Assembly: GCA_027484685.1 (NCBI GenBank)
Contig: JAIXSO010000049.1
Location: 1 to 64,000 of the forward strand
Reading direction: 5' to 3'
Length of the DNA stretch: 64,000 nucleotides
Source of the DNA: Bacteroidota bacterium
GTDB lineage: Bacteria; Bacteroidota; Bacteroidia; UKL13-3
Shown here one piece after another: positions 1-64,000 of the stretch. Both the position numbers and the translations under genes were made by a program. The notes beneath the pieces are model-generated. The model was not told the DNA's origin and did not search any database. It saw nothing but the letters and a program-made list of their open reading frames with translations. Numbering within the stretch: position 1 is the stretch's first letter; the number at the start of each line of letters is the position of its first letter.

Positions 1-932
1 GTATCTACGTAAATAAATTTACTTATCGAATCACGTAATGAATCACGTTTTAAATCGTTTACTGCTAATAATTTTACCAATTTTAAACCTGGTGAAGTAA
101 AAGTATAAGTAAAGTTGTTAAAAAATCTTGCTGTATCAATATATCCTGCTTGGCGGTTATAACCTGCTATCAAAGGGTTTTCGTTTGGTAAGTTCCAAAA
201 TACTCGGCTTTGGAAGCTTGATGTATTAATTAAGGTAGCCGGACTGTTTATCCAAACAGTATCTGGTGCGTAGAAATTGGCAATAGGTGGTTGAGGCGGA
301 CCTGCATTGGCACTAACAACAGTTAATTGCATATTTGGTCTAATATTACTTGTAGTAGTTGCAGCTCCTGTACAATTTCCAGCAGCATCAGCAAATCTGT
401 AAGCACATGAATTAAATGAAGTAGTAGTATTAAAAACTACTCCATTAGAGATCCAAGAAGAGTTATTAAAACAAACATCTACTAATAAATTAGATGTTCC
501 ATCCCAAGTAAATGGGGTTGAAAACACGTGTGTATTCCATCCTGCAACATCAGTGTAAGCAGTCGGACCAAAAACATTGGTAAGACCAACATCATCGAAT
601 GATGCCGTACTAAACGCTGTTAGCGATGTGTTTTTCAATTTAATAGAAAAATCTATTAAAGAAATAGATGCAGGAGCACTTACATTAAAGGCAAGTCTTG
701 TGATGTTGCTTACACCAATTACACCAAGCGCGTTTAACTCAGCTTGAGTAATTATAAACTGATGACGAGCTCCCCAGAAGTAATTTCCATAAGGAGTTGG
801 ATAACCAGTAGTAGTATTGGTCCCTGTACCAGTACCAACAGTAACTACAGTTTGAGCATTCATACTTGAAGCCCATAATGTTATTGCAAAAACGAGCAGT
901 AACATCCTCTTGAGTTGTAAAATTGATTTCAT
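1..932 (-). CDS. Secreted protein with PKD-like domain, partial (3' end outside window)
   Basis: This reading frame stays open from an ATG at 932 to the left edge, giving 310 residues. Residues 1-27 are a Sec signal peptide ending in SSMNAQ. Residues 28 to about 170 form a Thr/Gly-rich module (FWGARHQF, then a segment on Asn- and Thr-rich strands) of a type common at the N-terminus of Bacteroidota secreted proteins. A PKD-like beta-sandwich follows (APDTVWINSP ... PGLKLVKILAVND). The C-terminus, where a T9SS sorting domain would lie, is outside the window. It sits 74 bases downstream of the peroxidase gene on the same strand. It is probably a cell-surface or secreted adhesin-like protein; no enzymatic motif is visible and the substrate is unknown. 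Confidence 0.8.
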   Translation of the reverse strand, partial: MKSILQLKRMLLLVFAITLWASSMNAQTVVTVGTGTGTNTTTGYPTPYGNYFWGARHQFIITQAELNALGVIGVSNITRLAFNVSAPASISLIDFSIKLKNTSLTAFSTASFDDVGLTNVFGPTAYTDVAGWNTHVFSTPFTWDGTSNLLVDVCFNNSSWISNGVVFNTTTSFNSCAYRFADAAGNCTGAATTTSNIRPNMQLTVVSANAGPPQPPIANFYAPDTVWINSPATLINTSSFQSRVFWNLPNENPLIAGYNRQAGYIDTARFFNNFTYTFTSPGLKLVKLLAVNDLKRDSLRDSISKFIYVD

Positions 933-1006
933 ATATATATATTTATTGTTTGTTTTAATTCTAATTTTCAAATTTAATTTTTACAACGATATTACAAAAC
1001 ACATTT

Positions 1007-2137
1007 TCAATCTGGCTTTGTGAAGTTTGAATTTTTTACAAAACTACTATCTGTCATGGTTAGTAAAAATGCAATCAAATCATCTTTTTGTTCTTCAGTT
1101 AGTTGTAATCCTAATGGTTGATGTTTTCCGATATTTGCATCTACCCAAGGCGATGCATAACCCCCTGAATCATAAAAATTTATAACATCTCTAATTGTTT
1201 TTCTACTGCCATCATGCATGTACGGAGCAGTAAATACTAAATTACGCAAACTCGGTGTTTTAAACTTACCAATATCATTGTATTGATTAGTAATACGATA
1301 TAATCCTGAATCGGTTGGGTATTTTTGCAAACCATTGTTATGAAACTGAAAATCAGTAAGATAAAAACTTTTTTCTTGTCCATGACAATGAAAACAATCT
1401 CCACCTTTGATTTGCAACAGAGGATTACTTTCCGAATAAAAAATAGCATAGCCCCTTTTCTCTTGGTCAGAAAAAACATTAAAATTCTTTGTTTTTAAAA
1501 AGTCATCATATTTTGAATTAAACGATAATAAAGTTCTTTCAAATTGAGCTAAAGCTTTTTGAACTAAATACAAGTAAATAGAATCAGTACCAAATGCCTT
1601 TTTAAATAAAGGAGGGTAAATTGGATTTGCTTGTAATTTAGGGACAATTGTTCTTAAATCAGACGCCATCTCTAGTTTATTTTCTATTGGCCCTAAAGTT
1701 TGTCGCTCTAAGTTTACTGAGCTTCCATCCCAAAAAAAACGGTGTATTGTATCAACTGCTTTACTTTCTTGAAATGCTAAGTTAAATAAAGGCATGGCAT
1801 TACGTAAACCAAGGTTTCCAAAAGCTCCTTTGCTAAATTGCACATTATCAGAAAAAGAATTAGCAGGATTATGACAACTTGCACATGATTGGGTATTATT
1901 TGCGGATAGCATTGGCTCGTAAAATAATTTACGCCCAAGTTCAACACCTGCAAGAGTTAGCGGATTATCGTCAGGAGATTTTACTTGATTACTAATATCA
2001 GATAAAAAATTAGGATACTGAATAATGTAAGGCGTTTTATCCCAAACAACATCTTCACTATTTTTTTCAATTTTCGAATCTTTTGTACAAGATTGAATAA
2101 TAATGATTGCAAAAATTAAGTACTTTAAGGATTTCAT
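1007..2137 (-). CDS. Di-heme cytochrome c peroxidase, MbnH/MauG-like lipoprotein
   Basis: A 376-residue member of the di-heme peroxidase family (CcpA/MauG/MbnH). A hydrophobic stretch ends in a lipobox (IIIIQSC, Cys17), so it is probably a periplasm-facing lipoprotein. Two c-type heme sites are visible: CASCH at 85-89 and CFHCH at 248-252. A conserved Trp lies in RFFWDG (W136), and a probable axial-ligand motif APYMHDG sits at 305-310. The gene begins 9 bases after the MbnP-family gene ends, so the two are almost certainly co-transcribed. In the methanobactin system, MbnH oxidises a Trp of MbnP to kynurenine. This context makes a protein-modifying MbnH-like role more likely than H2O2 detoxification, but a classical peroxidase cannot be excluded. 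Confidence 0.9.
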   Translation of the reverse strand: MKSLKYLIFAIIIIQSCTKDSKIEKNSEDVVWDKTPYIIQYPNFLSDISNQVKSPDDNPLTLAGVELGRKLFYEPMLSANNTQSCASCHNPANSFSDNVQFSKGAFGNLGLRNAMPLFNLAFQESKAVDTIHRFFWDGSSVNLERQTLGPIENKLEMASDLRTIVPKLQANPIYPPLFKKAFGTDSIYLYLVQKALAQFERTLLSFNSKYDDFLKTKNFNVFSDQEKRGYAIFYSESNPLLQIKGGDCFHCHGQEKSFYLTDFQFHNNGLQKYPTDSGLYRITNQYNDIGKFKTPSLRNLVFTAPYMHDGSRKTIRDVINFYDSGGYASPWVDANIGKHQPLGLQLTEEQKDDLIAFLLTMTDSSFVKNSNFTKPD

Positions 2138-2146
2138 TCTAATAAA

Positions 2147-2947
2147 TTAATTGGTTGATACATTGGTTAACATTATCATATTAAGCATATTAGGCAAAAT
2201 TTTTGATTTAATAACGGGTACAGTTTCAGAATGAATATCTTTAGGGTCGGTTTGTAAATTATATAAATTAGGGCTGCTTAAAAAAGAATTGATATCCATT
2301 TTATAATTAACTGAAATTCCATTGGTTAAACTTTTTATTTTATAACCTGTCAAATCAATTTCTTTATTAACTACATTGGTACTGCCACCAATATCTAAAC
2401 TAAAAGTTTGTAAACTTGATATTATTCTACCTTCTAGCCTAAAATGAATGTAACCATTGGTCCAATTCCAGTACATACCTAACGAAGGATCTAAATCGCC
2501 AGTTTGCTCTCCACTCCTATTTCTAGCACTATCAACCCCTAAATTGAATCTAATTTTACTGTATAGTCCAGCAGGTACTTTACTTATGGTAAAACCATAT
2601 TTAAAGGCATCATAACCAGAGTTTAGTTTATAAGTACCAATATCAACCCATTTTTGATTCAAGCTATTATATAACTGCATATTAGAAACCCTATAAGATA
2701 AGTTATTTACCTGTATAGTATCTTTATTATCTGTTATGTAGTTTTGTGTAGCATATACAATTGGGCTACTTTTAAAATAATGCTCAAAGTTAACAACCAA
2801 CTTATTTTCTGTAGGAATTAAAATTCCTGAAAAATTGGTTATTGTATCAAGTGCATTAATTGAATCAGGCTTAGAAGAAACAGGATCTTTTGAACAAGAA
2901 TTCAATAATAATATGCCAACAAAAAGCGGTATGAATATTTTTTTCAT
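2147..2947 (-). CDS. MbnP-family lipoprotein, probable substrate/partner of the di-heme peroxidase
   Basis: A 266-residue lipoprotein (lipobox LLLNSC, Cys18) matching the MbnP-like domain. The family pattern includes an early FEHYF strand (54-58), a central DPSLGMYWNW segment (153-162) and a C-terminal region with HSETVP. The W160-N-W162 motif corresponds to the WxW signature of MbnP proteins, in which a Trp is converted to kynurenine to help bind copper. It is the first gene of a two-gene minus-strand unit, with the di-heme enzyme starting 9 bases downstream. The likely role is a periplasmic metal-binding (copper) protein. The domain and the pairing are visible in the sequence; copper binding and the modification are inferred from the family. 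Confidence 0.85.
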   Translation of the reverse strand: MKKIFIPLFVGILLLNSCSKDPVSSKPDSINALDTITNFSGILIPTENKLVVNFEHYFKSSPIVYATQNYITDNKDTIQVNNLSYRVSNMQLYNSLNQKWVDIGTYKLNSGYDAFKYGFTISKVPAGLYSKIRFNLGVDSARNRSGEQTGDLDPSLGMYWNWTNGYIHFRLEGRIISSLQTFSLDIGGSTNVVNKEIDLTGYKIKSLTNGISVNYKMDINSFLSSPNLYNLQTDPKDIHSETVPVIKSKILPNMLNMIMLTNVSTN

Positions 2948-3044
2948 ATTAGTTTTATTTATTTTCTCAAATGTAGCATCTTGCGAAACGAAATAAAAAT
3001 GAGTTAATATAAAATTTACTTAAAAACGATAAAAATTATAAATT

Positions 3045-3536
3045 ATGGCGAGCTTTGATATAGTTTCAAAAATTGACTTACAAAAAATTGACAATGCAAT
3101 TAATACTGCTTCAAAAGAACTGGTTAATAGATACGATTTAAAAGATGCTGAATGTAGCATTGAAATTGATAAAAAAAGTAAATTAGTAAAAATTGCTGCT
3201 AACCAAGATATGGCCTTAACGAGCATTATTGATATTATTTTATCAAAATTTAGCAAGCAAGGTTTAGATGTAAGAAGTTTAGATTTAAGCAAAGAATTTA
3301 GATCGAGCGGAAAATTGGTACTACAAGACTTACCCATTAGAGAAGGATTGGATAAAGAAACTGCTAAAAAAATTGTTGCGTTTATTAAAGATACTAAACT
3401 GAAAGTTCAAGCTAGTATAATGGATGATCAAGTTAGGGTTACCGCAAAACAAATTGACGACCTTCAAAGCACCATGGCGGCAGTTAGAGGACATGATTTT
3501 GAAGTTCCATTACAATTTGATAATATGAGAAGTTAA
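3045..3536 (+). CDS. yajQ: YajQ family nucleotide-binding protein
   Basis: A 163-residue protein with the full length and typical segments of the YajQ/UPF0234 family: MASFDIVSKID at the start, NRYDLKD in the middle and a C-terminal KQIDDLQSTMAAVRG. Family members bind nucleotides, and some bind cyclic di-GMP and act as transcriptional co-regulators; others are implicated in RNA binding. The protein should be cytoplasmic. It is a single-gene unit that reads towards the M36 peptidase gene, with a strong hairpin terminator between them. No partner gene is evident nearby, so the specific ligand in this organism is unknown. Confidence 0.92.
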   Translation: MASFDIVSKIDLQKIDNAINTASKELVNRYDLKDAECSIEIDKKSKLVKIAANQDMALTSIIDIILSKFSKQGLDVRSLDLSKEFRSSGKLVLQDLPIREGLDKETAKKIVAFIKDTKLKVQASIMDDQVRVTAKQIDDLQSTMAAVRGHDFEVPLQFDNMRS

Positions 3537-3540
3537 CACA

Positions 3541-3578
3541 AAAAAGCCCATTTATTTTTAAATAAACGGGCTTTTTTA
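3541..3578. terminator. Bidirectional terminator between yajQ and M36 peptidase
   Basis: AAAAAAGCCC (3541-3550) pairs with GGGCTTTTTT (3569-3578). The stem is extended by TTTATTT/AAATAAA after one A-C mismatch, leaving a two-base loop. There is an A-run on one side and a T-run on the other, and the two flanking genes converge, so it should serve both. Confidence 0.9.
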
Positions 3579-3596
3579 TTGGTATTGAAAGTTTAA

Positions 3597-6170
3597 TTAT
3601 TCAATTATAATCTTTTTGGTAACTGAACCATTATTGCTATTAATTGATACGAAATAAACACCTGAACTGATATTGTTTAATTCAATTTCAGTTTGATTAT
3701 CGTTTAAACGTTTGGTATTAAAAGGAATTTGTTTACCGCTTATATTTACTAAATTAAAAACCGAATTATTTAAATCAAAACTAGCGTTGATAATAAAATT
3801 ACCTTTTGATGGGTTAGGATAAATTTCAATGGCATTATTATTTAATATTTCATTGTTAGAAACTGTTAATTCGGCTGGTAATTTAAAGCCTGCAGTGCCA
3901 TCGCTACGAGAAGTTGAAGCACCTTGTTTGGCATCGGCACCCATACCTCTTCGTGCAAATGCTTTCCATAATAACAATTTATTAGCACCACCATTTAATA
4001 ATGAATCAGCCAATATAACAGCATCGCGAGCATCTAAAAAACCTGGTTGACAAGGTTGAAGTTTTAAACCCATCACTACCAATTCCAATGCTTTATTGTT
4101 ACCACCTTTACCTGTGTACATATTTTCATCAAAGCCATATTTATCAATCATATCTAAATATATATCGTATAAAGCACTACACCACACAAAACCTACACCA
4201 TGCGGAATAGAAAGTGTTTTAATACTATTGTAATTAACAGGATTAGTTATCATACTTCTGCTATATCTATAAGGACGAATTCCAACACCATTGGTATCCT
4301 GACCAATCAAATGTGTTCCAATTCCTCTGCCAAGTAATGAAGTTTCATAAGGTTTAGAAGTTAAAACTAAACCAAAAAAATCACTCCAGCCTTCCCCTGC
4401 TTGTTCTTCATTGTTTAAACAACTTGAATTTGCTGGACCACCAGTTAATCTAGTAGAAATTCCATGTCCATACTCATGTGCAATAACACCATTATCAAAA
4501 TCACTATCATAAGTTCTTGTGGCTGCCGAAGGTACTGTAGAATCAAACATGCTCAAATTAATACTTGAATTGGCAAGCGCTGCTTTAAAAGTATTTCCAT
4601 TGGTTGAAGAAATCATAACAGAAGGAATATTAACTCCAGCACCACTACCCGTAATAGCACTAGCATTATTTGAGGTATTAACAATAACAACCGCTATTGC
4701 ACCAGCATTTTGAGCATTTAATATTTTAGTTTGAAAAGAACATGTTCCTCTAGTTACTAAAGCAATTTTCCCTCTAACTGAGTCAGCATTAATTAAGGTA
4801 TTACAGCCTAAATTACCTCCACTTGATGCGCCCCCATCATTAACCATTACTAAGTTAGCAGTTATAGGCTCTAAACTTAAACGCGGACCAAAAGCAGCAA
4901 TTACAGCCCCATATTTTTTTGCTAAACTTGAAGGTTCATTTACTTGTAAAATATTTGCAAATGCTGGTGTGGCAGAACCTCCCCATAAATACATTTGCAT
5001 TCTTGGATTTAAACCATCAACTGGTGTGGCAAAATTAGCATTATCCGTTCCGCTACCATCCTGAGCTTCGGCATACACAAAATCTTTACCTAAACCTAAA
5101 TTGGTATAATTTTTTGCTTGAAAATTTCCACTTTCTTCATCAAAACCATAGTGATAAAAAACATCGTGAATAGTATTATTCCAAAAGAATAAGTTAGTAA
5201 TAGCTGCATTTAAGTTGGGTCTTGGACCAGCATCTAAACCATAAGGGTAATCAAATAATAAATCGGTTCCACCATTTGGAGAGTAAGCAGTAGTAGTTGA
5301 ATTATTTCCAAGTGTATCTTCTTTAGCCCAAACATTATTACCACGTGTAATGGTAAATTCTGGACCCTCTACTGCATTGGTATCGTGCCAACCATAAGGC
5401 GAAGCGCTCATATCGTTTGCGTTAGAAACCAATTGTCTATCGCCTCTTGCTGGGCTTTCCATTGGTATTGGGAATACTCTGTAAGTTCCAGTATTAGCCG
5501 ATTTACCTAAATTATCATCAGCATCAAATTCAAAGAAATATGGTTTATTGATATTAGATGAAGTAATATGTTCTGCGCTACATTTGGTAGTATAATTATT
5601 TTTTTCAATAACTAAACCTGTGTTGGCATCAATAATTACATTTAACCAATCTGCTGTTTCATCGTTTAACACATCAACTTGCCAAGCAGCTATAATTGAA
5701 CCATTTTTTTCGAAATAAATTGGTTTACCAACTATAGCTTCGCTAGAAAGACCTTTATCTTCAATTTTAAAAGCATTATTTTCAGGTAAAGTAACTTTAT
5801 TTAACGCTTTTTTTACAATACTTGCTGTATTTAATGCAATGTCTAAAGCCGAATTAGCATCAATTTTTTTATTATTTATAATAGAATTGGTAGCCTTAAT
5901 AGCAATATTTTGTTTAAATAAATTTCCGTCCTTATCAATATGAACGCTACTTTGCGAGTTAAAAACCTCTACCCCATTTAACATTTGTTTGAAGTACACA
6001 TGAGTAATTCCTGTTTTTTTATCGGTGTAGGAACTGTTAATAACTATTTCTTCTGTTTTTAGATTACTTAAACCAGCCTTAGTTAGTAATTGAATTAACT
6101 GTAAATTGTTGACTTGAGCGTTTGAAACAGCCCAATAACTTAACATAAAAATTGTAAAAATTCTCTTCAT
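3597..6170 (-). CDS. M36 (fungalysin-type) zinc metallopeptidase with PA domain and T9SS sorting domain
   Basis: The open frame extends to 6236, but the ATG at 6170 is chosen because it begins a clear signal peptide (MKRIFTIFMLSYWAVSNAQ), giving 857 residues. In order: an N-terminal FTP-type propeptide region (up to about 220), the M36 catalytic domain with zinc motif HEYGH (H565, E566, H569) followed by the downstream NNEEQAGEGWSDFF glutamates, a protease-associated (PA) insert at about 440-510 upstream of the zinc site, and a C-terminal sorting domain of about 80 residues (IYPNPSKGNF ... SGVYFVSI). It is secreted through the outer membrane by T9SS and probably degrades extracellular protein. 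It is a monocistronic gene facing yajQ. Confidence 0.95.
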   Translation of the reverse strand: MKRIFTIFMLSYWAVSNAQVNNLQLIQLLTKAGLSNLKTEEIVINSSYTDKKTGITHVYFKQMLNGVEVFNSQSSVHIDKDGNLFKQNIAIKATNSIINNKKIDANSALDIALNTASIVKKALNKVTLPENNAFKIEDKGLSSEAIVGKPIYFEKNGSIIAAWQVDVLNDETADWLNVIIDANTGLVIEKNNYTTKCSAEHITSSNINKPYFFEFDADDNLGKSANTGTYRVFPIPMESPARGDRQLVSNANDMSASPYGWHDTNAVEGPEFTITRGNNVWAKEDTLGNNSTTTAYSPNGGTDLLFDYPYGLDAGPRPNLNAAITNLFFWNNTIHDVFYHYGFDEESGNFQAKNYTNLGLGKDFVYAEAQDGSGTDNANFATPVDGLNPRMQMYLWGGSATPAFANILQVNEPSSLAKKYGAVIAAFGPRLSLEPITANLVMVNDGGASSGGNLGCNTLINADSVRGKIALVTRGTCSFQTKILNAQNAGAIAVVIVNTSNNASAITGSGAGVNIPSVMISSTNGNTFKAALANSSINLSMFDSTVPSAATRTYDSDFDNGVIAHEYGHGISTRLTGGPANSSCLNNEEQAGEGWSDFFGLVLTSKPYETSLLGRGIGTHLIGQDTNGVGIRPYRYSRSMITNPVNYNSIKTLSIPHGVGFVWCSALYDIYLDMIDKYGFDENMYTGKGGNNKALELVVMGLKLQPCQPGFLDARDAVILADSLLNGGANKLLLWKAFARRGMGADAKQGASTSRSDGTAGFKLPAELTVSNNEILNNNAIEIYPNPSKGNFIINASFDLNNSVFNLVNISGKQIPFNTKRLNDNQTEIELNNISSGVYFVSINSNNGSVTKKIIIE

Positions 6171-6287
6171 TTGATATAATTTATAAAACCAAATATATAA
6201 TAAGTTTTTAAAAAACAATAGCTTAACTATATTCAATTGTAGATTGCATATTTAAAAGTTAATTTGCGACTCTATTTTAAAACAAAA

Positions 6288-7292
6288 ATGACAAAGGAAA
6301 TTGTAGTAAGCGGAATTAGGCCAACAGGGAATTTACATCTTGGTAATTATATGGGTGCTGTAAAAAATTTTATAAAAATGCAGTACGATTATAATTGCTA
6401 TTTTTTTATTGCAGATTACCATTCATTAACCACGCATCCTAATCCTGCTGATTTACACAAAAATGTAAAACAAGTTTTGTCCGAATACATTGCCTGTGGA
6501 ATAGACCCTGAAGCAAGTACCATTTATATTCAAAGCGACTTACCTGAAATAGCTGAATTGTATTTATTGCTCAACATGCACGCCTATAAAGGTGAATTAG
6601 AGCGCGTTACCTCATTTAAAGAAAAAGCAAAATCGCACCCCGATAATATAAATGCTGGCTTATTAACGTACCCTGTTTTAATGGCGGCCGATATACTAAT
6701 ACACAGAGCAGTTAAAGTTCCGGTTGGTAAAGACCAAGAGCAACATTTAGAAATGGCAAGAACTTTTGGAAACCGTTTCAACAGAATTTATAACAACGAA
6801 CTTTTTCCTGAACCACAAGCATTTAATTATGGCAACCAGTTGGTGAAAGTACCCGGTTTACAAGGTGGTGGAAAAATGAGTAAAAGCGATGGAGATAACA
6901 CTGTAATTAATTTAAACGATGAAGATGCAGTAGTTAGGAAAAAAATAATGAAAGCCGTAAGCGATGTGGCTCCAACCGAACCCAACTCCACTCCTAGTCA
7001 GGCTGTTCAAAATTTGTTTGATTTAATGCAATTGGTTTCAACGCCTGATGTGATTACACATTATAAAAACACCTTTGCTGATTGCAGCATTCGCTATGGC
7101 GATATGAAAAAACAACTAGCTGAAGACATGGCCAATTTTATTGCCCCAATAAAACAAAAAATAGATGATATAAAAGGCAATGATGAAATGCTTGGAAAAA
7201 TAGCAAAACTTGGTGCCGAAAAAGCAAGAGAAAGTGCTTCAGCAACGGTTAGCGAAGCTAGAAAAATGATTGGTTTTAAACGCTTTTATTAA
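6288..7292 (+). CDS. trpS: Tryptophan--tRNA ligase
   Basis: Charges tRNA-Trp in the cytoplasm. This class I synthetase has 334 residues from the ATG at 6288; an in-frame TTG at 6264 is rejected because the family begins directly with the RPTGNLHLGN region. HLGN is the HIGH-type motif, and GGGKMSKSDG carries KMSKS at residues 196-200. A putative promoter box of one-mismatch quality (TTAATTTG, 6259-6266) lies just upstream. Only 7 bases separate the stop from the ribF start, so the two genes are probably co-transcribed. Confidence 0.97.
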   Translation: MTKEIVVSGIRPTGNLHLGNYMGAVKNFIKMQYDYNCYFFIADYHSLTTHPNPADLHKNVKQVLSEYIACGIDPEASTIYIQSDLPEIAELYLLLNMHAYKGELERVTSFKEKAKSHPDNINAGLLTYPVLMAADILIHRAVKVPVGKDQEQHLEMARTFGNRFNRIYNNELFPEPQAFNYGNQLVKVPGLQGGGKMSKSDGDNTVINLNDEDAVVRKKIMKAVSDVAPTEPNSTPSQAVQNLFDLMQLVSTPDVITHYKNTFADCSIRYGDMKKQLAEDMANFIAPIKQKIDDIKGNDEMLGKIAKLGAEKARESASATVSEARKMIGFKRFY

Positions 7293-7299
7293 TCAAAAT

Positions 7300-8232
7300 A
7301 TGCAAGTACATTTTGATATAAATACACTTCCAGCCATTAAAAATGCCATTGTTAGTCAAGGTACTTTTGATGGGGTACATTTGGCTCACAAAAAAATAAT
7401 TGAACGATTGAAGCAAATTGCTTCTATAAAAGATGGCGAAACAGTATTGATTACCTTTGAGCCACATCCGCGCATGGTGCTTTTCCCTGACGACCACGGC
7501 TTACAACTATTGAGTACCTTGAATGAAAAAATTCATTTATTGGAAAAAGCTGGAATTGACCACTTGATTATTTTGCCATTTACCAAAGAATTTTCGCGCC
7601 AAACTTCTGAACAGTTTATCAGAACCATTTTAGTTAATAAAATAAAAACCAACACCTTGGTAATTGGTTACGACCATCGTTTTGGAAAAAACCGTGAAGG
7701 TTCGTTTGAACATTTAAAAGAATCGTCATCGTTATATGGTTTTGAAGTGGAAGAAATTCCAGAACAAGATATTGATGAAATTGCTGTTAGTTCCACCAAA
7801 ATACGTAATGCCTTATTGAATAATGATATTCAAACTGCACAAAAATATTTAGGAAACAGTTATAGCTTGGAAGGAAAAGTAGTAAAAGGTAAACAATTAG
7901 GCCGTACCATTGGCTACCCAACTGCTAATATTGAAGTAGAAAATAGTTTTAAACTCATACCTCAAGATGGAGTTTATGCTGTGTGGGTTTGGTATAATAA
8001 AGCAAGGTTTGGAGGCATGTTAAATATTGGCAATAACCCAACCGTAGCAGACAAAGGCCGCAGTATTGAAGTTAATATTTTTGATTTTGAAAAAGAAATT
8101 TATACCGAAGTGCTGAAAATTGAATTTGTGAGCAAGCTGCGCAATGAAGAAAAGTTCAATGGATTAGATGCTTTAAAAGCCCAATTGCATTTAGATAAAC
8201 AAAATGCTTTGGCAATTTTGAATAAAGCGTAA
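7300..8232 (+). CDS. ribF: Bifunctional riboflavin kinase / FAD synthetase
   Basis: Makes FMN and FAD from riboflavin and ATP. The ATG at 7300 gives 310 residues, the usual length; the open frame's TTG at 7270 would overlap trpS and is not needed. The N-terminal FAD synthetase half begins at GTFDGVHLAHK, with a nucleotidyltransferase HxGH-like site and SSTKIRNALL near the domain end. The C-terminal riboflavin kinase half contains GRTIGYPTAN and the strand GVYAVWV. It follows trpS by 7 bases. A perfect promoter box follows its 3' end, so pyrR probably starts a new unit. Confidence 0.96.
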   Translation: MQVHFDINTLPAIKNAIVSQGTFDGVHLAHKKIIERLKQIASIKDGETVLITFEPHPRMVLFPDDHGLQLLSTLNEKIHLLEKAGIDHLIILPFTKEFSRQTSEQFIRTILVNKIKTNTLVIGYDHRFGKNREGSFEHLKESSSLYGFEVEEIPEQDIDEIAVSSTKIRNALLNNDIQTAQKYLGNSYSLEGKVVKGKQLGRTIGYPTANIEVENSFKLIPQDGVYAVWVWYNKARFGGMLNIGNNPTVADKGRSIEVNIFDFEKEIYTEVLKIEFVSKLRNEEKFNGLDALKAQLHLDKQNALAILNKA

Positions 8233-8246
8233 TATAAATAAATTTG
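8216..8246 (+). promoter_or_regulatory. Candidate Bacteroidota-type promoter for pyrR-pyrB
   Basis: TTTTG at 8216-8220 (-33 type) is followed after 18 bases by TAAATTTG at 8239-8246, an exact match to the TAnnTTTG -7 consensus. This predicts a leader of about 55 bases before pyrR. No attenuator hairpin with a T-run is visible in that leader. Confidence 0.55.
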
Positions 8247-8308
8247 TACAGTTTAATCGGTAAACAACATTACCAAAAATAAAAGTCACTAATAATGGTT
8301 TAAAGCCA

Positions 8309-8848
8309 ATGAATAGTAAAACCATACTCGAAAAAAAACAATTTAGTATTGTAATTGATAGGCTTTGTTATGAGCTTATTGAAAAACATGGCTCGTTTGA
8401 AAATACGGCTATTATTGGTCTTCAGCCTAGAGGAACTTATTTGGCACGCAGAATTTTAAAGCGATTGATTGAGATTACACAAAATCAAAATTTGCTTTAT
8501 GGCGAGTTAGATATTTCATTTTACAGAGATGATTTTAGGCGTGGAAAGGAACAAATAGTTCCCAATGCCATGAAAATAAACTTTACGGTTGAAAACAAAA
8601 AGGTGGTTTTAATTGACGATGTGCTTTACACAGGGCGAAGTATTCGTTCGGCTTTAGATGCATTGGTTGACTTTGGCAGACCAGAAAAAGTAGAACTCAT
8701 GGTATTAATTGACAGGCGTTTTAGTCGCCACTTACCTATTCAGCCTGATTACACTGGTATAACAGTAGATACACGAGCCAACGATAAAGTAAAAGTGGAA
8801 TGGAAAGAAAATAGTAAAGCCGATATAGCATTGATAGTAAGTAGTTAA
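8309..8848 (+). CDS. pyrR: Bifunctional pyr operon regulator / uracil phosphoribosyltransferase
   Basis: A 179-residue PyrR-family phosphoribosyltransferase. The PRPP-binding loop is VVLIDDVLYTGRSIRSA, and the flexible RGTYLARRI and GELDISFYRDD segments are typical. In Gram-positive bacteria PyrR binds pyr mRNA to attenuate transcription, and it also converts uracil plus PRPP to UMP. It lies 51 bases upstream of pyrB, the usual Bacteroidota arrangement. No leader attenuator is apparent between promoter and gene, so regulation by RNA binding is uncertain here while the enzymatic role is well supported. Confidence 0.95.
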   Translation: MNSKTILEKKQFSIVIDRLCYELIEKHGSFENTAIIGLQPRGTYLARRILKRLIEITQNQNLLYGELDISFYRDDFRRGKEQIVPNAMKINFTVENKKVVLIDDVLYTGRSIRSALDALVDFGRPEKVELMVLIDRRFSRHLPIQPDYTGITVDTRANDKVKVEWKENSKADIALIVSS

Positions 8849-8899
8849 AAAAACAGTTTTTAAACACTGCATTTCAATCCAATTTTAGCAATTAATTAA

Positions 8900-9823
8900 A
8901 TGAAAAAATTTACACAAAAACACTTACTAGGTATAAAAGACATTACCCAAGAAGATATAGAACTTATTTTTGAAACAGCCGATGGTTTTAAAACCGTTAT
9001 CAATAGGCCCATTAAAAAAGTTCCTTCCTTGCGCGATGTTACCATTGCCAATATTTTCTTTGAAAATTCTACCCGTACACGTATTTCGTTCGAATTAGCA
9101 CAAAAACGTTTGAGTGCAGATACAGTTAACTTTTCAGCTTCTTCATCATCGGTTTCAAAAGGTGAAACTTTAATTGATACAGTTAACAATATTTTGGCCA
9201 TGAAAGTAGATATGGTGGTAATGCGTCATCCTGCGCCAGGAGCAGCCATGTTTTTATCAAAACACATCAGTGCCAATATTATCAATGCAGGTGATGGAAC
9301 ACATGAACACCCAACTCAAGCCCTGTTAGATGCCTTTTCAATTAGAGAAAAACTAGGAAGCGTAGCTGGTAAAAAAGTAGTAATAGTTGGTGATATTTTA
9401 CATTCACGTGTAGCTATTTCAAATATATTTTGCTTAAAAAAATTAGGAGCTGAAGTAATGGTTTGCGGACCAAGTACTTTAATTCCAAAACACATAGAAA
9501 GCCTTGGCGTAAAAGTTGAAACCAATTTAATGAAAGCCTTAAATTGGTGCGATGTGGCCAATATGCTGCGCATTCAGTTAGAACGTCAGGACATAAAATA
9601 TTTCCCGTCATTGCGCGAGTACAGCATGTTGTATGGTTTAGATAAACAACGCCTTGATTCGTTGAACAAAGAAATTGTAATTATGCATCCAGGCCCAATA
9701 AACCGCGGGGTAGAAATAACAAGCGATGTAGCCGATAGCAAACATGCCATTATTTTAGATCAAGTAGAAAATGGTGTAGCGGTTAGAATGGCGGTAATGT
9801 ATTTATTGGCAAGTCAACAATAG
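8900..9823 (+). CDS. pyrB: Aspartate carbamoyltransferase catalytic subunit
   Basis: Condenses carbamoyl phosphate and aspartate, the first committed step of pyrimidine synthesis. At 307 residues it is full length. The carbamoyl-phosphate loop FFENSTRTRISFE, the HPTQALLD motif and the C-terminal MHPGPINRG are all present. It follows pyrR and ends before a strong hairpin terminator, giving a compact pyrR-pyrB unit. No pyrI regulatory chain gene is adjacent. Confidence 0.97.
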   Translation: MKKFTQKHLLGIKDITQEDIELIFETADGFKTVINRPIKKVPSLRDVTIANIFFENSTRTRISFELAQKRLSADTVNFSASSSSVSKGETLIDTVNNILAMKVDMVVMRHPAPGAAMFLSKHISANIINAGDGTHEHPTQALLDAFSIREKLGSVAGKKVVIVGDILHSRVAISNIFCLKKLGAEVMVCGPSTLIPKHIESLGVKVETNLMKALNWCDVANMLRIQLERQDIKYFPSLREYSMLYGLDKQRLDSLNKEIVIMHPGPINRGVEITSDVADSKHAIILDQVENGVAVRMAVMYLLASQQ

Positions 9824-9844
9824 TATTTGAAACAATTAAGCATA

Positions 9845-9881
9845 AAAAAGGCCGTTAAATCAAGTGTTTAACGGCCTTTTT
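9845..9881. terminator. Terminator after pyrB, shared with the convergent glycosyltransferase
   Basis: A perfect 15-bp stem, AAAAAGGCCGTTAAA (9845-9859) with TTTAACGGCCTTTTT (9867-9881), closes a seven-base loop. The A-run and T-run make it usable from both strands, and the two genes converge on it. Confidence 0.92.
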
Positions 9882-9896
9882 ATAATTTATATTCAA

Positions 9897-11075
9897 TTAC
9901 TTTTTCTCTTTAGCATGATGAGGAGTTGCTATAAACGAACGGTTAGCACCTTTTAATTTAGTTAAGCTTTTTAGTAAAGTAACAAATACAATAGGTAATT
10001 TTTGAATAGCTGAAAAATATTCGGCTTTATAAAAACGTTTTGGTAAGCCTAACGAAGCAGCCATAATAACAGCTACAAAATTGGCTAAGCAAAGCCCTAA
10101 AAGTGACTTATAAAAGAAAAATGCTAAAATGGGTAATAGAAATGAAAAACCTAATACCAATACTTTAGGCATTAGCAATAATTGTAAAGTTTTGTTAAAG
10201 TAGTTTAAGTTACTGTTAGTAAATAAACTTAAAAACGATTTCAATAGGTTTTTGCGTAAGTAAAAGAACTGTGCAGAAAACCAACGTGTACGTTGTTTAT
10301 TTAAATCGTCAATGTAACGAGTTTTTTCATCATAAACATCAATATTTGGCGTGTATTTGGTTTTGGTTTTCTTTAGCGCCATTATCAATTCCATTTCTTT
10401 ATCGTAACCACCAACAGCTCTAATTTTTAATACTTCATCCACAAAAAAATCTTTACGTAAAGCAATTCCTGAACCAATTAAAGCAGTTTGTAAACCAATA
10501 TTTACATGGCCTTTTCTAAAAATAGAATTATTAATTTCTTCACTAAATGCATCTAAAATGGCAATAGGTGTATCTAAATTTTTAGCAGTTCTATGTGTTT
10601 GTATTACCTGCACTTCGTTGTCTATCTCATTATTTAGTTTACGCAAATAATCTGCTTCCATTACGTTATCAATATCTAGTAACACAATGAAATCGTAATC
10701 ACCATTCACTATCAAATCTTCTGTTTTGCGTACACTGTTCCCTTTGGTAGAATATGGTAAATCAAAAGCCAATACTTTTAAAGGTAATTTTTCAAGTTGA
10801 GCCACCGTTTCGGGCTGCAAATGGTCGCCCACTACTATAATATCATGTTTATCTTTAGGATAAGTTTGGTTTAAATTATCGGCTGCGCTTTCTAAAATTA
10901 CATGATCGTTTTTATAGGCTACTAGTAGTACAGCAAACTTGTTTAAATATGGATTTTCTTTAACCTGCTCGCTTTTACTTAAAACTGAACATATAGCAAA
11001 AAATAAAAGATAAAATACATTAAAGGCCATAAAGTAAACCAATAATGTAAATAAAATTTCTAGGGTATAACTCAT
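9897..11075 (-). CDS. Membrane glycosyltransferase family 2
   Basis: The ATG at 11075 is preferred over a TTG at 11099, giving 392 residues. An N-terminal membrane segment is followed by a GT-A domain (KFAVLLVAYKN, catalytic DID in LLDIDNVMEADYL, and the processive-type QRTRW motif) and by two or more C-terminal membrane helices. This architecture is typical of GT2 enzymes that build or extrude glycans at the inner membrane. It is clearly paralogous to the gene at 35823-37028 in the exopolysaccharide locus (shared THRTAKN/AHRTAKN, SEEINN, FRKGH, ALIGSG). The acceptor sugar is unknown. Confidence 0.88.
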   Translation of the reverse strand: MSYTLEILFTLLVYFMAFNVFYLLFFAICSVLSKSEQVKENPYLNKFAVLLVAYKNDHVILESAADNLNQTYPKDKHDIIVVGDHLQPETVAQLEKLPLKVLAFDLPYSTKGNSVRKTEDLIVNGDYDFIVLLDIDNVMEADYLRKLNNEIDNEVQVIQTHRTAKNLDTPIAILDAFSEEINNSIFRKGHVNIGLQTALIGSGIALRKDFFVDEVLKIRAVGGYDKEMELIMALKKTKTKYTPNIDVYDEKTRYIDDLNKQRTRWFSAQFFYLRKNLLKSFLSLFTNSNLNYFNKTLQLLLMPKVLVLGFSFLLPILAFFFYKSLLGLCLANFVAVIMAASLGLPKRFYKAEYFSAIQKLPIVFVTLLKSLTKLKGANRSFIATPHHAKEKK

Positions 11076-11145
11076 AATTTTAGAATTTATTGAACACAAA
11101 TAAAGGATAATTTTTTACAAATAATAAAAACATTATTCACATTAT

Positions 11146-11871
11146 TTATTGTGTAAAAACAACCGTTAGTGCTAAAAATACACCAACTAAAACAGCATAT
11201 GTCTTATAAGTAGAAAAACGATGATGCTCAGATGATTCGAATAAAATAGTGGTTGAAATATGTAAAAAAGTGCCTATTACAAATGCCATAAACTGACTAA
11301 AAACCTGTTCTGACAAAGTATAATTTAAACTGTAACTTAATATAGCACCCGTTGGCGAAGCCAAACAATACACACTCATCAATACCAAAATGACCTTATT
11401 GTTCAACTTTAAACCTTTTAAAATTATTGCCAAAGCAAAAGCTGCCGGAAACTCATGAATAGCAATACCAAATAACATGCTATAACTGATGCTGGCATTG
11501 CTTTGAAAAAAAGCACCCAATGGCACACCCTCTATAAATGTATGCAAACACATACTGGCTATGATACCAAAAGGAATAACATGTTTTTTTACCACATCGT
11601 GTAAATGAAAATGACCATGTTCAATGCCTTTTGAATATTTTTCTAACAAAATTTGAAACCAAAAACCTGCTAAAATAAATACACCCGTATATTTATTAGC
11701 ATTTGAATATACCTCGGGCATAAGGCTTACAATGGTTATAGAAAACAAATAAGCGCCTGCAAATGATAATAATAGCTTTAGTTTTTTCTCATCGTATTTA
11801 TTGGAGAATAAGGCTGCTAACGAACCTAAAAACGGAGATAAAAATAAAAGACCTAAAAATAAATAACCCAT
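11146..11871 (-). CDS. ZIP family metal transporter
   Basis: A 241-residue inner-membrane protein with about eight hydrophobic helices. The two ZIP metal-site helices are recognisable: HTFIEGVPLG and HEFPAAFALA (the family HExP type). A His-rich loop (HGHFHLH) precedes them. ZIP proteins import zinc or other divalent cations into the cytoplasm; the specific metal cannot be read from the sequence. It is followed 14 bases downstream of the PAP2 gene on the same strand, so it may be the third gene of a unit that starts at the methyltransferase. Confidence 0.9.
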   Translation of the reverse strand: MGYLFLGLLFLSPFLGSLAALFSNKYDEKKLKLLLSFAGAYLFSITIVSLMPEVYSNANKYTGVFILAGFWFQILLEKYSKGIEHGHFHLHDVVKKHVIPFGIIASMCLHTFIEGVPLGAFFQSNASISYSMLFGIAIHEFPAAFALAIILKGLKLNNKVILVLMSVYCLASPTGAILSYSLNYTLSEQVFSQFMAFVIGTFLHISTTILFESSEHHRFSTYKTYAVLVGVFLALTVVFTQ

Positions 11872-11885
11872 TTTGAAAATAATAC

Positions 11886-12449
11886 TTAATTGGCAAGTTT
11901 AATAAATTTAAGGCTATACCTAGCAAATGCAGCTCCAAATAAACTACCAACCAATGCACCAAAAAATACATCGAGCGGATAATGAACGCCTACATAAACC
12001 TGCGAAAAGGCAATGCTAAAAGCCCAAAATAATGCAACTGGAATAACCCATTTGCCAATATGTTTAAAATAAAAAATAAAGAATAAAGCCAACGCAAAAT
12101 GATTGGTGGCGTGGGCCGAAATAAAGCTAAAACCATTACAACTTTTTACCAAATGCCTTACTAAACCTGTTAATGAGGGTTCGTTACATGGCCTAATACG
12201 CATAAAAGTATTTTTAACCAAATTGGCGCTAAATTGATCTGAAACTAAAATCATAGCAGCTATAACCAATAAAATTTTCCAAGTATCAGTTTTATAGTTT
12301 TTATAGAAAAAATAAATAATGGCGGCATAAAAAATATACCAAGTACTTTGGTTGCGCAAAATGGGGCAAAGCCAATCTAAAAAAGGATTTGCAAGCGTAT
12401 TGTTTACAAACAAAAACCACATTTTATCGTACTGAATAATTGTTTCCAT
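11886..12449 (-). CDS. PAP2-family membrane phosphatase
   Basis: A 187-residue membrane protein with five or six helices and the three-part acid phosphatase signature: KNTFMRIRP, SAHATNH in place of the usual PSGH, and SQVYVGVHYPLD. It probably dephosphorylates a lipid phosphate (phosphatidic acid, undecaprenyl diphosphate or lipid A) on the periplasmic side. Its ATG overlaps the stop of the upstream methyltransferase by one base (TAATG), indicating translational coupling. The second gene of this family in the window lies at 51247. Confidence 0.9.
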   Translation of the reverse strand: METIIQYDKMWFLFVNNTLANPFLDWLCPILRNQSTWYIFYAAIIYFFYKNYKTDTWKILLVIAAMILVSDQFSANLVKNTFMRIRPCNEPSLTGLVRHLVKSCNGFSFISAHATNHFALALFFIFYFKHIGKWVIPVALFWAFSIAFSQVYVGVHYPLDVFFGALVGSLFGAAFARYSLKFIKLAN

Positions 12450-13189
12450 TAACTATTTTTTTGCGCTACAAAAATCAATCTATCGCTGGTATCAGCTTGG
12501 TATGGCTCTAAATTATAATTACCAAAAACGTTTAAAATACTAAAGCCTGTTTGAGCAAATAAAGTTTCAAAATCGGGTAAAGTAAGCAATTGTACTTCTT
12601 CTTGGTAATAATACTCCTTGCCTTCGGCATTAAACTCAATGCGTTTGGTAACTTTTTTACTATCAATTATTTTATGAAGATGAAATGTAATGCCATCAAT
12701 GGTTTTGGTTTCAGAATAACTTTGTATTTTTTTTATTTTTTCTGCATTGAAAAAATCGAGTAACAAAACGCCATCTGCCTTTAAACAAGCGTTAAAGCTA
12801 TTCAATACCTGTTGGTTTTCTTGGTCTGATTTAAAATAAGCAAAACTGGTAAACAAATTAAAACCATAATCAAACAATTGGTTGGTTTTAAAAGTACGCA
12901 AATCAGCTACATCAAAGTGTAAGTTTTGGTTTTCAAACTGCTTGGCAAACTGAATACTATTGGCCGATAAATCGACACCAACTACCTCAAAACCAGCTTT
13001 ATTTAAAAACACCGAATGTCGGCCTTTGCCACAAGCCAAATCAATTACCGATGAGCCATTGGGCATGTTTAAAAACGAAATGACATTGTTTAAAAACAAT
13101 TCCGCTTCGGTATAATCGCGGTTTTTGTATAAAATATGATAGTATGGCGAATCGAACCAATCGGCAAACCACTCTTTATTTGTATCCAT
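12449..13189 (-). CDS. Class I SAM-dependent methyltransferase
   Basis: A 246-residue Rossmann-fold methyltransferase. The SAM-binding motif I is VIDLACGKGRHSVFL, followed by an acidic motif II (VVGVDLS) and DVADL. N-terminal WFADWFDSPYYHILY and C-terminal Tyr-rich strands match a Bacteroidota family of uncharacterised small-molecule methyltransferases. It is the first gene of the minus-strand run with PAP2 and ZIP. The substrate is unknown. A TTTATTTG box lies about 25 bases upstream. Confidence 0.88.
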   Translation of the reverse strand: MDTNKEWFADWFDSPYYHILYKNRDYTEAELFLNNVISFLNMPNGSSVIDLACGKGRHSVFLNKAGFEVVGVDLSANSIQFAKQFENQNLHFDVADLRTFKTNQLFDYGFNLFTSFAYFKSDQENQQVLNSFNACLKADGVLLLDFFNAEKIKKIQSYSETKTIDGITFHLHKIIDSKKVTKRIEFNAEGKEYYYQEEVQLLTLPDFETLFAQTGFSILNVFGNYNLEPYQADTSDRLIFVAQKNS

Positions 13190-13235
13190 AAATTTGAAGG
13201 TGCAAATAAAGGTAATTTATTTAAAATATGGCGAA

Positions 13236-13436
13236 AAAGGTGCGGTGGGGACAACGACCTTGAACAAAAGCTGAAGGCGTCATGCTGGAAGCATCTTCCT
13301 TGACAAAAAACAATTACTTGCATTAGCTAATTTAGTTGCCAAACAAAGTAGATGCGCTGCATGACTTGAATTTGCCCTCGGTTGGTTTCCTAACCAACCG
13401 AATAAGGTGCAGTCATGACCCTGACTGCATACAAAT
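13236..13436. repeat. Structured GC-richer intergenic element
   Basis: Between the methyltransferase and the large barrel gene lies a 294-base gap whose central part is visibly richer in G+C than its surroundings and holds three hairpins. ATGCT/AGCAT lies at about 13281-13293. A perfect 9-bp stem CGGTTGGTT/AACCAACCG spans 13379-13400 with a TCCT loop. TGCAGTCA/TGACTGCA spans 13408-13429. No T-run follows, so these do not look like terminators. An open frame crosses it on the minus strand but has no protein-like features. It is most likely a dispersed intergenic repeat; a structured RNA is an alternative. Confidence 0.45.
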
Positions 13437-13484
13437 TCACCCATCATAAACCAAAAATCAACTAAAATACGTTTATTTGCCTTA

Positions 13485-16400
13485 ATGCGTACTATTGGGG
13501 TAATTGTATTTGTTTGTTTAGCTGTATTGGCCCAAAGCCAAAACAGACAAAAAACCTTTATTTTACTTACCGATAGCATCACTTTAGATAGTTCAGTTAT
13601 TGTTCAAAAATCGGTTCAAGTAAGTAATGGCAATACCCTTTTTATTGAAAATATTGATTTTAGAATAAACTATTTTGCCCATGCTTTTATCAATTTAAAA
13701 ATACCTAAAAGCACTCCACTTACTGTAAAATACAGTGCATCTAACTTTTATTTTAGTAAAATTTACCAAAATAAAAATCCCAACATCATTGACAAAGAAG
13801 GCATAGAAACCAAAAATCCGTTTTTGTACAGCATTAACGAAACCGATTTTTTAAGTTCTGAAAGTTTTAGCAATGGCTTAAAAATGAATGGAAGTATTTC
13901 TCGCGGATTAGGGCTTGGTAATGCACAAAATGTGGTGGTTAACTCTAACTTAAACCTTCAGCTTAGCGGAAAACTGAATAACGATATTGATGTATTGGCA
14001 GCCATTAGCGATGATAATAATCCTATTCAACCTGAAGGAAATACACAGCAGTTGCAAGATTTTGACAAAGTTTTTATTCAGTTAAGTAAAAACAAAACCA
14101 AGGTAATTATTGGCGATTTTGAAATGCGTAAACCAACCGATAGTTATTTTTTAAACTACAATAAAAAATCGAGAGGAGCACAAGTGCAAACCGCCTTTAA
14201 CTTAAAACCTATATTGGGTAATAAAAAAGATTCGGCTTTATTACAAATTGGTGCTGATGCTGCCATAAGCCGAGGTAGGTTTGCCAGAAACACATTAACT
14301 GCCATAGAAGGAAACCAAGGCCCGTACCGACTTACAGGAGCCAATGGAGAACTGTTTATCATACTTATTTCGGGCACGGAAGCCATTTATTTAGATGGTG
14401 AAAAACTAAACCGAGGCGAGCAAAACGATTATGTGATTGATTATAACAGTGGCGAAATTACTTTTACACCAAAACGTATTATAACGCAATACAGCAGGAT
14501 TGTAGCGGAATTTCAATACAGTGATAGAAATTTTGCAAGGACCGTTTTTACTACCAATGGCAGTTATAAAACCAAAAATTTTACCATTAGAGGCAGCTAT
14601 TTTACAGAACAAGATGACAAGGACCAACCTTTTCAGCAAACTTTAAGCGATAACGATAAATTGGTTTTGGCCAATGCAGGCAATAAACTAAACCAAGCAG
14701 TGGTAAGTGGCGCTACTAAAGTAAGTACGTTTAGCAATACCCAAATTTTATACCGTAAAATTGATACTTTAGGTGGGAATGATGTATATGTTTTTACCAA
14801 TATTGCTGGAGCAGATACTGTTTTTTATGAAGTAAAATTTAGCAATGTAGGAGTTAATAGAGGTAGCTATGTACAATCGGCTTCATCGGCTAACGGCAGG
14901 GTTTTTCAATATGTGGGACCTAATAATGGCAGTTTTGAACCTGTAATTTTATTAACCGCTCCTAATAAAATGGAAATGCTAAATGCAGCCATTGATTTTA
15001 CAGCACTTAAAAACACGCAAATTACAGTTGAAATAGCACAGAGTAATTTTAACCGAAACTTGTTTAGTAATTTGGATAAGCAAAACGACAAAGGTTTAGG
15101 AGCTAAAGTATTTATCAATAATAAAAATAATTTAAGTAAAACATGGCTTTGGCAAAATCAACTTAACTACGAATGGGTTGATGCAAACTTTAGGTATGTA
15201 GAACGTTACAGAAATGTGGAGTTTGATAGGATTTGGAACAGACAATTAAACAACTCGAGCAGCAGCGATACTGGTTATAACGAACATATTTTATCGGCTA
15301 AAACAAGCATTGAAAAACAACAACTATTTAATGCCTATTATCAAATTCAATTGTATAACCGTAATCAAAATTATGCTGGTTTAATCAATCAAATTGGAAG
15401 TGTTTTTACATATAAAAATAACCAATTGAATGCCAATGCCGAATACTTAACCATTAGCATAAACAATGCTACTTTGCAGCAAAACCTTAATCAAAACCAA
15501 ACTTATAAATACAATGCAGGTTATGCCCGCACGCAATTCAAACATCAAGTTGGGGTAAATTATTTAACCGAAAAAAGTAAGTTTTTTAAAACCAACGATA
15601 CTTTACTAACAGGTAGTTTTAGTTATAACCAAAGCAATTATTTTTTCCAAAATACTGATACCTTAAAACTAAAATACCGAGTTGATTATACCAACAGAAA
15701 CGATTTCCAGGCTAGGAATACTGATTTTTATTTAGCCAGCATAGCACAAAACATCAATGCTTTAACTGTTTTAAAACAAGAAAATGGCAATAGGTTAAAC
15801 TTAAATTTTACTTACCGAAATTTTGAAATAAATGACACTTCTATCAAAAACCTAAAGCCCGAAAGAACCATTTTAGCCAGGGTTGAATACGATTATGCTT
15901 TTTTAAGGCGTATGTTTACCGCCAATACTTATTACCAAATTGGAAGCGGGAATGAACTACGGAGAGATTTTAGTTACTTGGAAGTTCCCAAAGGGCAAGG
16001 TGTATATGTTTGGAAAGATTTTAACTTAGATAATATTCAGCAATTAAATGAGTTTGTAATAGCCAGTTTTGTGGATAGAAATATAGCCAATTATATCAGG
16101 GTTTATTTGCCTACCAACTCTACTATCAGAACCAATTCGGTGCAGTTTAACCAAACCTTAAATATTAATCCAGCAAGTGTATGGCTTAATAAAAAAGGTT
16201 TGCTTAAGTTTTTGAGTAAATTTAATAATCAATCGGGTTTGCGCATTGAACGCAAAATTATAGCCGATAATACTTTTAATTATGTAAACCCGTTTGCCAA
16301 TTTATTTAACGATACTGCCCTCATCAATGTAAATAGTTTGGCACGAAACACTTTATTCTTTAACCGAAGCAATGCCACATTTGGCGCAGACTGGAGCATA

Positions 16401-16979
16401 CAAGATAACCAAACCAAAGTTATTTTAACCAATGGCATTGATAGCAGACGAAAACTAGAAAACGGACTGAATATGCGCTGGAATGCCAACGAATTTTGGA
16501 CCATTAACTTACTGTATAATTTTGGTGAACGCAGTTATATTTCACAATTTTTTGTGCAACAGAATTACAGTTATAACTTTATAGAATGGAAACCTAAATT
16601 GATATATCAAGCGAATAAAAACTTTAGAACCACTTTAAATGCAGGATATTTTGAAGCCAATAATGCCAAAGAATATGGCAATCAAAAAGGAAAAACTACC
16701 GAAATAGGATTAGAAATGCGTTATAACTTTACCCAAATTGGTGCATTGAGTGCCAAGTATAGTTTGTATGAAGTGGAGTTTAATGGCGAAACAGGAAGCA
16801 ATTTAGGTTATGATATGTTGCAAGGCTTAACCACTGGTAAAAACCAAGTTTGGAACTTAAACTTGCAACAACGAATTGGCCAAAACATACAAATTAACTT
16901 AAACTACGATGGCCGCACCTCGGGCATTAGCGATGCTATTTTACACACAGGCAGAATGGAAGCACGCTATATATTTTAG
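13485..16979 (+). CDS. Very large predicted outer-membrane beta-barrel protein
   Basis: An 1164-residue protein with a signal peptide (MRTIGVIVFVCLAVLAQSQ). The N-terminal 120 residues are a soluble beta domain. They are followed by GSISRGLGLGNAQN, the segment DIDVLAAISDDNNPIQP, and then GNTQQLQDFDKVFIQLSK and KVIIGDFEMRKP, which recur in a conserved Bacteroidota family without an assigned function. The remaining 900 residues alternate hydrophobic and polar positions with many aromatic strand ends, and the chain finishes in an aromatic residue (MEARYIF), as in outer-membrane barrels. There is no TonB box or plug motif that I recognise. It stands alone, upstream of the toxin-antitoxin element. 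A role in surface export or assembly is possible but not demonstrated. Confidence 0.8.
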   Translation: MRTIGVIVFVCLAVLAQSQNRQKTFILLTDSITLDSSVIVQKSVQVSNGNTLFIENIDFRINYFAHAFINLKIPKSTPLTVKYSASNFYFSKIYQNKNPNIIDKEGIETKNPFLYSINETDFLSSESFSNGLKMNGSISRGLGLGNAQNVVVNSNLNLQLSGKLNNDIDVLAAISDDNNPIQPEGNTQQLQDFDKVFIQLSKNKTKVIIGDFEMRKPTDSYFLNYNKKSRGAQVQTAFNLKPILGNKKDSALLQIGADAAISRGRFARNTLTAIEGNQGPYRLTGANGELFIILISGTEAIYLDGEKLNRGEQNDYVIDYNSGEITFTPKRIITQYSRIVAEFQYSDRNFARTVFTTNGSYKTKNFTIRGSYFTEQDDKDQPFQQTLSDNDKLVLANAGNKLNQAVVSGATKVSTFSNTQILYRKIDTLGGNDVYVFTNIAGADTVFYEVKFSNVGVNRGSYVQSASSANGRVFQYVGPNNGSFEPVILLTAPNKMEMLNAAIDFTALKNTQITVEIAQSNFNRNLFSNLDKQNDKGLGAKVFINNKNNLSKTWLWQNQLNYEWVDANFRYVERYRNVEFDRIWNRQLNNSSSSDTGYNEHILSAKTSIEKQQLFNAYYQIQLYNRNQNYAGLINQIGSVFTYKNNQLNANAEYLTISINNATLQQNLNQNQTYKYNAGYARTQFKHQVGVNYLTEKSKFFKTNDTLLTGSFSYNQSNYFFQNTDTLKLKYRVDYTNRNDFQARNTDFYLASIAQNINALTVLKQENGNRLNLNFTYRNFEINDTSIKNLKPERTILARVEYDYAFLRRMFTANTYYQIGSGNELRRDFSYLEVPKGQGVYVWKDFNLDNIQQLNEFVIASFVDRNIANYIRVYLPTNSTIRTNSVQFNQTLNINPASVWLNKKGLLKFLSKFNNQSGLRIERKIIADNTFNYVNPFANLFNDTALINVNSLARNTLFFNRSNATFGADWSIQDNQTKVILTNGIDSRRKLENGLNMRWNANEFWTINLLYNFGERSYISQFFVQQNYSYNFIEWKPKLIYQANKNFRTTLNAGYFEANNAKEYGNQKGKTTEIGLEMRYNFTQIGALSAKYSLYEVEFNGETGSNLGYDMLQGLTTGKNQVWNLNLQQRIGQNIQINLNYDGRTSGISDAILHTGRMEARYIF

Positions 16980-17050
16980 ATTTTTGAACTGTGATTTTTG
17001 ATTTTATTGAAGTAATATTTATTAAAAGACCGTTGGGGCAAACCGCTGAC

Positions 17051-17083
17051 GCAGACCGTTGGGGCAGACCTACGTGTCTGCCC
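17051..17083. repeat. REP-like palindromic element, copy 1
   Basis: GGGCAGAC/GTCTGCCC forms an 8-bp stem with a six-base loop (17062-17083), preceded by GCAGACCGTTG. It matches 17719-17751 at 29 of 33 positions by eye. A further partial copy of its left arm (AGACCGTTGGGGCA) lies at 17027-17040. There is no T-run, so it is not a terminator. Confidence 0.75.
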
Positions 17084-17135
17084 AAGCTCAATAAAAACAG
17101 AAAAAATTACCACGCTAAAATTTAAATTTATTCTC

Positions 17136-17143
17136 TACTTTTG
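17136..17143 (+). promoter_or_regulatory. Candidate -7 box for the toxin-antitoxin pair
   Basis: TACTTTTG is an exact TAnnTTTG match 18 bases upstream of the antitoxin ATG. No clear TTG -33 box is seen at the expected distance, so this is only moderately supported. Confidence 0.45.
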
Positions 17144-17161
17144 TTTAAAATCTATCAAAAA

Positions 17162-17392
17162 ATGAAGACGCTAGCACTTCGCAAAAAACTTCATAATTAC
17201 ATTGATTCCATTGAGCAAGAAAAACTAGAAGCAATTTATACCGTTTTAAAAAATGATATGGAAGTCGATTCATTACTAACTTCAGAACAAAAAAAAGAAC
17301 TTGATTTAAGGCTTGATGAATATATGAATGAAAAAGGTAAAAGCTATTCTTGGAATGAAGCTTTAAATATAATAAAACCTAATTTAGTTTAG
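17162..17392 (+). CDS. Type II antitoxin, addiction-module component family
   Basis: The ATG at 17162 gives 76 residues; a TTG at 17141 would lie inside the promoter box. The sequence is helical and acidic, with DSIEQEKLEAIYTVL, SEQKKELDLRLDEYMN and a C-terminal SWNEALNII. This matches the small putative addiction-module antitoxin family that partners with RelE/ParE toxins: the C-terminal part wraps the toxin and neutralises it. The stop codon and the toxin ATG are separated by one base (TAGGATG), indicating translational coupling. It is bracketed, with the toxin, by two related palindromes. Confidence 0.85.
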   Translation: MKTLALRKKLHNYIDSIEQEKLEAIYTVLKNDMEVDSLLTSEQKKELDLRLDEYMNEKGKSYSWNEALNIIKPNLV

Positions 17393-17393
17393 G

Positions 17394-17756
17394 ATGAAGT
17401 ATGCTTTGTTATTTAGGGATAAAGCCGTTGCAGAAATAAAATTAGCTTACGATTGGTATGAAGAACAAATGATAGGTCTAGGTGAACGTTTTTTAAACAC
17501 TATAAAGCACAATACTGATTTAATTTTAAGCAATCCTAATACATTTAAAACCACCTACAAAAACTTCAAAGAAGTTTATTTAAAAGAATTCCCATTTATT
17601 ATTGTGTATTTTATTGATAAATCAGATCATAAAATTATCATTATTTCTGTGTTTCATTGTAGTAGAAATCCTAAGAAAAATTTAAGAAATAACTATTTAA
17701 TTACAGTAATTGTTGGGAGCAAACCGTTAGGGCAGACCAAAGTGTCTGCCCTATAA
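17394..17756 (+). CDS. Type II toxin of the RelE/ParE family, C-terminus formed by a repeat
   Basis: A 120-residue protein whose first 100 residues fit the RelE/ParE fold: an N-terminal strand, a helical hairpin (EIKLAYDWYEEQ, LGERFLNTIK), FPFIIVYFID and SVFHCSRNPKK at the usual C-terminus. Such toxins cut ribosome-bound mRNA or block gyrase; which applies cannot be told. The natural family end is near residue 100. The last 14 residues (from VGSK to SAL) and the stop codon come from the palindromic repeat at 17719-17751, suggesting the repeat inserted at the gene end and replaced the original stop. The toxin may still be active, since the fold is complete. Confidence 0.85.
   Translation: MKYALLFRDKAVAEIKLAYDWYEEQMIGLGERFLNTIKHNTDLILSNPNTFKTTYKNFKEVYLKEFPFIIVYFIDKSDHKIIIISVFHCSRNPKKNLRNNYLITVIVGSKPLGQTKVSAL
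17719..17751. repeat. REP-like palindromic element, copy 2, overlapping the toxin 3' end
   Basis: AGGGCAGAC (17729-17737) pairs with GTCTGCCCT (17744-17752). It matches the copy at 17051-17083 in 29 of 33 positions and in the same orientation. It is translated as the end of the toxin. Confidence 0.75.
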
Positions 17757-17810
17757 AAATTGTTTATGATATATTTATTCACTAATCTCGTTCACTAAAA
17801 ATTATTAATA

Positions 17811-18557
17811 ATGAAACAAATTTATATACTGATATTAGGAGTGCTGTTTTTAACAAATTGCAGCAATTCTCAAACAAATAAAAAAGAAACAACGCTTTCG
17901 GGCAACATGGCAATTGTTTTAAACGATTTATTACCAAAAGGAAAAACAAGTGTAGATGTTTTAGATAGTATTAAGCAAAACGCAAGGCAATTAGCACTTA
18001 CTCAAAAACTTCAATTAAGTGTTCAACAAAATCAACAATGGTATTTTGAATACATAAAAACAATTCAAAAAGGTATGCCTTTGCCTTATCATAAAAATCT
18101 TGGATTAACAAAAGAAGAGTATGATGAGTTGTTTAGTTATGCAGACCAAATGGAGCTTATTTCTTCTGGGAAAAATGATATTACCATTATTAAAAATGAA
18201 AATACAATTCAGTTTAAAGCTGAAGGTAAATTAGAATTACTCAATGCCATTAGAATTGACTTAAACAAAAATATTGTTATGATTGGAGAAAATGAGCTAA
18301 CTTTTTCTGATAGTATAAATATAGATAATAACAATAATGCATTTAAAAGTAAATGGAAAGGGTATAATTGGAGCTTAGAAGATCCTAAAGAGGAAGATTT
18401 AAAAAACACTACCGATTTTAAATCACTAAAACTGAAATTGTACAAATTCACCATTGGTCGGCTAGAAAATAATGGTAAAACCGTTATGAGAATAAAAGGT
18501 CAAGAAATAGAAGGAGGAGTTAAAAAAATTAGTTTTGAAATCCCTATTATTTTTTAA
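17811..18557 (+). CDS. Lipoprotein of unknown function
   Basis: A 248-residue protein with signal peptide and lipobox (LFLTNCSNSQ, Cys17). After a short Ser/Thr/Lys linker there is a helical region (about 30-90) and then beta-rich sequence with KAEGKLELLNAIRIDLN and a final strand pair. I do not recognise a family. It is the first of four consecutive plus-strand exported proteins following the toxin-antitoxin element. Spacings of 120 and 55 bases in this group argue for more than one promoter. Confidence 0.75.
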   Translation: MKQIYILILGVLFLTNCSNSQTNKKETTLSGNMAIVLNDLLPKGKTSVDVLDSIKQNARQLALTQKLQLSVQQNQQWYFEYIKTIQKGMPLPYHKNLGLTKEEYDELFSYADQMELISSGKNDITIIKNENTIQFKAEGKLELLNAIRIDLNKNIVMIGENELTFSDSINIDNNNNAFKSKWKGYNWSLEDPKEEDLKNTTDFKSLKLKLYKFTIGRLENNGKTVMRIKGQEIEGGVKKISFEIPIIF

Positions 18558-18678
18558 ATAGCCGTATTTTACTAAGATTGTTTTTGAAACTAGGATGAAT
18601 GCCTTTTTAAAGTTGTAGTTACGTTATATCTACAATAAATTATAAATACAATTCGTTATAATTGTTTTATAATAATCA

Positions 18679-19416
18679 ATGAAAAACTTCGCCATATTTT
18701 TAACCTTAATAATTTTTACAGCTTGTGGTAACACTTACACCTCAAAAAGTGAAGTATTGACTGATAGCGTAACACTAAATACTGACACAACTTTACTAGA
18801 TTCAGTTATCACAAAAAAACCTGAGGTAGAAACCTTAAATTTTACTGATGCCAACGGACTGAAACAAGGAAAATGGGTAAAGAAATGGAAAGGTAAAATT
18901 GTGAAAGTGGAACACTATAAAGACAATTTGCTACATGGCTATTCTGCTTATTATCTTGATGGAAATGAGATAACTAGCGATGGCAATTACGTTAATGGTA
19001 AAAGAGAAGGAATGTTCTATTATTATTACGATTATAAAAGTAAATCATTAATGGGGGAAAGTTTTTATAAAAATGACACCAGTATTTGGGGTGGATTTCC
19101 TGCTTGCGATAAAGGCAGATTGGTTCCTGTAAAAGGTTTTGGAATAAGTAGAGATACAGTTTTTATTAAAGCTCCTGACTATGACGGTATTATTTGGTAT
19201 GAAGGGAATTTTTGTTTAAAATTTGATAAACATTTGAATAGAAAAGAAACCGTAGCTTATGGAATCCATAAAGTATATTTTAAAAATGGAAAATTAAAAG
19301 GAATAGTAGATTATGATAAACAAACCATTCAAGAGTTTGACACCAATGGCACTAGGCTTTACAAAGCTAAATTCAATGAGTTTGATGTTCATAAACAAAC
19401 CATGAGAGTTTATTGA
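18679..19416 (+). CDS. Lipoprotein with MORN-like (YwqK-type) repeats
   Basis: A 245-residue lipoprotein (lipobox IIFTACGN). From about residue 55 it carries MORN-variant repeats: GLKQGKWVKKWKGKIVK, NLLHGYSAYYLDGNE, YVNGKREGMFYYYYD and later GIHKVYFKNGKLKG. Proteins with such repeats are common in Bacteroidota, sometimes labelled YwqK-family antitoxins, but here the signal peptide points to an envelope location and no toxin role is implied. The repeats probably form an extended beta sheet for binding. The last codons and the following spacer reappear at about 20098-20129, after the next gene. Confidence 0.8.
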   Translation: MKNFAIFLTLIIFTACGNTYTSKSEVLTDSVTLNTDTTLLDSVITKKPEVETLNFTDANGLKQGKWVKKWKGKIVKVEHYKDNLLHGYSAYYLDGNEITSDGNYVNGKREGMFYYYYDYKSKSLMGESFYKNDTSIWGGFPACDKGRLVPVKGFGISRDTVFIKAPDYDGIIWYEGNFCLKFDKHLNRKETVAYGIHKVYFKNGKLKGIVDYDKQTIQEFDTNGTRLYKAKFNEFDVHKQTMRVY

Positions 19417-19430
19417 GATAATACCAAAAT

Positions 19431-20096
19431 ATGAAATCAATTTATGCTATACTTATATTTTTCGGTTTATTTTTTATCAATTCATGCATTGAACCAAATA
19501 AACCTATTGGAGGCAATTCAGTAAAAACAAACAACACACCTAAAGTAAATATTGATATTAACTTAGAAATTGTAAAGGGTGGAAAAGTACATATCGAAAA
19601 CAACGCTAAACTTGATTCATTCAATGGTTTTTTACTCAAAACATCTATTAAAAATTTATCAACTGATACATTTAAATTTTTTATGGTTGTAAGTATTTAT
19701 CCTATCATTCAAAAATTTGAACCAAGATTAAAAGGTCTTGACTTTTTCTGTTGTGATAACACTTATTGGGAATTATTTTATTTGCTTAAAAACCAAAAAA
19801 TGGAAATTTATAATTGCATGCTAGACCCAACATTATTATGGTATTTTCAAAACAATGGTAAACTAAGAGTTGGTTTTATTTACATTACCGAAGAAGATGA
19901 AAGACTAGCTTATAAAAATGATTTATGGAAAATATTACAAAATAAAACAGCAAACAGAAGCGATATTTTTTGGAGTAATTATGTTGATTTTAAGGAATAT
20001 ATCCCAAGCTTAAAAACAAACATTTTTAAAGGAAATATAATAATAAAAGATTCGCTAGAAAAGGTGCTTTCTATTCATAGTGGCTATATACACTAA
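19431..20096 (+). CDS. Lipoprotein of unknown function
   Basis: A 221-residue protein with an N-terminal hydrophobic segment and lipobox (LFFINSCIEP, Cys19). The body shows beta-strand patterns (NIDINLEIVKGGKVHIEN, FKFFMVVSIYP) and a Cys pair (FFCCDN) that could form disulfides. I recognise no family. It lies only 14 bases after the MORN-like lipoprotein gene, so co-transcription is likely. The sequence immediately after it resembles the end of that upstream gene, as if this gene had been placed between a real and a remnant 3' end. Confidence 0.72.
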   Translation: MKSIYAILIFFGLFFINSCIEPNKPIGGNSVKTNNTPKVNIDINLEIVKGGKVHIENNAKLDSFNGFLLKTSIKNLSTDTFKFFMVVSIYPIIQKFEPRLKGLDFFCCDNTYWELFYLLKNQKMEIYNCMLDPTLLWYFQNNGKLRVGFIYITEEDERLAYKNDLWKILQNKTANRSDIFWSNYVDFKEYIPSLKTNIFKGNIIIKDSLEKVLSIHSGYIH

Positions 20097-20151
20097 ACAA
20101 AACAAACATGAAGATTTATTGAAATAATAATCAATTACAAAATATTACCTA

Positions 20152-21837
20152 ATGAAAAAAATTCTTTTTATAATAATCTTATTATTAAACTTTAAGGCAT
20201 TTAGTTGTACATGTGTAAATGTGAGTGTAAAAAAGGGCTACGATTATTCTAGTTGCATATTTTATGGAAAATTCTTAGGAACAGATACCAGTTCAAACTT
20301 TTACAACCTTACAGGAAAACCTTTAATTATTGATAATTTTGAAGTAAACTATTTTATTAAAGGAATTGATTCTTCAACTTTCAATTTTTCAAAAAAACTC
20401 TTAAAAAACAAGCAATATATTATTTCTATTTTAAGTAGTAGTAATGAATCTTGTGGAATAACTTTTGAAAAAAACAAAATGTACTTAGTTTATACATATA
20501 ATGACTTTCTTACTTTTTGGCCAACCACTAACGGATGCACACGCACAAGAATTATTAAAGACAATAACTTTCAAATTACATCTGATTATGACAAAGAAAA
20601 AGGAAAGAATGAAATTGTTGAACTAATTAAATATAGAAATTTAGATTCAAATTATAGTTCTTATAATGACAGAATATTTAATATAACAACAGAAAATAAA
20701 ATTCTAAAAAATCAAATAAATGAATCAATTAATGAACTTAAACTGGTAAAATATTGCGTATTTTTCTTATCCATTGTGGTTCTTATATTAGTAATAGTTT
20801 TATTATATAAAATTAGAAAAAAAACAATCGTCACGATACTTCTTTTTTCATTTTTTACTGTAAGCTACGCCCAAAATAAAATGTATGAAAACTTGGTTTT
20901 TGAAGGTGGTGGCGTTAGAGGAATAGCCTATGCTGGAGTTATTAAACAATTGGAGGATGTCAGCATTTTACAAAATATAAAAAATGTAGGAGGCACATCA
21001 GCTGGAGCTATTACTGCTTTAATGGTTTCTTTGGGTTATAGCTCGCAAGAAATTTATAAAATAATACCTGAAACAAAGTTCGAAAAGTTTAATGATGGCG
21101 AATACATTTTTGTAGGAGGCATTGCTCGCCTTAACAAAAACTATGGTTGGTATAAAGGCGGTGAGTTTAATAAATGGCTCGAAAAAATTATAAAAAACAA
21201 AACCAATAATGCCGATATTACTTTTGAAGAAATGGCTACAAAAAGCTTTAAAAATTTATACGTAACCGCTACTTGTATGAACAAACAAAAGCTCATTGTA
21301 TTTTCAGCTCAAACCTATCCAAAAATGAAAATTAAAGATGCTGTTCGTATTTCTATGTCAATCCCTCTTTATTTTGAGGCTGTTTTTATTGATAGCCTCG
21401 GGCAAGTTTATAACAAACCACAAAACCATAAAAACCTCGATATTGTTGTAGATGGAGGCATTATTGGCAATTTCCCAATATTTATGTTTGATAGCACTTA
21501 TACCGATTTACAAAATAATAAAAAACGTATTCCAAACTATAAAACAATAGGTGTAAGAATTGATACCGACCAACAAATTATAAACGACTCATTGAACAAA
21601 GAATTAGTGCCTGTTGAAATAAAAAAGTTGGAGCATTTTATGGAAGCATTTTATAATTTAGTAATAGAAAACTTAAATAGAAATACGCTTATTCGCGAAG
21701 ATTGGGAAAGAACCATATCTATTTCATCGGCTGGAATTAGTCCTAAAATAAAACGTTTAAGCGTAGCTCAAAAAGAAAAATTAGTAGCAAGTGGTGCTAA
21801 TTTTACTAAAAAGTTTTTGATGAAAAATGGTTATTGA
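20152..21837 (+). CDS. Fusion of a TIMP/NTR-like domain with a patatin-like phospholipase
   Basis: A 561-residue protein in two unlike halves. Residues 1-19 are a signal peptide; 19-165 begin with CTC and contain further Cys residues, resembling the TIMP/netrin-type module of secreted Bacteroidota proteins. A polar helical stretch (170-198) leads to a membrane helix (202-220) and then to a second hydrophobic segment ending in SYAQ (225-241) that looks like the signal peptide of a separate gene. Patatin motifs follow: GGGVRG (252-257), the nucleophile GTSAG (Ser283) and the later DGG. The patatin half probably hydrolyses lipid acyl esters. There is no stop or frameshift between the halves; a start at ATG 20881 would give the patatin alone. 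Confidence 0.85.
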   Translation: MKKILFIIILLLNFKAFSCTCVNVSVKKGYDYSSCIFYGKFLGTDTSSNFYNLTGKPLIIDNFEVNYFIKGIDSSTFNFSKKLLKNKQYIISILSSSNESCGITFEKNKMYLVYTYNDFLTFWPTTNGCTRTRIIKDNNFQITSDYDKEKGKNEIVELIKYRNLDSNYSSYNDRIFNITTENKILKNQINESINELKLVKYCVFFLSIVVLILVIVLLYKIRKKTIVTILLFSFFTVSYAQNKMYENLVFEGGGVRGIAYAGVIKQLEDVSILQNIKNVGGTSAGAITALMVSLGYSSQEIYKIIPETKFEKFNDGEYIFVGGIARLNKNYGWYKGGEFNKWLEKIIKNKTNNADITFEEMATKSFKNLYVTATCMNKQKLIVFSAQTYPKMKIKDAVRISMSIPLYFEAVFIDSLGQVYNKPQNHKNLDIVVDGGIIGNFPIFMFDSTYTDLQNNKKRIPNYKTIGVRIDTDQQIINDSLNKELVPVEIKKLEHFMEAFYNLVIENLNRNTLIREDWERTISISSAGISPKIKRLSVAQKEKLVASGANFTKKFLMKNGY

Positions 21838-22605
21838 TTAAGCTTTAATTAGTGGCTTTCCGTTTAATGCTTGTATCAAAATAGCGGTCGTAAGTAAGAA
21901 ATATAATACACCCATGGAAATGGTTATTTTAGCATTATTGGTTAAATAATATCCAATTAATGGTAAAATTTGCAAGGCATGCATTCCTAAAAAATGTGCT
22001 ATTCGCAAATCGCCATTTTGTTTGCTCCAATTGGTTACAGGCAAACCCGCTCCACCATCGGGTGCTCCAACGGTATGACTTAACTTTGCTCCCATTACAA
22101 ATCCTTCGAAGGCAAAAACTACAAATAATACCAAGCCTAACCTAATGCCCCACACATAACTGTTTGATAAAGCAGGAAAATCTTTAGTAAAAAACACCAC
22201 CGCAATATAGGCCGTGAACAAAGTAATTATGGTAATAGCAACAGCCATTAAACTAAACATTGCCGAATTGAATGAAGTAGCAATATTGAAATGCGATTGT
22301 TGACCAATAAAAGCTTTATACGAAATATAAATATTTTCGAAAGTGAGTGTTACAACCAATGTCCAACTAAAGGCAGTTACCAATTTTGAATCGTTTAAAT
22401 AATGTAAAATCCAAGCCATGGTAAAAGTGTAAATAACACTTGATATATAAAATTTCATTGGTTTAATAAATGCGCTTATACCCAAAACTTGAATATTGGT
22501 TACATAAACCAAAATGAAGCAAACAACCGCCATTACAGCATAAACAGCACCTGTATAAAACAAAAGTTCGTTACGTATTTTTAAGACATTCAATATTTCA
22601 ATCAT
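21838..22605 (-). CDS. Conserved polytopic membrane protein of unknown function
   Basis: The ATG at 22605 is chosen over a TTG at 22620, giving 255 residues. Seven or eight hydrophobic helices cover most of the chain. Conserved-looking polar islands are KFYISSVIYTF, EGFVMGAKLSHTVGAPDGGAGLP and AHFLGMHALQILPL, the latter with His residues next to helices as in heme- or quinone-linked membrane proteins. I do not recognise a named family. It converges with the patatin fusion gene, the two stops being adjacent with no terminator between them. Confidence 0.75.
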   Translation of the reverse strand: MIEILNVLKIRNELLFYTGAVYAVMAVVCFILVYVTNIQVLGISAFIKPMKFYISSVIYTFTMAWILHYLNDSKLVTAFSWTLVVTLTFENIYISYKAFIGQQSHFNIATSFNSAMFSLMAVAITIITLFTAYIAVVFFTKDFPALSNSYVWGIRLGLVLFVVFAFEGFVMGAKLSHTVGAPDGGAGLPVTNWSKQNGDLRIAHFLGMHALQILPLIGYYLTNNAKITISMGVLYFLLTTAILIQALNGKPLIKA

Positions 22606-22727
22606 AAGTATAAAATTCAATTGTTAAGACTTGCAATGTATAATTAAACAAAAAACAAATACTAGAAAAAAGATTGAAGCAACGATTATAGCTTCTGAAA
22701 CGAAGTATTTTCAAAGTGAAGGAAAAG

Positions 22728-24731
22728 CTATTTTAATTTTAAAAGCAATACTTCAACTAAAACAAATAAAATCGCAGCTAGTAAAAACCAGCGCCACAAA
22801 GGAGTTCCGTTAAAACTCAATTCAATTTCTTTTTGGTGTTTAGCCAAATCGTTGGTTTGTAAAATTTGTCCGTTTACGGTTTGTAAACTATCGTTAGTTA
22901 TAATACTTAAGTTGCTTTCATTTCTATTTAAATTGAACGAAACATCAGCCAAAACTTCGGTTTTATTATTGGCCATAATTTGATAACTGCCGGCTTGTTT
23001 AATATTGCTTAAGTTAATCGCACTTTTGTTATTGCTGTTGGTTACATCAAAAGCTATTTCATCCTTTTTATCTTTTAAATAAACTACTTTACTATTGGTG
23101 TTTTTTTCAAAAACATAATTAATTGTTTTATCAATATTATAATAAAGTGCATTGCTGTGTTTATTTACCAAAGGTAAACGGAGCATAAAAGGCACAAATA
23201 ATGCATGTTCAGTAAAATTACTCCAATCGTTTTGTAGTGGTGTACTGCTCAAATAAACTATTCCATTACCATACTTCGATTTAAAAATAAAAGGAGCATC
23301 GCTATTTAAAGCGGCTACCATATTACCTTTAATGGCACTATTAATTTGCATATTGTAATTCTTAGTTAAAGCAGGCCAATTGGCTAAATCAGGTATTTTA
23401 CTAAATACATTTTTAAATACTTCATCAAAAGTATTGATACGACTCACCTTTAAATTTTGAGTAACCATTGGTGCTAATTGAGGCGCATTTAGTTGTTTTA
23501 AAAACTCGTTTGTTTTGGCTAAAGTTTCACTATTTGCATTTGGAATAATATACACCACTCCCCCATTGCTTATGTACTTTTGAATTTCAGTTTGCAGGCC
23601 ACTTGAAAACTCAGGAAGTTCATTTAAAACAATACACGATGCTTTGCTAAAAGCACTGTAATCAATGGCATTGATACCAAAGTTTTCAAGTTGGTAATTT
23701 TCATCTATACCATACACTTGCTTAATGCTTTCATTGGCATTTATGGCTATTACCGTTTGGTTTCCAAAAGCTTTTAAGGTTAAATACAACTTATCGTCAA
23801 ACACCACAGGATTATCCAATAAACTTAATTCCGCTTGGTGAAAATTAGCATCGTTTAGGGTAAATTGTAATTGTACAATTTGGTTTGAATTGGCTTTACA
23901 AGTAACATTTGCTATTCCTTTTTGAAGACCATCAACTTTAAAAGTTAAAGGCACATCTGTCATATCTAAACTACCAAAATTACTTACTTTAACATATAAA
24001 ATAGTATTGGTATTTGGCAAAATTAAAGGTTGTTCTATCCATGCAGAATCTATGCTTAAGTTATTGCCTAAATTAGGTTTTATTTGAACCAAATTAACCT
24101 GTAAATTGGAATCAATTGGGTTTAAACTATTGAATTGATTTTGCTGTAAATCTGTAATTAAATAAGCAATTTTAGTGGCATTTGAAGCTTCGTCAAAAGC
24201 TTGCTTCTGACGGCTTAAAATCTTTTCAAACGATTTACTTTGATTAGATAATTTAACTTCATCTAAGTACAATAAAAAATCTTTTTTATCTAATAAACGT
24301 TGATGTTTTCCTTCAAAATCGTTGGTTAAAATTTGGAATAAATCATTATCACCATAAAATGAAGCAATGTCTTTGGCTTTATTTTTAGCTACTTCAAGCA
24401 ATTGCCCTTCTTTGCCAAGCTGACTCATGCTTAAACTATTGTCAATAAAAATACTGATGGCTTTATTATTTCTAACAATTTCTTTTTGATTAAATGGAAT
24501 AAATGGTTTGGCAAAAGCAAACACCAAACAAGCCAAAGCCAAACAACGAGCAGCCAAAATTATCCATTCTTTGATATTCCGTTGTTTTTGGTTTTGTTCT
24601 GTAATTTGTTTTAAAAATCGAATATCGCTAAATACAACTTTTTTGTACCTGCGCAATTGGAACAAATGAATAATTATTGGAATAACCAATGCCAATAGAG
24701 CAAACAAAAACGATGGATAAATAAATTGCAT
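22728..24731 (-). CDS. BatA-domain membrane protein with vWA-like MIDAS motif
   Basis: A 667-residue protein. The N-terminal BatA/aerotolerance region has two membrane helices (starting FLFALLALVIPIIIHLFQLRR), then a von Willebrand A-like domain with an intact MIDAS signature (FIDNSLSMSQLG) and a long periplasmic beta-rich portion. A last membrane helix lies at the C-terminus (WRWFLLAAILFVLVEVLLL). Family members occur in Bacteroidota bat-type or gliding-related clusters, but no bat operon or MoxR ATPase is adjacent here. Its neighbour, the glycosyltransferase, ends 2 bases upstream on the same strand, so they are probably co-transcribed. Confidence 0.85.
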   Translation of the reverse strand: MQFIYPSFLFALLALVIPIIIHLFQLRRYKKVVFSDIRFLKQITEQNQKQRNIKEWIILAARCLALACLVFAFAKPFIPFNQKEIVRNNKAISIFIDNSLSMSQLGKEGQLLEVAKNKAKDIASFYGDNDLFQILTNDFEGKHQRLLDKKDFLLYLDEVKLSNQSKSFEKILSRQKQAFDEASNATKIAYLITDLQQNQFNSLNPIDSNLQVNLVQIKPNLGNNLSIDSAWIEQPLILPNTNTILYVKVSNFGSLDMTDVPLTFKVDGLQKGIANVTCKANSNQIVQLQFTLNDANFHQAELSLLDNPVVFDDKLYLTLKAFGNQTVIAINANESIKQVYGIDENYQLENFGINAIDYSAFSKASCIVLNELPEFSSGLQTEIQKYISNGGVVYIIPNANSETLAKTNEFLKQLNAPQLAPMVTQNLKVSRINTFDEVFKNVFSKIPDLANWPALTKNYNMQINSAIKGNMVAALNSDAPFIFKSKYGNGIVYLSSTPLQNDWSNFTEHALFVPFMLRLPLVNKHSNALYYNIDKTINYVFEKNTNSKVVYLKDKKDEIAFDVTNSNNKSAINLSNIKQAGSYQIMANNKTEVLADVSFNLNRNESNLSIITNDSLQTVNGQILQTNDLAKHQKEIELSFNGTPLWRWFLLAAILFVLVEVLLLKLK

Positions 24732-24733
24732 GC

Positions 24734-25876
24734 TTATTTGATTTGGGTTAATTGATTAATAATTGCATCTATTTTTTTTGCATTTTCCATATTGTTAAAA
24801 TGCTTTGATAACACCTTATTTCGATGTTCAGTTTCATTTAAGTCAAAGGTTTTATTGGCTAAACTATTTATTGCATTTACCATTTCATCTGCACTATTTG
24901 CTTCGGTTACCAACTCAGTTAAACCAGTATTTTCAATCATCTGTTTATTGGCTATAATAAACTTACCATTATACAAAACATGCAATAATTTTAGTTTTAT
25001 CCCAGTAGCCTGAAAAGTAGGTAAAACGTGCATATGCGCATCTTTTATTATATCTTCCATTTGTTTCATATTAGGGTTTTTAATTAACCTAATATGCTTA
25101 TATGGTTTTATCAATTCAAACAATTCTTCAGTAGGATTATTACCTGCTATTACCAAAGGATAATCAATTTTACTAAAGACCTCTTTTACTAAAAATTGTG
25201 CCGCTACATCATTTTCGTTAACATTTAACTTACCATGATACAAAGCATAATATTTGCTTTCAATATCAATATTTAATTCAAAACCATGAAAAGCCGGAAC
25301 CAAATGAACGTTGGTTAATTTTCGTTGTTCTAGCTGCTTTAAATCGTTGCTCGAAATAGCTAGTACCGCATTGGTTTTATGCAGTATTTTCTCATATTTT
25401 TTCAGTAAAAACGCTTCTGTGTGGTAATATATTTTATTAAATAGATTATCTTCATTTTTACCTAAAGCTGCATAATAATCATGCTCAATATTATGCATCC
25501 GCACCAACTTAACTCGCTTTCGTAATTTGGGATGATTTAAAAAATATGTAGTGTGCAATCCTTCAAATAATATAGGCGCATCATCGTGTAAAAGTTGATG
25601 CAACAGCATGCGGTGGTTGCGCGTAAATACTATAAAAGGCATGTAAAACTTTAATGGATTTACCAAAACAAAATTACGAGTGTAAGTATATATTCTAAAA
25701 CAATACTTGTTCAGTTCTTCGCTAATTTCTCTATCGTTGTATTCATAACAATGTAAAGTTATTTGATAACCCAATTCATACAAGCTTTTTACTTTGTAAA
25801 AAACATCAATTACACCACCATAATTAGGTGGCGAAGGAATATCGAATGAAACTATATGTATTTTTGGCGATTTGAT
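24734..25876 (-). CDS. GT4-type glycosyltransferase with no standard start codon
   Basis: The only standard in-frame start (TTG at 25783) would remove the first Rossmann strand. The frame continues upstream through KIHIVSFDIPSPPNYGGVID, which matches the expected N-terminus of this Bacteroidota glycosyltransferase family, to a stop at 25889-25891. No ATG, GTG or TTG occurs in that extension. The start is set at ATC 25876 (ATC AAA TCG CCA), one base from ATG; ATT at 25879 is an alternative. About 380 residues result, with a GT-B fold and a C-terminal donor-binding region (ALYHGKLNVNEND, then FQATGIKLKLLHVLY). The gene may be weakly translated or a recent start-codon mutant. Confidence 0.75.
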   Translation of the reverse strand: MKSPKIHIVSFDIPSPPNYGGVIDVFYKVKSLYELGYQITLHCYEYNDREISEELNKYCFRIYTYTRNFVLVNPLKFYMPFIVFTRNHRMLLHQLLHDDAPILFEGLHTTYFLNHPKLRKRVKLVRMHNIEHDYYAALGKNEDNLFNKIYYHTEAFLLKKYEKILHKTNAVLAISSNDLKQLEQRKLTNVHLVPAFHGFELNIDIESKYYALYHGKLNVNENDVAAQFLVKEVFSKIDYPLVIAGNNPTEELFELIKPYKHIRLIKNPNMKQMEDIIKDAHMHVLPTFQATGIKLKLLHVLYNGKFIIANKQMIENTGLTELVTEANSADEMVNAINSLANKTFDLNETEHRNKVLSKHFNNMENAKKIDAIINQLTQIK

Positions 25877-25971
25877 AATATTAAAGATTTATTAGCCAAA
25901 AATATATATTTTAACCTAAAGTTTGTGCAAATAATATAAGCGGCAAAAAAATATTTTCAACAACAATGCTA

Positions 25972-25992
25972 AGTAATTAGCCACTAGCCATT
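25972..25992. repeat. Short heptamer array
   Basis: Three 7-base units (AGTAATT, AGCCACT, AGCCATT) lie between two glycosyltransferase genes. The unit resembles the CTAG/GCCA-type heptamers at 31237 and 48937. Confidence 0.5.
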
Positions 25993-25995
25993 AAC

Positions 25996-27147
25996 TTAAA
26001 GTATTTGTTTATAATAATTTAACAATTTAGCCTCTTCTTTATCCCAATTAAAGTTTTGAGAAGCTAAAATGCAGTTTTTACTCAACTTTTGATAGGTATT
26101 TCTATTATTCAGCAATTCATTGATTGCTTTGGCAATCTCGTTAACCTCACAATCAATTAAAACACTACAATTATACTTTTTGTGAACAGCCTGGTATTCA
26201 GGAAAATTAGCACAAATACAAGGTACACCGGCCTGCATATAATCAAAAAATTTATTGGCTAACGAGTAATAATAACTCAAACCATTAGGTTCTAATAAAT
26301 TCAAACCCACTTTTGCATTTACTGTTAATTGTTTTAAATCCGCAGGTTGAACAAAACCTAAAAACTGTACTTTATTTTCTAACTTTTCTTTTACAACTAA
26401 ATCGCGTAATTCTCTACTCAAATCGCCTTCTCCAGCTATGAGTAACTTTATATTTTCAACCTGATGCATGGCCAAAATACTTTGCTCCAAACCCCGACTT
26501 TTATTTAAAGCACCTTGGTATAATATGTATCCATTATTTTCCCCATCAACTTCATTAACCTTATCAACCCTATTAACTTCATCAACTCCATCAACTTTAT
26601 CAACCGCATCAACCATAACAGGAACATTCATAATTACCTCAAAATGATTAACATACATATTGCTCAATAAATCAGCCAATTGTGGGCCAACAGTATAACA
26701 CAACTTTGCTTTTGGTATAAATATTTTCCCAATCACATGCCAAATGGTTTTGGTAATTTTTCTATTAGTAACCTCTGGAACTTCGGTAAAATGCTCGTGT
26801 GCATCAAAAATTAAAGTATTGTTATTTAAAGTAGCGGTAATACCACAAGCTAAAATTGTATCTAAATCTATGGCACAAATGGCATTGGTTTTTTGCCTTA
26901 ACAAATACCACAATAACCTCAAATTAAACTCTAAATAAAACAGCTTGCCTTTATTTATTTTACAAGTTAAACGTGTTTGATTAAAGTTAAAGTCTGTTTT
27001 TAATGGTTTGGAATGAGGCAATTTACGACCAACCAATTCCACCTCATAACCTGCATTGGCAAGGCTTGAGCAAATGCGCTGCATGCGTTGGTCGTAACTT
27101 AAGTCGTTGGTTACGGTAAATATTATTTTTTTATTTTTTAGCTGCAA
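25996..27147 (-). CDS. GT4-type glycosyltransferase with an internal 9-base tandem repeat
   Basis: A 383-residue GT-B glycosyltransferase. The N-terminal acceptor half starts KKIIFTVTNDLSYDQRMQRI and contains DAHEHFTEVPE. The donor half contains YQGALNKSRGLEQ, GEGDLSRELR and NKFFDYMQAGVPCIC. The start is TTG at 27147, 10 bases inside the end of recQ; no better start exists and the N-terminus fits the family. Residues 178-202 are a Val-Asp-x repeat encoded by eight 9-base units, inserted in the linker between the two Rossmann domains just before GYILYQGAL. It probably acts in glycan assembly; the sugar is unknown. Confidence 0.88.
   Translation of the reverse strand: MQLKNKKIIFTVTNDLSYDQRMQRICSSLANAGYEVELVGRKLPHSKPLKTDFNFNQTRLTCKINKGKLFYLEFNLRLLWYLLRQKTNAICAIDLDTILACGITATLNNNTLIFDAHEHFTEVPEVTNRKITKTIWHVIGKIFIPKAKLCYTVGPQLADLLSNMYVNHFEVIMNVPVMVDAVDKVDGVDEVNRVDKVNEVDGENNGYILYQGALNKSRGLEQSILAMHQVENIKLLIAGEGDLSRELRDLVVKEKLENKVQFLGFVQPADLKQLTVNAKVGLNLLEPNGLSYYYSLANKFFDYMQAGVPCICANFPEYQAVHKKYNCSVLIDCEVNEIAKAINELLNNRNTYQKLSKNCILASQNFNWDKEEAKLLNYYKQIL
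26543..26614. repeat. Eight-unit 9-base tandem repeat inside a glycosyltransferase gene
   Basis: Eight consecutive units of the form NNATCAACN or NNATTAACN run from 26543 to 26614. Because the unit is a multiple of three, the frame is kept and the array encodes V-D/N-x triplets. It is a likely site for copy-number change. Confidence 0.85.
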
Positions 27148-29057
27148 TGTAATTGGTAAGCACTATCGTAGCGCAATTTATTATTATCTAACAAAAGCCT
27201 TAGTACAATGGTAAAAACTTGCATATCTTGGGTAGATACTTTTTCGAATAAATCTACTGAATTAATAGGCCCTTGTTGTACTATGGTTAAAATTTCTTGT
27301 TCTATAATTTGTGTTAATTCCTTTTTCTCATTTAATTTTTTTCTATCAATACACACATCGCAATAGCCGCAATCATTGGCACTGTAATCGTTAAAGTATT
27401 CTAATAGCTGCCTACTTCTACATAAATCGCTTGGATTGGCATAAGCCATCATGGCTTGTATTTTTTCAATATAAGTTTGCTTACGTTCTGCTAAATATTT
27501 TTTGTTTAAAGTTAAGTATTTTATGTCTTGCCTTTCGGTTACAAAAGTAAGTTGCGATACTTCTTTGGTTTTGATATAATCTAAAATTTCTAACTGATGT
27601 AATCTTTCTAAATACTTATAAATACTGGCCACAGGCAGCTTTACCCTATTGGCAATTTCGAGTTCATTTATTCTTATATAATTATCAAATAAACCTCCAT
27701 AACTACGCAATAATAATTTGGTAAAAGCATCAAAAGTGGCATTCTCTACCTGAAACTTATACAAAGCTTCATGGCTACAAATTATTTTAATTTTTGATGG
27801 TTCGTAAAATGCTTCTGATAATAAAATTAAGTTGGTTTGTTCTAATATTTTTAAACAACTATACGTTTTAAATGCTTCAAAATTATAGCGTTTTACAAAC
27901 GATATAATATCAAAATCAAAACTACGCTCAGGCTTCGCGTTTACTGGCACTTGCAGGTAATCGCAAATGGCTTGATAGGTTAAACTTATTTCGTTTACAT
28001 CAGGATAATTTACACCAATTTTTTTCTTAGCGTTTATATCATCGCTTGTATCGTGTAACAAAACACAAAATGCTGGTCGCTCGTCTCTCCCTGCCCTACC
28101 TGCTTCTTGGTAATAAGCCTCCAAACAATCAGGCATTTCAAAATGAACTACCAACCTACAATCTGGCTTATCTATTCCCATACCAAAAGCATTGGTACAA
28201 GCCATAATTCGTGTACGGTTATTAATCCACAAGTTTTGTTTATAGCTGCGCATTTCGCCACTTAAACCAGCATGGTAAAAATCGGCAGCAATGCCATTTT
28301 GATTTAAAAATTTAGCAATATCTTCCGTTTGTTTTCTGTTTCTAACATATACCAATCCGCTTCCGTGGCTATTTTTTATAATAGCTAATAACTTTTCAGC
28401 TTTATTTTCGGTTTGCCTTACTATGTATTGTAAATTTTTTCGTTCAAAACTTTTAGCAAAAACTGCTGGAGTATTTAAAGCCAATTGAGTTTGAATATCT
28501 TCAACAACTTGTTTGGTAGCTGTAGCTGTAAGCGCAATGATATTGATGTTTGGTAAATGCTGGCGCAATTCAGCTATTTGTCGGTATTCAGGTCTAAAAT
28601 CGTGCCCCCACTGACTGATACAATGTGCCTCATCAATGGCAATTAAATTAATGGGTAAATAAGGTAATTTTTCAATGAATAAACTGGTATTTAAACGCTC
28701 TGGCGAAACGTATAAAAACTTCAAATCTTCATCAACGCAAGCATTGTTAAGTATTAAATTTATTTCTCTGTAATTTAAACCGCTGTATATGGATTTGGCT
28801 TTGATGTTTCGTTTTTCCAAGTTTTCTACTTGGTCTTTCATTAAAGCTATTAAAGGCGAAATTACCAAACACAAACCTGGCTTAACCATAGCTGGAACCT
28901 GAAAACACAAGGATTTACCACCACCCGTTGGCAAAAGCGCAAGCGTATCTTTTCCATCTAAAACCGATTGAATGATATCGGCTTGCAATGGTCTAAATTG
29001 ATTATAGCCCCAATAATTTTTAAGTATTTGCTGAGGTGTAACTTGGCTTTGCTCCAT
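27138..29057 (-). CDS. recQ: ATP-dependent DNA helicase RecQ
   Basis: A 639-residue 3'-5' helicase. Motif I is LLPTGGGKSLCFQ, motif II IDEAHCISQWGHDFRPEY, and motif VI YYQEAGRAGRDE. The RecQ zinc-binding region near the end of the core has the Cys cluster CRSRQLL ... CGYCDVC. A winged-helix-like C-terminal part follows (GPINSVDLFEKV), but there is no recognisable HRDC domain; such a shorter form is common in Bacteroidota. It unwinds recombination and fork intermediates. The downstream glycosyltransferase start overlaps its 3' end by 10 bases. Confidence 0.95.
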   Translation of the reverse strand: MEQSQVTPQQILKNYWGYNQFRPLQADIIQSVLDGKDTLALLPTGGGKSLCFQVPAMVKPGLCLVISPLIALMKDQVENLEKRNIKAKSIYSGLNYREINLILNNACVDEDLKFLYVSPERLNTSLFIEKLPYLPINLIAIDEAHCISQWGHDFRPEYRQIAELRQHLPNINIIALTATATKQVVEDIQTQLALNTPAVFAKSFERKNLQYIVRQTENKAEKLLAIIKNSHGSGLVYVRNRKQTEDIAKFLNQNGIAADFYHAGLSGEMRSYKQNLWINNRTRIMACTNAFGMGIDKPDCRLVVHFEMPDCLEAYYQEAGRAGRDERPAFCVLLHDTSDDINAKKKIGVNYPDVNEISLTYQAICDYLQVPVNAKPERSFDFDIISFVKRYNFEAFKTYSCLKILEQTNLILLSEAFYEPSKIKIICSHEALYKFQVENATFDAFTKLLLRSYGGLFDNYIRINELEIANRVKLPVASIYKYLERLHQLEILDYIKTKEVSQLTFVTERQDIKYLTLNKKYLAERKQTYIEKIQAMMAYANPSDLCRSRQLLEYFNDYSANDCGYCDVCIDRKKLNEKKELTQIIEQEILTIVQQGPINSVDLFEKVSTQDMQVFTIVLRLLLDNNKLRYDSAYQLHCS

Positions 29058-29073
29058 TTTACAATAACAAAAA

Positions 29074-29724
29074 TTACAGAATTAAACCATCTTTCATGGT
29101 TAATTTTCTATCGCAACGATTGGCTAACTCTTCGTTATGCGTAACAATAACTATGGTTTGATTGAATTTATCTCTTAAATCAAAAAACAAATCATGAAGC
29201 GATTGGGCACTTGCCGAATCTAAATTTCCACTTGGTTCATCGGCCAATAAAACCGCTGGATTATTAATAATGGCTCGCGCCACAGCCACACGTTGCTGCT
29301 CGCCTCCACTTAACTCACTTGGTTTATGAGTTGTTCTGTCTTTTATTCCTAAATAGTCAAATAATTCCAAAGCACGTTGTTTGGCTTGAGTTTTATTGGT
29401 TTTAGCTATCCAAGCTGGAATCATTACATTTTCAAAAGCGGTAAACTCAGGCAGCAACTGATGAAACTGAAAAATAAAACCAATGTTTTTATTTCTAAAA
29501 TCCGACAGTTTACTATCATTCAAACTATTCACCAATTGCTCGTTTAGTAGCAAAGTTCCAGTATCGGCTTTATCTAAAGTACCTAAAATTTGTAATAAAG
29601 TAGTTTTACCAGCTCCACTTGCGCCCACTATAGCTACAATTTCGCCCTTGCCAATGTTTAAGTTAATTCCTTTTAACACCTGCAATTGGTTATAACTCTT
29701 ACAAATATTTTCTGCTTTTATCAT
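29074..29724 (-). CDS. ABC transporter ATP-binding protein, LolD-like
   Basis: The ATG at 29724 gives 216 residues; the longer open frame to 29835 runs through a heptamer repeat and a palindrome and is rejected. Walker [10 protein letters not shown] (34-42), signature [14 protein letters not shown], Walker [13 protein letters not shown] and switch His are intact. Size and motifs fit the LolD/MacB-type group, which powers lipoprotein release from the inner membrane or efflux. No LolC/E-type permease is adjacent, so the partner is presumably elsewhere. It is followed by recQ 16 bases downstream on the same strand. Confidence 0.9.
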
Positions 29725-29745
29725 GAGAGGCAAATTTATATTAAA

Positions 29746-29780
29746 TTTTGGATTTTGAATGTTGAATTTTGGATGAGTTG
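29746..29780. repeat. Heptamer array upstream of the LolD-like gene
   Basis: Five consecutive 7-base units (TTTTGGA, TTTTGAA, TGTTGAA, TTTTGGA, TGAGTTG) lie directly upstream of the ATPase start codon. Confidence 0.7.
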
Positions 29781-29790
29781 GGACAATTGC

Positions 29791-29848
29791 GTAGAGACGT
29801 TGCACTGCAACATCTTTTATATAAAGACGTAACATGTTACGTTTCTAC
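29791..29848. repeat. Double palindrome, REP-like element
   Basis: GTTGCA-C-TGCAAC (29799-29811) is followed by the perfect 16-base palindrome ACGTAACATGTTACGT (29827-29842). The outer arms GTAGAGACG and CGTTTCTAC are nearly complementary, so the 58 bases can fold as one long or two short hairpins. The arm GTAGAGACG resembles intergenic repeats of Bacteroidota and cyanobacteria. The rest of the gap up to 29977 shows nothing I can assign. Confidence 0.65.
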
Positions 29849-29977
29849 TTTTTCCCTCGCGGCTATATTGATATGATTAGCGAAGCGTTATTGGGATTTG
29901 TTATGAAATATCGTGTCAGATAGTTACGAACAGCAACGCAATTGCTTAGCGAAAAAACTATAAATTGTTTGAAATTT

Positions 29978-30550
29978 TTACAATTTTACATTAACTAAAT
30001 TCAATGTATCATTACTTGTTGGAATAACAATTTGTAGCAATCCTTCTTTTAGTGTAAATAAATATCCTAGTGTAGTAGTAGAATTTTCAGGATTAATTTT
30101 TTTAACATTATTATAGTAGTTTCCTTCTATTAACAAAGAATCAGAAGATGGTTGTTTTAAATAACCCGCATTTAATGATCTACTCTTGTTCTTGTAACTT
30201 ATAATCATTGTTCTACTACCTGGTTTTAAAAAAGTATGTTGTATCGTAATTTTATCACTATTTTTAGTACAAATAAAAACTATGTACCTTCGTTGAAGAT
30301 TATATGTTTGGGGGCAATATTCTTGGCTTGTATATTTACCCCAATCATATACATAACCTTGTCCAACAAATAAATTGGTATCTAGAGTAGTTTTATTAAT
30401 AAAGGTTAGCTCAGAAAAGTCATTATAGGGTACCACTTTTAACTCTTCTATTGGCTGGTATTCATCACTACTTTGATGACCACAATCACTATCTTTTTTG
30501 CAAGAATTATTCAATAGCAAGCTAATAATAAATATGAGTTTTAATTTCAT
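29978..30550 (-). CDS. Lipoprotein of unknown function
   Basis: The ATG at 30550 is chosen because it starts a signal peptide with lipobox (MKLKLIFIISLLLNNSC, Cys17); the frame extends to 30577. The 190-residue product has a short linker after the Cys, then a beta-rich domain with TFINKTTLDTNLFVGQG, a lone Cys in EYCPQ, and a Cys in IVFICTKN. I recognise no family. It stands alone, separated from the LolD-like gene by the palindromic element and facing away from smpB. Confidence 0.72.
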   Translation of the reverse strand: MKLKLIFIISLLLNNSCKKDSDCGHQSSDEYQPIEELKVVPYNDFSELTFINKTTLDTNLFVGQGYVYDWGKYTSQEYCPQTYNLQRRYIVFICTKNSDKITIQHTFLKPGSRTMIISYKNKSRSLNAGYLKQPSSDSLLIEGNYYNNVKKINPENSTTTLGYLFTLKEGLLQIVIPTSNDTLNLVNVKL

Positions 30551-30727
30551 TATACTTGCTGATTTTAAAATTTCCATTCAATTTGTTTTAAATAAATTAC
30601 TCAAACTTAAAGTGTTTTATCGGTAAAATAAAATTTTTGCCATTATAGCATTAAAACAAAACACCCACCAACTTATCAACCCATACTCAAAAAACAAAAA
30701 AATAGTTTTTCTTTGTACGTTCAAATC

Positions 30728-31189
30728 ATGAGTAAAGATAAAGCTTACAAGCGCATTAATATTGTAAATAAAAAAGCAAGTTTTGAGTTTCAACTATTAA
30801 CCAAATACACGGCCGGAATGGTATTAGGTGGTACTGAAGTAAAATCTATCAAAGCTGGAAATGCCTCTATTACAGAAGCTTTTTGTTATTTTAGAGATAA
30901 TGAGCTTTATGTTAGGAATATGAATATTGGTACTTTTAAACAAGGAACCATTTATAACCACGACCCACTTGCGGTACGTAAACTTCTTTTGAAAAAGGTA
31001 GAACTAAAAAAGCTGCAAAAACGTGGCGAAGAAAAAGGTTTTTCCATTGTTCCCCTTAAATTATTTGAAGCCGAAAATGGTTTTATAAAAATAGAAATTG
31101 CGCTTGCACAAGGTAAAAAAGCCTTCGATAAACGCGAAACCATCAAAGAACGAGACATTGAACGAAATTTGAGACGAAAGGACGAGTAA
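30728..31189 (+). CDS. smpB: SsrA-binding protein
   Basis: Binds tmRNA and delivers it to stalled ribosomes for trans-translation. The ATG at 30728 gives 153 residues, the usual length; an upstream TTG in frame at 30713 is not needed. Conserved segments are NKKASFEFQLLTKYTAGMVL, GTEVKSI, and AFCYFRDNELYVRNM, with a basic C-terminal tail (KKAFDKRETIKERD). The adjacent downstream spacer contains heptamer repeats. Confidence 0.96.
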   Translation: MSKDKAYKRINIVNKKASFEFQLLTKYTAGMVLGGTEVKSIKAGNASITEAFCYFRDNELYVRNMNIGTFKQGTIYNHDPLAVRKLLLKKVELKKLQKRGEEKGFSIVPLKLFEAENGFIKIEIALAQGKKAFDKRETIKERDIERNLRRKDE

Positions 31190-31190
31190 T

Positions 31191-31280
31191 TGTGAGATGG
31201 GAAATGTGAGATGTGAAATGAGTTCGATAAACTTATCTGCTAGAGACTAGAATCAATAGCCGTTCGGCTTTAGCCAACGG
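31191..31280. repeat. Heptamer arrays followed by a palindrome, between smpB and the SDR gene
   Basis: TGTGAGA, TGGGAAA, TGTGAGA, TGTGAAA and TGAGTTC run from 31191 to 31225. A second short array, CTGCTAG-AGACTAG-AATCAAT, lies at 31237-31257. A hairpin, CCGTT-C-GGCT/AGCC-AACGG, follows at 31260-31280, ending 14 bases before the SDR start codon. There is no T-run after the hairpin. Confidence 0.7.
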
Positions 31281-31294
31281 AAAAAAAGAAAAAA

Positions 31295-32083
31295 ATGAAT
31301 ATAGATTTAACAAATAAAAATGCATTGGTTTGCGGTAGTACCAAAGGTATTGGTTATGCCATTGCTATGCAATTAGCAAAATGTGGAGCAAACGTTACTT
31401 TAATGGCCCGAAACGGTAATTTATTACAAAGTATTGTGCGCGATTTAGATACCAGTTTAGGACAAAAACATGATTTTTTAGTTGCCGATTTTAGTCAACC
31501 AAAACAAGTAAAAGAAGCCATAGAAGTACAAGCACAAAAACACCATATTTACCATATTTTGGTGAATAATAGCGGTGGCCCTGTGGCTGGTTTAGCCATT
31601 GATGCCAAAGAAGAAGATTTTTTAAATGCATTTAATGCACATGTTTTAAGTAGCCATCATTTGGTGCAAAGCGTTTTCCCAGGTATGAAACAAGCAGGCT
31701 ACGGACGCATTATAAATATTATTTCTACCAGTGTAAAAATTCCTTTAAAAGGTTTAGGAGTAAGCAATACAATTAGAGGTGCAATGGCTAATTACAGCAA
31801 AACATTGGCTAACGAATTAGCTCCTTTTAAAATTACAGTAAACAATATTTTACCTGGAGCAACAGCAACAGATAGGTTGAAACAAATTATAGACAACAAA
31901 GCTCAAAAACAACAACACAGCACTGACGAAGTGAGTCAAGAAATGTTAAGCGAAATTCCTATGGGTCGTTTTGGCGAACCAAACGAAATAGCTTATGCAG
32001 CTACCTTTTTAGCTTCGGAATATGCATCGTACATTACTGGAATTAATGTTCCGGTAGATGGAGGAAGAACTGGAAATCTTTAG
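31295..32083 (+). CDS. SDR-family protein lacking the catalytic Tyr/Lys
   Basis: A 262-residue Rossmann protein. The cofactor loop GSTKGIG (14-20) and ARN fit an NADP(H)-binding classical SDR, and NNSGGP (91-96) replaces the usual NNAG. Ser144/Ser146 occupy the catalytic Ser position, but the YxxxK expected 13 residues later reads S-N-T-I-R (157-161). The C-terminal PGATATDRL and the final VPVDGGRTG are normal. Family members of this NSGGP type are often labelled oxoacyl-ACP reductases. Missing Tyr and Lys suggest a different chemistry or a binding role. It stands alone between repeat elements. Confidence 0.85.
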   Translation: MNIDLTNKNALVCGSTKGIGYAIAMQLAKCGANVTLMARNGNLLQSIVRDLDTSLGQKHDFLVADFSQPKQVKEAIEVQAQKHHIYHILVNNSGGPVAGLAIDAKEEDFLNAFNAHVLSSHHLVQSVFPGMKQAGYGRIINIISTSVKIPLKGLGVSNTIRGAMANYSKTLANELAPFKITVNNILPGATATDRLKQIIDNKAQKQQHSTDEVSQEMLSEIPMGRFGEPNEIAYAATFLASEYASYITGINVPVDGGRTGNL

Positions 32084-32108
32084 TTGATGGTTGATAGTTG
32101 TCAGTTGA
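32081..32108. repeat. Heptamer array at the 3' end of the SDR gene
   Basis: Four 7-base units (TAGTTGA, TGGTTGA, TAGTTGT, CAGTTGA) begin at the SDR stop codon, which is itself the TAG of the first unit. The array matches, in reverse complement, the one inside hisS at 47751-47785. Confidence 0.75.
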
Positions 32109-32246
32109 TAGAGTAAGTTTCTTTCTGCTGGATTTTGGCATCAAGTTTCTAGTAAAAAACCACATAGAACATAAACACATAGCTAATAAACTATGCTTCT
32201 ATATTCTATGTGGTTAAATATTTATTTTAAAAAATCACTCAAAAAG

Positions 32247-33365
32247 TTATTCAAAATCCCACCAAATACTATCAGGATAGTTTTGGTTTATAATTACTGG
32301 TTGACCAATTAACGGTGTGGTAGTTTTTACATTATTTTGTTTTGCAATGGTGGTTACTTGTTTAATCGGCTCGTTCCAAGGATGCAAAGCAAGGGTAAAT
32401 TTACTCCAATGAACCGGCATTAATACTTTGGTTTTTAAATCAATTGCAGCCTGAACTACTTGCTCTGGCATCATGTGTATATAACCCCACATTTTATTGT
32501 ATTGCCCACATTCCAATAAAGCTAAATCGAATGGGCCATATTTATTACCAATTTCTTTAAAGTGCGTATCAAAACCGCTATCGCCACCTAAAAATATATT
32601 TTCGGTTGGTGTTTTTAAAATATACGATGCCCAAAGTGTTTGGTTACGCTTAAATTTCCTACCTGAAAAATGCCTTGCAGGAGCAGCTGTTAACTGAATA
32701 TCATTGCTTATTTTCAACGAATCCCACCAGTCAAATTCCGATATTTTATCATCGGTTATTCCCCAAGAATTTAAATGAGCACCAACTCCCAACGAGGTAT
32801 AAAAATGTTTGGTTTTATGCTTTAATTTATCAATGGTTTTATAATCCAAATGATCATAATGATCGTGTGTGATTATTACCATATCTAATTCAGGAAAATC
32901 ATCTACATTATATTCATTAGCTCCATCATAGTTTTTAGCAAAAAAACTTACAGGAGAAGCATTTCCACTAAAAACTGGGTCAATCAATATATTCAAGCCA
33001 TTGGTTTTAATAAAATAAGAAGAATGACCAAACCAAATTATTTGAGTTTTAGAACTATCCAATGCTAATAAATTAGTTTTTACAGAAGGAATTTTTTGTT
33101 TTGGTTCACTTAATTTAGTTTTATTTATATAGGCTTTTAAAATATCAAAATAGCTTGTTCCTTCGGCTAAATCAGGGGTAAAATGCTGGTTTTGGAAAGC
33201 TCCATCTCGGTAATTAGGCGATTTTTTTACTCGCTCTAGTCTATTTCCAGTTGGTACTTGACCAAATTGTTTTTGTTCTAAAAAAATATATCCACTGGTA
33301 GATAAACCCAATAAGATTGCAATAAATATAATCATTCGTTTTTTAAATTTTGATTGAAGTTTCAT
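32247..33365 (-). CDS. MBL-fold metallohydrolase, NAPE-PLD-like
   Basis: The ATG at 33365 gives 372 residues; a TTG at 33380 is rejected. One N-terminal membrane helix (MIIFIAILLGLSTSGYIFL) anchors the protein, probably with the enzyme in the periplasm. The metallo-beta-lactamase motif THDHYDHLD and later histidines (APARHFSGR, MPVHWSKF) bind two metal ions. The segments VKKSPNYRDGAFQN and WFGHSSYFIK are typical of the group related to N-acylphosphatidylethanolamine phospholipase D and UlaG-type proteins. The substrate is probably a phosphodiester, but this is inferred from the family. Confidence 0.88.
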   Translation of the reverse strand: MKLQSKFKKRMIIFIAILLGLSTSGYIFLEQKQFGQVPTGNRLERVKKSPNYRDGAFQNQHFTPDLAEGTSYFDILKAYINKTKLSEPKQKIPSVKTNLLALDSSKTQIIWFGHSSYFIKTNGLNILIDPVFSGNASPVSFFAKNYDGANEYNVDDFPELDMVIITHDHYDHLDYKTIDKLKHKTKHFYTSLGVGAHLNSWGITDDKISEFDWWDSLKISNDIQLTAAPARHFSGRKFKRNQTLWASYILKTPTENIFLGGDSGFDTHFKEIGNKYGPFDLALLECGQYNKMWGYIHMMPEQVVQAAIDLKTKVLMPVHWSKFTLALHPWNEPIKQVTTIAKQNNVKTTTPLIGQPVIINQNYPDSIWWDFE

Positions 33366-33448
33366 TTTTTGAAGGAGCAAATGAAACTAATAATTGCTTT
33401 CATTTCATATAGATTTTTACTGGAAATGATAAAAGGTAAAAAAATAAA

Positions 33449-33479
33449 AAAGCCTCAACAAAATTAGTGTTGAGGCTTT
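33449..33479 (-). terminator. Terminator at the end of the exopolysaccharide gene cluster
   Basis: AAAGCCTCAACA (33449-33460) pairs with TGTTGAGGCTTT (33468-33479). Read on the minus strand, the hairpin is followed by a long T-run, and it lies directly after the last gene of the cluster (stop at 33493). Confidence 0.9.
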
Positions 33480-33492
33480 AAGTATAATAAGC

Positions 33493-34656
33493 TTAAGCGC
33501 GTTTTGCTCTTTCCCACGATACCGATTGTTTGCCTTTTAAAAATCGGAACAAACCAAGGTAAACACATAAATTCATGATAAAGAAATAATAAGGCACAAA
33601 TAATACTTTTACTTTTATTCGTTTGTTTTCGAAATACCAACCTAATAATGCCAAAGCATAAAAGGCAATTTGCATTACCAAAATAGTAGTGTAAAGTGTG
33701 TTGCCATCCAATGCCAAAAATACGTTAGCTATTAGTAAAATTAATAATGAAAATGGTGCTAAAGTCCAACGTAAAACACGGTGAGAAATAAAGGCAAAAA
33801 ATAAATTGAAATTATGAAAAGGATTAAATGCTTTACCTAAACGCAACATGGATTGCCAAGCACCAGCACTAATTCTTATTTTACGTTTCAATTCTTCTTT
33901 TACATTGGCACTTGCAGTTTCAGCAGCCCATGCATTTTTTTCGTAAATAACACGGTATCCATCAATAGCAATTTGCATAGATTGCATCAAATCATCTAAT
34001 AATGAATCAGAAGGTAATTCCTTATACAAGCTCGTTCTGTAACTCATTAATTCGCCTGCTGCCCCTACTACACTGTAAAAATCAGAATCTAATTTTTTCA
34101 ATAACGACTCATACTTCCAATAAATGCCTTCACCTGCTGTACTTGCGCCTTCTTTATTGGTTGAAATAATGCGTTTTTCTCCCGTCACTGCTCCTACTTT
34201 TTCGTCTTGATAATGTTTTACCAATTCCTTAATTGCTTCTTTATTTAAGGTAGTATTGGCATCGCAAAAAACCACAATTGGAGTGGTAACAAATTTCATA
34301 GCACGGTTCATAGCTGCTGCTTTTCCACTTCTTTTATCTTCGTGCAAAGCTATAACCGAATCGTATTTCTTTATTCGTTGAGGCGTATTATCAGAACTAC
34401 CATCACTAATAAAAATAAGCTTTAATTTATCTTTGGGATAATCTAACTCTAAACTATTCTGAATTTTTTCTTCAATGTATTCGGCTTCATTAAAACATGG
34501 AACTATTAAAGTTACCTCAGGTTCGAATGAAGCATCAAATTTCACTTTTGAAGTAATAGCATTTTTAATTTTTACAATTATATAAATTACAATACCATAG
34601 CCTATATAACTATAGAATACAATAAAAATACAAATCCAAAATAATAGTTCTAACAT
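33493..34656 (-). CDS. Glycosyltransferase family 2, exopolysaccharide locus
   Basis: A 387-residue membrane GT2. An N-terminal helix is followed by the GT-A domain (VTLIVPCFNEAEYIEEKI, nucleotide-sugar motif SDGSSDNT, VVFCDANTT with a single metal-binding Asp). The acceptor/processive motifs DDLMQSMQIAIDGYRV and KIRISAGAWQ follow, and three helices end the chain. It resembles enzymes that elongate beta-linked surface polysaccharides. It is the last gene of the cluster and is followed by a strong terminator. The sugar is unknown. Confidence 0.9.
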   Translation of the reverse strand: MLELLFWICIFIVFYSYIGYGIVIYIIVKIKNAITSKVKFDASFEPEVTLIVPCFNEAEYIEEKIQNSLELDYPKDKLKLIFISDGSSDNTPQRIKKYDSVIALHEDKRSGKAAAMNRAMKFVTTPIVVFCDANTTLNKEAIKELVKHYQDEKVGAVTGEKRIISTNKEGASTAGEGIYWKYESLLKKLDSDFYSVVGAAGELMSYRTSLYKELPSDSLLDDLMQSMQIAIDGYRVIYEKNAWAAETASANVKEELKRKIRISAGAWQSMLRLGKAFNPFHNFNLFFAFISHRVLRWTLAPFSLLILLIANVFLALDGNTLYTTILVMQIAFYALALLGWYFENKRIKVKVLFVPYYFFIMNLCVYLGLFRFLKGKQSVSWERAKRA

Positions 34657-34683
34657 ATTTTATATAATTAATTAATTTTCAAA

Positions 34684-35817
34684 TTATTGCCCAGCAATAT
34701 TTTTATACCACTCTAAAGTTTGTTTGGCATTATTTTCCCAAGTAAAATTTTCTACTCTTTTAAAACCATTGGCTGCCAACTCTTTTTTCAAGTCATCGTT
34801 GCTTTGCAATTTCATTATTGCATCGGCAATTTCGTTAGCGTTAAATGGATCAACAAATAAAGCTGCATCGTCAGCAATTTCGGGCATTGAAGATGTATTA
34901 GAAGTAATTAATGGAGCACCACAAGCCATGGCTTCTAACAATGGTATTCCAAAACTTTCGCGCAATGATGGATATAAAAATAAACTAGCTTGATTATAAA
35001 TAGCAGGTAAATCTTTATTAGGTACATAACCACTAAAAACTATATCATCCATTAATGATTCATCATTAATTTGCTTCATTAGGTTTGATAAGTAATTTCT
35101 GTTAATATCTAACATCAATAACTTACTTTTTAATTGCCCTTTTCGCTTTAAAATGGATAATGCTTTAAGAACACCTATCACATTTTTTTTAGGATCGGTA
35201 TTACCTAAAAAGAAAATATAATCGTCAGGTAAATGGTATAATTCTTTAATTCTAAGTAATTCTGCTTGATCAGTTATTGGCGCAAAATGTTTACCAACAC
35301 CATTATAAGCAGTAGATACTTGGTTTTGATTGAACTTAAAATGCGATGTTATTCTATCACGCTCAAAATTAGAAACCGTTAAAATATGTTTAGCATTTTT
35401 AACTACAATTGGCACATTCCACCTACGGTATAAATTACCAACTATTTGGTAGGAAGTTCCCTGTGTAAAATTCCATTTTTCTAGATAAATTATATCGTGA
35501 AGCGTTAAAATTAGAGGAACATTTAAGCTAATAGGTGCTGTATTACTGGTGCAATGTAAAATATCAACTTGATGCTCTTTTACAGCTTTTGGTAAATGGT
35601 ACTGCTCCCAAACTGGGTATGGTGATGGTTTAACTTGAACTATATTGAAATTACTTGTTTTGGGCAATACATCAATATCTTCAACATTATTTACAAAAAT
35701 AAAATACTCGTTTACTTTATCTAAAATTTGTAATTGTTTAATAAGCTCCAAAGCAACCATGTCCATGCCATGTTTCTTTTTTCTAAATATCCTTTGGGCT
35801 TCAATACCAATTCTCAT
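34684..35817 (-). CDS. GT4 glycosyltransferase, exopolysaccharide locus
   Basis: A 377-residue GT-B enzyme. The N-terminal half starts MRIGIEAQRIFRKKKHGMD, and LTLHDIIYLE and VSNFERDRI are typical of mannosyltransferase-like members. The donor half carries FLGNTDPKKNV, FLYPSLRESFGIPLLEAMACG and SNTSSMPEI, the classical EX7E-type region. It should act in the cytoplasm, adding one sugar to the lipid-linked repeat unit. It starts 5 bases after the preceding GT2 gene ends, so co-transcription is clear. Confidence 0.92.
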   Translation of the reverse strand: MRIGIEAQRIFRKKKHGMDMVALELIKQLQILDKVNEYFIFVNNVEDIDVLPKTSNFNIVQVKPSPYPVWEQYHLPKAVKEHQVDILHCTSNTAPISLNVPLILTLHDIIYLEKWNFTQGTSYQIVGNLYRRWNVPIVVKNAKHILTVSNFERDRITSHFKFNQNQVSTAYNGVGKHFAPITDQAELLRIKELYHLPDDYIFFLGNTDPKKNVIGVLKALSILKRKGQLKSKLLMLDINRNYLSNLMKQINDESLMDDIVFSGYVPNKDLPAIYNQASLFLYPSLRESFGIPLLEAMACGAPLITSNTSSMPEIADDAALFVDPFNANEIADAIMKLQSNDDLKKELAANGFKRVENFTWENNAKQTLEWYKNIAGQ

Positions 35818-35822
35818 AAAAG

Positions 35823-37028
35823 TTATTCTCCTTCTTCTAAATTTTGATCAACACCATCTACAAATTCGTGTTTGGTATGTAAAAACTTTTTGCTTGCTGC
35901 TCCTTTACTGCGTAATAATGCAACCACCATTAATAAAATAGCTTTAGGCACAGATAGTGAAGCTTTAACAGTTTTAGCATTATAGTATTTAGGTGGTACA
36001 CCTAAAAAGTACGATAAACAGCAAAAGAAAAATAAAATGACAAATAAATACTTAAAAACAAAAAAATTGAAGAATATAGTTAAAGTGCTTAACCCTGAAA
36101 TACCTAATAATAAAACCCTTGGCAAGAGTATTTTTTGCATTGCTTTATCAAAAAAATCGAAGTTTTTATTGACCACTAATTCTATAATGCCATCAAATAA
36201 AATTTTATTGAAATCAAAAAACTGAGAAGCAATCCAACGTCTGCGTTGGTTTACAAAAACGTCTGAAGAAGCTACTTTCTCGTCATAAACTAAAGCATCA
36301 CTTTCGTATAAAATTTTATATTTATCACGCAACAATAAAATTTCGAGTTCTTTATCTTCAACAGGGCTTTCAATGCCAAGCATAATATCTTTACAATACT
36401 TATACTTAATAAAAAAACCACTACCAATTAAAGCCGATGAAACACCCAAGCCAATATGACCTTTTCTAAAAATATTGTTATTTATCTCCTCGCTTATCCC
36501 ATCTAAAACGGCAAAAGAAGTATTGGCATTTTTAGCTGTTCTGTGGGCTTGTAATACCATTTCATCGTTTTGAAGTCTAAAGTTAATTTTCTCTAAAAAA
36601 TTATACTCCATGATATTATCTACATCTAAAATACAGCAGTAATCATAAGCCTCTGGTAGTAATGCTAATGCAGTATTTAGTGATTTAGCTTTAGTACTAA
36701 TTTCAAATTGAACAGGTATTAAGTTAATATCTAAATTAGCTAATTTTTCAAGAGTGGCTTCATGTAAACTATCTGCTATTACTACAATATCAAAGTACTT
36801 TTTATCATAACTTTGTTTTAGAGATTCAATAGCTGTATTTAAAATAATTTCATCACTTTTATAGGCAGGAATTAAAACAGCAAACTTGTTGTACTTTTTT
36901 ACATTTTTGCTAAATTTAGTTCTTTTATATAAAAAAGCACCAAATGAATAAATCGTAACATAAAATATGTTAAACGATAAATACACCAGTGCAATTATTT
37001 CGAGTATAAATAGTAAATATCTTATCAT
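35823..37028 (-). CDS. Glycosyltransferase family 2, paralogue of the gene at 9897
   Basis: A 401-residue membrane GT2: N-terminal helix, GT-A domain with KFAVLIPAYKSDEI, catalytic region CILDVDNIMEYNFL, and QRRRW (processive-type QxxRW), followed by two C-terminal helices. It shares the order and many residues (AHRTAKN, SEEINNNIFRKGH, SALIGSGFF) with the stand-alone gene at 9897-11075. The two are similar along their full length, so one arose by duplication. It probably adds sugars to the polymer or initiates the chain at the inner membrane. Confidence 0.9.
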   Translation of the reverse strand: MIRYLLFILEIIALVYLSFNIFYVTIYSFGAFLYKRTKFSKNVKKYNKFAVLIPAYKSDEIILNTAIESLKQSYDKKYFDIVVIADSLHEATLEKLANLDINLIPVQFEISTKAKSLNTALALLPEAYDYCCILDVDNIMEYNFLEKINFRLQNDEMVLQAHRTAKNANTSFAVLDGISEEINNNIFRKGHIGLGVSSALIGSGFFIKYKYCKDIMLGIESPVEDKELEILLLRDKYKILYESDALVYDEKVASSDVFVNQRRRWIASQFFDFNKILFDGIIELVVNKNFDFFDKAMQKILLPRVLLLGISGLSTLTIFFNFFVFKYLFVILFFFCCLSYFLGVPPKYYNAKTVKASLSVPKAILLMVVALLRSKGAASKKFLHTKHEFVDGVDQNLEEGE

Positions 37029-37144
37029 TATTATCTGTTTACAATATTAAATATTATGAGGTTTTTTCATAATAATTTTTCATTATTTATTTATTGAAGT
37101 TTAAAAACTACAAAAACCAACCCATGATGCTGATTATTAGTACT

Positions 37145-38065
37145 TTAAAAATCCTTATATATTGTTCCTTCGTTTTTATAAATATCAAATCCTTTAAAAT
37201 TCCAAAATACACCGCGAACAAAAGCGTTTAATAGTTTAAATTCTTTTTTCAGTATAAACTGTAAAATACCCTTAGGAAATGAAACTAACATAAAGAAAAC
37301 AATACAAGCATAGTGTTGAAATCCTGTTGTATTTCGCTTGGTATAAATCAATCTATTTCGAGTTAAATAATATGTTTTTAAAGGACTAGACTTACCTGTA
37401 GTAATTGACTCTTTATGATACACAACTGATTGGCCACAATACCAAATTTGATAGCCTGCTTGCCTTATCCTTTCACAAAAATCAATCTCTTCGTAATACA
37501 AAAAGAATAATTCTGCCATTAATCCAATTTTTTCAATGGCTTTTTTACTAATAAGCATTGCTGCTCCATGCCCCAATTGTGTTTGATACGATTTGTTGTA
37601 TTGGCCATTATCTTTTTCCATGTAACCAATTCCAAATCCTCTACCAGTATAAAAATTAATACCCGTATGTCCTGCATATTGAATGGTATCAGGCTCGCTA
37701 AAGTACAAAAGTTTTGAAGAGGCAATACCAATATTTTTATTACCCTCCATTAATTCAACTATTGGCTCTAAAAAATTAGGTGTAACCTCGGTATCATTAT
37801 TTAATAAAAAACAATACTCACCTTTCGATGCTCTAATTGCTAAATTATTTCCTGCTGCAAACCCAACATTATCAGGGCTTTTAATCAAAATGATTTGAGG
37901 AAATTTTTCTTTTAAAATATCAGGTGAAGTTGTAGAAGCATTATCAACTACAAAAACTTCAATGTTTTTATAAGTGATTTCAAATATTGATTTTAAAAAT
38001 AATTCCGTTATTTCATTTCCATTATAATTAACAGTAATTATTGACACAAGAGGCATGTTTCCCAT
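37145..38065 (-). CDS. Glycosyltransferase family 2, rhamnosyltransferase-like
   Basis: The ATG at 38065 is preferred (306 residues); the frame runs to a TTG at 38071, and ATG 38056 is also possible. It is a cytoplasmic GT2 of the WbbL/RfbN type: VSIITVNYNG, NVGFAAGNNLAI, FLLNNDTEVTP with the Asp ligand, GHGAAMLISKKA and FFLYYEEIDFCERI. Such enzymes often transfer rhamnose or a related deoxysugar in O-antigen and capsule synthesis, but specificity cannot be read from motifs. It lies 10 bases after the Wzy-type gene. Confidence 0.92.
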   Translation of the reverse strand: MGNMPLVSIITVNYNGNEITELFLKSIFEITYKNIEVFVVDNASTTSPDILKEKFPQIILIKSPDNVGFAAGNNLAIRASKGEYCFLLNNDTEVTPNFLEPIVELMEGNKNIGIASSKLLYFSEPDTIQYAGHTGINFYTGRGFGIGYMEKDNGQYNKSYQTQLGHGAAMLISKKAIEKIGLMAELFFLYYEEIDFCERIRQAGYQIWYCGQSVVYHKESITTGKSSPLKTYYLTRNRLIYTKRNTTGFQHYACIVFFMLVSFPKGILQFILKKEFKLLNAFVRGVFWNFKGFDIYKNEGTIYKDF

Positions 38066-38075
38066 AATCAAGTTC

Positions 38076-39533
38076 TTAAGTTAATTGTTTTAATGGTTCG
38101 GCTTCTTTTTCAAATTCAATATCTAATTTATCGGCAATAGCCAAATAAACCATCGATATATACATAATTGGCCCCATAGGTGATTGACCAAAAATTGGAT
38201 TTGCCAAACTTGCTATAATAATTCCCACAAAACCTCCATACAATGCAATCATTTTATAACGCAAATCTGCATTCTTGAGTCGGTAAATATTTTCGAAACC
38301 AACCACCAACACATAAGCCAAACTAAATAAATGGAGAATTAAACCCACTATACCGCTTTGAGCCCAAATAGATACGAACCAACTATCAGTAGGTAAACTT
38401 GCCAAAATGGAACCTGGATAAAACCTTATACCAAAAACATCAGTACTACCAACCCCCGCTCCAAAGGGTTTATTTTGTAAATAATTACCAATTAATTCCT
38501 GATTTTTTAAACGAACCATCAACGATGCTTCTTTTGGATCCAGAGCCGTACGAATCCTAAACAACTGATAATTACTACTACCAATATTAGTAAACTTTAA
38601 AAATGAAAAAAGTATAATACCTATAATCAATCCATAAATTAACGTTGCAAATCGTTTAATCAAAATCAAATAGAATAAGAATCCGAAAATTAAGATAAAT
38701 ACAGGACCACGTGAGCCAGAAATTGAAAAACCTAAGAAGGTAAAAAATGCGATGGCTAAAAAGGTAAATCTTCTTCTTTTACTGTATGGTCCAAATCCTA
38801 AAATGAATGTGATGAAAGAAACGAAAGCCATTGTTGCACCAAACTGTCCGGCATCAGAGTAAAATGAGAATGCACGTAACTGCCCATTTAAGATGTGAGT
38901 TACATTTCCACCATCAGCTAGCCATTTTGTTTCAAAAGCATCAGTTCCCAAAATAATCTGTTTAAAGCCCCAAAGTGTACTTATAATAGACCATATTATG
39001 AGTATTTTCAAGAAGTTATTAAAATCTTTCTTACTGTCTAAATAAAGTAAAACCAACGGTATAACCTGAATAGAATACAACGAAATACCACGAATACCAT
39101 AAATTAATGATTGAATTTTACCTAACTCTGGATTTACTACTAAGAATACAGTATAAATAAACCATATTAATGTTACAAAAAACACCCCTTGTTTTAACTT
39201 GGCTAAGCTTTCCCACTTAATATTGATAAGCATAGAAAGTGTTGTTAAAAATAATATAAAGTCAATACCCAAACCTAACTGAATATTGGGAATATACCTA
39301 GCCAAACCATTAGAAAAGAAACTATAATTTAAATATGCTAAAATACCATAGTATGGGTTAATGAAAACAATAATTATAAATCCAAAAATAAATGGAATTG
39401 CAATTGCAATTGCACCAATAGTTGAATCGCCTGTTGATAACAACATGGCCAATAAAGCACCAACTACTAAAAGTATTATACCAATGCTGTAGTTGGCCAC
39501 ATTTGCATTTAAAGTATTAGTTTGAGGCCTCAT
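38076..39533 (-). CDS. O-antigen ligase/polymerase-family membrane protein (Wzy-like)
   Basis: A 485-residue inner-membrane protein with about 12 helices. A large periplasmic loop (near 325-390) contains LMVRLKNQELIGNYLQNKPFG, similar to the Wzy/WaaL loop region that holds the catalytic Arg/His residues, with GSRGP in an earlier loop. It should join repeat units into a polymer, or ligate it, on the periplasmic side. Its start codon overlaps the stop of the flippase gene by four bases (ATGA), indicating coupling. Confidence 0.88.
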   Translation of the reverse strand: MRPQTNTLNANVANYSIGIILLVVGALLAMLLSTGDSTIGAIAIAIPFIFGFIIIVFINPYYGILAYLNYSFFSNGLARYIPNIQLGLGIDFILFLTTLSMLINIKWESLAKLKQGVFFVTLIWFIYTVFLVVNPELGKIQSLIYGIRGISLYSIQVIPLVLLYLDSKKDFNNFLKILIIWSIISTLWGFKQIILGTDAFETKWLADGGNVTHILNGQLRAFSFYSDAGQFGATMAFVSFITFILGFGPYSKRRRFTFLAIAFFTFLGFSISGSRGPVFILIFGFLFYLILIKRFATLIYGLIIGIILFSFLKFTNIGSSNYQLFRIRTALDPKEASLMVRLKNQELIGNYLQNKPFGAGVGSTDVFGIRFYPGSILASLPTDSWFVSIWAQSGIVGLILHLFSLAYVLVVGFENIYRLKNADLRYKMIALYGGFVGIIIASLANPIFGQSPMGPIMYISMVYLAIADKLDIEFEKEAEPLKQLT

Positions 39534-40870
39534 TTTTGTAAATTTTTATGTGTTAACGTTTGGTATTTAAATACAAATTCTTGCATACCAAGTTTAAATA
39601 TATTTAAAAAGCTTACGTCAATATGTTTATTAAGAAGGTAAATACCATAAATAACACCTGTAGCAAAAGTAAAAGTACTAACTATAGCTACCGATTGTAA
39701 TGTTCCGAAAACGTATAAGCAAAATACATCTCCTATTACATTTACCGATAACATAAGAATTACTTTTATAAAGTTTAAATCTGGTTTATTTATAATATCT
39801 AGCATTACTCCACTTAATTTATCTATTGGAGTAAGGGCTGTATAAATTGAAAATAATTTTAGTAAAATAGCTGCATCTCTATATTGCTCTCCTGCCAAAA
39901 TAATTACTAACTCCTCGGCAAAAACAAAACTTATAATTGAAGCAGGAAATAATAATATGAATAAAAAACCTGTTTTACGTTCAAATTCTTTTTTCAAAAG
40001 TTTGTTATTTCCACTTGCATAAATAGCCGAAAGTGTAGGCATATTGGTTATTGCAAAACTTCTAATAACTAAGTCAAAAACATCAACCACGCGCGAAGGG
40101 ACATTATAGGTTGCAACTCCGCCAGTTCCTAAAAATTTACCTATTAAAAATGAATCGGAACCTTTTAAAAGATTAGAACCTACTAAAGTTCCCATACTAA
40201 ATTTGCCAAAATGAAATAACTTTTTTAAACCATCTTTGGTTTTAAGAGAATAGTATTCTAAACCTGTCCAACCTTTAAAATAACATATAACAGTAGTAAC
40301 TAATTGAGCTAAAGTATAAGCCAATAAAATTAATGTAATTTTGCTTTGGGGTAAATAGTTTAAAAATAGAACAACTAATATTACAAAAATAAGCTGATTA
40401 TATATTCTACTCAAACTCATTTCTAAAATTTTCATTTGAGCATTTAAATACCAAGTGGCAAAATTAAATGGTAAAGAAAATAATGATATTAATACAAACC
40501 AAATAAAGTAAAACTGGTATTCAGGTAAGATATTAAATACATAGAATACGCCAAGTAAAAATAACATAGCAAGAATGTAAATAACATTTACATATATTGA
40601 TAAATTCCATGAAGAACCAATTACTTCTTGCCTTTCTAAATCGGTTTTTGATTGAGTATAATTACGAATAAGAGCGTTTAAAACCATTCCTGTTCTTAAG
40701 GTATCAAAAATACCATAAGCAGTTAAGAACAATATCCAAATTCCAAACTCTTGTTTGTTGGTAAAACGGGCTAAAATAGCAAATGAAAGCAACCCAAGCA
40801 AAGCACTTATACCATTGCCAAGCAACGATATAAAACTTTTACTTTTAAGTAAACTTACTAAACCTTTCAT
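39530..40870 (-). CDS. Polysaccharide flippase (Wzx-like)
   Basis: A 446-residue membrane protein of the MATE/PST-like oligosaccharidyl-lipid flippase family, with about 12-14 helices. The start SFISLLGNGISALLGLLSF and the segment FGIWILFLTAYGIFDTLR are typical of Wzx proteins. It should move the undecaprenyl-linked repeat unit from the cytoplasmic to the periplasmic leaflet before polymerisation. It lies between the chain-length protein (21 bases upstream) and the polymerase gene (overlapping). The short length variation is normal for the family. Confidence 0.9.
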   Translation of the reverse strand: MKGLVSLLKSKSFISLLGNGISALLGLLSFAILARFTNKQEFGIWILFLTAYGIFDTLRTGMVLNALIRNYTQSKTDLERQEVIGSSWNLSIYVNVIYILAMLFLLGVFYVFNILPEYQFYFIWFVLISLFSLPFNFATWYLNAQMKILEMSLSRIYNQLIFVILVVLFLNYLPQSKITLILLAYTLAQLVTTVICYFKGWTGLEYYSLKTKDGLKKLFHFGKFSMGTLVGSNLLKGSDSFLIGKFLGTGGVATYNVPSRVVDVFDLVIRSFAITNMPTLSAIYASGNNKLLKKEFERKTGFLFILLFPASIISFVFAEELVIILAGEQYRDAAILLKLFSIYTALTPIDKLSGVMLDIINKPDLNFIKVILMLSVNVIGDVFCLYVFGTLQSVAIVSTFTFATGVIYGIYLLNKHIDVSFLNIFKLGMQEFVFKYQTLTHKNLQK

Positions 40871-40891
40871 CTGCTATTTTATTAATATACA

Positions 40892-43075
40892 TTATGCCTT
40901 AACTAAAGCACTTTTAACGTTACCAACATTTTTACGAGGGGCCTCACCAACAATACTTACTAAGTTTTCAGGTGCTACATAGTTTAACCAAAGCATAATT
41001 TTATTAGTATTATTGGTTGCCTTTTGGAATAAATTTAACATGTAATTATCTGAACTTGCCCAAGCTCTTCTACTATCAAGCATTAATAATGATAGTTTAG
41101 AATTTTTGATTAATTGGTTAGGAATAGCATTAACACTAATTGCTGGAACCTCTAAAATAATAAAGTTGTAAGCTTCTTTGTTTACTCTTGAAAACTCAGG
41201 TAATAAACTTTGCTCTGATTTAGCACTGAATAATTTACTAGTTACATCATATCTAATGGCTCTAAATCTTCTGTCCTCAGTTTCTACATCATCCACTCTT
41301 TCGTCATTAGTTATAAACAATACAGAGTAATCTAAACTATATAATTTTTCGGCTAATTTATTAGCAGCATAAGTTTTACCTTCTTGCTCTCTATTACTAA
41401 TTATGGTAATTAAATAGTTATTCAATGATTCTGGACTGTTTTCTAGCTCAATTTTTAAGTTAGAAACAGCGTAATCTAATAAGGTATTTTCTAATCTAGC
41501 GCTGCTCAAATCTCCATCATTGGTTATAGGTAAAGCACTAAATAATTTTAAGCCAGTTAACTCCTCAGCTTTAGCTGTATCTTTTATTGATGAATCTAAC
41601 AACTCACGAGCCACAAAGTAGGTTAGTAATAAGAAGAAACCTGCTAAGAAAGAAACTATAATTAACAATAATCTTCTGCTTGGTAACGGCTTAGTAGGGA
41701 ATGAAGGTGAATCCATTACTTGTAAACTATTACTCATTTCAATATTTTGTTGACGTAATTTAGCTAAGTGCAAACCATGTAAAATTTCTAGATATTGTTT
41801 TTCAGCTACATCAATCTCGCGCTCTAAGCGGCTCATTTGCATACCTAAAGGAGAAAATTCAGTATATTGACGGTCAAATTCTTTTCTTCTATCAACGTGA
41901 ACTTTTAAACGAGCTTCTGATTCATCAGCAGCTAAAGTTTCATTTAACCATTTGTTCAACATATTATCCTGTGGAACTGACTCAATAGTGGTATTTAAAC
42001 TGTAAGAAGCTAAAACATACAATTGGATTTCCTTTTTCAATGAGTTTACTTTATTAAGCAAAGCAGCAACAGCATTAGTAGGATTACCGTAAATTTTGGC
42101 ACGCTCTAATTGTTCATTAGCTTCTCCTAATTGCTTACGTAATTTATTTAACTGTGCATTGTTTTTCAATAAAATTTCTCTGCTTTCTAATTTATCTTCT
42201 AAACGAGCAATGGCTTTTTTACTAGCTTCATAGTTTGATAACTCTTTATAGTAATCAGTTTCATTGGTTTCTTTTTCTTCCGCTAAAAATTTGGTTTGCT
42301 CATTGTAATTAATAATCTTATTTCTTACACCAAAGTCTTTTAATTTGTTTTCAGAGTTATTCAAATCAGCAGCTGCTTCTTTTAAACGAGCTTCAAACCA
42401 TTTAACAACATTGATAGTTTCAGAACCTTTTAAGTATTTAAACTTAGAAATAAAGGTTTCAGATAAAAATTTAACAGTCCATACTGCTACACCAGGATCG
42501 TTTGATTTGAATGATAAATCAACGAAATCGGAAGCTTGTTTTCTTTCTACAGTTAAGTTAGCGTTTATAACTTCAATGCTATAAAAACCTTTATTATTAT
42601 TGATTAACTGGGCAATGATATTATCTCCACTTGAATGAAGTTCTTTCATTATTTTTTCAGCTGTTTCAGCTTCGTTTTTACCAATTAATGCATTTCTTTC
42701 GTCATGAGGAATTTGTTTAGCTAAAACATCAAAACCTTCAGCTCCCATTGTTGAAAGTTCAGGCTCTTGCAACATTAAATGCTTAGCCAATAATTTCACT
42801 GCCACTTCTTCTAAAGTTTGGCGTGAACGTATGGTAACCATTAAGTTATCAAACGCATTATTAATAGCAAAATAATCGAAAGTTGACCCTGCACCTTCGC
42901 CTGTATTTGCTAAGTTAAAACCTGATGCAATACCAGTATAAACACTAGCGCCCGAAACATATTCTTTAGGCAATTTAGCAGTAAAGAAGTAAACTAATAC
43001 TGCTATTAGTGAAGGAAACAAAATTAACCATTTTAATTTTTTTCCTATTATTCGTGTAAACTGTGAAAAATTCAT
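40892..43075 (-). CDS. Wzc/GumC-type chain-length protein with degraded kinase domain
   Basis: A 727-residue polysaccharide co-polymerase. A membrane helix near residue 15-32 and a second one (LLLIIVSFLAGFFLLLTYF, near 480) flank a long coiled-coil periplasmic domain with Wzz-type repeats. The cytoplasmic C-terminus looks like a bacterial tyrosine kinase domain, but the Walker A Gly is replaced (NREQEGKT, G566-K567-T568 retained) and the second nucleotide motif reads FITNDERVDD instead of the usual IDxDxR. The C-terminus ends in ALVKA with no Tyr cluster. It is therefore probably a regulator of chain length and export without kinase activity. Confidence 0.9.
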   Translation of the reverse strand: MNFSQFTRIIGKKLKWLILFPSLIAVLVYFFTAKLPKEYVSGASVYTGIASGFNLANTGEGAGSTFDYFAINNAFDNLMVTIRSRQTLEEVAVKLLAKHLMLQEPELSTMGAEGFDVLAKQIPHDERNALIGKNEAETAEKIMKELHSSGDNIIAQLINNNKGFYSIEVINANLTVERKQASDFVDLSFKSNDPGVAVWTVKFLSETFISKFKYLKGSETINVVKWFEARLKEAAADLNNSENKLKDFGVRNKIINYNEQTKFLAEEKETNETDYYKELSNYEASKKAIARLEDKLESREILLKNNAQLNKLRKQLGEANEQLERAKIYGNPTNAVAALLNKVNSLKKEIQLYVLASYSLNTTIESVPQDNMLNKWLNETLAADESEARLKVHVDRRKEFDRQYTEFSPLGMQMSRLEREIDVAEKQYLEILHGLHLAKLRQQNIEMSNSLQVMDSPSFPTKPLPSRRLLLIIVSFLAGFFLLLTYFVARELLDSSIKDTAKAEELTGLKLFSALPITNDGDLSSARLENTLLDYAVSNLKIELENSPESLNNYLITIISNREQEGKTYAANKLAEKLYSLDYSVLFITNDERVDDVETEDRRFRAIRYDVTSKLFSAKSEQSLLPEFSRVNKEAYNFIILEVPAISVNAIPNQLIKNSKLSLLMLDSRRAWASSDNYMLNLFQKATNNTNKIMLWLNYVAPENLVSIVGEAPRKNVGNVKSALVKA

Positions 43076-43110
43076 ATTTTAAATTTTGTTATTAGCTCTT
43101 AATCTAGTAC

Positions 43111-43848
43111 TTATTTACGTTTTAAAGTATTTAACTTTACTCCTAAAATTACTTGAAGTCTTTCATAATAATTGGTGTATAATCTTCGCGCATCCTCTTG
43201 TGCAGCAACAGCAATAGCCAAAACGTTCTTTTGACGCGCATACTCTGCAATTTTAATTACACCTTCTTTGTATTCTTTTTCAGCCACAGCACAAGCCACC
43301 TGCTGAACAAATAAATCCTCGTTACGAGCAGTAAAAATACGCTGAGCACCCACCAAGTTGGTATAATAATCGGCTACGTCTTTCTTGAAGTTAAATGCTT
43401 CTACATCTTTTTTATGCTTAGCTACTTCCCAAGCTTCGCGAGCCTGACCTACTCTACCTTTGTATCCTAAATAATCAAATAAATTCAACCTGATATCCAC
43501 ACCTACCCTGTAACCTTCTAACAAGGTAACATTTTGACCTTGGCTAGTTAATGGACCCGAGAAGAATGGTAAATTACCCCAAGAGTAGTTATAAAACACA
43601 CCAATACCTTGAGTCCAAATTCTTTTTACATAATGCATATTCCAGTAATAAGAATTTGCCTGAGCTTGCTCTAATCTCTGTAAAGGATTGTTTTTTAATC
43701 CAATAATAAACAATGAATCCAAAGGCGGTAAATACTCTTCAATATTCATTTTAGGATCAATAATGCTATCGTTTCCTTGCTGTGCAGCAACATCGTGTTG
43801 CAACGCAAAGAACAGAATTACACCCAAAAACTTAATTAACTTTCCCAT
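43111..43848 (-). CDS. Half-length TolC-like outer-membrane protein
   Basis: A 245-residue protein with a signal peptide (MGKLIKFLGVILFFALQHDVAAQ). The remaining sequence has a long helical segment (SLFIIGLKNNPLQRLEQAQAN), two barrel-like strands (GIGVFYNYSWGN, GYRVGVDIRLNLFDYLGYKG) and a second helical pair ending VILGVKLNTL. This is one structural repeat of a TolC/OEP protein, whereas TolC itself has two repeats in over 400 residues. As no Wza-type gene is present, it may form the outer-membrane exit of the polysaccharide together with the Wzc-like protein encoded 35 bases downstream. Confidence 0.82.
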   Translation of the reverse strand: MGKLIKFLGVILFFALQHDVAAQQGNDSIIDPKMNIEEYLPPLDSLFIIGLKNNPLQRLEQAQANSYYWNMHYVKRIWTQGIGVFYNYSWGNLPFFSGPLTSQGQNVTLLEGYRVGVDIRLNLFDYLGYKGRVGQAREAWEVAKHKKDVEAFNFKKDVADYYTNLVGAQRIFTARNEDLFVQQVACAVAEKEYKEGVIKIAEYARQKNVLAIAVAAQEDARRLYTNYYERLQVILGVKLNTLKRK

Positions 43849-44028
43849 CAGTTTGCTGATTTAATATTTTATAAAAATTACTTGGTTCAAATTAAACTTA
43901 TTAATACCTATAAATATTTTACAGTTATTTACACAAAATGTCGCTATGTCTATTTTTTTAAAACGTTGATTAAATTATATTTTATTTTCCAATTTGATTT
44001 TTAAACTTGTACCAAATAAAATACCCTT

Positions 44029-45231
44029 ATGACAATAGTTAAAGATAGAGACATAATAGTTGTTGGTTTACAACCTTGGGATGGAGAAATTGGTAGTAAT
44101 TGTAAAAATATTGCTATTGAATTTGCTAAACACAATAGGGTTTTATACGTTAATTATCCACTAGATAGGATTAGTATAAAACGAGAAGCCAACAACCCGT
44201 TAATTGCAAAAAGGATTGATATTTTAACCAATAAAAAAGATAATTTATTGCAAATAAATAATACAACTTGGCAGCTATATCCTAGCTGTGTTTTAGAAAG
44301 TATAAACTGGCTTCCAAGTACTTTTTTATTTAAAATCATCAATAAAATTAACAATTGGAAGTTTGCTTCTGAAATAAAAAAAGCGGCAGATGCACTTAAT
44401 TTTAAAAACTATATTTTATTTAATGATAGTGATATGTTCAGGAGCTATCACTTACAAGAAATGCTTAAACCAGCTTTAAGTATGTACTACACTCGCGATA
44501 ATATGATGAGTGTTCCTTATTGGTATAAACATGGACATATTTTAGAACCTGAATTAGTAGCCAAAAGTGATGTTATTACAGCTAACTCAACCTATTTGGC
44601 CGACATTGCAAAGCAACACAATCCTAAAAGTTATTACGTAGGCCAAGGATGCGAAACTGAAGCATTTGATTTAGAAAAAATAACATACACACCTAAAGAT
44701 ATTGAACACATTAAGGGGCCAATTATTGGCTATATTGGAGCTTTATATAAACTGCGCTTAGACCTTGATTTAATTGAACATATAGCTAATACAAAACCAG
44801 AATGGAGTGTAGTTTTAATTGGCCCGGAAGATGATGCTTTTAAACAATCGAATTTGCATCAATTAGCAAATGTTCATTTTCTTGGGTTAAAAGATACAAC
44901 CGAACTACCTGCTTATTTAGCTAAGTTTGATGTAGCTATCAATCCACAAATTTTAAATGAGGTTACTATTGGTAACTATCCAAGAAAAATTGACGAATAC
45001 TTAGCTATGGGAAAACCCACGGTAGCTACAGAAACTAAAGCTATGAGTATATTTAAAGATTACACCTATTTAGGGAAAACCAAAGAAGATTACATTATAT
45101 TAATTGAAAAAGCTTTAGCTGAAAATACACTAGAAAAACAACAAGAACGAATTAAATATGCGCGTTCGCATACCTGGGAAAATAGCGTTGCTGAAATTTA
45201 CAAAGCCATGTTATCTACCAACAAACTTTAA
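44029..45231 (+). CDS. Glycosyltransferase (GT4-like), divergent from the exopolysaccharide cluster
   Basis: A 400-residue GT-B enzyme. The N-terminal half begins DIIVVGLQPWDGEIGSNC and contains FNDSDMF and YTRDNMMSVPYW, a pattern of Bacteroidota capsule-locus glycosyltransferases. The donor half has IGYIGALYKLRLD, VVLIGPEDD, FLGLKDTTELPAYLAKFDVAINP and EYLAMGKPTVAT. The 180-base divergent spacer to the minus-strand cluster probably holds promoters for both directions. It is followed 32 bases downstream by the acyltransferase gene, and both likely complete the polymer made by the cluster. Confidence 0.88.
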   Translation: MTIVKDRDIIVVGLQPWDGEIGSNCKNIAIEFAKHNRVLYVNYPLDRISIKREANNPLIAKRIDILTNKKDNLLQINNTTWQLYPSCVLESINWLPSTFLFKIINKINNWKFASEIKKAADALNFKNYILFNDSDMFRSYHLQEMLKPALSMYYTRDNMMSVPYWYKHGHILEPELVAKSDVITANSTYLADIAKQHNPKSYYVGQGCETEAFDLEKITYTPKDIEHIKGPIIGYIGALYKLRLDLDLIEHIANTKPEWSVVLIGPEDDAFKQSNLHQLANVHFLGLKDTTELPAYLAKFDVAINPQILNEVTIGNYPRKIDEYLAMGKPTVATETKAMSIFKDYTYLGKTKEDYIILIEKALAENTLEKQQERIKYARSHTWENSVAEIYKAMLSTNKL

Positions 45232-45263
45232 TTATACATATTAACCTTTAATACCCTATAAAA

Positions 45264-45878
45264 ATGTCAATAGTTGATACCATAAAAAGTAATCCAAATT
45301 TAAAAAAATTTGTACATTGGACTTTAATTCCTAAAGGTCAAGCAAGGCCGCGTACTTGGGTAAAATGGTTTGTAAATCCTTTTATTCATAAAAAAGGAAA
45401 GGGCGCTACCATTAGGCGAAGAACTCGTGTTGATGTACTGCCGTTTAATCCATTTGAACTTGGCGATAATTCTACCATTGAAGATTTTAGTACCATTAAT
45501 AATGGTGTGGGAGCTGTAAAAATTGGTAATGGAGTGCGCATTGGAATGAGCAACGTGGTAATAGGCCCTGTAACCATTGGCAATAATGTAATATTTGCAC
45601 AAAACATAGTTACTAGTGGCTTAAACCATGGATATGAAGATATTAATATTCCTATTTGTAAACAACCAACTACCACTGCTTTAATAACCGTAGAAGACGA
45701 TTGTTGGATTGGTGCAAATGCAGTATTAACAGCAGGTGTAACCATAGGTAAACATACGGTAATAGCTGCTGGAGCAGTAGTAACTAAAAGCATTCCTCCT
45801 TTTTCTATTGCAGTTGGAAACCCTGCAAAGGTTATTAAACAATATAACTTTGAAACTAAGCAATGGGCTAAGGTTTAG
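45264..45878 (+). CDS. Hexapeptide-repeat acyltransferase
   Basis: A 204-residue left-handed beta-helix protein. Successive hexapeptide turns are seen in VKIGNGVRIGMSNVVIGPVTIG and CWIGANAVLTAGVTIGKHTVIAAGAVVTKS. The C-terminal VGNPAKVIKQYN is typical of the LbetaH acyltransferase family. It probably adds O-acetyl or a similar group to a sugar, using acetyl-CoA. It lies directly after the glycosyltransferase gene, fitting polysaccharide decoration. The residue at the catalytic His is in the N-terminal repeats (LNHGYED). Confidence 0.92.
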   Translation: MSIVDTIKSNPNLKKFVHWTLIPKGQARPRTWVKWFVNPFIHKKGKGATIRRRTRVDVLPFNPFELGDNSTIEDFSTINNGVGAVKIGNGVRIGMSNVVIGPVTIGNNVIFAQNIVTSGLNHGYEDINIPICKQPTTTALITVEDDCWIGANAVLTAGVTIGKHTVIAAGAVVTKSIPPFSIAVGNPAKVIKQYNFETKQWAKV

Positions 45879-45939
45879 GCTGTGAATTATATTGTACATT
45901 TACTTGCCAAATATCATATTTCAGTCATATTATATAAAA

Positions 45940-45947
45940 TATATTTG
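45940..45947 (+). promoter_or_regulatory. Candidate -7 box for the cytochrome c gene
   Basis: TATATTTG is an exact TAnnTTTG match 23 bases upstream of the cytochrome c start codon at 45971. A -33 TTG is not evident, so the call is moderate. Confidence 0.5.
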
Positions 45948-45970
45948 TGGGGTAATTAAAATTAATACAA

Positions 45971-46399
45971 ATGAAAAAAATAACGATAATACTAGCATTT
46001 GCTGCCATTTTTGTTGGAGCATGTTCATCAGGAAGTAATGAAAACAGTTCTTCGTCAAGCAATACACAAAGTACTACTAAAGAGCATCCAAGCACTGCAC
46101 CTACCACTAGCGAAGCCACCGTTAGCTCTGATATGATTCAAGTTCCGGCAGACATTAATGAATTACTTAATAAAAATACTTGTTTAAGTTGTCACGATGC
46201 TAATGATAAAGTGGTAGGGCCTCCATACAAAGAAATAGCAAAACGTAACTACACTGCCAAAGAAATTGTGGAACTAATTTACAAACCAAAACCTAGCAAC
46301 TGGCCTGATTACCCATCGCCAATGATTGGTTTACCTAATGTACCTAAAGACGAAGCTTTAAAAATAGCGGAGTGGATAGTTTCATTAAACAAAAAATAA
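45971..46399 (+). CDS. Class I cytochrome c lipoprotein
   Basis: A 142-residue lipoprotein (lipobox FVGACSSGS, Cys18) with a long Ser/Thr-rich linker and one cytochrome c domain. The heme site is CLSCH (72-76) and the likely Met axial ligand is in SPMIGLPNVP. The C-terminal EALKIAEWIVSL is typical. It probably carries electrons in the periplasm, attached to the membrane by its lipid. It stands alone with its own terminator. No oxidase or reductase gene is adjacent. Confidence 0.92.
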   Translation: MKKITIILAFAAIFVGACSSGSNENSSSSSNTQSTTKEHPSTAPTTSEATVSSDMIQVPADINELLNKNTCLSCHDANDKVVGPPYKEIAKRNYTAKEIVELIYKPKPSNWPDYPSPMIGLPNVPKDEALKIAEWIVSLNKK

Positions 46400-46410
46400 T
46401 TATTATTTTG

Positions 46411-46442
46411 AAAAGCAGCTGATAAATTCAACTGCTTTTTTT
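46411..46442 (+). terminator. Terminator after the cytochrome c gene
   Basis: AAAAGCAG (46411-46418) pairs with CTGCTTTT (46432-46439), extended by TGA/TCA after one mismatch, and is followed by further T residues. Confidence 0.85.
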
Positions 46443-46501
46443 ATTTGGAAAAGCAATTACATTAAATTTTATTTTTCATAAAATAATTGCATCATTGTTT
46501 T

Positions 46502-47398
46502 ATGGAACAAAATAAAAGCATCTTATTTTTAATCAATCCTTTTTCGGGTAATGGAAACGGTTTAAAAACTGCCCAAATTGCTGTAAAAGAGGCTAAAAAT
46601 AAAGGTTATAAAACCATTGAGTTTGTTAGCAAATATGCTGGTCACTTAAGTGAATTTACCCAACTTTTTTCTGTAAACGAAATTGCTAAAATAGCAGTAA
46701 TTGGTGGTGATGGAAGCATGCACGAAGTAGTGAATGCCGCTGCCAATAATCCTATATGGTTGCAAGTGCCTTATGTATTATTTCCAAGCGGAACTGGCAA
46801 TGCATTTACTTACGATTTAAATTGTTTAACCACAACTCAAGCCATCAATTTACTGCTAAATGGAACCGAAACTTTAATTGATTTAGCCGAAGTAAAAAAC
46901 CACCAAGGCAGCATTTGGTCGTTTAATATTATTGGCTGTGGTTTAGTGGCTGATATTAACCTTTCGGCCGAAAAAATGCGCTTATTCAAATCGGCTAGGT
47001 ACAATATTGCTTCGCTACTTAATATTGTAAAAAACCCAACTATTAAAGCTAAAGTTACGGTTAATGATCAAGTTATTGATAGCGATTTTTGTTTTTTATT
47101 GGCTTGTAACACACGTTATACAGGCAAGGCCATGAAAATGGCGCCATTAGCAAAACTAAACGATGGTTTAGTTGATTTTTTAATCGTAGAAAAAACATCT
47201 AGATTTAAGTTACTTAATTTGTTTCCAAAAGTATTTAGTGGTAAACATTTGGAAGCACCCATTTTAAAATATATTCAAACCAACTATATTAAAATAGAAA
47301 CGCAACATGCTGGTTTGGTTAATATTGATGGGGAAATAAAAGGCAATACCCCAATGGAAATAATTATCCATAAGCAAAAGTTAAAGATTTTAAGTTAA
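46502..47398 (+). CDS. Diacylglycerol kinase-family lipid kinase
   Basis: The ATG at 46502 gives 298 residues; a TTG at 46487 is rejected. The catalytic domain has INPFSGNGNG, the nucleotide loop GGDGSMHEVVNA and FPSGTGNAF, all typical of the DagK/YegS/sphingosine-kinase group. The C-terminal half is beta-rich (VNIDGEIKGNTP). It phosphorylates a lipid alcohol such as diacylglycerol at the inner face of the membrane. It stands alone upstream of hisS. Confidence 0.94.
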   Translation: MEQNKSILFLINPFSGNGNGLKTAQIAVKEAKNKGYKTIEFVSKYAGHLSEFTQLFSVNEIAKIAVIGGDGSMHEVVNAAANNPIWLQVPYVLFPSGTGNAFTYDLNCLTTTQAINLLLNGTETLIDLAEVKNHQGSIWSFNIIGCGLVADINLSAEKMRLFKSARYNIASLLNIVKNPTIKAKVTVNDQVIDSDFCFLLACNTRYTGKAMKMAPLAKLNDGLVDFLIVEKTSRFKLLNLFPKVFSGKHLEAPILKYIQTNYIKIETQHAGLVNIDGEIKGNTPMEIIIHKQKLKILS

Positions 47399-47504
47399 CT
47401 AAATCCTTAATAACAGCTATTTTAAGTTAAAAACTATCATTTTATTCACTTAAAGCAAAGTTTGCAAACATGCACTTTGTGGTATTACTTTGCAGCCTTA
47501 AATT

Positions 47505-48890
47505 ATGGCAAAAGAAAAACCAAGCATTCCTAAAGGTACCCGCGATTTTGGGCCACAAGAAGTAGCTAAACGAAAATATATTTTAAATACCATTGAAAAA
47601 GTTTTTATAAAATATGGCTTTATGCCTATAGAAACGCCCACCATGGAAAACCTAAGCACACTTACCGGCAAGTATGGCGATGAAGGTGATAAGTTGTTGT
47701 TTAAAATATTGAATAGCGGTGAATATTTGAAGGAATTAACGCCTGAAATCCTATCAACTAACAACCATCAACTTTCAACTAAACTCATTTCAGAAAAAGG
47801 CCTTCGCTACGATTTAACAGTTCCTTTTGCGCGCTATGTGGTAATGAATAGAAATGAAATTACTTTTCCGTTTAAGCGTTATCAAATGCAGCCTGTATGG
47901 CGCGCTGATAAACCTCAAAAAGGGCGTTACCGTGAGTTTTGGCAATGCGATGCGGATGTGGTTGGAAGTGATAGTTTATTGCATGAATTAGATTTGATAA
48001 ACATTTATAGTGAAGTTTTTAAGGGTTTAGGTATTGATGTTGAAATTAAAATAAATAACCGTAAAGTTTTAGCTGGAATAGCCGAAGTTGTTAAAGGAAT
48101 TGAGCACTTAAACACCATTGCGGTAGCAATTGATAAACTAGATAAAATTGGCAAAGATGGGGTAAGCAAAGAATTATCAGAACTTGGTTTTTCTGATTTA
48201 GAAATTGAAAAACTTTTTGATATTATAACCATAAAAGGCAATGAATCAGAAATGCTTGAAACTTTGAAAATAAAATTACAAAGTTCACAAGAAGGTTTGA
48301 AAGGTATTGAAGAATTAGAATTTATTTTTAACCTAATCAACCAATCAATCAATGAACCTACTAACTTAAAAACCGACTTCTCACTAGCACGTGGCCTCTC
48401 CTACTACACAGGTTGTATATTTGAAGTAGCTGCGGTGAAAGGTTCATTAAGAAGCAGCATTGGCGGAGGAGGCAGATATGATAACCTTACTGGAATTTTT
48501 GGATTAGATGGTGTTTCGGGTGTTGGAATATCTTTTGGTTTGGATAGGATTTATGATGTATTAGAAGAATTGAAATTGTTCCCAGAAACATTATCTCAAG
48601 GTAGTAGCAAAGTATTAATTTGTGCAAGTAATTCTATTGAAAATATTGAGCTTGCACCTGTTTTGCAAATATTAGGCACTTTAAGAAATAACGGCATTGC
48701 ATCGGAATTATACACCGAAAAAATTAATGTTAAAAAACCTTTGGAAAAGCCTATTAAATATGCTAGCAGCAAAAAAATTCCTTACGCACTTATTTATACT
48801 GAAAACGAACCTTTAAAACTAAAAAATTTAGAAACTGGTTTCCAGGAGGAGTTGAGTATGGAGGAAATTGTAGAGAAGTTGAAAGGTTGA
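47505..48890 (+). CDS. hisS: Histidine--tRNA ligase with repeat-derived insert
   Basis: A 461-residue class II synthetase charging tRNA-His. The start PSIPKGTRDFGP, motif 2 region (RADKPQKGRYREFWQCDADV), ARGLSYYTG, GGGRYDNLTG and the C-terminal anticodon-binding domain are present. Residues 83-94 (ILSTNNHQLSTKL region) are encoded by a five-unit heptamer array at 47751-47785, placed in a loop just before SEKGLRYDLTVPF where family members vary. A one-mismatch -7 box (TTACTTTG) lies at 47485-47492. The stop codon falls in another short array (48876-48908). Confidence 0.96.
   Translation: MAKEKPSIPKGTRDFGPQEVAKRKYILNTIEKVFIKYGFMPIETPTMENLSTLTGKYGDEGDKLLFKILNSGEYLKELTPEILSTNNHQLSTKLISEKGLRYDLTVPFARYVVMNRNEITFPFKRYQMQPVWRADKPQKGRYREFWQCDADVVGSDSLLHELDLINIYSEVFKGLGIDVEIKINNRKVLAGIAEVVKGIEHLNTIAVAIDKLDKIGKDGVSKELSELGFSDLEIEKLFDIITIKGNESEMLETLKIKLQSSQEGLKGIEELEFIFNLINQSINEPTNLKTDFSLARGLSYYTGCIFEVAAVKGSLRSSIGGGGRYDNLTGIFGLDGVSGVGISFGLDRIYDVLEELKLFPETLSQGSSKVLICASNSIENIELAPVLQILGTLRNNGIASELYTEKINVKKPLEKPIKYASSKKIPYALIYTENEPLKLKNLETGFQEELSMEEIVEKLKG
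47751..47785. repeat. Heptamer array inside hisS
   Basis: Five 7-base units (CTATCAA, CTAACAA, CCATCAA, CTTTCAA, CTAAACT) encode residues 83-94 of HisS. The reverse complement shares AGTTGATGGTTG and AGTTGATAG with the array at 32081. Confidence 0.78.
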
Positions 48891-48908
48891 TAAGTTGACT
48901 AGTTAGTA
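48876..48908. repeat. Octamer array across the hisS stop codon
   Basis: The units GAAGTTGA, AAGGTTGA, TAAGTTGA and CTAGTTAG run through the last codons of hisS and its TGA stop. Confidence 0.6.
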
Positions 48909-48936
48909 AATTAATTATTATAAATTTTAAAACAAA

Positions 48937-48971
48937 CTGCTAGTTGCTAGAAGCCAGCTGCTAGTGGCCAA
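48937..48971. repeat. Heptamer array upstream of hutH
   Basis: Five 7-base units (CTGCTAG, TTGCTAG, AAGCCAG, CTGCTAG, TGGCCAA) end 9 bases before the hutH start codon. The CTGCTAG unit also occurs at 31237. Confidence 0.72.
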
Positions 48972-48980
48972 AAGAAAAAA

Positions 48981-50471
48981 ATGTACGAAATAAGCACCCA
49001 AATAAGCATTGAAGAAATTCAAGATATCATTGCAAATAACAAGCAAATCAAATTAAGCGATGATGCTAAAGCTCGCATTGTAAAATGCAGAACTTATTTA
49101 GATGAAAAATTAGCCAATAACGAAAAACCCATTTATGGGATAAACACTGGTTTTGGATCATTGCATAGCACCAAAATTAGCAACGAAAACTTAGTTCAAT
49201 TACAAGAAAATTTGTTGCTTAGTCATGCTTGCGGAACTGGCGATTTAGTGCCACACGAAATCATCAAAATTATGTTGTTGCTAAAAGTGCAATCATTGGC
49301 TTACGGCCATTCAGCAGTACAATTAGAAACTGTTGAAAGATTGATTTATTTCTTTAACAATAATATTTTACCAGTAGTTTTTGAATTAGGTTCTTTAGGC
49401 GCCAGTGGCGATTTAGCTCCATTGGCACATTTAAGTTTACCATTGATTGGTGAAGGAAATGTTTACGTTTTAGAAAGTTCGAAGTTTGAAGTTCGAAGTT
49501 CGAAGTCAATTTTGGAATCACATAAACTTAATCCAATAAAACTTAAATCGAAAGAAGGTTTAGCTTTAATCAATGGTACACAATTTATGAGTGCTTATGG
49601 TGTTTATTGCTTGATAAAAGCTAACCAACTTTTAACTAAAACCGATTTTATAGCAAGTATTTCTATTGATGCTTTTGATTGCAGATTGGAGCCTTTCCAT
49701 CATTTATTGCATGATGTTCGTCCGCATAAAGGACAAATAAATACAGCCAAAAACATATTAGCCAATTTAGCAGATTCAGAAATTGCAAAACAACCAAAAG
49801 TACAAGTGCAAGATCAATATGCATTTAGATGTATTCCACAAGTACATGGTGCAAGCAAAGACGCCATTGAACACATCAATAAAATTTTTACAACCGAAAT
49901 AAACTCAGTTACCGATAATCCAAATGTATTTGCCGATGAAGATTTAATCCTTTCTGGAGGTAACTTTCACGGACAAACTTTGGCCATTCATTTAGATTTT
50001 TTGGCCATTGCTTTGGCTGAATTAGGCAGTATTTCAGAAAGAAGAACTTATCAGTTAATATCTGGACAACGTAAATTGCCAGCGTTTTTGGTTAGCAATC
50101 CTGGTTTAAACTCAGGCTTTATGATTCCGCAATACACAGCAGCAAGTATTGTTAGTCAAAACAAACAATTGTGTACACCAGCCTCTGTTGATTCTATTGT
50201 AAGTAGTAATGGACAAGAAGACCATGTAAGTATGGGTGCAAATGCAGCTACCAAATGCTTGCGTGTAGTTAAAAATTTGGAAAGAATTGTGGCAATAGAA
50301 TTGCTGAATGCAAGCCAAGCTTTGGAATTCAGACGTCCGCTAAAAAGTGCTTCAAAAATTGAAAGGTATATAGCTGCATACCGCCAAAAAGTTCCATTTG
50401 TAACCAAGGATAGATTTTTACATGATGATATTGAAAACAGTGTGTTGTTTTTGAATGAAACGGATGTATAA
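48981..50471 (+). CDS. hutH: Histidine ammonia-lyase with repeat-derived insert
   Basis: Converts histidine to urocanate and ammonia, the first step of histidine breakdown. This 496-residue enzyme has the self-made MIO cofactor triad Ala141-Ser142-Gly143 in GSLGASGDLAPLAH, plus YGINTGFG, NGTQFMSAYG and FRCIPQVHG. Residues 165-175 (SSKFEVRSSKS) derive from a heptamer array at 49475-49507 inserted in frame in a loop after GEGNVYV. No hutU, hutI or hutG gene is adjacent. It could also belong to an aromatic ammonia-lyase branch, but His lyase is the best fit. Confidence 0.92.
   Translation: MYEISTQISIEEIQDIIANNKQIKLSDDAKARIVKCRTYLDEKLANNEKPIYGINTGFGSLHSTKISNENLVQLQENLLLSHACGTGDLVPHEIIKIMLLLKVQSLAYGHSAVQLETVERLIYFFNNNILPVVFELGSLGASGDLAPLAHLSLPLIGEGNVYVLESSKFEVRSSKSILESHKLNPIKLKSKEGLALINGTQFMSAYGVYCLIKANQLLTKTDFIASISIDAFDCRLEPFHHLLHDVRPHKGQINTAKNILANLADSEIAKQPKVQVQDQYAFRCIPQVHGASKDAIEHINKIFTTEINSVTDNPNVFADEDLILSGGNFHGQTLAIHLDFLAIALAELGSISERRTYQLISGQRKLPAFLVSNPGLNSGFMIPQYTAASIVSQNKQLCTPASVDSIVSSNGQEDHVSMGANAATKCLRVVKNLERIVAIELLNASQALEFRRPLKSASKIERYIAAYRQKVPFVTKDRFLHDDIENSVLFLNETDV
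49475..49507. repeat. Heptamer array inside hutH
   Basis: Four units (AAGTTCG, AAGTTTG, AAGTTCG, AAGTTCG) plus a partial fifth lie in the hutH coding region. The translated product is SSKFEVRSSKS, a low-complexity peptide. Confidence 0.82.
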
Positions 50472-50474
50472 ATA

Positions 50475-50498
50475 ATTGCAGGCAAGGATGCCTGCAAT
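50475..50498. repeat. Palindrome after hutH, REP-like
   Basis: ATTGCAGGCA and TGCCTGCAAT form a perfect 10-bp stem around AGGA, three bases after the hutH stop. No T-run follows, so it is more like a dispersed palindrome than a standard terminator. Confidence 0.65.
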
Positions 50499-50549
50499 GG
50501 CTTATAATAAGAGCGATTATTACGAATAGAAAAGATCGTTTTTTTTATA

Positions 50550-51071
50550 TTAATTTAGTTTTACGTAACTTTTCAAATACTTTACATAATTTAAATTCTG
50601 TTCGGTAAAGTCTGTTAAAAAATATTTGTATTCATCACAATTTGTATTATTAAACTCTTTATCATTTGGAATTATTGACTGATAAGTTAAATATGGATCA
50701 GTATAACTTCTGAATTCAACATGTATAGAGCTTGCTTTAATATTTGGTATTAAAACCATACTACCGAAGACTTTATCTCCAAAATACTTACAAGCGTTTG
50801 GAATCAAAATAGTATCAGAACAAAACTCAAAACTAATAGCAGTTAAAGTGTCAAGGTCAAAACTAAAATGATGTAATGTATCAGCTCTATTATTCTTCAA
50901 AATGCACTTTTTGTTTTTTAAAAGTTTGAACGAAAAAGGTTTATTGGAATCAATTGGATTTTCTGAATAATTTACTTTCAAACTTTTGACGAATATTAAA
51001 ATAGTTTTCTGTCCAAATACATTATTAGAAAGAACAACTAGAATCATGATTAGACAAAATTTATTATTCAT
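50550..51071 (-). CDS. Secreted protein of unknown function
   Basis: A 173-residue protein with a signal peptide (MNNKFCLIMILVVLSNNVFG). The remainder is beta-strand rich with three Cys residues (KKCILKNN, FEFCSDTI, NACKYFGD) and SSIHVEFRSYTDPYLTY. I recognise no family. It is a lone gene on the minus strand between hutH and a second PAP2 gene. Base use looks ordinary for this genome. Function cannot be assigned. Confidence 0.7.
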   Translation of the reverse strand: MNNKFCLIMILVVLSNNVFGQKTILIFVKSLKVNYSENPIDSNKPFSFKLLKNKKCILKNNRADTLHHFSFDLDTLTAISFEFCSDTILIPNACKYFGDKVFGSMVLIPNIKASSIHVEFRSYTDPYLTYQSIIPNDKEFNNTNCDEYKYFLTDFTEQNLNYVKYLKSYVKLN

Positions 51072-51246
51072 AGTCTTTATGTATTTTTTTAAAATTACAA
51101 GTTAAACGAAAAGGTTTAATTAACAGTGTATTCTAATCAAAGAAGATTCCTACGGAATGACGACAGTTGTTTCGGAAATTTCTGCGAAAATCAGCGAAAT
51201 CTGCGGGAAATATGGTTCGACAAGCTCACCATGACATAAAAAAACC

Positions 51247-51954
51247 TTAAAATTGATAAATAAATCCAGCTTGGTTGCTGCCAATAATTGGTAAAAAACC
51301 GCCTTTATTCATTTTCCATTTGTATTGGTGTGTGGCATAAACTAATTTAGTTGCAGCCATTCCAATTCCTGCGCCAACCATTACATCGGTAAACCAATGG
51401 CGGTTATTTAATATACGCATGGCACCAGCAGCGGTAGCAATGGTATAACCCGAAATATAAACAAAAGGTTTGTCCTTAAATTCCTGATGCAAAACCTCTG
51501 CTAAGGTAAATGCAAAAGCGGTATGTCCACTTGGAAACGAGTTTTCTGTGGTATTATCCGGACGCATTACTTGGGTGCTGTACTTTAAAATATTTACAAC
51601 ACCTAAACTGAGTATAACACTTTTAGCAGTAATGGCCGATTGATTGGCAAAATTACTACTGCTTTTTACTTTAAATGCATCTAAACCAAGCACAATTAAA
51701 CCAGGAGCAAATACTAAATAATCGTCTACCGAAGTATTGAAACTGGCAAAATTTTCGTTTCTAAAATCACTAACTGCTTTACTACTTGGGAAACCATTAT
51801 TATCAAAACTTGATAAACCATAAGCAATAAATACAACTGGAATAATATAACTTTTTACACCATATTTCTTGTTATAAAAAGCACTAGTATCGGCTTGCTG
51901 TGCTTGGGTTTTAAATAATAACAAACTAAATAAAACTGCTATTAAATATTTCAT
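51247..51954 (-). CDS. PAP2-family phosphatase, exported
   Basis: A 235-residue protein with a signal peptide (MKYLIAVLFSLLLFKTQAQ). The acid-phosphatase signature is complete: KYSTQVMRP, SFPSGHTAFAF and RILNNRHWFTDVMVGAG. A few hydrophobic helices remain, and the C-terminus ends in an aromatic residue. It probably removes phosphate from a lipid or sugar phosphate in the periplasm. Its start overlaps the rsmE stop by four bases (ATGA), so the two are translationally coupled although functionally unrelated. Confidence 0.9.
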   Translation of the reverse strand: MKYLIAVLFSLLLFKTQAQQADTSAFYNKKYGVKSYIIPVVFIAYGLSSFDNNGFPSSKAVSDFRNENFASFNTSVDDYLVFAPGLIVLGLDAFKVKSSSNFANQSAITAKSVILSLGVVNILKYSTQVMRPDNTTENSFPSGHTAFAFTLAEVLHQEFKDKPFVYISGYTIATAAGAMRILNNRHWFTDVMVGAGIGMAATKLVYATHQYKWKMNKGGFLPIIGSNQAGFIYQF

Positions 51955-52658
51955 TTTTGCAAGGTATTATTAACTACAGCTGTGGCGTAAATGGCAGCAG
52001 TTTCGGTACGTAAAATATTATTTCCTAACGATATGGTTTTAAAGTTTTTTGCTAAAGCCAATTGAGCTTCATGCTCAGTAAAATCGCCTTCAGGACCAAT
52101 CAAAACTAAAGTTGGTTTTTGTTTGTCAATGGCCTCATTTAGCAATATGGTGTGTTCATTACACCAAGCCATCAAACAGTTGTAATTTTTTAAATAATCG
52201 TTACTCAAAAACTGTTTAAATGTAACTATATTATTGAGTTTAGGAAGCCAATATTGTTTGCTTTGCTTAATGGCTTGAATTAAAATTTTTTCGCAACGTT
52301 CCATATTCACTTTGTTTCGTTCTGAATTTTCGGTTTCAATAAAAGTAATTTCAGTAACTCCAATTTCAGTACATTTTTCAAGCATCCAATCTATTCTATC
52401 AAAATTTTTGGTAGGCGCTATGGCTATGTGCAAACCAACCGACTTGTTTTCAAAAACCTGTATATCAACAATTTGAAGCTTGCATTTTTTTGGATTATCA
52501 TCAATAATTTTACTAGTGGCTTGATGGCCTTTGCCATCAATTAAATAAATTTCGTCACCTATTTTTTTGCGAAGCACTCTTATACAATGTTTTGATTCAT
52601 CTTCGGGAAGGTCAATAATTGCATCGTTTAATAAATTAGGAAAGTAAAAAAGTTGCAT
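51951..52658 (-). CDS. rsmE: 16S rRNA (uracil-1498-N3)-methyltransferase
   Basis: The ATG at 52658 gives 235 residues and the expected N-terminus MQLFYFPNLL; a TTG at 52670 is rejected. This SPOUT methyltransferase has the N-terminal PUA-like part (HCIRVLRKKIGDEIYLIDGKG), IAPTKNFDRIDWMLEKCTEIGV, and the knot motifs LIGPEGDFTEHE and LGNNILRTETAAI. It modifies U1498 of 16S rRNA in the small subunit using SAM. Confidence 0.95.
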   Translation of the reverse strand: MQLFYFPNLLNDAIIDLPEDESKHCIRVLRKKIGDEIYLIDGKGHQATSKIIDDNPKKCKLQIVDIQVFENKSVGLHIAIAPTKNFDRIDWMLEKCTEIGVTEITFIETENSERNKVNMERCEKILIQAIKQSKQYWLPKLNNIVTFKQFLSNDYLKNYNCLMAWCNEHTILLNEAIDKQKPTLVLIGPEGDFTEHEAQLALAKNFKTISLGNNILRTETAAIYATAVVNNTLQK

Positions 52659-52673
52659 AAATAGTTTCAAAAA

Positions 52674-52699
52674 AAAAGACGTACCAAAATACGTCTTTT
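52674..52699 (-). terminator. Terminator after the bactofilin gene
   Basis: AAAAGACGTA (52674-52683) pairs with TACGTCTTTT (52690-52699). On the minus strand the hairpin is followed by a run of T residues, so it ends transcription from the bactofilin gene before rsmE. Confidence 0.88.
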
Positions 52700-52720
52700 A
52701 GTTAAGTTTAAAATAAAAAA

Positions 52721-53134
52721 TTATTCACCTTTACTTGCACTTGGGGTTGATGGCTTTTGAGCACCATTTGATGATTTGCTGATGCCCATTTGGCTTTTGC
52801 CATTAAACTCAGCACCACTTTCAATAACCAATTTTTGTGAAGTAATATCGCCAACAACCTTGGCAGTAGCTTTAACCGATAGCAAATCGTCAATAAAAAT
52901 ATTGCCATTAACAGTTCCTTGCACATCGCAATTGGCTGCTTTTACATTTCCATCTACTTTGCTACTTGCACCTAAAACCAACTTAGTTTTTACCGTAATA
53001 TTTCCTTTTACAGAACCATCTATTCTTAAATCGCCTTCCGATGAAATATCACCAACAATGCTGGTTCCAGCATTGATAATATTAATTTCTTGGGGGTTAA
53101 ATGTTTGTTTTTTATCGCTATTAAATATTGCCAT
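52721..53134 (-). CDS. Bactofilin family cytoskeletal protein
   Basis: A 137-residue bactofilin. The central beta-helix domain (INAGTSIVGDISSEGDLRIDGSVKGNI ... VDGNVKAANCDVQGTVNGNIFI) shows the repeating hydrophobic-Gly pattern of polymer-forming bactofilins, flanked by a short N-terminal tail (AIFNSDKKQ) and a disordered C-terminal tail rich in Ser, Lys and Pro. Bactofilins form filaments at the membrane that affect cell shape. It is a single-gene unit; no peptidoglycan hydrolase partner is adjacent. Confidence 0.94.
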   Translation of the reverse strand: MAIFNSDKKQTFNPQEINIINAGTSIVGDISSEGDLRIDGSVKGNITVKTKLVLGASSKVDGNVKAANCDVQGTVNGNIFIDDLLSVKATAKVVGDITSQKLVIESGAEFNGKSQMGISKSSNGAQKPSTPSASKGE

Positions 53135-53402
53135 ATTTTTAAAGTTAAATAATGTTTATAACATCTGAATAAACAAAAGTAAGCGAATTATTTTGGTAAA
53201 CAAAAGTTTATGACATTATAATCCATTAATAAAAAAATAATATTTACCCTAATTAGCCCAAAAAGCTAAATAAATACTTAACAATAAACTTATCGAAAAA
53301 ATATTTTTTAGTACTTGAAAAAAATACAAATATTATTTTGTACCCTTGTAATAATTAAAAGCCAAAAGGCTTAAAAAACTAACAATAAAATTTTATAATT
53401 AA

Positions 53403-53708
53403 ATGAACATTTACGTTGCAAATTTAAATTACAGTGTTTCAAGTGAACAACTGCAACAATTATTCGAAGGCTTTGGTGAAGTATCGTCAGCTAAAGTTAT
53501 TTTAGACCGTGAAACAGGCCGCTCACGTGGTTTTGGTTTTGTTGAAATGCCTAATGATGCTGAAGCTAATCAAGCTATTGAAAAACTTCATCAATCAGAA
53601 CATGTAAACAAAGTATTAAATGTAACTGAAGCTCGTCCTAAAGCTGAAGGTGCTGGAAACCGTGGTTTCGGTGGAAGAAGTAACGACAGAGGACCTCGTA
53701 GATATTAA
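53403..53708 (+). CDS. RRM RNA-binding protein
   Basis: A 101-residue protein with one RNA recognition motif: RNP2 IYVANL near the start and RNP1 RSRGFGFVEM at residues 39-48, then a Gly/Arg-rich tail (GNRGFGGRSNDRGPRRY). Small RRM-Gly-rich proteins of this type are abundant and cold-inducible in cyanobacteria and Bacteroidota, binding single-stranded RNA. The upstream spacer (53135-53402) is very AT-rich with no recognisable element except a weak -7-like box. It ends before a strong terminator, forming a single-gene unit. Confidence 0.94.
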   Translation: MNIYVANLNYSVSSEQLQQLFEGFGEVSSAKVILDRETGRSRGFGFVEMPNDAEANQAIEKLHQSEHVNKVLNVTEARPKAEGAGNRGFGGRSNDRGPRRY

Positions 53709-53729
53709 TATTTACAGATATTTAAAGCT

Positions 53730-53760
53730 AAAAGCCAACCTTTAAAAGTTGGCTTTTTTT
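53730..53760 (+). terminator. Terminator after the RRM gene
   Basis: AAAAGCCAAC (53730-53739) pairs with GTTGGCTTTT (53748-53757), followed by a run of T residues. Confidence 0.9.
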
Positions 53761-53850
53761 ATGTGGTAAATTCACTGTTTTAAGTTTTAGTATATAACTT
53801 TAAACAACTCTATTTTTTACCTCAATAATTAATTGCACTTTTGCAGCCAA

Positions 53851-54453
53851 ATGGAAATAAAATCTGCTGAATTTAAAATGGCTGCCTCAAACCTTGCAGG
53901 CTGCCCAAAAGGCAACTTACCTGAGTTTGCCTTTATTGGCCGAAGTAATGTTGGAAAATCATCGTTAATAAATATGCTTGTGGAGCGCAAAGATTTAGCG
54001 CGTACATCGGCTACTCCTGGTAAAACTGTTAGTATTAATTTTTTTCTTATAAATGGCAAATGGCACTTGGTAGATTTACCTGGCTATGGTTATGCCAAAC
54101 GTAGTAAAACCTTACGCTCTCAATGGGAAACAGTATTGGTTGATTACTTAAAAAGTCGCGAAAATTTGCAATGCGTATTTGTATTGATTGATTGCCGCGT
54201 ACCACCTCAAACCAGCGATATTTCATTTATAAATATGCTTGGTCAAATGGAGGTTCCTTTTGTAATTGTATTTACCAAATTAGATAAAATAAAAGCCATT
54301 GAATCGGCTGCTAATATTGAAAAATTTAAAGAAACACTTTTGCTTGATTGGTCGCATTTACCTGAATGTTTTGAAACTTCATCGGTTAAAGAAATTGGCC
54401 GTAAAGAAATTTTAAAGTTTATTAGCAATGTAATTAATCCGCCTACAAACTAA
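53851..54453 (+). CDS. engB: Ribosome biogenesis GTP-binding protein EngB/YsxC
   Basis: The ATG at 53851 gives 200 residues; a TTG-type extension to 53833 lies over the promoter-like sequence. G1 GRSNVGKSSLI, the switch region TSATPGKT, G3 DLPGYGYAK, G4 TKLDK and G5 ETSSVKEIG are all present. The protein acts in late assembly of the large ribosomal subunit. The leader appears very short, as a CACTTTTG box ends about 8 bases before the ATG. The aroE start follows one base after its stop codon. Confidence 0.95.
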   Translation: MEIKSAEFKMAASNLAGCPKGNLPEFAFIGRSNVGKSSLINMLVERKDLARTSATPGKTVSINFFLINGKWHLVDLPGYGYAKRSKTLRSQWETVLVDYLKSRENLQCVFVLIDCRVPPQTSDISFINMLGQMEVPFVIVFTKLDKIKAIESAANIEKFKETLLLDWSHLPECFETSSVKEIGRKEILKFISNVINPPTN

Positions 54454-54454
54454 C

Positions 54455-55231
54455 ATGTTAGCTCCTGAAAAAATATTTGGATTAATTGGTGGAAGTCTAA
54501 AAAATACTTTTTCGAAGGATTATTTCACAAAAAAATTTGAGGAACAAAACTTACCTTGTGTTTACCAAAATTTTGAGCTAAAAAATATTGATGAATTACT
54601 TTCTTTAATTAAAAATAATGAGCTTTTAAGCGGATTAAATGTAACCATTCCATTTAAAGAATCTGTAATTCCATTGCTAACCCAATTGCACGAAAGTGCC
54701 GCCAAAATTGGGGCTGTTAATTGTATAAAAATTAATAGAAGTGATGATAAAATAGAACTGATTGGCTACAATACTGATGCCTTTGGTTTTAAAACTTCGT
54801 TACAAAAATTTATTCCAAAACATTTTAGCAGCAAAGCCCTCATTTTAGGCACAGGAGGAGCAAGTAAAGCCGTTCAATTTGTATGCAACCAATTGGCTAT
54901 TGAATTTACCTTAGTTACCTCACAAGAAAATAAAAACAATATTCAAGCAATCAATTATAAAAATATTGATAACAATTTAATGTTATCGCATCAATTAATC
55001 ATAAATACCACTCCGTTGGGCATGTTTCCTCATATTGATAGTATGCCTCCCATTAACTACCAAGCTATTTCGAGCAATCATTTCTGTTTTGATTTACTTT
55101 ATTTACCAGCCGAAACTCAGTTTTTAAAACTAGCCCAAAATAATGGTGCTAAGGTAAAAAATGGCCTAGAAATGCTGCACGAACAGGCCAATAGCGCTTT
55201 TGATATTTTTACAAATTGGAATTTATCATAA
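54455..55231 (+). CDS. aroE: Shikimate dehydrogenase
   Basis: Reduces 3-dehydroshikimate to shikimate with NADPH in aromatic amino acid synthesis. This 258-residue protein has the substrate loop SLKNTFSKDYF, the catalytic Lys in NVTIPFKESV, the cofactor loop GTGGASKAV, the TTPLGMFP motif and the C-terminal DLLYLPAETQFL and GLEMLHEQAN segments. It is slightly short but complete. The start lies one base beyond the engB stop, so the genes are co-transcribed. Confidence 0.95.
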   Translation: MLAPEKIFGLIGGSLKNTFSKDYFTKKFEEQNLPCVYQNFELKNIDELLSLIKNNELLSGLNVTIPFKESVIPLLTQLHESAAKIGAVNCIKINRSDDKIELIGYNTDAFGFKTSLQKFIPKHFSSKALILGTGGASKAVQFVCNQLAIEFTLVTSQENKNNIQAINYKNIDNNLMLSHQLIINTTPLGMFPHIDSMPPINYQAISSNHFCFDLLYLPAETQFLKLAQNNGAKVKNGLEMLHEQANSAFDIFTNWNLS

Positions 55232-55431
55232 ATTTTAATGCTTGCTATTACAATTATTTATAAATAGTTTATTACATTGCATCTTGATTATAAGTAAGTT
55301 TTGAATTTGATGTATAAACTAAATTTTTGATTTTTAAATATATAGTAACTGCAAAACCTAATTAAAATAAAGGCTTAATAAACAAATAATTACATACAAA
55401 TTAACTGTAGTTTGTATTTAACTTAAGTAAA

Positions 55432-57435
55432 ATGAAAACAAAAAATCTACTAATAGTAATGCTTGGATTGGCTACTTTCTCTTGCCAAAAAGTAACCAAA
55501 GATCCGGTAGAAACAGTAAATCCTACCGATATTAAAGACATAAACGAGTTGGTGGTTCCAAGTAATTTTGAATATAAAACATCAAATGAAATTGGTTTTA
55601 GCATTCAATTACTAACCAATGATGATAAGCCTATAAAAAATGTTAGGGTTGATATTATGGATGCCGCATCTGACTTAAAAGGCAATGTTTTGTTTTCTGG
55701 TTCAACCGATAATTTTGGTGTATTTTCGGTTAAAGCTGAAATACCAAGCCACATGAAACAAGTGGTGGTAAACACTGATTATATTGGCATTCCAAACGAT
55801 GTAATTTTAGATTTAGTTATACCATCAACTAGTATAACTTTAGGAGGAAGTAATCCTTTAAAAATAACAACGGCACAAGGTAAATACATAACTGGAAATA
55901 ACGTTGCATTAGGTAAAGCAACAGATTTTTCATACAGGTTAGGTACTTGGGAATTAATTAATGGTAAACCAAATTATTTAGTAACTCCACGTGATGTAAT
56001 TTCATCATCTTTTTTATCGGATGTAAATACTTCATTGCCAGAAAGAAGACCTGTTCCAATTTATAACCCAGCATATTTGTCAAATACAGCCGAACGAAAT
56101 ATAAAAATCAGTGCAATTTCTGATGTTTGGATAACATTTGTGCATGAAGGTGCAGGTTTTAGAAATACATTATTTTATTATGTGTACAATGTAAATAATC
56201 CACCTACTACCAGAAACGATATTGATTCATTGATTGTAGTGTTTCCAAATGCTTCATATGCTGGTAGTGGAGGTAACTTAATAAGTGGCGATAAAGTATT
56301 AATTGGTCGTTTTGGAGCTGATACGGTTATTGGATTTGCAATTTCGGCAGATGGTTACAGAAGTTCAGGTATTCAAAATGGAACCCTTTATTTCTCCGAC
56401 AAAACTTTAAATACCAACGAAAGCAATGCTGCTAAAAAAGAGCATTCAGTATTATTTTTCGATAATTCAACTGATAGATTTTTACTTGCTTTTGAAGATT
56501 TGAACCGCACCAGTGGCAGTAGTGATGAAGACTTTAATGATGTGGTATTTTTTGCTAAAGCAAATCCTGTTACAGCCATTGACAAAACCAATGTGTTGCC
56601 AATAACTTCATACAAAGACAGCGATAATGATGGAATAGCAGACAATTTAGAAGATTATCCTAACGATGCTACTAAGGCATTTAATAATTACTACCCATCG
56701 TTTAGTGCAATGGCTACAGTGGCATTTGAAGACCAATGGCCAAGTAAAGGCGATTACGATTTGAATGATTTGGTAATAAATTACAGATACAATGTAATTA
56801 CCAATGCAAGCAATAATGTAGTAAAAGTAGAGGGTAAGTTTAAACCACGAGCAGCTGGTGGGGTTTATAAAAACGCATTTGGGGTAGAGTTTCCAACTAC
56901 TAGAGGCAATGTTAAAAACATGACTGGAGCTAACTTAGAAACTGGACAAAGTAAAGCTGTGGCAATACTTTTTGAAAACTCAAGATTATTATTTAATAAC
57001 CAATTTAATACCAATAGCACCGACCAATATCAAAATGTAGATACGATAAGTATTAGTTTTGAACTTAACACACCAATTTCTTTGAATACATTTTCAGTAG
57101 GTTCATACAATCCATTTATTTATGTAAATGAAACAGGAAAAGGCAGAGGTTATGAAGTACATTTAGCAGGAAAAATGCCAACTAATTTAGCCAATACAAG
57201 CATTTTTGGAACATCGAGCGATGCAACAAACATTGGCAATGGAGAATATTACAAAACAAAAAACAATTTACCATTTGCCATAAATACGCCCCAATCGTTT
57301 AGTTACCCTAAAGAAAAAGTTCAAATTATTAATGCCTACAATTTCTTTTCAACATGGGCTGCATCAGGAGGAAGCACAAAAGCCGATTGGTATTTTAACA
57401 GTTCAGGATATAGAAACAACTCAAATATCTATTAA
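55432..57435 (+). CDS. LruC-domain lipoprotein
   Basis: A 667-residue lipoprotein (lipobox LATFSCQK, Cys18). An N-terminal beta-sandwich resembling carboxypeptidase regulatory repeats (IQLLTNDDKPIKNVRVDIMD, about 55-110) is followed by a DUF4114-like segment (FEDLNRTSGSSDEDFNDVVF, about 351-375). A calcium-type loop DSDNDGIADNLEDYP comes next at about 396. The LruC domain (VAFEDQWPSKGDYDLNDLVI ... KPRAAGGVYKNAFGVEF) occupies the rest. It is probably a surface-exposed lipoprotein; family members are known mainly from Bacteroidota and Leptospira-type surface proteins. The receiver gene lies about 240 bases downstream. Confidence 0.92.
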   Translation: MKTKNLLIVMLGLATFSCQKVTKDPVETVNPTDIKDINELVVPSNFEYKTSNEIGFSIQLLTNDDKPIKNVRVDIMDAASDLKGNVLFSGSTDNFGVFSVKAEIPSHMKQVVVNTDYIGIPNDVILDLVIPSTSITLGGSNPLKITTAQGKYITGNNVALGKATDFSYRLGTWELINGKPNYLVTPRDVISSSFLSDVNTSLPERRPVPIYNPAYLSNTAERNIKISAISDVWITFVHEGAGFRNTLFYYVYNVNNPPTTRNDIDSLIVVFPNASYAGSGGNLISGDKVLIGRFGADTVIGFAISADGYRSSGIQNGTLYFSDKTLNTNESNAAKKEHSVLFFDNSTDRFLLAFEDLNRTSGSSDEDFNDVVFFAKANPVTAIDKTNVLPITSYKDSDNDGIADNLEDYPNDATKAFNNYYPSFSAMATVAFEDQWPSKGDYDLNDLVINYRYNVITNASNNVVKVEGKFKPRAAGGVYKNAFGVEFPTTRGNVKNMTGANLETGQSKAVAILFENSRLLFNNQFNTNSTDQYQNVDTISISFELNTPISLNTFSVGSYNPFIYVNETGKGRGYEVHLAGKMPTNLANTSIFGTSSDATNIGNGEYYKTKNNLPFAINTPQSFSYPKEKVQIINAYNFFSTWAASGGSTKADWYFNSSGYRNNSNIY

Positions 57436-57460
57436 ACAATATATTATATATTTTAGAAAG

Positions 57461-57490
57461 AAAGTTGCACATTTTTGCAACTTTTTTTTT
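57461..57490 (+). terminator. Terminator after the LruC lipoprotein gene
   Basis: AAAGTTGCA (57461-57469) pairs with TGCAACTTT (57476-57484), followed by additional T residues. The remaining spacer to 57676 holds only the promoter box noted separately. Confidence 0.88.
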
Positions 57491-57608
57491 AGAAAATAAG
57501 TAAAAAATGTTATATTAAAATTATCAAAAAAACTATTTAAAAGAATTAATTTTCAATACAAAGTAACGTATTATCTATTTTAGTGGCGGTTTTTTAAACT
57601 ATTTTACA

Positions 57609-57616
57609 TAACTTTG
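57609..57616 (+). promoter_or_regulatory. Candidate -7 box for the response regulator and hybrid kinase genes
   Basis: TAACTTTG matches TAnnTTTG exactly, 60 bases upstream of the response regulator start. A clear -33 element is not visible. Confidence 0.5.
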
Positions 57617-57676
57617 ACAACTAGTTAAAATAAAATACAAACATTATCCGCTTAAATCAACCCAAAAAAATAAGCC

Positions 57677-58087
57677 ATGACAAAACTAAATAGTATTTGT
57701 ATAATTGATGACGATGACATTTATACGTTTTTGCTAAAAAAAACGCTTAAGAAAATAGATATCTGTAATGATATAAAAACATATATTAATGGCTCAGATG
57801 GCATACAAAAAATTAAGGCCTTAATTGAAAATAATGAACCTCTCCCCGATTTGATTTTACTTGATATAAATATGCCTATTTTGGATGGATGGGAGTTTTT
57901 AGATGAATTTGAAAAAATAAAAGATAAATGTAAAAATAAAATATCTATTTATGTAGTAAGTTCATCCATTTCGATAGCCGATATAAACAAAGCCAAACAA
58001 CACAAAGAAGTAACAGATTTTTTGACCAAACCAATTGAAGCGGACACATTAATAAAAATTTGTGAACATCATAATCAAATACAGTAA
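57677..58087 (+). CDS. Single-domain response regulator
   Basis: A 136-residue stand-alone receiver domain with no output domain. The acidic pocket (CIIDDDDIYTF), the phospho-acceptor Asp63 in LILLDINMPILDGW, the Ser in VVSSSISIAD and the Lys in FLTKPIEADT are all present. It can only relay phosphate or act by protein contact. It lies 17 bases upstream of the hybrid histidine kinase gene and is its probable partner; the pathway output is not visible here. Confidence 0.93.
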   Translation: MTKLNSICIIDDDDIYTFLLKKTLKKIDICNDIKTYINGSDGIQKIKALIENNEPLPDLILLDINMPILDGWEFLDEFEKIKDKCKNKISIYVVSSSISIADINKAKQHKEVTDFLTKPIEADTLIKICEHHNQIQ

Positions 58088-58104
58088 ATAAATTCCCCAT
58101 TTTA

Positions 58105-61100
58105 ATGAATCATTTAGGTAATGAGTTTCAAAAACTAATATCGAATAATAGAGAACTAAGTAGTTTTATTGAAAACTCTTGTATTTGTGGATATTGGTTA
58201 ATTGATGAAACAACTCAAAACAATGTTTTTATAAGCAAAAGCTTTAGTGCTTTTTTAGGTTATGCACCAAACCAAGAAATAAATAATAGTGATAGAGATA
58301 AATTTTTGCAAATTCTTAAACAAAATAGTAATAATAATAGATATTCATTCCAACATAAATTAGGATATAATATAATTTTCGAAATTCAGAAATTTGCACA
58401 TACCTCAATTGTAAATCATACTTTGGTTGGATTTAATTTCATTGAATCTGAAACTCCATTATTTAACAATCCAAATATTGATTTAATGCAAAGTAAAGAA
58501 ATGCTGGTTCAAGCAGCTGAGGTTTCAAAGGTTGGTGGCTGGGAAATTGATTTAAATACAAACCAATTGATTTGGACAGATATTACTAAAGTAATACATG
58601 AAGTATCGATAGATTACCAACCCAATGTTGATAAAGCTATTGAATTTTATAAATCAGGATTTTATAGAGATAAAATTAAATTACTTGTAAATAATCTTAT
58701 AGAAAATGGGATTCCATACGATGAGGAATTTATAATCTGTACCTCTTCAGGTGCAGAAAAATGGGTTAGAGCAATTGGCAAAGCAAAATTTATTGATAAT
58801 AAATGTGAAAAAATATATGGTACTTTTCAAGACATAGACCATTTAAAAAAAATAGAAATTGAAAATAAACAAGTACTAAAACTTATTCAAAACTTAACAG
58901 AGGAATTGCCGGCAGGTTTGTATCAATTCCAAATGATGGATGATGGAACCATTTCATTTCCATATTTATCAAAGGGCTTTTTAAATTTATTTGAAGTAGC
59001 AGAGTTTGAGTTTAAGGAAAATCCTCATTTAGCATTTTCAATGATTTATGAAGAAGATTTAGAAATGGTTCATAAATCAATAGAACAATCTGCACAAAAC
59101 TTAGAGAAATGGTCGTTAAACTTTAGGGTAAGAACAAAAACAAAAGAATTGGTTTGGATAAAAGGCGAATCAAATCCTGAAAGAATTGAGCATGGGACCA
59201 TTTGGCATGGTTATATGCTTGATACCACTATGCAAAAAAACACTGAAATTGCACTTCAAAATGCTATTGAAACTGCTAATTTAGCTAGTAAATCAAAGTC
59301 GGAATTTTTAGCCAATATGAGCCACGAAATTAGGACTCCTTTAAATGGGGTAATTGGCTTTATTGACTTATTAATGCAAACCAAGTTAGATACCATGCAA
59401 CATCAATACATGGATACGGTTTTTAAATCGGCTAATACTTTACTTGAAATTATAAATGATATACTTGATTTTTCGAAAATAGAAGCCGGAAAATTAGAAC
59501 TATCGGTTGAGGAAATTGATTTATTTGAACTAAGTAGCCAAGTTACAGATATTGTTAAATTTCAGGCACATGCAAAAAACTTAGAAATTCTTTTAAAAGT
59601 ATCGCCTCGCGTTCCGCAATTTATTTTAGCTGATTCGATACGCCTAAGACAGATTTTAGTAAACCTAATGGGCAATGCCATTAAATTTACCGAAAAAGGC
59701 GAAATAGAACTTAAAATAGAAGCATTAGGGACAACCGTTAATAGCGAAACACATTTTAGATTTTCTGTAAGAGATACTGGTGTAGGTATTGATAGTAAAA
59801 ATTTATATAAAATTTTTGAAGCCTTTTCGCAAGAAGATGCTTCTACATCGCGCAAGTTTGGCGGCACTGGCTTGGGATTGACCATTTCGAACAAATTACT
59901 TTCGTTAATGGGAAGTAAGCTAGAGCTTAAATCGGAAATTGGCATTGGTAGTGTTTTTTATTTTGATATTTTACTAAAATCAAAACAAGGCAATAATAAC
60001 TTAGATTGGAAAAAACTAACCGACATAAACAAAGTATTGATTGTAGATGATAATGCCAATAACAGAATTATTTTGCAACAAATGTTTTCGTTAAGATATG
60101 TGCAAATTGATACCGTAAAGAATGGTATTGAAGCCCTTGAAAAACTTAATGAAAATAACCGCTATGATGTAATTTTAATGGATTATAATATGCCTTATTT
60201 GGATGGTATTGAAACCGTAAAAAATATTAGGTACAAGCTAAAATTATCTGACAATGAATTGCCCATTATTTTATTAAATAACTCAACCGAAGATGAGCAG
60301 TTAAACGCCATTTGTGAAGAATTATCTATTCAACATAAACTAGTAAAGCCGGTAAAACTAAACCTACTTTACCACTGCTTATTACAAGTTCAAAACAAGG
60401 AACAAAAAGTTAAACTTCCTCCTGCTAAAGCTAAAAAACAAGAAATTAATAGGGATGAAATCAATATACTTATAGCCGATGACAATCAAATAAATATGAT
60501 GCTTACTAAAAGCATATTTAAAAATATTTTACCTAATGCCATTATCCAAGAGGCACAAAACGGAATTGAGGCTGTATCAATATTTGTAAAACATAAACCT
60601 GATATCATTTTTATGGATATACAAATGCCTGAAATGAATGGCTACAAAGCGGCTATTGAAATAAGAAAATTTGAAACTGAAGGACATGTGCCAATAGTGG
60701 CTTTAACAGCAGGAACCGTAATTGGCGAAAAAGAAAGATGCCTAAGAGCAGGAATGGACGACTATATAAGCAAACCCGTAGTTACCGAAACAATAATAAA
60801 TACAATAAATAAGTGGCTCGATTATAGCAATGGAGTTTATAAAAAACGAGAAAATATGGAAACCAATGATTTAAATAAACATTTTGATTTTGAAAAACTG
60901 AAAGAACGTTTAGATCAAGATGAAGAATTAATAGACCAATTAATGGTAATGACCAAAGAATATTTAATTGATTTTATTCCAACTTTAGATAATTTAATTA
61001 ACAAAAACGATAAACCTGCAATAAAATCTCATGCACACAAAATGAAAGGAACTGCCCTTTCGGTATGCTTTAGCGAATTGGCATTACTAGCGCTTGAACT

Positions 61101-61206
61101 TGAAAAAACGGATAGTTTTGACGATTATAACTTTGTAAGTTTTAAGGCAAATATTGTTAGAGAAATTAACTATTTAATTAACATGATAAACGAACGCACT
61201 AACTAG
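58105..61206 (+). CDS. Hybrid sensor histidine kinase with PAS repeats, two receivers and an Hpt domain
   Basis: A 1033-residue cytoplasmic kinase with no membrane segment. Three PAS-like sensor domains (about 15-125, 133-250 and 268-385) precede the HisKA domain (LANMSHEIRTPLNGV, His407) and the HATPase domain (NAIKFT, DTGVGI, GGTGLGL). Receiver 1 has Asp693 (VILMDYNMP) and receiver 2 has Asp838 (IIFMDIQMP). A C-terminal Hpt domain carries SHAHKMKG with phospho-acceptor His978. A complete phosphorelay within one chain is thus possible, ending on the adjacent single-domain receiver. The signal is unknown; PAS domains often sense redox or small molecules. Confidence 0.95.
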   Translation: MNHLGNEFQKLISNNRELSSFIENSCICGYWLIDETTQNNVFISKSFSAFLGYAPNQEINNSDRDKFLQILKQNSNNNRYSFQHKLGYNIIFEIQKFAHTSIVNHTLVGFNFIESETPLFNNPNIDLMQSKEMLVQAAEVSKVGGWEIDLNTNQLIWTDITKVIHEVSIDYQPNVDKAIEFYKSGFYRDKIKLLVNNLIENGIPYDEEFIICTSSGAEKWVRAIGKAKFIDNKCEKIYGTFQDIDHLKKIEIENKQVLKLIQNLTEELPAGLYQFQMMDDGTISFPYLSKGFLNLFEVAEFEFKENPHLAFSMIYEEDLEMVHKSIEQSAQNLEKWSLNFRVRTKTKELVWIKGESNPERIEHGTIWHGYMLDTTMQKNTEIALQNAIETANLASKSKSEFLANMSHEIRTPLNGVIGFIDLLMQTKLDTMQHQYMDTVFKSANTLLEIINDILDFSKIEAGKLELSVEEIDLFELSSQVTDIVKFQAHAKNLEILLKVSPRVPQFILADSIRLRQILVNLMGNAIKFTEKGEIELKIEALGTTVNSETHFRFSVRDTGVGIDSKNLYKIFEAFSQEDASTSRKFGGTGLGLTISNKLLSLMGSKLELKSEIGIGSVFYFDILLKSKQGNNNLDWKKLTDINKVLIVDDNANNRIILQQMFSLRYVQIDTVKNGIEALEKLNENNRYDVILMDYNMPYLDGIETVKNIRYKLKLSDNELPIILLNNSTEDEQLNAICEELSIQHKLVKPVKLNLLYHCLLQVQNKEQKVKLPPAKAKKQEINRDEINILIADDNQINMMLTKSIFKNILPNAIIQEAQNGIEAVSIFVKHKPDIIFMDIQMPEMNGYKAAIEIRKFETEGHVPIVALTAGTVIGEKERCLRAGMDDYISKPVVTETIINTINKWLDYSNGVYKKRENMETNDLNKHFDFEKLKERLDQDEELIDQLMVMTKEYLIDFIPTLDNLINKNDKPAIKSHAHKMKGTALSVCFSELALLALELEKTDSFDDYNFVSFKANIVREINYLINMINERTN

Positions 61207-61346
61207 TATTTTTAAGCTTACTAGCTTTTTAAAAACGTCCATATTTTTATTTTTTTGCTTTATCAAATTTTGGTAAAAGAACTTTTACTGATAATTCTTC
61301 GTATTTACTTTTAAAACCAATACAATAAAATTGTGTTTAAAATTTT

Positions 61347-62159
61347 ATGACAAATTCGTATTTAACCAACCTAAAGGCCGAAATAGAACCATTAAGACAG
61401 GAACTAATAAATCATAGTTTATATAAAAACATAAAAACTATGGAGCATTTAAAGGTGTTTATGGAACACCATATTTATGCAGTTTGGGATTTCATGTCGT
61501 TATTAAAATCGTTACAAAAACATTTAACCTGCGTACAAACTCCTTGGTACCCTGTAGGCACTGCCGATACTAGGTATTTAATTAATGAAATAGTATTAGG
61601 CGAAGAAAGTGATGTAGATGAAAAAGGTAAAAGAATAAGTCATTTTGAACTTTATTTACAAGCCATGCAGCAAGCTGATTGTAAAACAAATACCATCACC
61701 CATTTTATTAATAATATTAGCAAAGGTACTCATGTAAACGATGCATTGGTACTAGCCAATGTAAGTAATGGTGCAAGCTATTTTGTACAAAATACTTTTA
61801 AAACAATTGCTACGCAAAATCCTGCTGTGCTATCGGCAGTGTTTACTTTTGGAAGAGAAGATTTAATACCAGATATGTTTTTAAGTTTGATAAATGAGCT
61901 GAAAAAACAGTTTCCAAACAAACTTGATATTTTACAATATTATATTGAACGCCACATTGAGGTAGATGGTGGACACCATTCGCATTTGGCTTATCAAATG
62001 ACCGAAAACTTATGTGGAACTGACGCCACCAAATGGGCTGAGGCTACCTTGTATGTTAAAGAATCGTTGCAAGCGCGCATTAACCTCTGGAATGCCATTG
62101 AAGAAAGCATAAAAAGCACTTCGGCAACTACAGTTAACCAAAACCAAGCAAGTAATTAA
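61347..62159 (+). CDS. DUF3050-family protein, possible heme-oxygenase-like diiron enzyme
   Basis: A 270-residue, mostly helical protein of the DUF3050 family. Conserved acidic and His residues cluster in helices: [12 protein letters not shown] (39-49), NEIVLGEES (80-88), and [11 protein letters not shown] (201-211). The arrangement of Glu/Asp with His resembles the ligand set of heme-oxygenase-like diiron oxidases, but that relation is inferred. Such enzymes oxidise free or carrier-bound small molecules. It is followed after 11 bases by an MBL exonuclease gene, so the two may share a transcript. Function is not established. Confidence 0.85.
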
Positions 62160-62170
62160 TTATAACAAAC

Positions 62171-63193
62171 ATGCTAATTGAATTTACCAATAAAGGCATG
62201 TTTGTTCCTATTGCCAATGTATATATTGACCCATGGACCGCTGTGCCCAAAGCATTGATAACACATGCACACAGCGACCATGCAAGGTTTGGTAGCCAAC
62301 AATATTTATCACACCACCAAAGCATTCCTATTTTACAAAAACGTTTAGGACCTCAAAGTTTTACAGGCATAAATTATAATGAAACCATTAATATAAATGG
62401 TGTTAACTTTACATTTTATCCTGCTGGGCATGTATTGGGTTCTGCTCAAATTAAAGTAGAATACAAAGGTGAAATTTGGGTAGCCAGTGGAGATTATAAA
62501 TTAGAAAACGATGGTGTTTCAGCTCCTTTTGAATCGGTAAAATGTCATACATTTATAACAGAATCTACCTTTGGATTACCTGTTTATAAATGGCAATCGC
62601 AACAAGCAATTTTTGATGAAATAAATAGTTGGTGGCAGCAAAATATAAACGAAGGAAAATGCTCTGTAATTTTAGCTTACTCACTTGGAAAAGCGCAACG
62701 CATTATGCAAAACATCAATACCAACTTAGGCCCTATTTTAGTGCATGGAGCAGTTGATGAAATGAATAAAGCACACGAGGAAGCAAATGTGCAATTAAAC
62801 TACTCAAAAAAAATTACGCCAGAATTAAGCAAAGCTGATTATAAAAATGCTTTGGTAATTGCTCCACCAGCGGTGGAAGGAAGTGCTTGGTTAAAAAAAA
62901 TGGAGCCTTATAGTTTAGCAGTAGCCAGCGGTTGGATGGGTTTAAGAGGAGTTAGGCGCAGAATGAGCGCTGATAGAGGTTTTGTGTTAAGCGATCATGC
63001 AGATTGGCCTAGTTTGAACACAGCAGTTCAAAATACCGGTGCCGAGAATATTTTGGTTACACATGGTTTTACTTCCATTTTTGCCAAATGGCTTACTGAT
63101 AAAGGCTATAATGCAAGCGAAGTGAATACCAAATTTAATGGTGAAAGTTTAACCGAAACAGAAAATACAGATAGTAAATTAGAAACAGAATAA
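62171..63193 (+). CDS. MBL-fold exonuclease, DNA-ligase-associated family
   Basis: A 340-residue metallo-beta-lactamase plus beta-CASP-type protein. The metal motif is THAHSDHARF (His32, His34, Asp36, His37), and later PAGHVLGSAQI and LSDHADWPS fit the family. It corresponds to the putative exonuclease usually encoded next to an ATP-dependent DNA ligase and a helicase in Bacteroidota. Here the neighbours are DUF3050 and a transporter, so the ligase and helicase are not adjacent. A role in DNA end processing is inferred from the family. Confidence 0.92.
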   Translation: MLIEFTNKGMFVPIANVYIDPWTAVPKALITHAHSDHARFGSQQYLSHHQSIPILQKRLGPQSFTGINYNETININGVNFTFYPAGHVLGSAQIKVEYKGEIWVASGDYKLENDGVSAPFESVKCHTFITESTFGLPVYKWQSQQAIFDEINSWWQQNINEGKCSVILAYSLGKAQRIMQNINTNLGPILVHGAVDEMNKAHEEANVQLNYSKKITPELSKADYKNALVIAPPAVEGSAWLKKMEPYSLAVASGWMGLRGVRRRMSADRGFVLSDHADWPSLNTAVQNTGAENILVTHGFTSIFAKWLTDKGYNASEVNTKFNGESLTETENTDSKLETE

Positions 63194-63195
63194 AA

Positions 63196-64000
63196 TTAAT
63201 TAGCCTTTACAGCTTCAGCTTTTTTAAAACTAGCTAAATAAACTCCGGCAAATACGATTAACATAAAAATTAGTTTTTCAAAACTCAATTCATCGGTAGC
63301 AAATACAATAGCAATAATGGTAGCGCAAACTGGTTGCAAATAAATATAAGTGCCTACCAAACTGCTGCTAGCATGGCGCAAAGCATACGCATTTAATACA
63401 TAGGTTAAAAAAGTAGAACCAACGGTAATAAAGCCTACAAATAGCCAAATTTTACTAGAAAAGGTACTCCATTCTATTTGTGTAAACTCGTTAAAACCAA
63501 AAGGAAGAACCAATAAAGTGCCAAACAAAAAGCTGTACAAAGTAACTGTAAGTGGATGGTATTTATGAATTAACTGTTTGGCATATACCAAATAAAATGC
63601 ATAAATAATGGCATTGGCAGCCACCATAATATCGCCTAAAACCCTATCAGAATCAAACTGAAACTTACGTCCGCCAACTAGCATAATGGCTCCTAAACTG
63701 GCCAATAAAACGCCTATCAGTTTACGAATTGTAATTTTTTCTTTGTTCCACCAAACAGAAATTACAATAACAAAAATGGGCGTATTCATCATCAATACAG
63801 AACCATTTATGGGAGTGGTAATTGATAAACCTTTAAAAAACAAAAGCATATTAGCAGCCACACCAAATATGGCACAAACCACTAATTTTAATAAATCGGT
63901 TTTATCCTTAATTTTTTCTTTTATAAACGATTTATGGAACAAAAAAATTAATACACTTGCCACCGAAACCCTTAATAAAATAAAGGCAAAAGGCTTTATG
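63196..64000 (-). CDS. DMT-family (EamA) transporter, partial (5' end outside window)
   Basis: The frame stays open through a GTG at 63963 to the right edge (residues continuing AFILLRVSV), so the gene is cut. At least 268 residues of a roughly 300-residue protein are visible, with about eight or nine of ten expected helices. The repeated EamA pattern is seen in LMMNTPIFVIVISVWWNKE ... LLASLGAIMLVGG and LQPVCATIIAIVF ... GVYLASF. Members export metabolites or amino acids by drug/metabolite exchange. The stop codon lies 3 bases from that of the exonuclease gene, with no terminator visible between these convergent genes. Confidence 0.9.
   Translation of the reverse strand, partial: IKPFAFILLRVSVASVLIFLFHKSFIKEKIKDKTDLLKLVVCAIFGVAANMLLFFKGLSITTPINGSVLMMNTPIFVIVISVWWNKEKITIRKLIGVLLASLGAIMLVGGRKFQFDSDRVLGDIMVAANAIIYAFYLVYAKQLIHKYHPLTVTLYSFLFGTLLVLPFGFNEFTQIEWSTFSSKIWLFVGFITVGSTFLTYVLNAYALRHASSSLVGTYIYLQPVCATIIAIVFATDELSFEKLIFMLIVFAGVYLASFKKAEAVKAN

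Follow-up and report, generated by a model that had tools for sequence, protein, structure and literature searches.

Background

Arrays of tandem heptanucleotide units are known from cyanobacteria and Beggiatoaceae, and there is no agreement on their origin or role. As far as the cited accounts go, the STRR (short tandemly repeated repetitive) sequences of filamentous cyanobacteria are degenerate repeats, usually of 7 bp, that lie between genes and can form hairpins (PMC2670836); heptanucleotide repeats are also described in the P6b stem of the trnL intron (PMC2670836, PMC3488679), and the title of Vioque 1997 places STRR inside rnpB. TAACTGA direct repeats occur in Beggiatoaceae, some cyanobacteria and five Bacteroidetes. 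In BOGUAY, most sets are directed at a start codon, the biggest group of them stopping 1 nt short of it, and some sets lie in reverse orientation within variable regions of ORFs; the arrays are proposed to be sites for RNA-binding proteins, with the S1, Csp and Csr families as candidates (PMC4679880). For the long simple sequence repeats (LSSR) treated in the same paper, 7 is the most frequent of the long periods, and a polymerase-footprint idea is credited to Mrazek et al. 2007 (PMC4679880). REP elements, linked with RAYT (Y1_Tnp) transposases, are dispersed intergenic palindromes.

Here we describe arrays found in a stretch of 64,000 nucleotides from an uncultured Bacteroidota bacterium (contig JAIXSO010000049.1, positions 1 to 64,000; "the window") and in related genomes. 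An earlier note on this DNA regarded STRR as the nearest described analogue, which the description in PMC2670836 supports in the features it gives (usual 7-bp unit, intergenic position, hairpin capability). Judged by the accounts cited, both consist of degenerate 7-bp tandem units dispersed between genes, with some inside functional genes. The present arrays differ from STRR in belonging to another phylum, in being directed towards start and stop codons (a rule that we know from Bacteroidia arrays alone), in forming outward-facing pairs and in being replaced by other families between congeners. With the TAACTGA repeats they share the unit, AACTGAT being an AACTNNN heptamer, and the pointing at start codons; however, TAACTGA repeats have one dominant heptamer and related heptamers are rarely repeated, whereas here there are many variants and additional families, the lock to stop codons is as frequent as that to start codons, and there are paired arms. 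The heptanucleotide class of LSSR, as summarised in that paper, has the same period, but the units here are degenerate, and one of the families has a direction and keeps to gene edges. Set beside the known heptamer arrays, the present ones stand out by a directional lock at start as well as stop codons, by pairs that face outwards, and by a unit family that changes within one orthologous gap; the function and copying mechanism discussed below are proposals.

Repeat sites in the window

The earlier note had listed ten repeat sites between positions 25972 and 49507. We measured the strength of each site as its best 21-base self-match, and then compared the number of equally good places in the window with the mean of 40 dinucleotide shuffles. 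The described sequence is roughly present at all ten sites, but its strength is uneven: five period-7 sites are clear, three are not, the period-8 site is marginal, and the period-9 site is a separate matter. The clear arrays are those at 49475 (19 of 21 bases; 1 place in the window against 0.0 in shuffles), at 29746 (17 of 21; 2 against 0.1), and at 31191, 32081 and 47751 (each 16 of 21; 7 against 0.8). Taken alone, the period-8 array at 48876 is marginal (16 of 21; 1 against 0.55), and the period-7 sites at 25972 (13 of 21; 38 against 37.1), 31237 (11 of 21; 194 against 212.4) and 48937 (14 of 21; 18 against 12.2) do not rise above chance. The 9-base array at 26543 beats chance (17 of 21; 1 against 0.08) but represents a three-codon period within a glycosyltransferase ORF. 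The sequence bears out the note on TAGTTGA, which stands at 32081 and recurs in reverse complement at 47751, some 15.7 kb away.

Table 1. Arrays and associated genes in the window
Feature	Position	Strand	Remarks
Weak period-7 stretch, CTAGTGG/CTAATGG-like	25972..25996	-	Ends at stop codon of glycosyltransferase gene 25996-27147; not above chance alone
Period-7 array ATTTTGG/ATTTTGA	29738..29775	-	In called 5' part of ABC-transporter ORF (29074-29835), ahead of domain (from residue 54)
smpB	30713..31189	+	Array directly after
Period-7 array TGTGAGA/TGGGAAA/TGTGAAA	31191..31222	+	First base two bases past smpB stop codon
Two CTAG-type units	31237..31250	+	Gap ahead of SDR gene; not above chance alone; congeners have longer CTAG-type arrays
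Short-chain dehydrogenase (SDR) gene	31295..32083	+	Basis of ten-species gene-end comparison
TAGTTGA array	32081..32111	+	AACTNNN family on minus strand; begins at TAG stop codon of SDR gene
hisS (histidyl-tRNA synthetase)	47505..48890	+	
Period-7 array CTATCAA/CTAACAA/CCATCAA	47751..47780	+	Codes LSTNNHQLST, variable loop of HisS
Period-8 array	48870..48904	+	Spans hisS stop codon
CTAGNNG-type period-7 stretch	48937..48969	+	Ends 11 bases ahead of hutH start codon; not above chance alone; arrays at orthologous congener site
hutH-type aromatic amino acid lyase	48981..50471	+	
Period-7 array AAGTTCG	49471..49510	+	Codes SSKFEVRSSK, variable loop of HutH

A possible alternative start of the ABC-transporter ORF is the later ATG near 29727; were translation to begin there, the array would be a 5' leader. 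Searches of the window gave no tRNA and, at gathering scores, no known RNA family, and no intrinsic terminator, defined by a short G+C-rich stem with a loop of 3-8 and a following T run, was called at any of the listed array sites.

Genome-wide excess of period 7

The genome-wide excess of period-7 arrays that the earlier note anticipated is present: 464 kb of the genome contain 36 arrays against 3.2 in shuffled sequence. At a threshold of 17/21 the excess is largest for periods 7 (17 against 0.8), 14 (16 against 0.4) and 28 (10 against 0.0) and lesser for periods 8 (7 against 1.2), 16 (7 against 0.4) and 24 (7 against 0.2), with periods 6, 9, 12 and 21 also in smaller excess. In 864 kb examined at 16/21, there are 67 period-7 and 26 period-8 arrays; 48 of the 67 lie for the most part outside the ORFs, which take up 88% of the bases. 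Note that this 864-kb sample alone is unbiased, the other locus sets having been chosen by AACT-type matches. The arrays are patchy in occurrence, being found in 36 of 198 genomes of the class, and a single genus holds both rich and empty members.

Direction and position of the AACTNNN family

The main family, AACTNNN, is polar, is found at dozens of loci and recurs across many genomes. Its commonest variants among 391 units include AACTAAG (64), AACTAAA (45) and AACTATC (32). To describe its position, we defined an edge window of -12 to +10 nt from the coding edge and took uniform placement within the same gaps (2000 trials) as the null; 68 of 75 arrays could be placed, leaving out six inside ORFs and one without a left gene. 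Of the 68 arrays, 41 have the 3' end of the AACT strand at a start or stop codon (9.5 expected), and only two have the 5' end there. This holds for the unbiased sample (3' ends 14/25, null 2.7, trial maximum 7; 5' ends 1/25) and for the targeted sample (27/43, null 6.9, trial maximum 15; 5' ends 1/43). Where a start codon is the edge that follows, 16 of 33 arrays lie within the edge window, AACTGAT-type units pointing at the start codon being found among them, and many AACT arrays end 0-6 nt upstream of the start codon on the sense strand. The remaining 25 of the 41 edge-locked arrays abut stop codons, and there the AACT strand is the antisense one. Arrays of other families also lie at coding edges, in 15 of 42 cases against 8.0 expected (P 0.003).

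The 3' lock extends to other Bacteroidia (15/24, null 7.4, maximum 13; 24 of 31 arrays placed, from 26 of 30 loci, two of which, L225 and L226, are near-identical). In single genomes, it was found in G216 (10/12, null 2.0), G039 (6/8, null 1.6) and G213 (4/7, null 2.2), and in none of three arrays of G154, where five of eight arrays lie inside ORFs; this test placed 30 of 39 arrays and has four loci in common with that of the other Bacteroidia.

Outward-facing pairs and predicted hairpins

When two arrays on opposite strands share one gap, they face outward in all 12 cases, with 2-116 nt between the arms. RNA folding predicts that these pairs form hairpins, with 9-30 arm pairs and z of -2.5 to -8.3. 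Paired arrays number 9 of 72 intergenic arrays against 3.6 expected; most arrays are unpaired, and hairpin arms are not a universal rule. Among the 41 edge-locked arrays, an inverted partner beats 95% of shuffles in 10 and 95% of other gaps in 5. Single arrays are no more self-complementary than versions with permuted columns (mean percentile.473 over 86 arrays).

Orthologous gaps and coding loops

The same orthologous gap carries different unit families among congeners, and genes that are 94-98% identical in DNA bear entirely different arrays. At the 3' gap of the SDR gene, the unit family differs between congeners and the predicted hairpin is kept; arms from one species resemble each other more than they do when species are permuted (P 0.008, omitting G007, which is nearly the same as G002), and G000 is without a matching right arm there (rank 9 of 9). 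At the gap of a LOG-like gene, G000, G003 and G007 have the AACT type and six others have a compact GACCATG type; the gene itself has 95% DNA identity between G000 and G006. In one species pair, G003 and G006, with one genome per species compared, one array differs by 21 nt, which is three units. A histidine kinase locus had a clear orthologue in 5 of 10 congeners. G005 has no arrays in these orthologous gaps and nearly none elsewhere, yet it keeps the same genes.

The hisS and hutH loops keep their length, even though a step of 7 nt would shift the reading frame; the hutH comparison covers the 78 loops with matching anchors. Simple insertion was rejected for the hisS array, since most relatives shown have a loop of 108 nt whether arrays are present or not. 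The units of the hutH array change in concert: at one position all 5 do so, against 4-5 of 34 other sites. The array at the hisS 3' end looks as if it had been seeded by the last codons of hisS itself.

Similarity of units within and between arrays

If arrays grow by local duplication, their units may resemble each other more than those of other arrays. Since 47 of the 75 arrays compared were picked by pattern and look alike for that reason, the test bears on the 28 unbiased arrays, where it is weak. In this sample, C-class units are no more alike within arrays (.655) than between them (.689), without an adjacent-unit excess. Those of the G/A class reach.579 for adjacent units (P.065) and.721 for units two apart, a 14-nt step, against.536 for other arrays. 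In G039, neighbouring units resemble each other more than units from different arrays do (.847 against.770), and units of one array are not more alike than those of others in G216, G213 and G154. A single 21-mer recurs at 9 arrays from pattern-picked loci and at most at 2 among the unbiased 28. Taken as an argument against local duplication, the likeness of units within arrays is weak.

Origin of the arrays

Profile matches (Y1_Tnp, RVT_1) and gene flanks revealed no mobilising gene for the arrays. RAYT/Y1_Tnp was rejected as a generator, with matches in 21 of 22 genomes and overlap between array-rich and array-poor ones; the genome here has 15 Y1_Tnp matches, and the flanks of the three genes examined contain, unlike what a REP/RAYT relation would imply, no period-7 array, only one weak period-8 stretch and ordinary palindromes. 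Reverse transcriptase was likewise rejected (RVT_1 in 6/22, absent from the array-bearing G001, G003, G006, G009, G154, G173 and G216), as was loss of mismatch repair (MutS_V in 22/22).

The earlier note suggested one common process acting on unrelated units. The shared period, the several families and the excess over shuffles agree with this. An independent local origin of unrelated units is supported in part: AACTNNN recurs, edge-locked, directional and outward-paired, but local duplication is also visible, in the G/A-class units two apart, in hutH and at the hisS 3' end. The reading that we prefer, tentatively and at somewhat less than an even chance, is that the arrays are dispersed heptanucleotide families, chiefly the directional AACTNNN, that often abut start and stop codons, face outward with a predicted hairpin where two share a gap, and have probably spread by copying between loci followed by local duplication. 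Period, edge position, direction, outward pairs and change of family at orthologous gaps are features of the sequences compared; the steps that follow are conjectural. Units would have moved from arm to arm and from locus to locus by template switching or short-tract recombination, and arrays would afterwards change by local duplication. Purifying selection on coding sequence may determine how far inwards an array extends, and the arrays in the HisS and HutH loops could be the same repeat material, tolerated where the sequence is unconstrained and the frame stays open. Paired arrays may act at RNA ends, by terminating transcripts, protecting 3' ends or insulating neighbouring genes. A bolder form, which we regard as unlikely, makes AACTNNN arrays phylum-wide directional gene-edge elements that dock on start and stop codons, form outward hairpins and are swapped as complete cassettes between species with 98-99% identical neighbouring proteins, so that the fold of the gap is kept while its sequence is replaced.

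A somewhat improbable alternative is replication slippage with a preferred step of 7 or 8 nt, or twice that, from chance local seeds (the polymerase-footprint idea named above), selection leaving the arrays mainly outside coding sequence. The excess at periods 7, 14, 28 and 8, 16, 24 fits such a step, as do the likeness of G/A-class units two apart, the concerted change in hutH, the resemblance of the hisS 3' arrays to copies of the last codons and the 21-nt difference between G003 and G006. However, the edge lock, fixed direction and outward pairing of AACTNNN arrays are not predicted by local slippage of chance seeds; nor does slippage sit well with a single family recurring over many genomes, the C class without adjacent-unit excess, or the constant length of the hisS and hutH loops. 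Neutral debris, in which an AT-rich genome tolerates repeats in free sequence and short gaps beside protected coding sequence produce the edge position, is quite unlikely. The patchy occurrence, the persistence of the same genes in the nearly array-free G005 and the majority of unpaired arrays would suit it, but uniform placement in the same gaps yields no 3' edge lock, the 5' end is not locked, pairs face outward, and arms covary at one site. Least probable, and very doubtful, are binding sites for an RNA-binding protein in 5' leaders, as proposed for TAACTGA arrays (PMC4679880): many arrays do end just ahead of start codons on the sense strand, here, in other Bacteroidia and, in print, in Beggiatoaceae, but about half of the edge-locked arrays are at stop codons with AACT antisense, and the mRNA there has TAGTTNN, not AACTNNN.

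The edge lock, the outward pairs and the differences in family between congeners turn the question of origin and role into one of direct tests, for which the near-empty gaps of G005 form a natural contrast to its array-bearing congeners. If the stems matter, gene-end structure in Bacteroidota would have in them a layer that evolves fast; if they do not, the arrays would be the record of a copying process limited by codons.

Period and strength of the arrays

G000, the genome that holds the window, totals 4.53 Mb in 72 contigs; the window covers bases 1-64000 of its contig C15. Genomes G001-G009 belong to its genus, and the remaining ones are more distant. In 464 kb of G000, 17 period-7 arrays were found at 17/21 matches against 0.8 in shuffled sequences, so the genome-level excess that the earlier note set as a test is present. 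At the same threshold, there were 16 arrays of period 14 (0.4 in shuffles) and 10 of period 28 (0.0 in shuffles), and the period spectrum is maximal at 7 and its multiples, with smaller peaks at 8, 16 and 24 and also at 6, 9, 12 and 21. At 16/21 matches, 864 kb of G000 contained 67 period-7 and 26 period-8 arrays; of these 67, 48 fall largely outside the ORFs, which make up 88% of the bases. Lags 7, 14 and 21 are enriched in the 60 nt past stop codons (z 8.1, 8.5 and 4.7; 303 G000 genes with a co-directional neighbour); in the congener G005, for which only 30 such genes were available, they are not raised. The ten array sites noted earlier in the window differ in strength when compared with shuffles (see table).

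Arrays and associated features (window positions unless a locus is named)
Position	Feature	Observation
13485-16979	Large ORF	
16973	Period-7 stretch	Beside the 13-base array
17027-17070	13-base array (AGACCGTTGGGGC)	Shortly after the large ORF; G+C-rich for G000
25972	Period 7	Not above chance taken alone
26541-26614, minus strand	Period 9 (noted at 26543)	Codon-phased; in frame within the ORF of a glycosyltransferase, where it encodes a protein repeat of three residues
29746	Period 7	Clearly above chance
31191	Period 7	Clearly above chance
31237	Period 7	Not above chance taken alone
32081	Period 7	Clearly above chance
47751	Period 7	Clearly above chance
48876	Period 8	Marginal
48937	Period 7	Not above chance taken alone
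49475	Period 7	Clearly above chance
L306 (G009, gap before histidine kinase gene)	Period-8 array	Units AATTGTTA/AATTGTTG/AACTGTTA
L113:17819-17900	Perfect REP-type palindromes	Next to a Y1_Tnp (RAYT-like) gene; not related to the heptamers

Position and direction at gene edges

The main class consists of AACTNNN units. Arrays with three or more AACT words number 75; 28 come from the unbiased sample (the 864 kb of G000) and 47 from 40 loci targeted by AACT-type matches. On the AACT strand, the 3' array end meets either a same-strand ATG, mostly 0-6 nt off, where individual distances may be wrong because starts are first-ATG calls, or the stop of a gene on the opposite strand, where the commonest distance is exactly -5 and the TAG within the unit TAGTTNN serves as the stop codon. 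Using uniform placement of arrays inside each gap as the null, 3' ends fell within -12 to +10 nt of a coding edge (edge-locked) in 14/25 arrays of the unbiased sample (null 2.7) and 27/43 at targeted loci (null 6.9); 5' ends did so in 1/25 and 1/43. The figures for other Bacteroidia are 15/24 for 3' ends (null 7.4) and 5/24 for 5' ends. By genome, 3' ends were edge-locked in 10/12 arrays of G216, 6/8 of G039, 4/7 of G213 and 0/3 of G154, a set that overlaps the preceding one by four loci. On this sequence evidence, the arrays are docked and directional. Arrays outside the AACT class also lie at gene edges, in 15/42 cases against 8.0 expected (P 0.003).

Predicted pairing

In all 12 cases where opposite-strand AACT arrays share a gap, they point outward (five in G000, four in G216, two in G213 and one in G039), and RNA folding predicts 9-30 arm-to-arm pairs in these hairpins (z -2.5 to -8.3, n=12). 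Outward pairing is a minority arrangement: a partner better than 95% of shuffles was found for 10/41 edge-locked arrays, and one better than 95% of other gaps for 9/72 intergenic arrays. Single arrays are no more self-complementary than their column-permuted versions. Note that convergent gaps of G000 are predicted to fold strongly both with and without called arrays, and therefore a stem there is not array-specific.

Unit families and their distribution

Further families are GACCATN, CTAGNNG, AATTCNN and TTGCNNA. A query of three AACTAAG units, tolerating 3 mismatches at most (reversed pattern as control in brackets), gave 72 (2) matches in G000 and, among congeners, 42 (5) in G003, 63 (1) in G006 and 50 (2) in G009; G001, G002, G004 and G008 gave 21, 16, 16 and 23, and G005 and the 65% complete G007 one each. 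A four-unit AACT pattern is present in 36/198 genomes of the class, and one genus (g22) is mixed, with 23 and 39 matches in two members and 0 in four others. The more distant G051 has 0 matches to the AACT pattern and 24 to the pattern read backwards, which hints at a different heptamer family there.

At variable positions in the 28 unbiased arrays, adjacent units are alike at.607 against.505 between arrays when classes are pooled; the values are.655 against.689 in the C sub-class. In the G/A sub-class they are.579 against.536 (P.065), and units two apart reach.721. Arrays are therefore class-pure, and the G/A class has a 14-nt step. The excess similarity of adjacent units is present in G039 and absent in G216, G213 and G154. 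One exact 21-mer is common to 9/75 arrays; among unbiased arrays, at most two share one. We conclude that family dispersal and local duplication both act.

Replacement in orthologous gaps

Judged by sequence, families have been replaced between congeners. In the gap 3' of an SDR gene, 9/10 congeners start an array at the TAG stop; G005 has a TAA stop and the array is absent. The array sequence is TAGTTGATGG in G000, of TTAGTTTTTAG types in G006 and G008, TAGTTGTCAG in G002 and G007, and of GACGATR types in G001, G004 and G009; in G003 the first 17 nt are those of G000, after which a different family follows. DNA identity of the gene to G000 is 97% in G003, 94% in G006 and 90% in G009. Folding z is -2.0 to -7.7 across congeners (-5.4 for the short gap of G005), and same-species arms agree better than permuted species (P 0.008), those of G000 ranking last.

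The gap before a LOG-like gene (95% DNA identity, G000 and G006) is AACT-type in G000 and G003 (155 nt) and G007 (137 nt), holds predicted GACCATG-type hairpins of 50-52 nt in G001, G002, G004, G006, G008 and G009, and in G005 is 22 nt long with no stem. In the gap upstream of a histidine kinase gene, compared in five congeners, G000, G003 and G006 have arrays, those of G003 and G006 differing by 21 nt; G005 has 36 nt without an array, and in G009 a long one-sided period-8 array begins right past the stop codon, with no stem (z +1.1). The gap before hutH contains AACTAAG types in G001, G002, G003, G006, G008 and G009, AACTATC types in G018, and CTAG/GCCAG types in G000 and G004.

Arrays within hisS and hutH

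A hisS loop, 108 nt long in most relatives compared, carries AATTCGA-type arrays in G001, G002, G003, G006, G009 and G029, a TATCAAC array in G000 and a CTAACAA one in G018; the peptide type is the same in G005, where no array is called. Between G000 and G003, the loop window is 40% identical, against 81-100% in every other 60-nt window. The loop is an exchangeable site, because in G004, G008 and G019 it is occupied by unrelated inserts of far greater length (stretches of 276 and 378 nt against 108) (loci L009, L010 and L022).

The hutH loop has 34 residues in all eight group species compared, with a called array in 7/8. Between G000 and four congeners, one unit position differs in 5/5 units, against 4-5/34 other sites; the array is a case of concerted unit change with length kept. 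The HutH of the window is 94% identical to that of uncultured Bacteroidetes bacterium Loclat_bin-04791, the nearest named record among those encountered.

Relation to known repeats

PMC2670836 and PMC3488679 present heptanucleotide repeats of cyanobacteria as sequences that form hairpins; PMC2858038 cites Vioque 1997, which by its title concerns such repeats in rnpB. PMC4679880 describes TAACTGA arrays upstream of start codons. None of the entries listed by our search of open papers mentions direction towards both gene edges or family replacement between congeners. We regard the arrays as dispersed, directional heptamer families that are docked at gene edges and, by prediction, partly form intergenic stems; their units may be copied, and the arrays may function at RNA ends.
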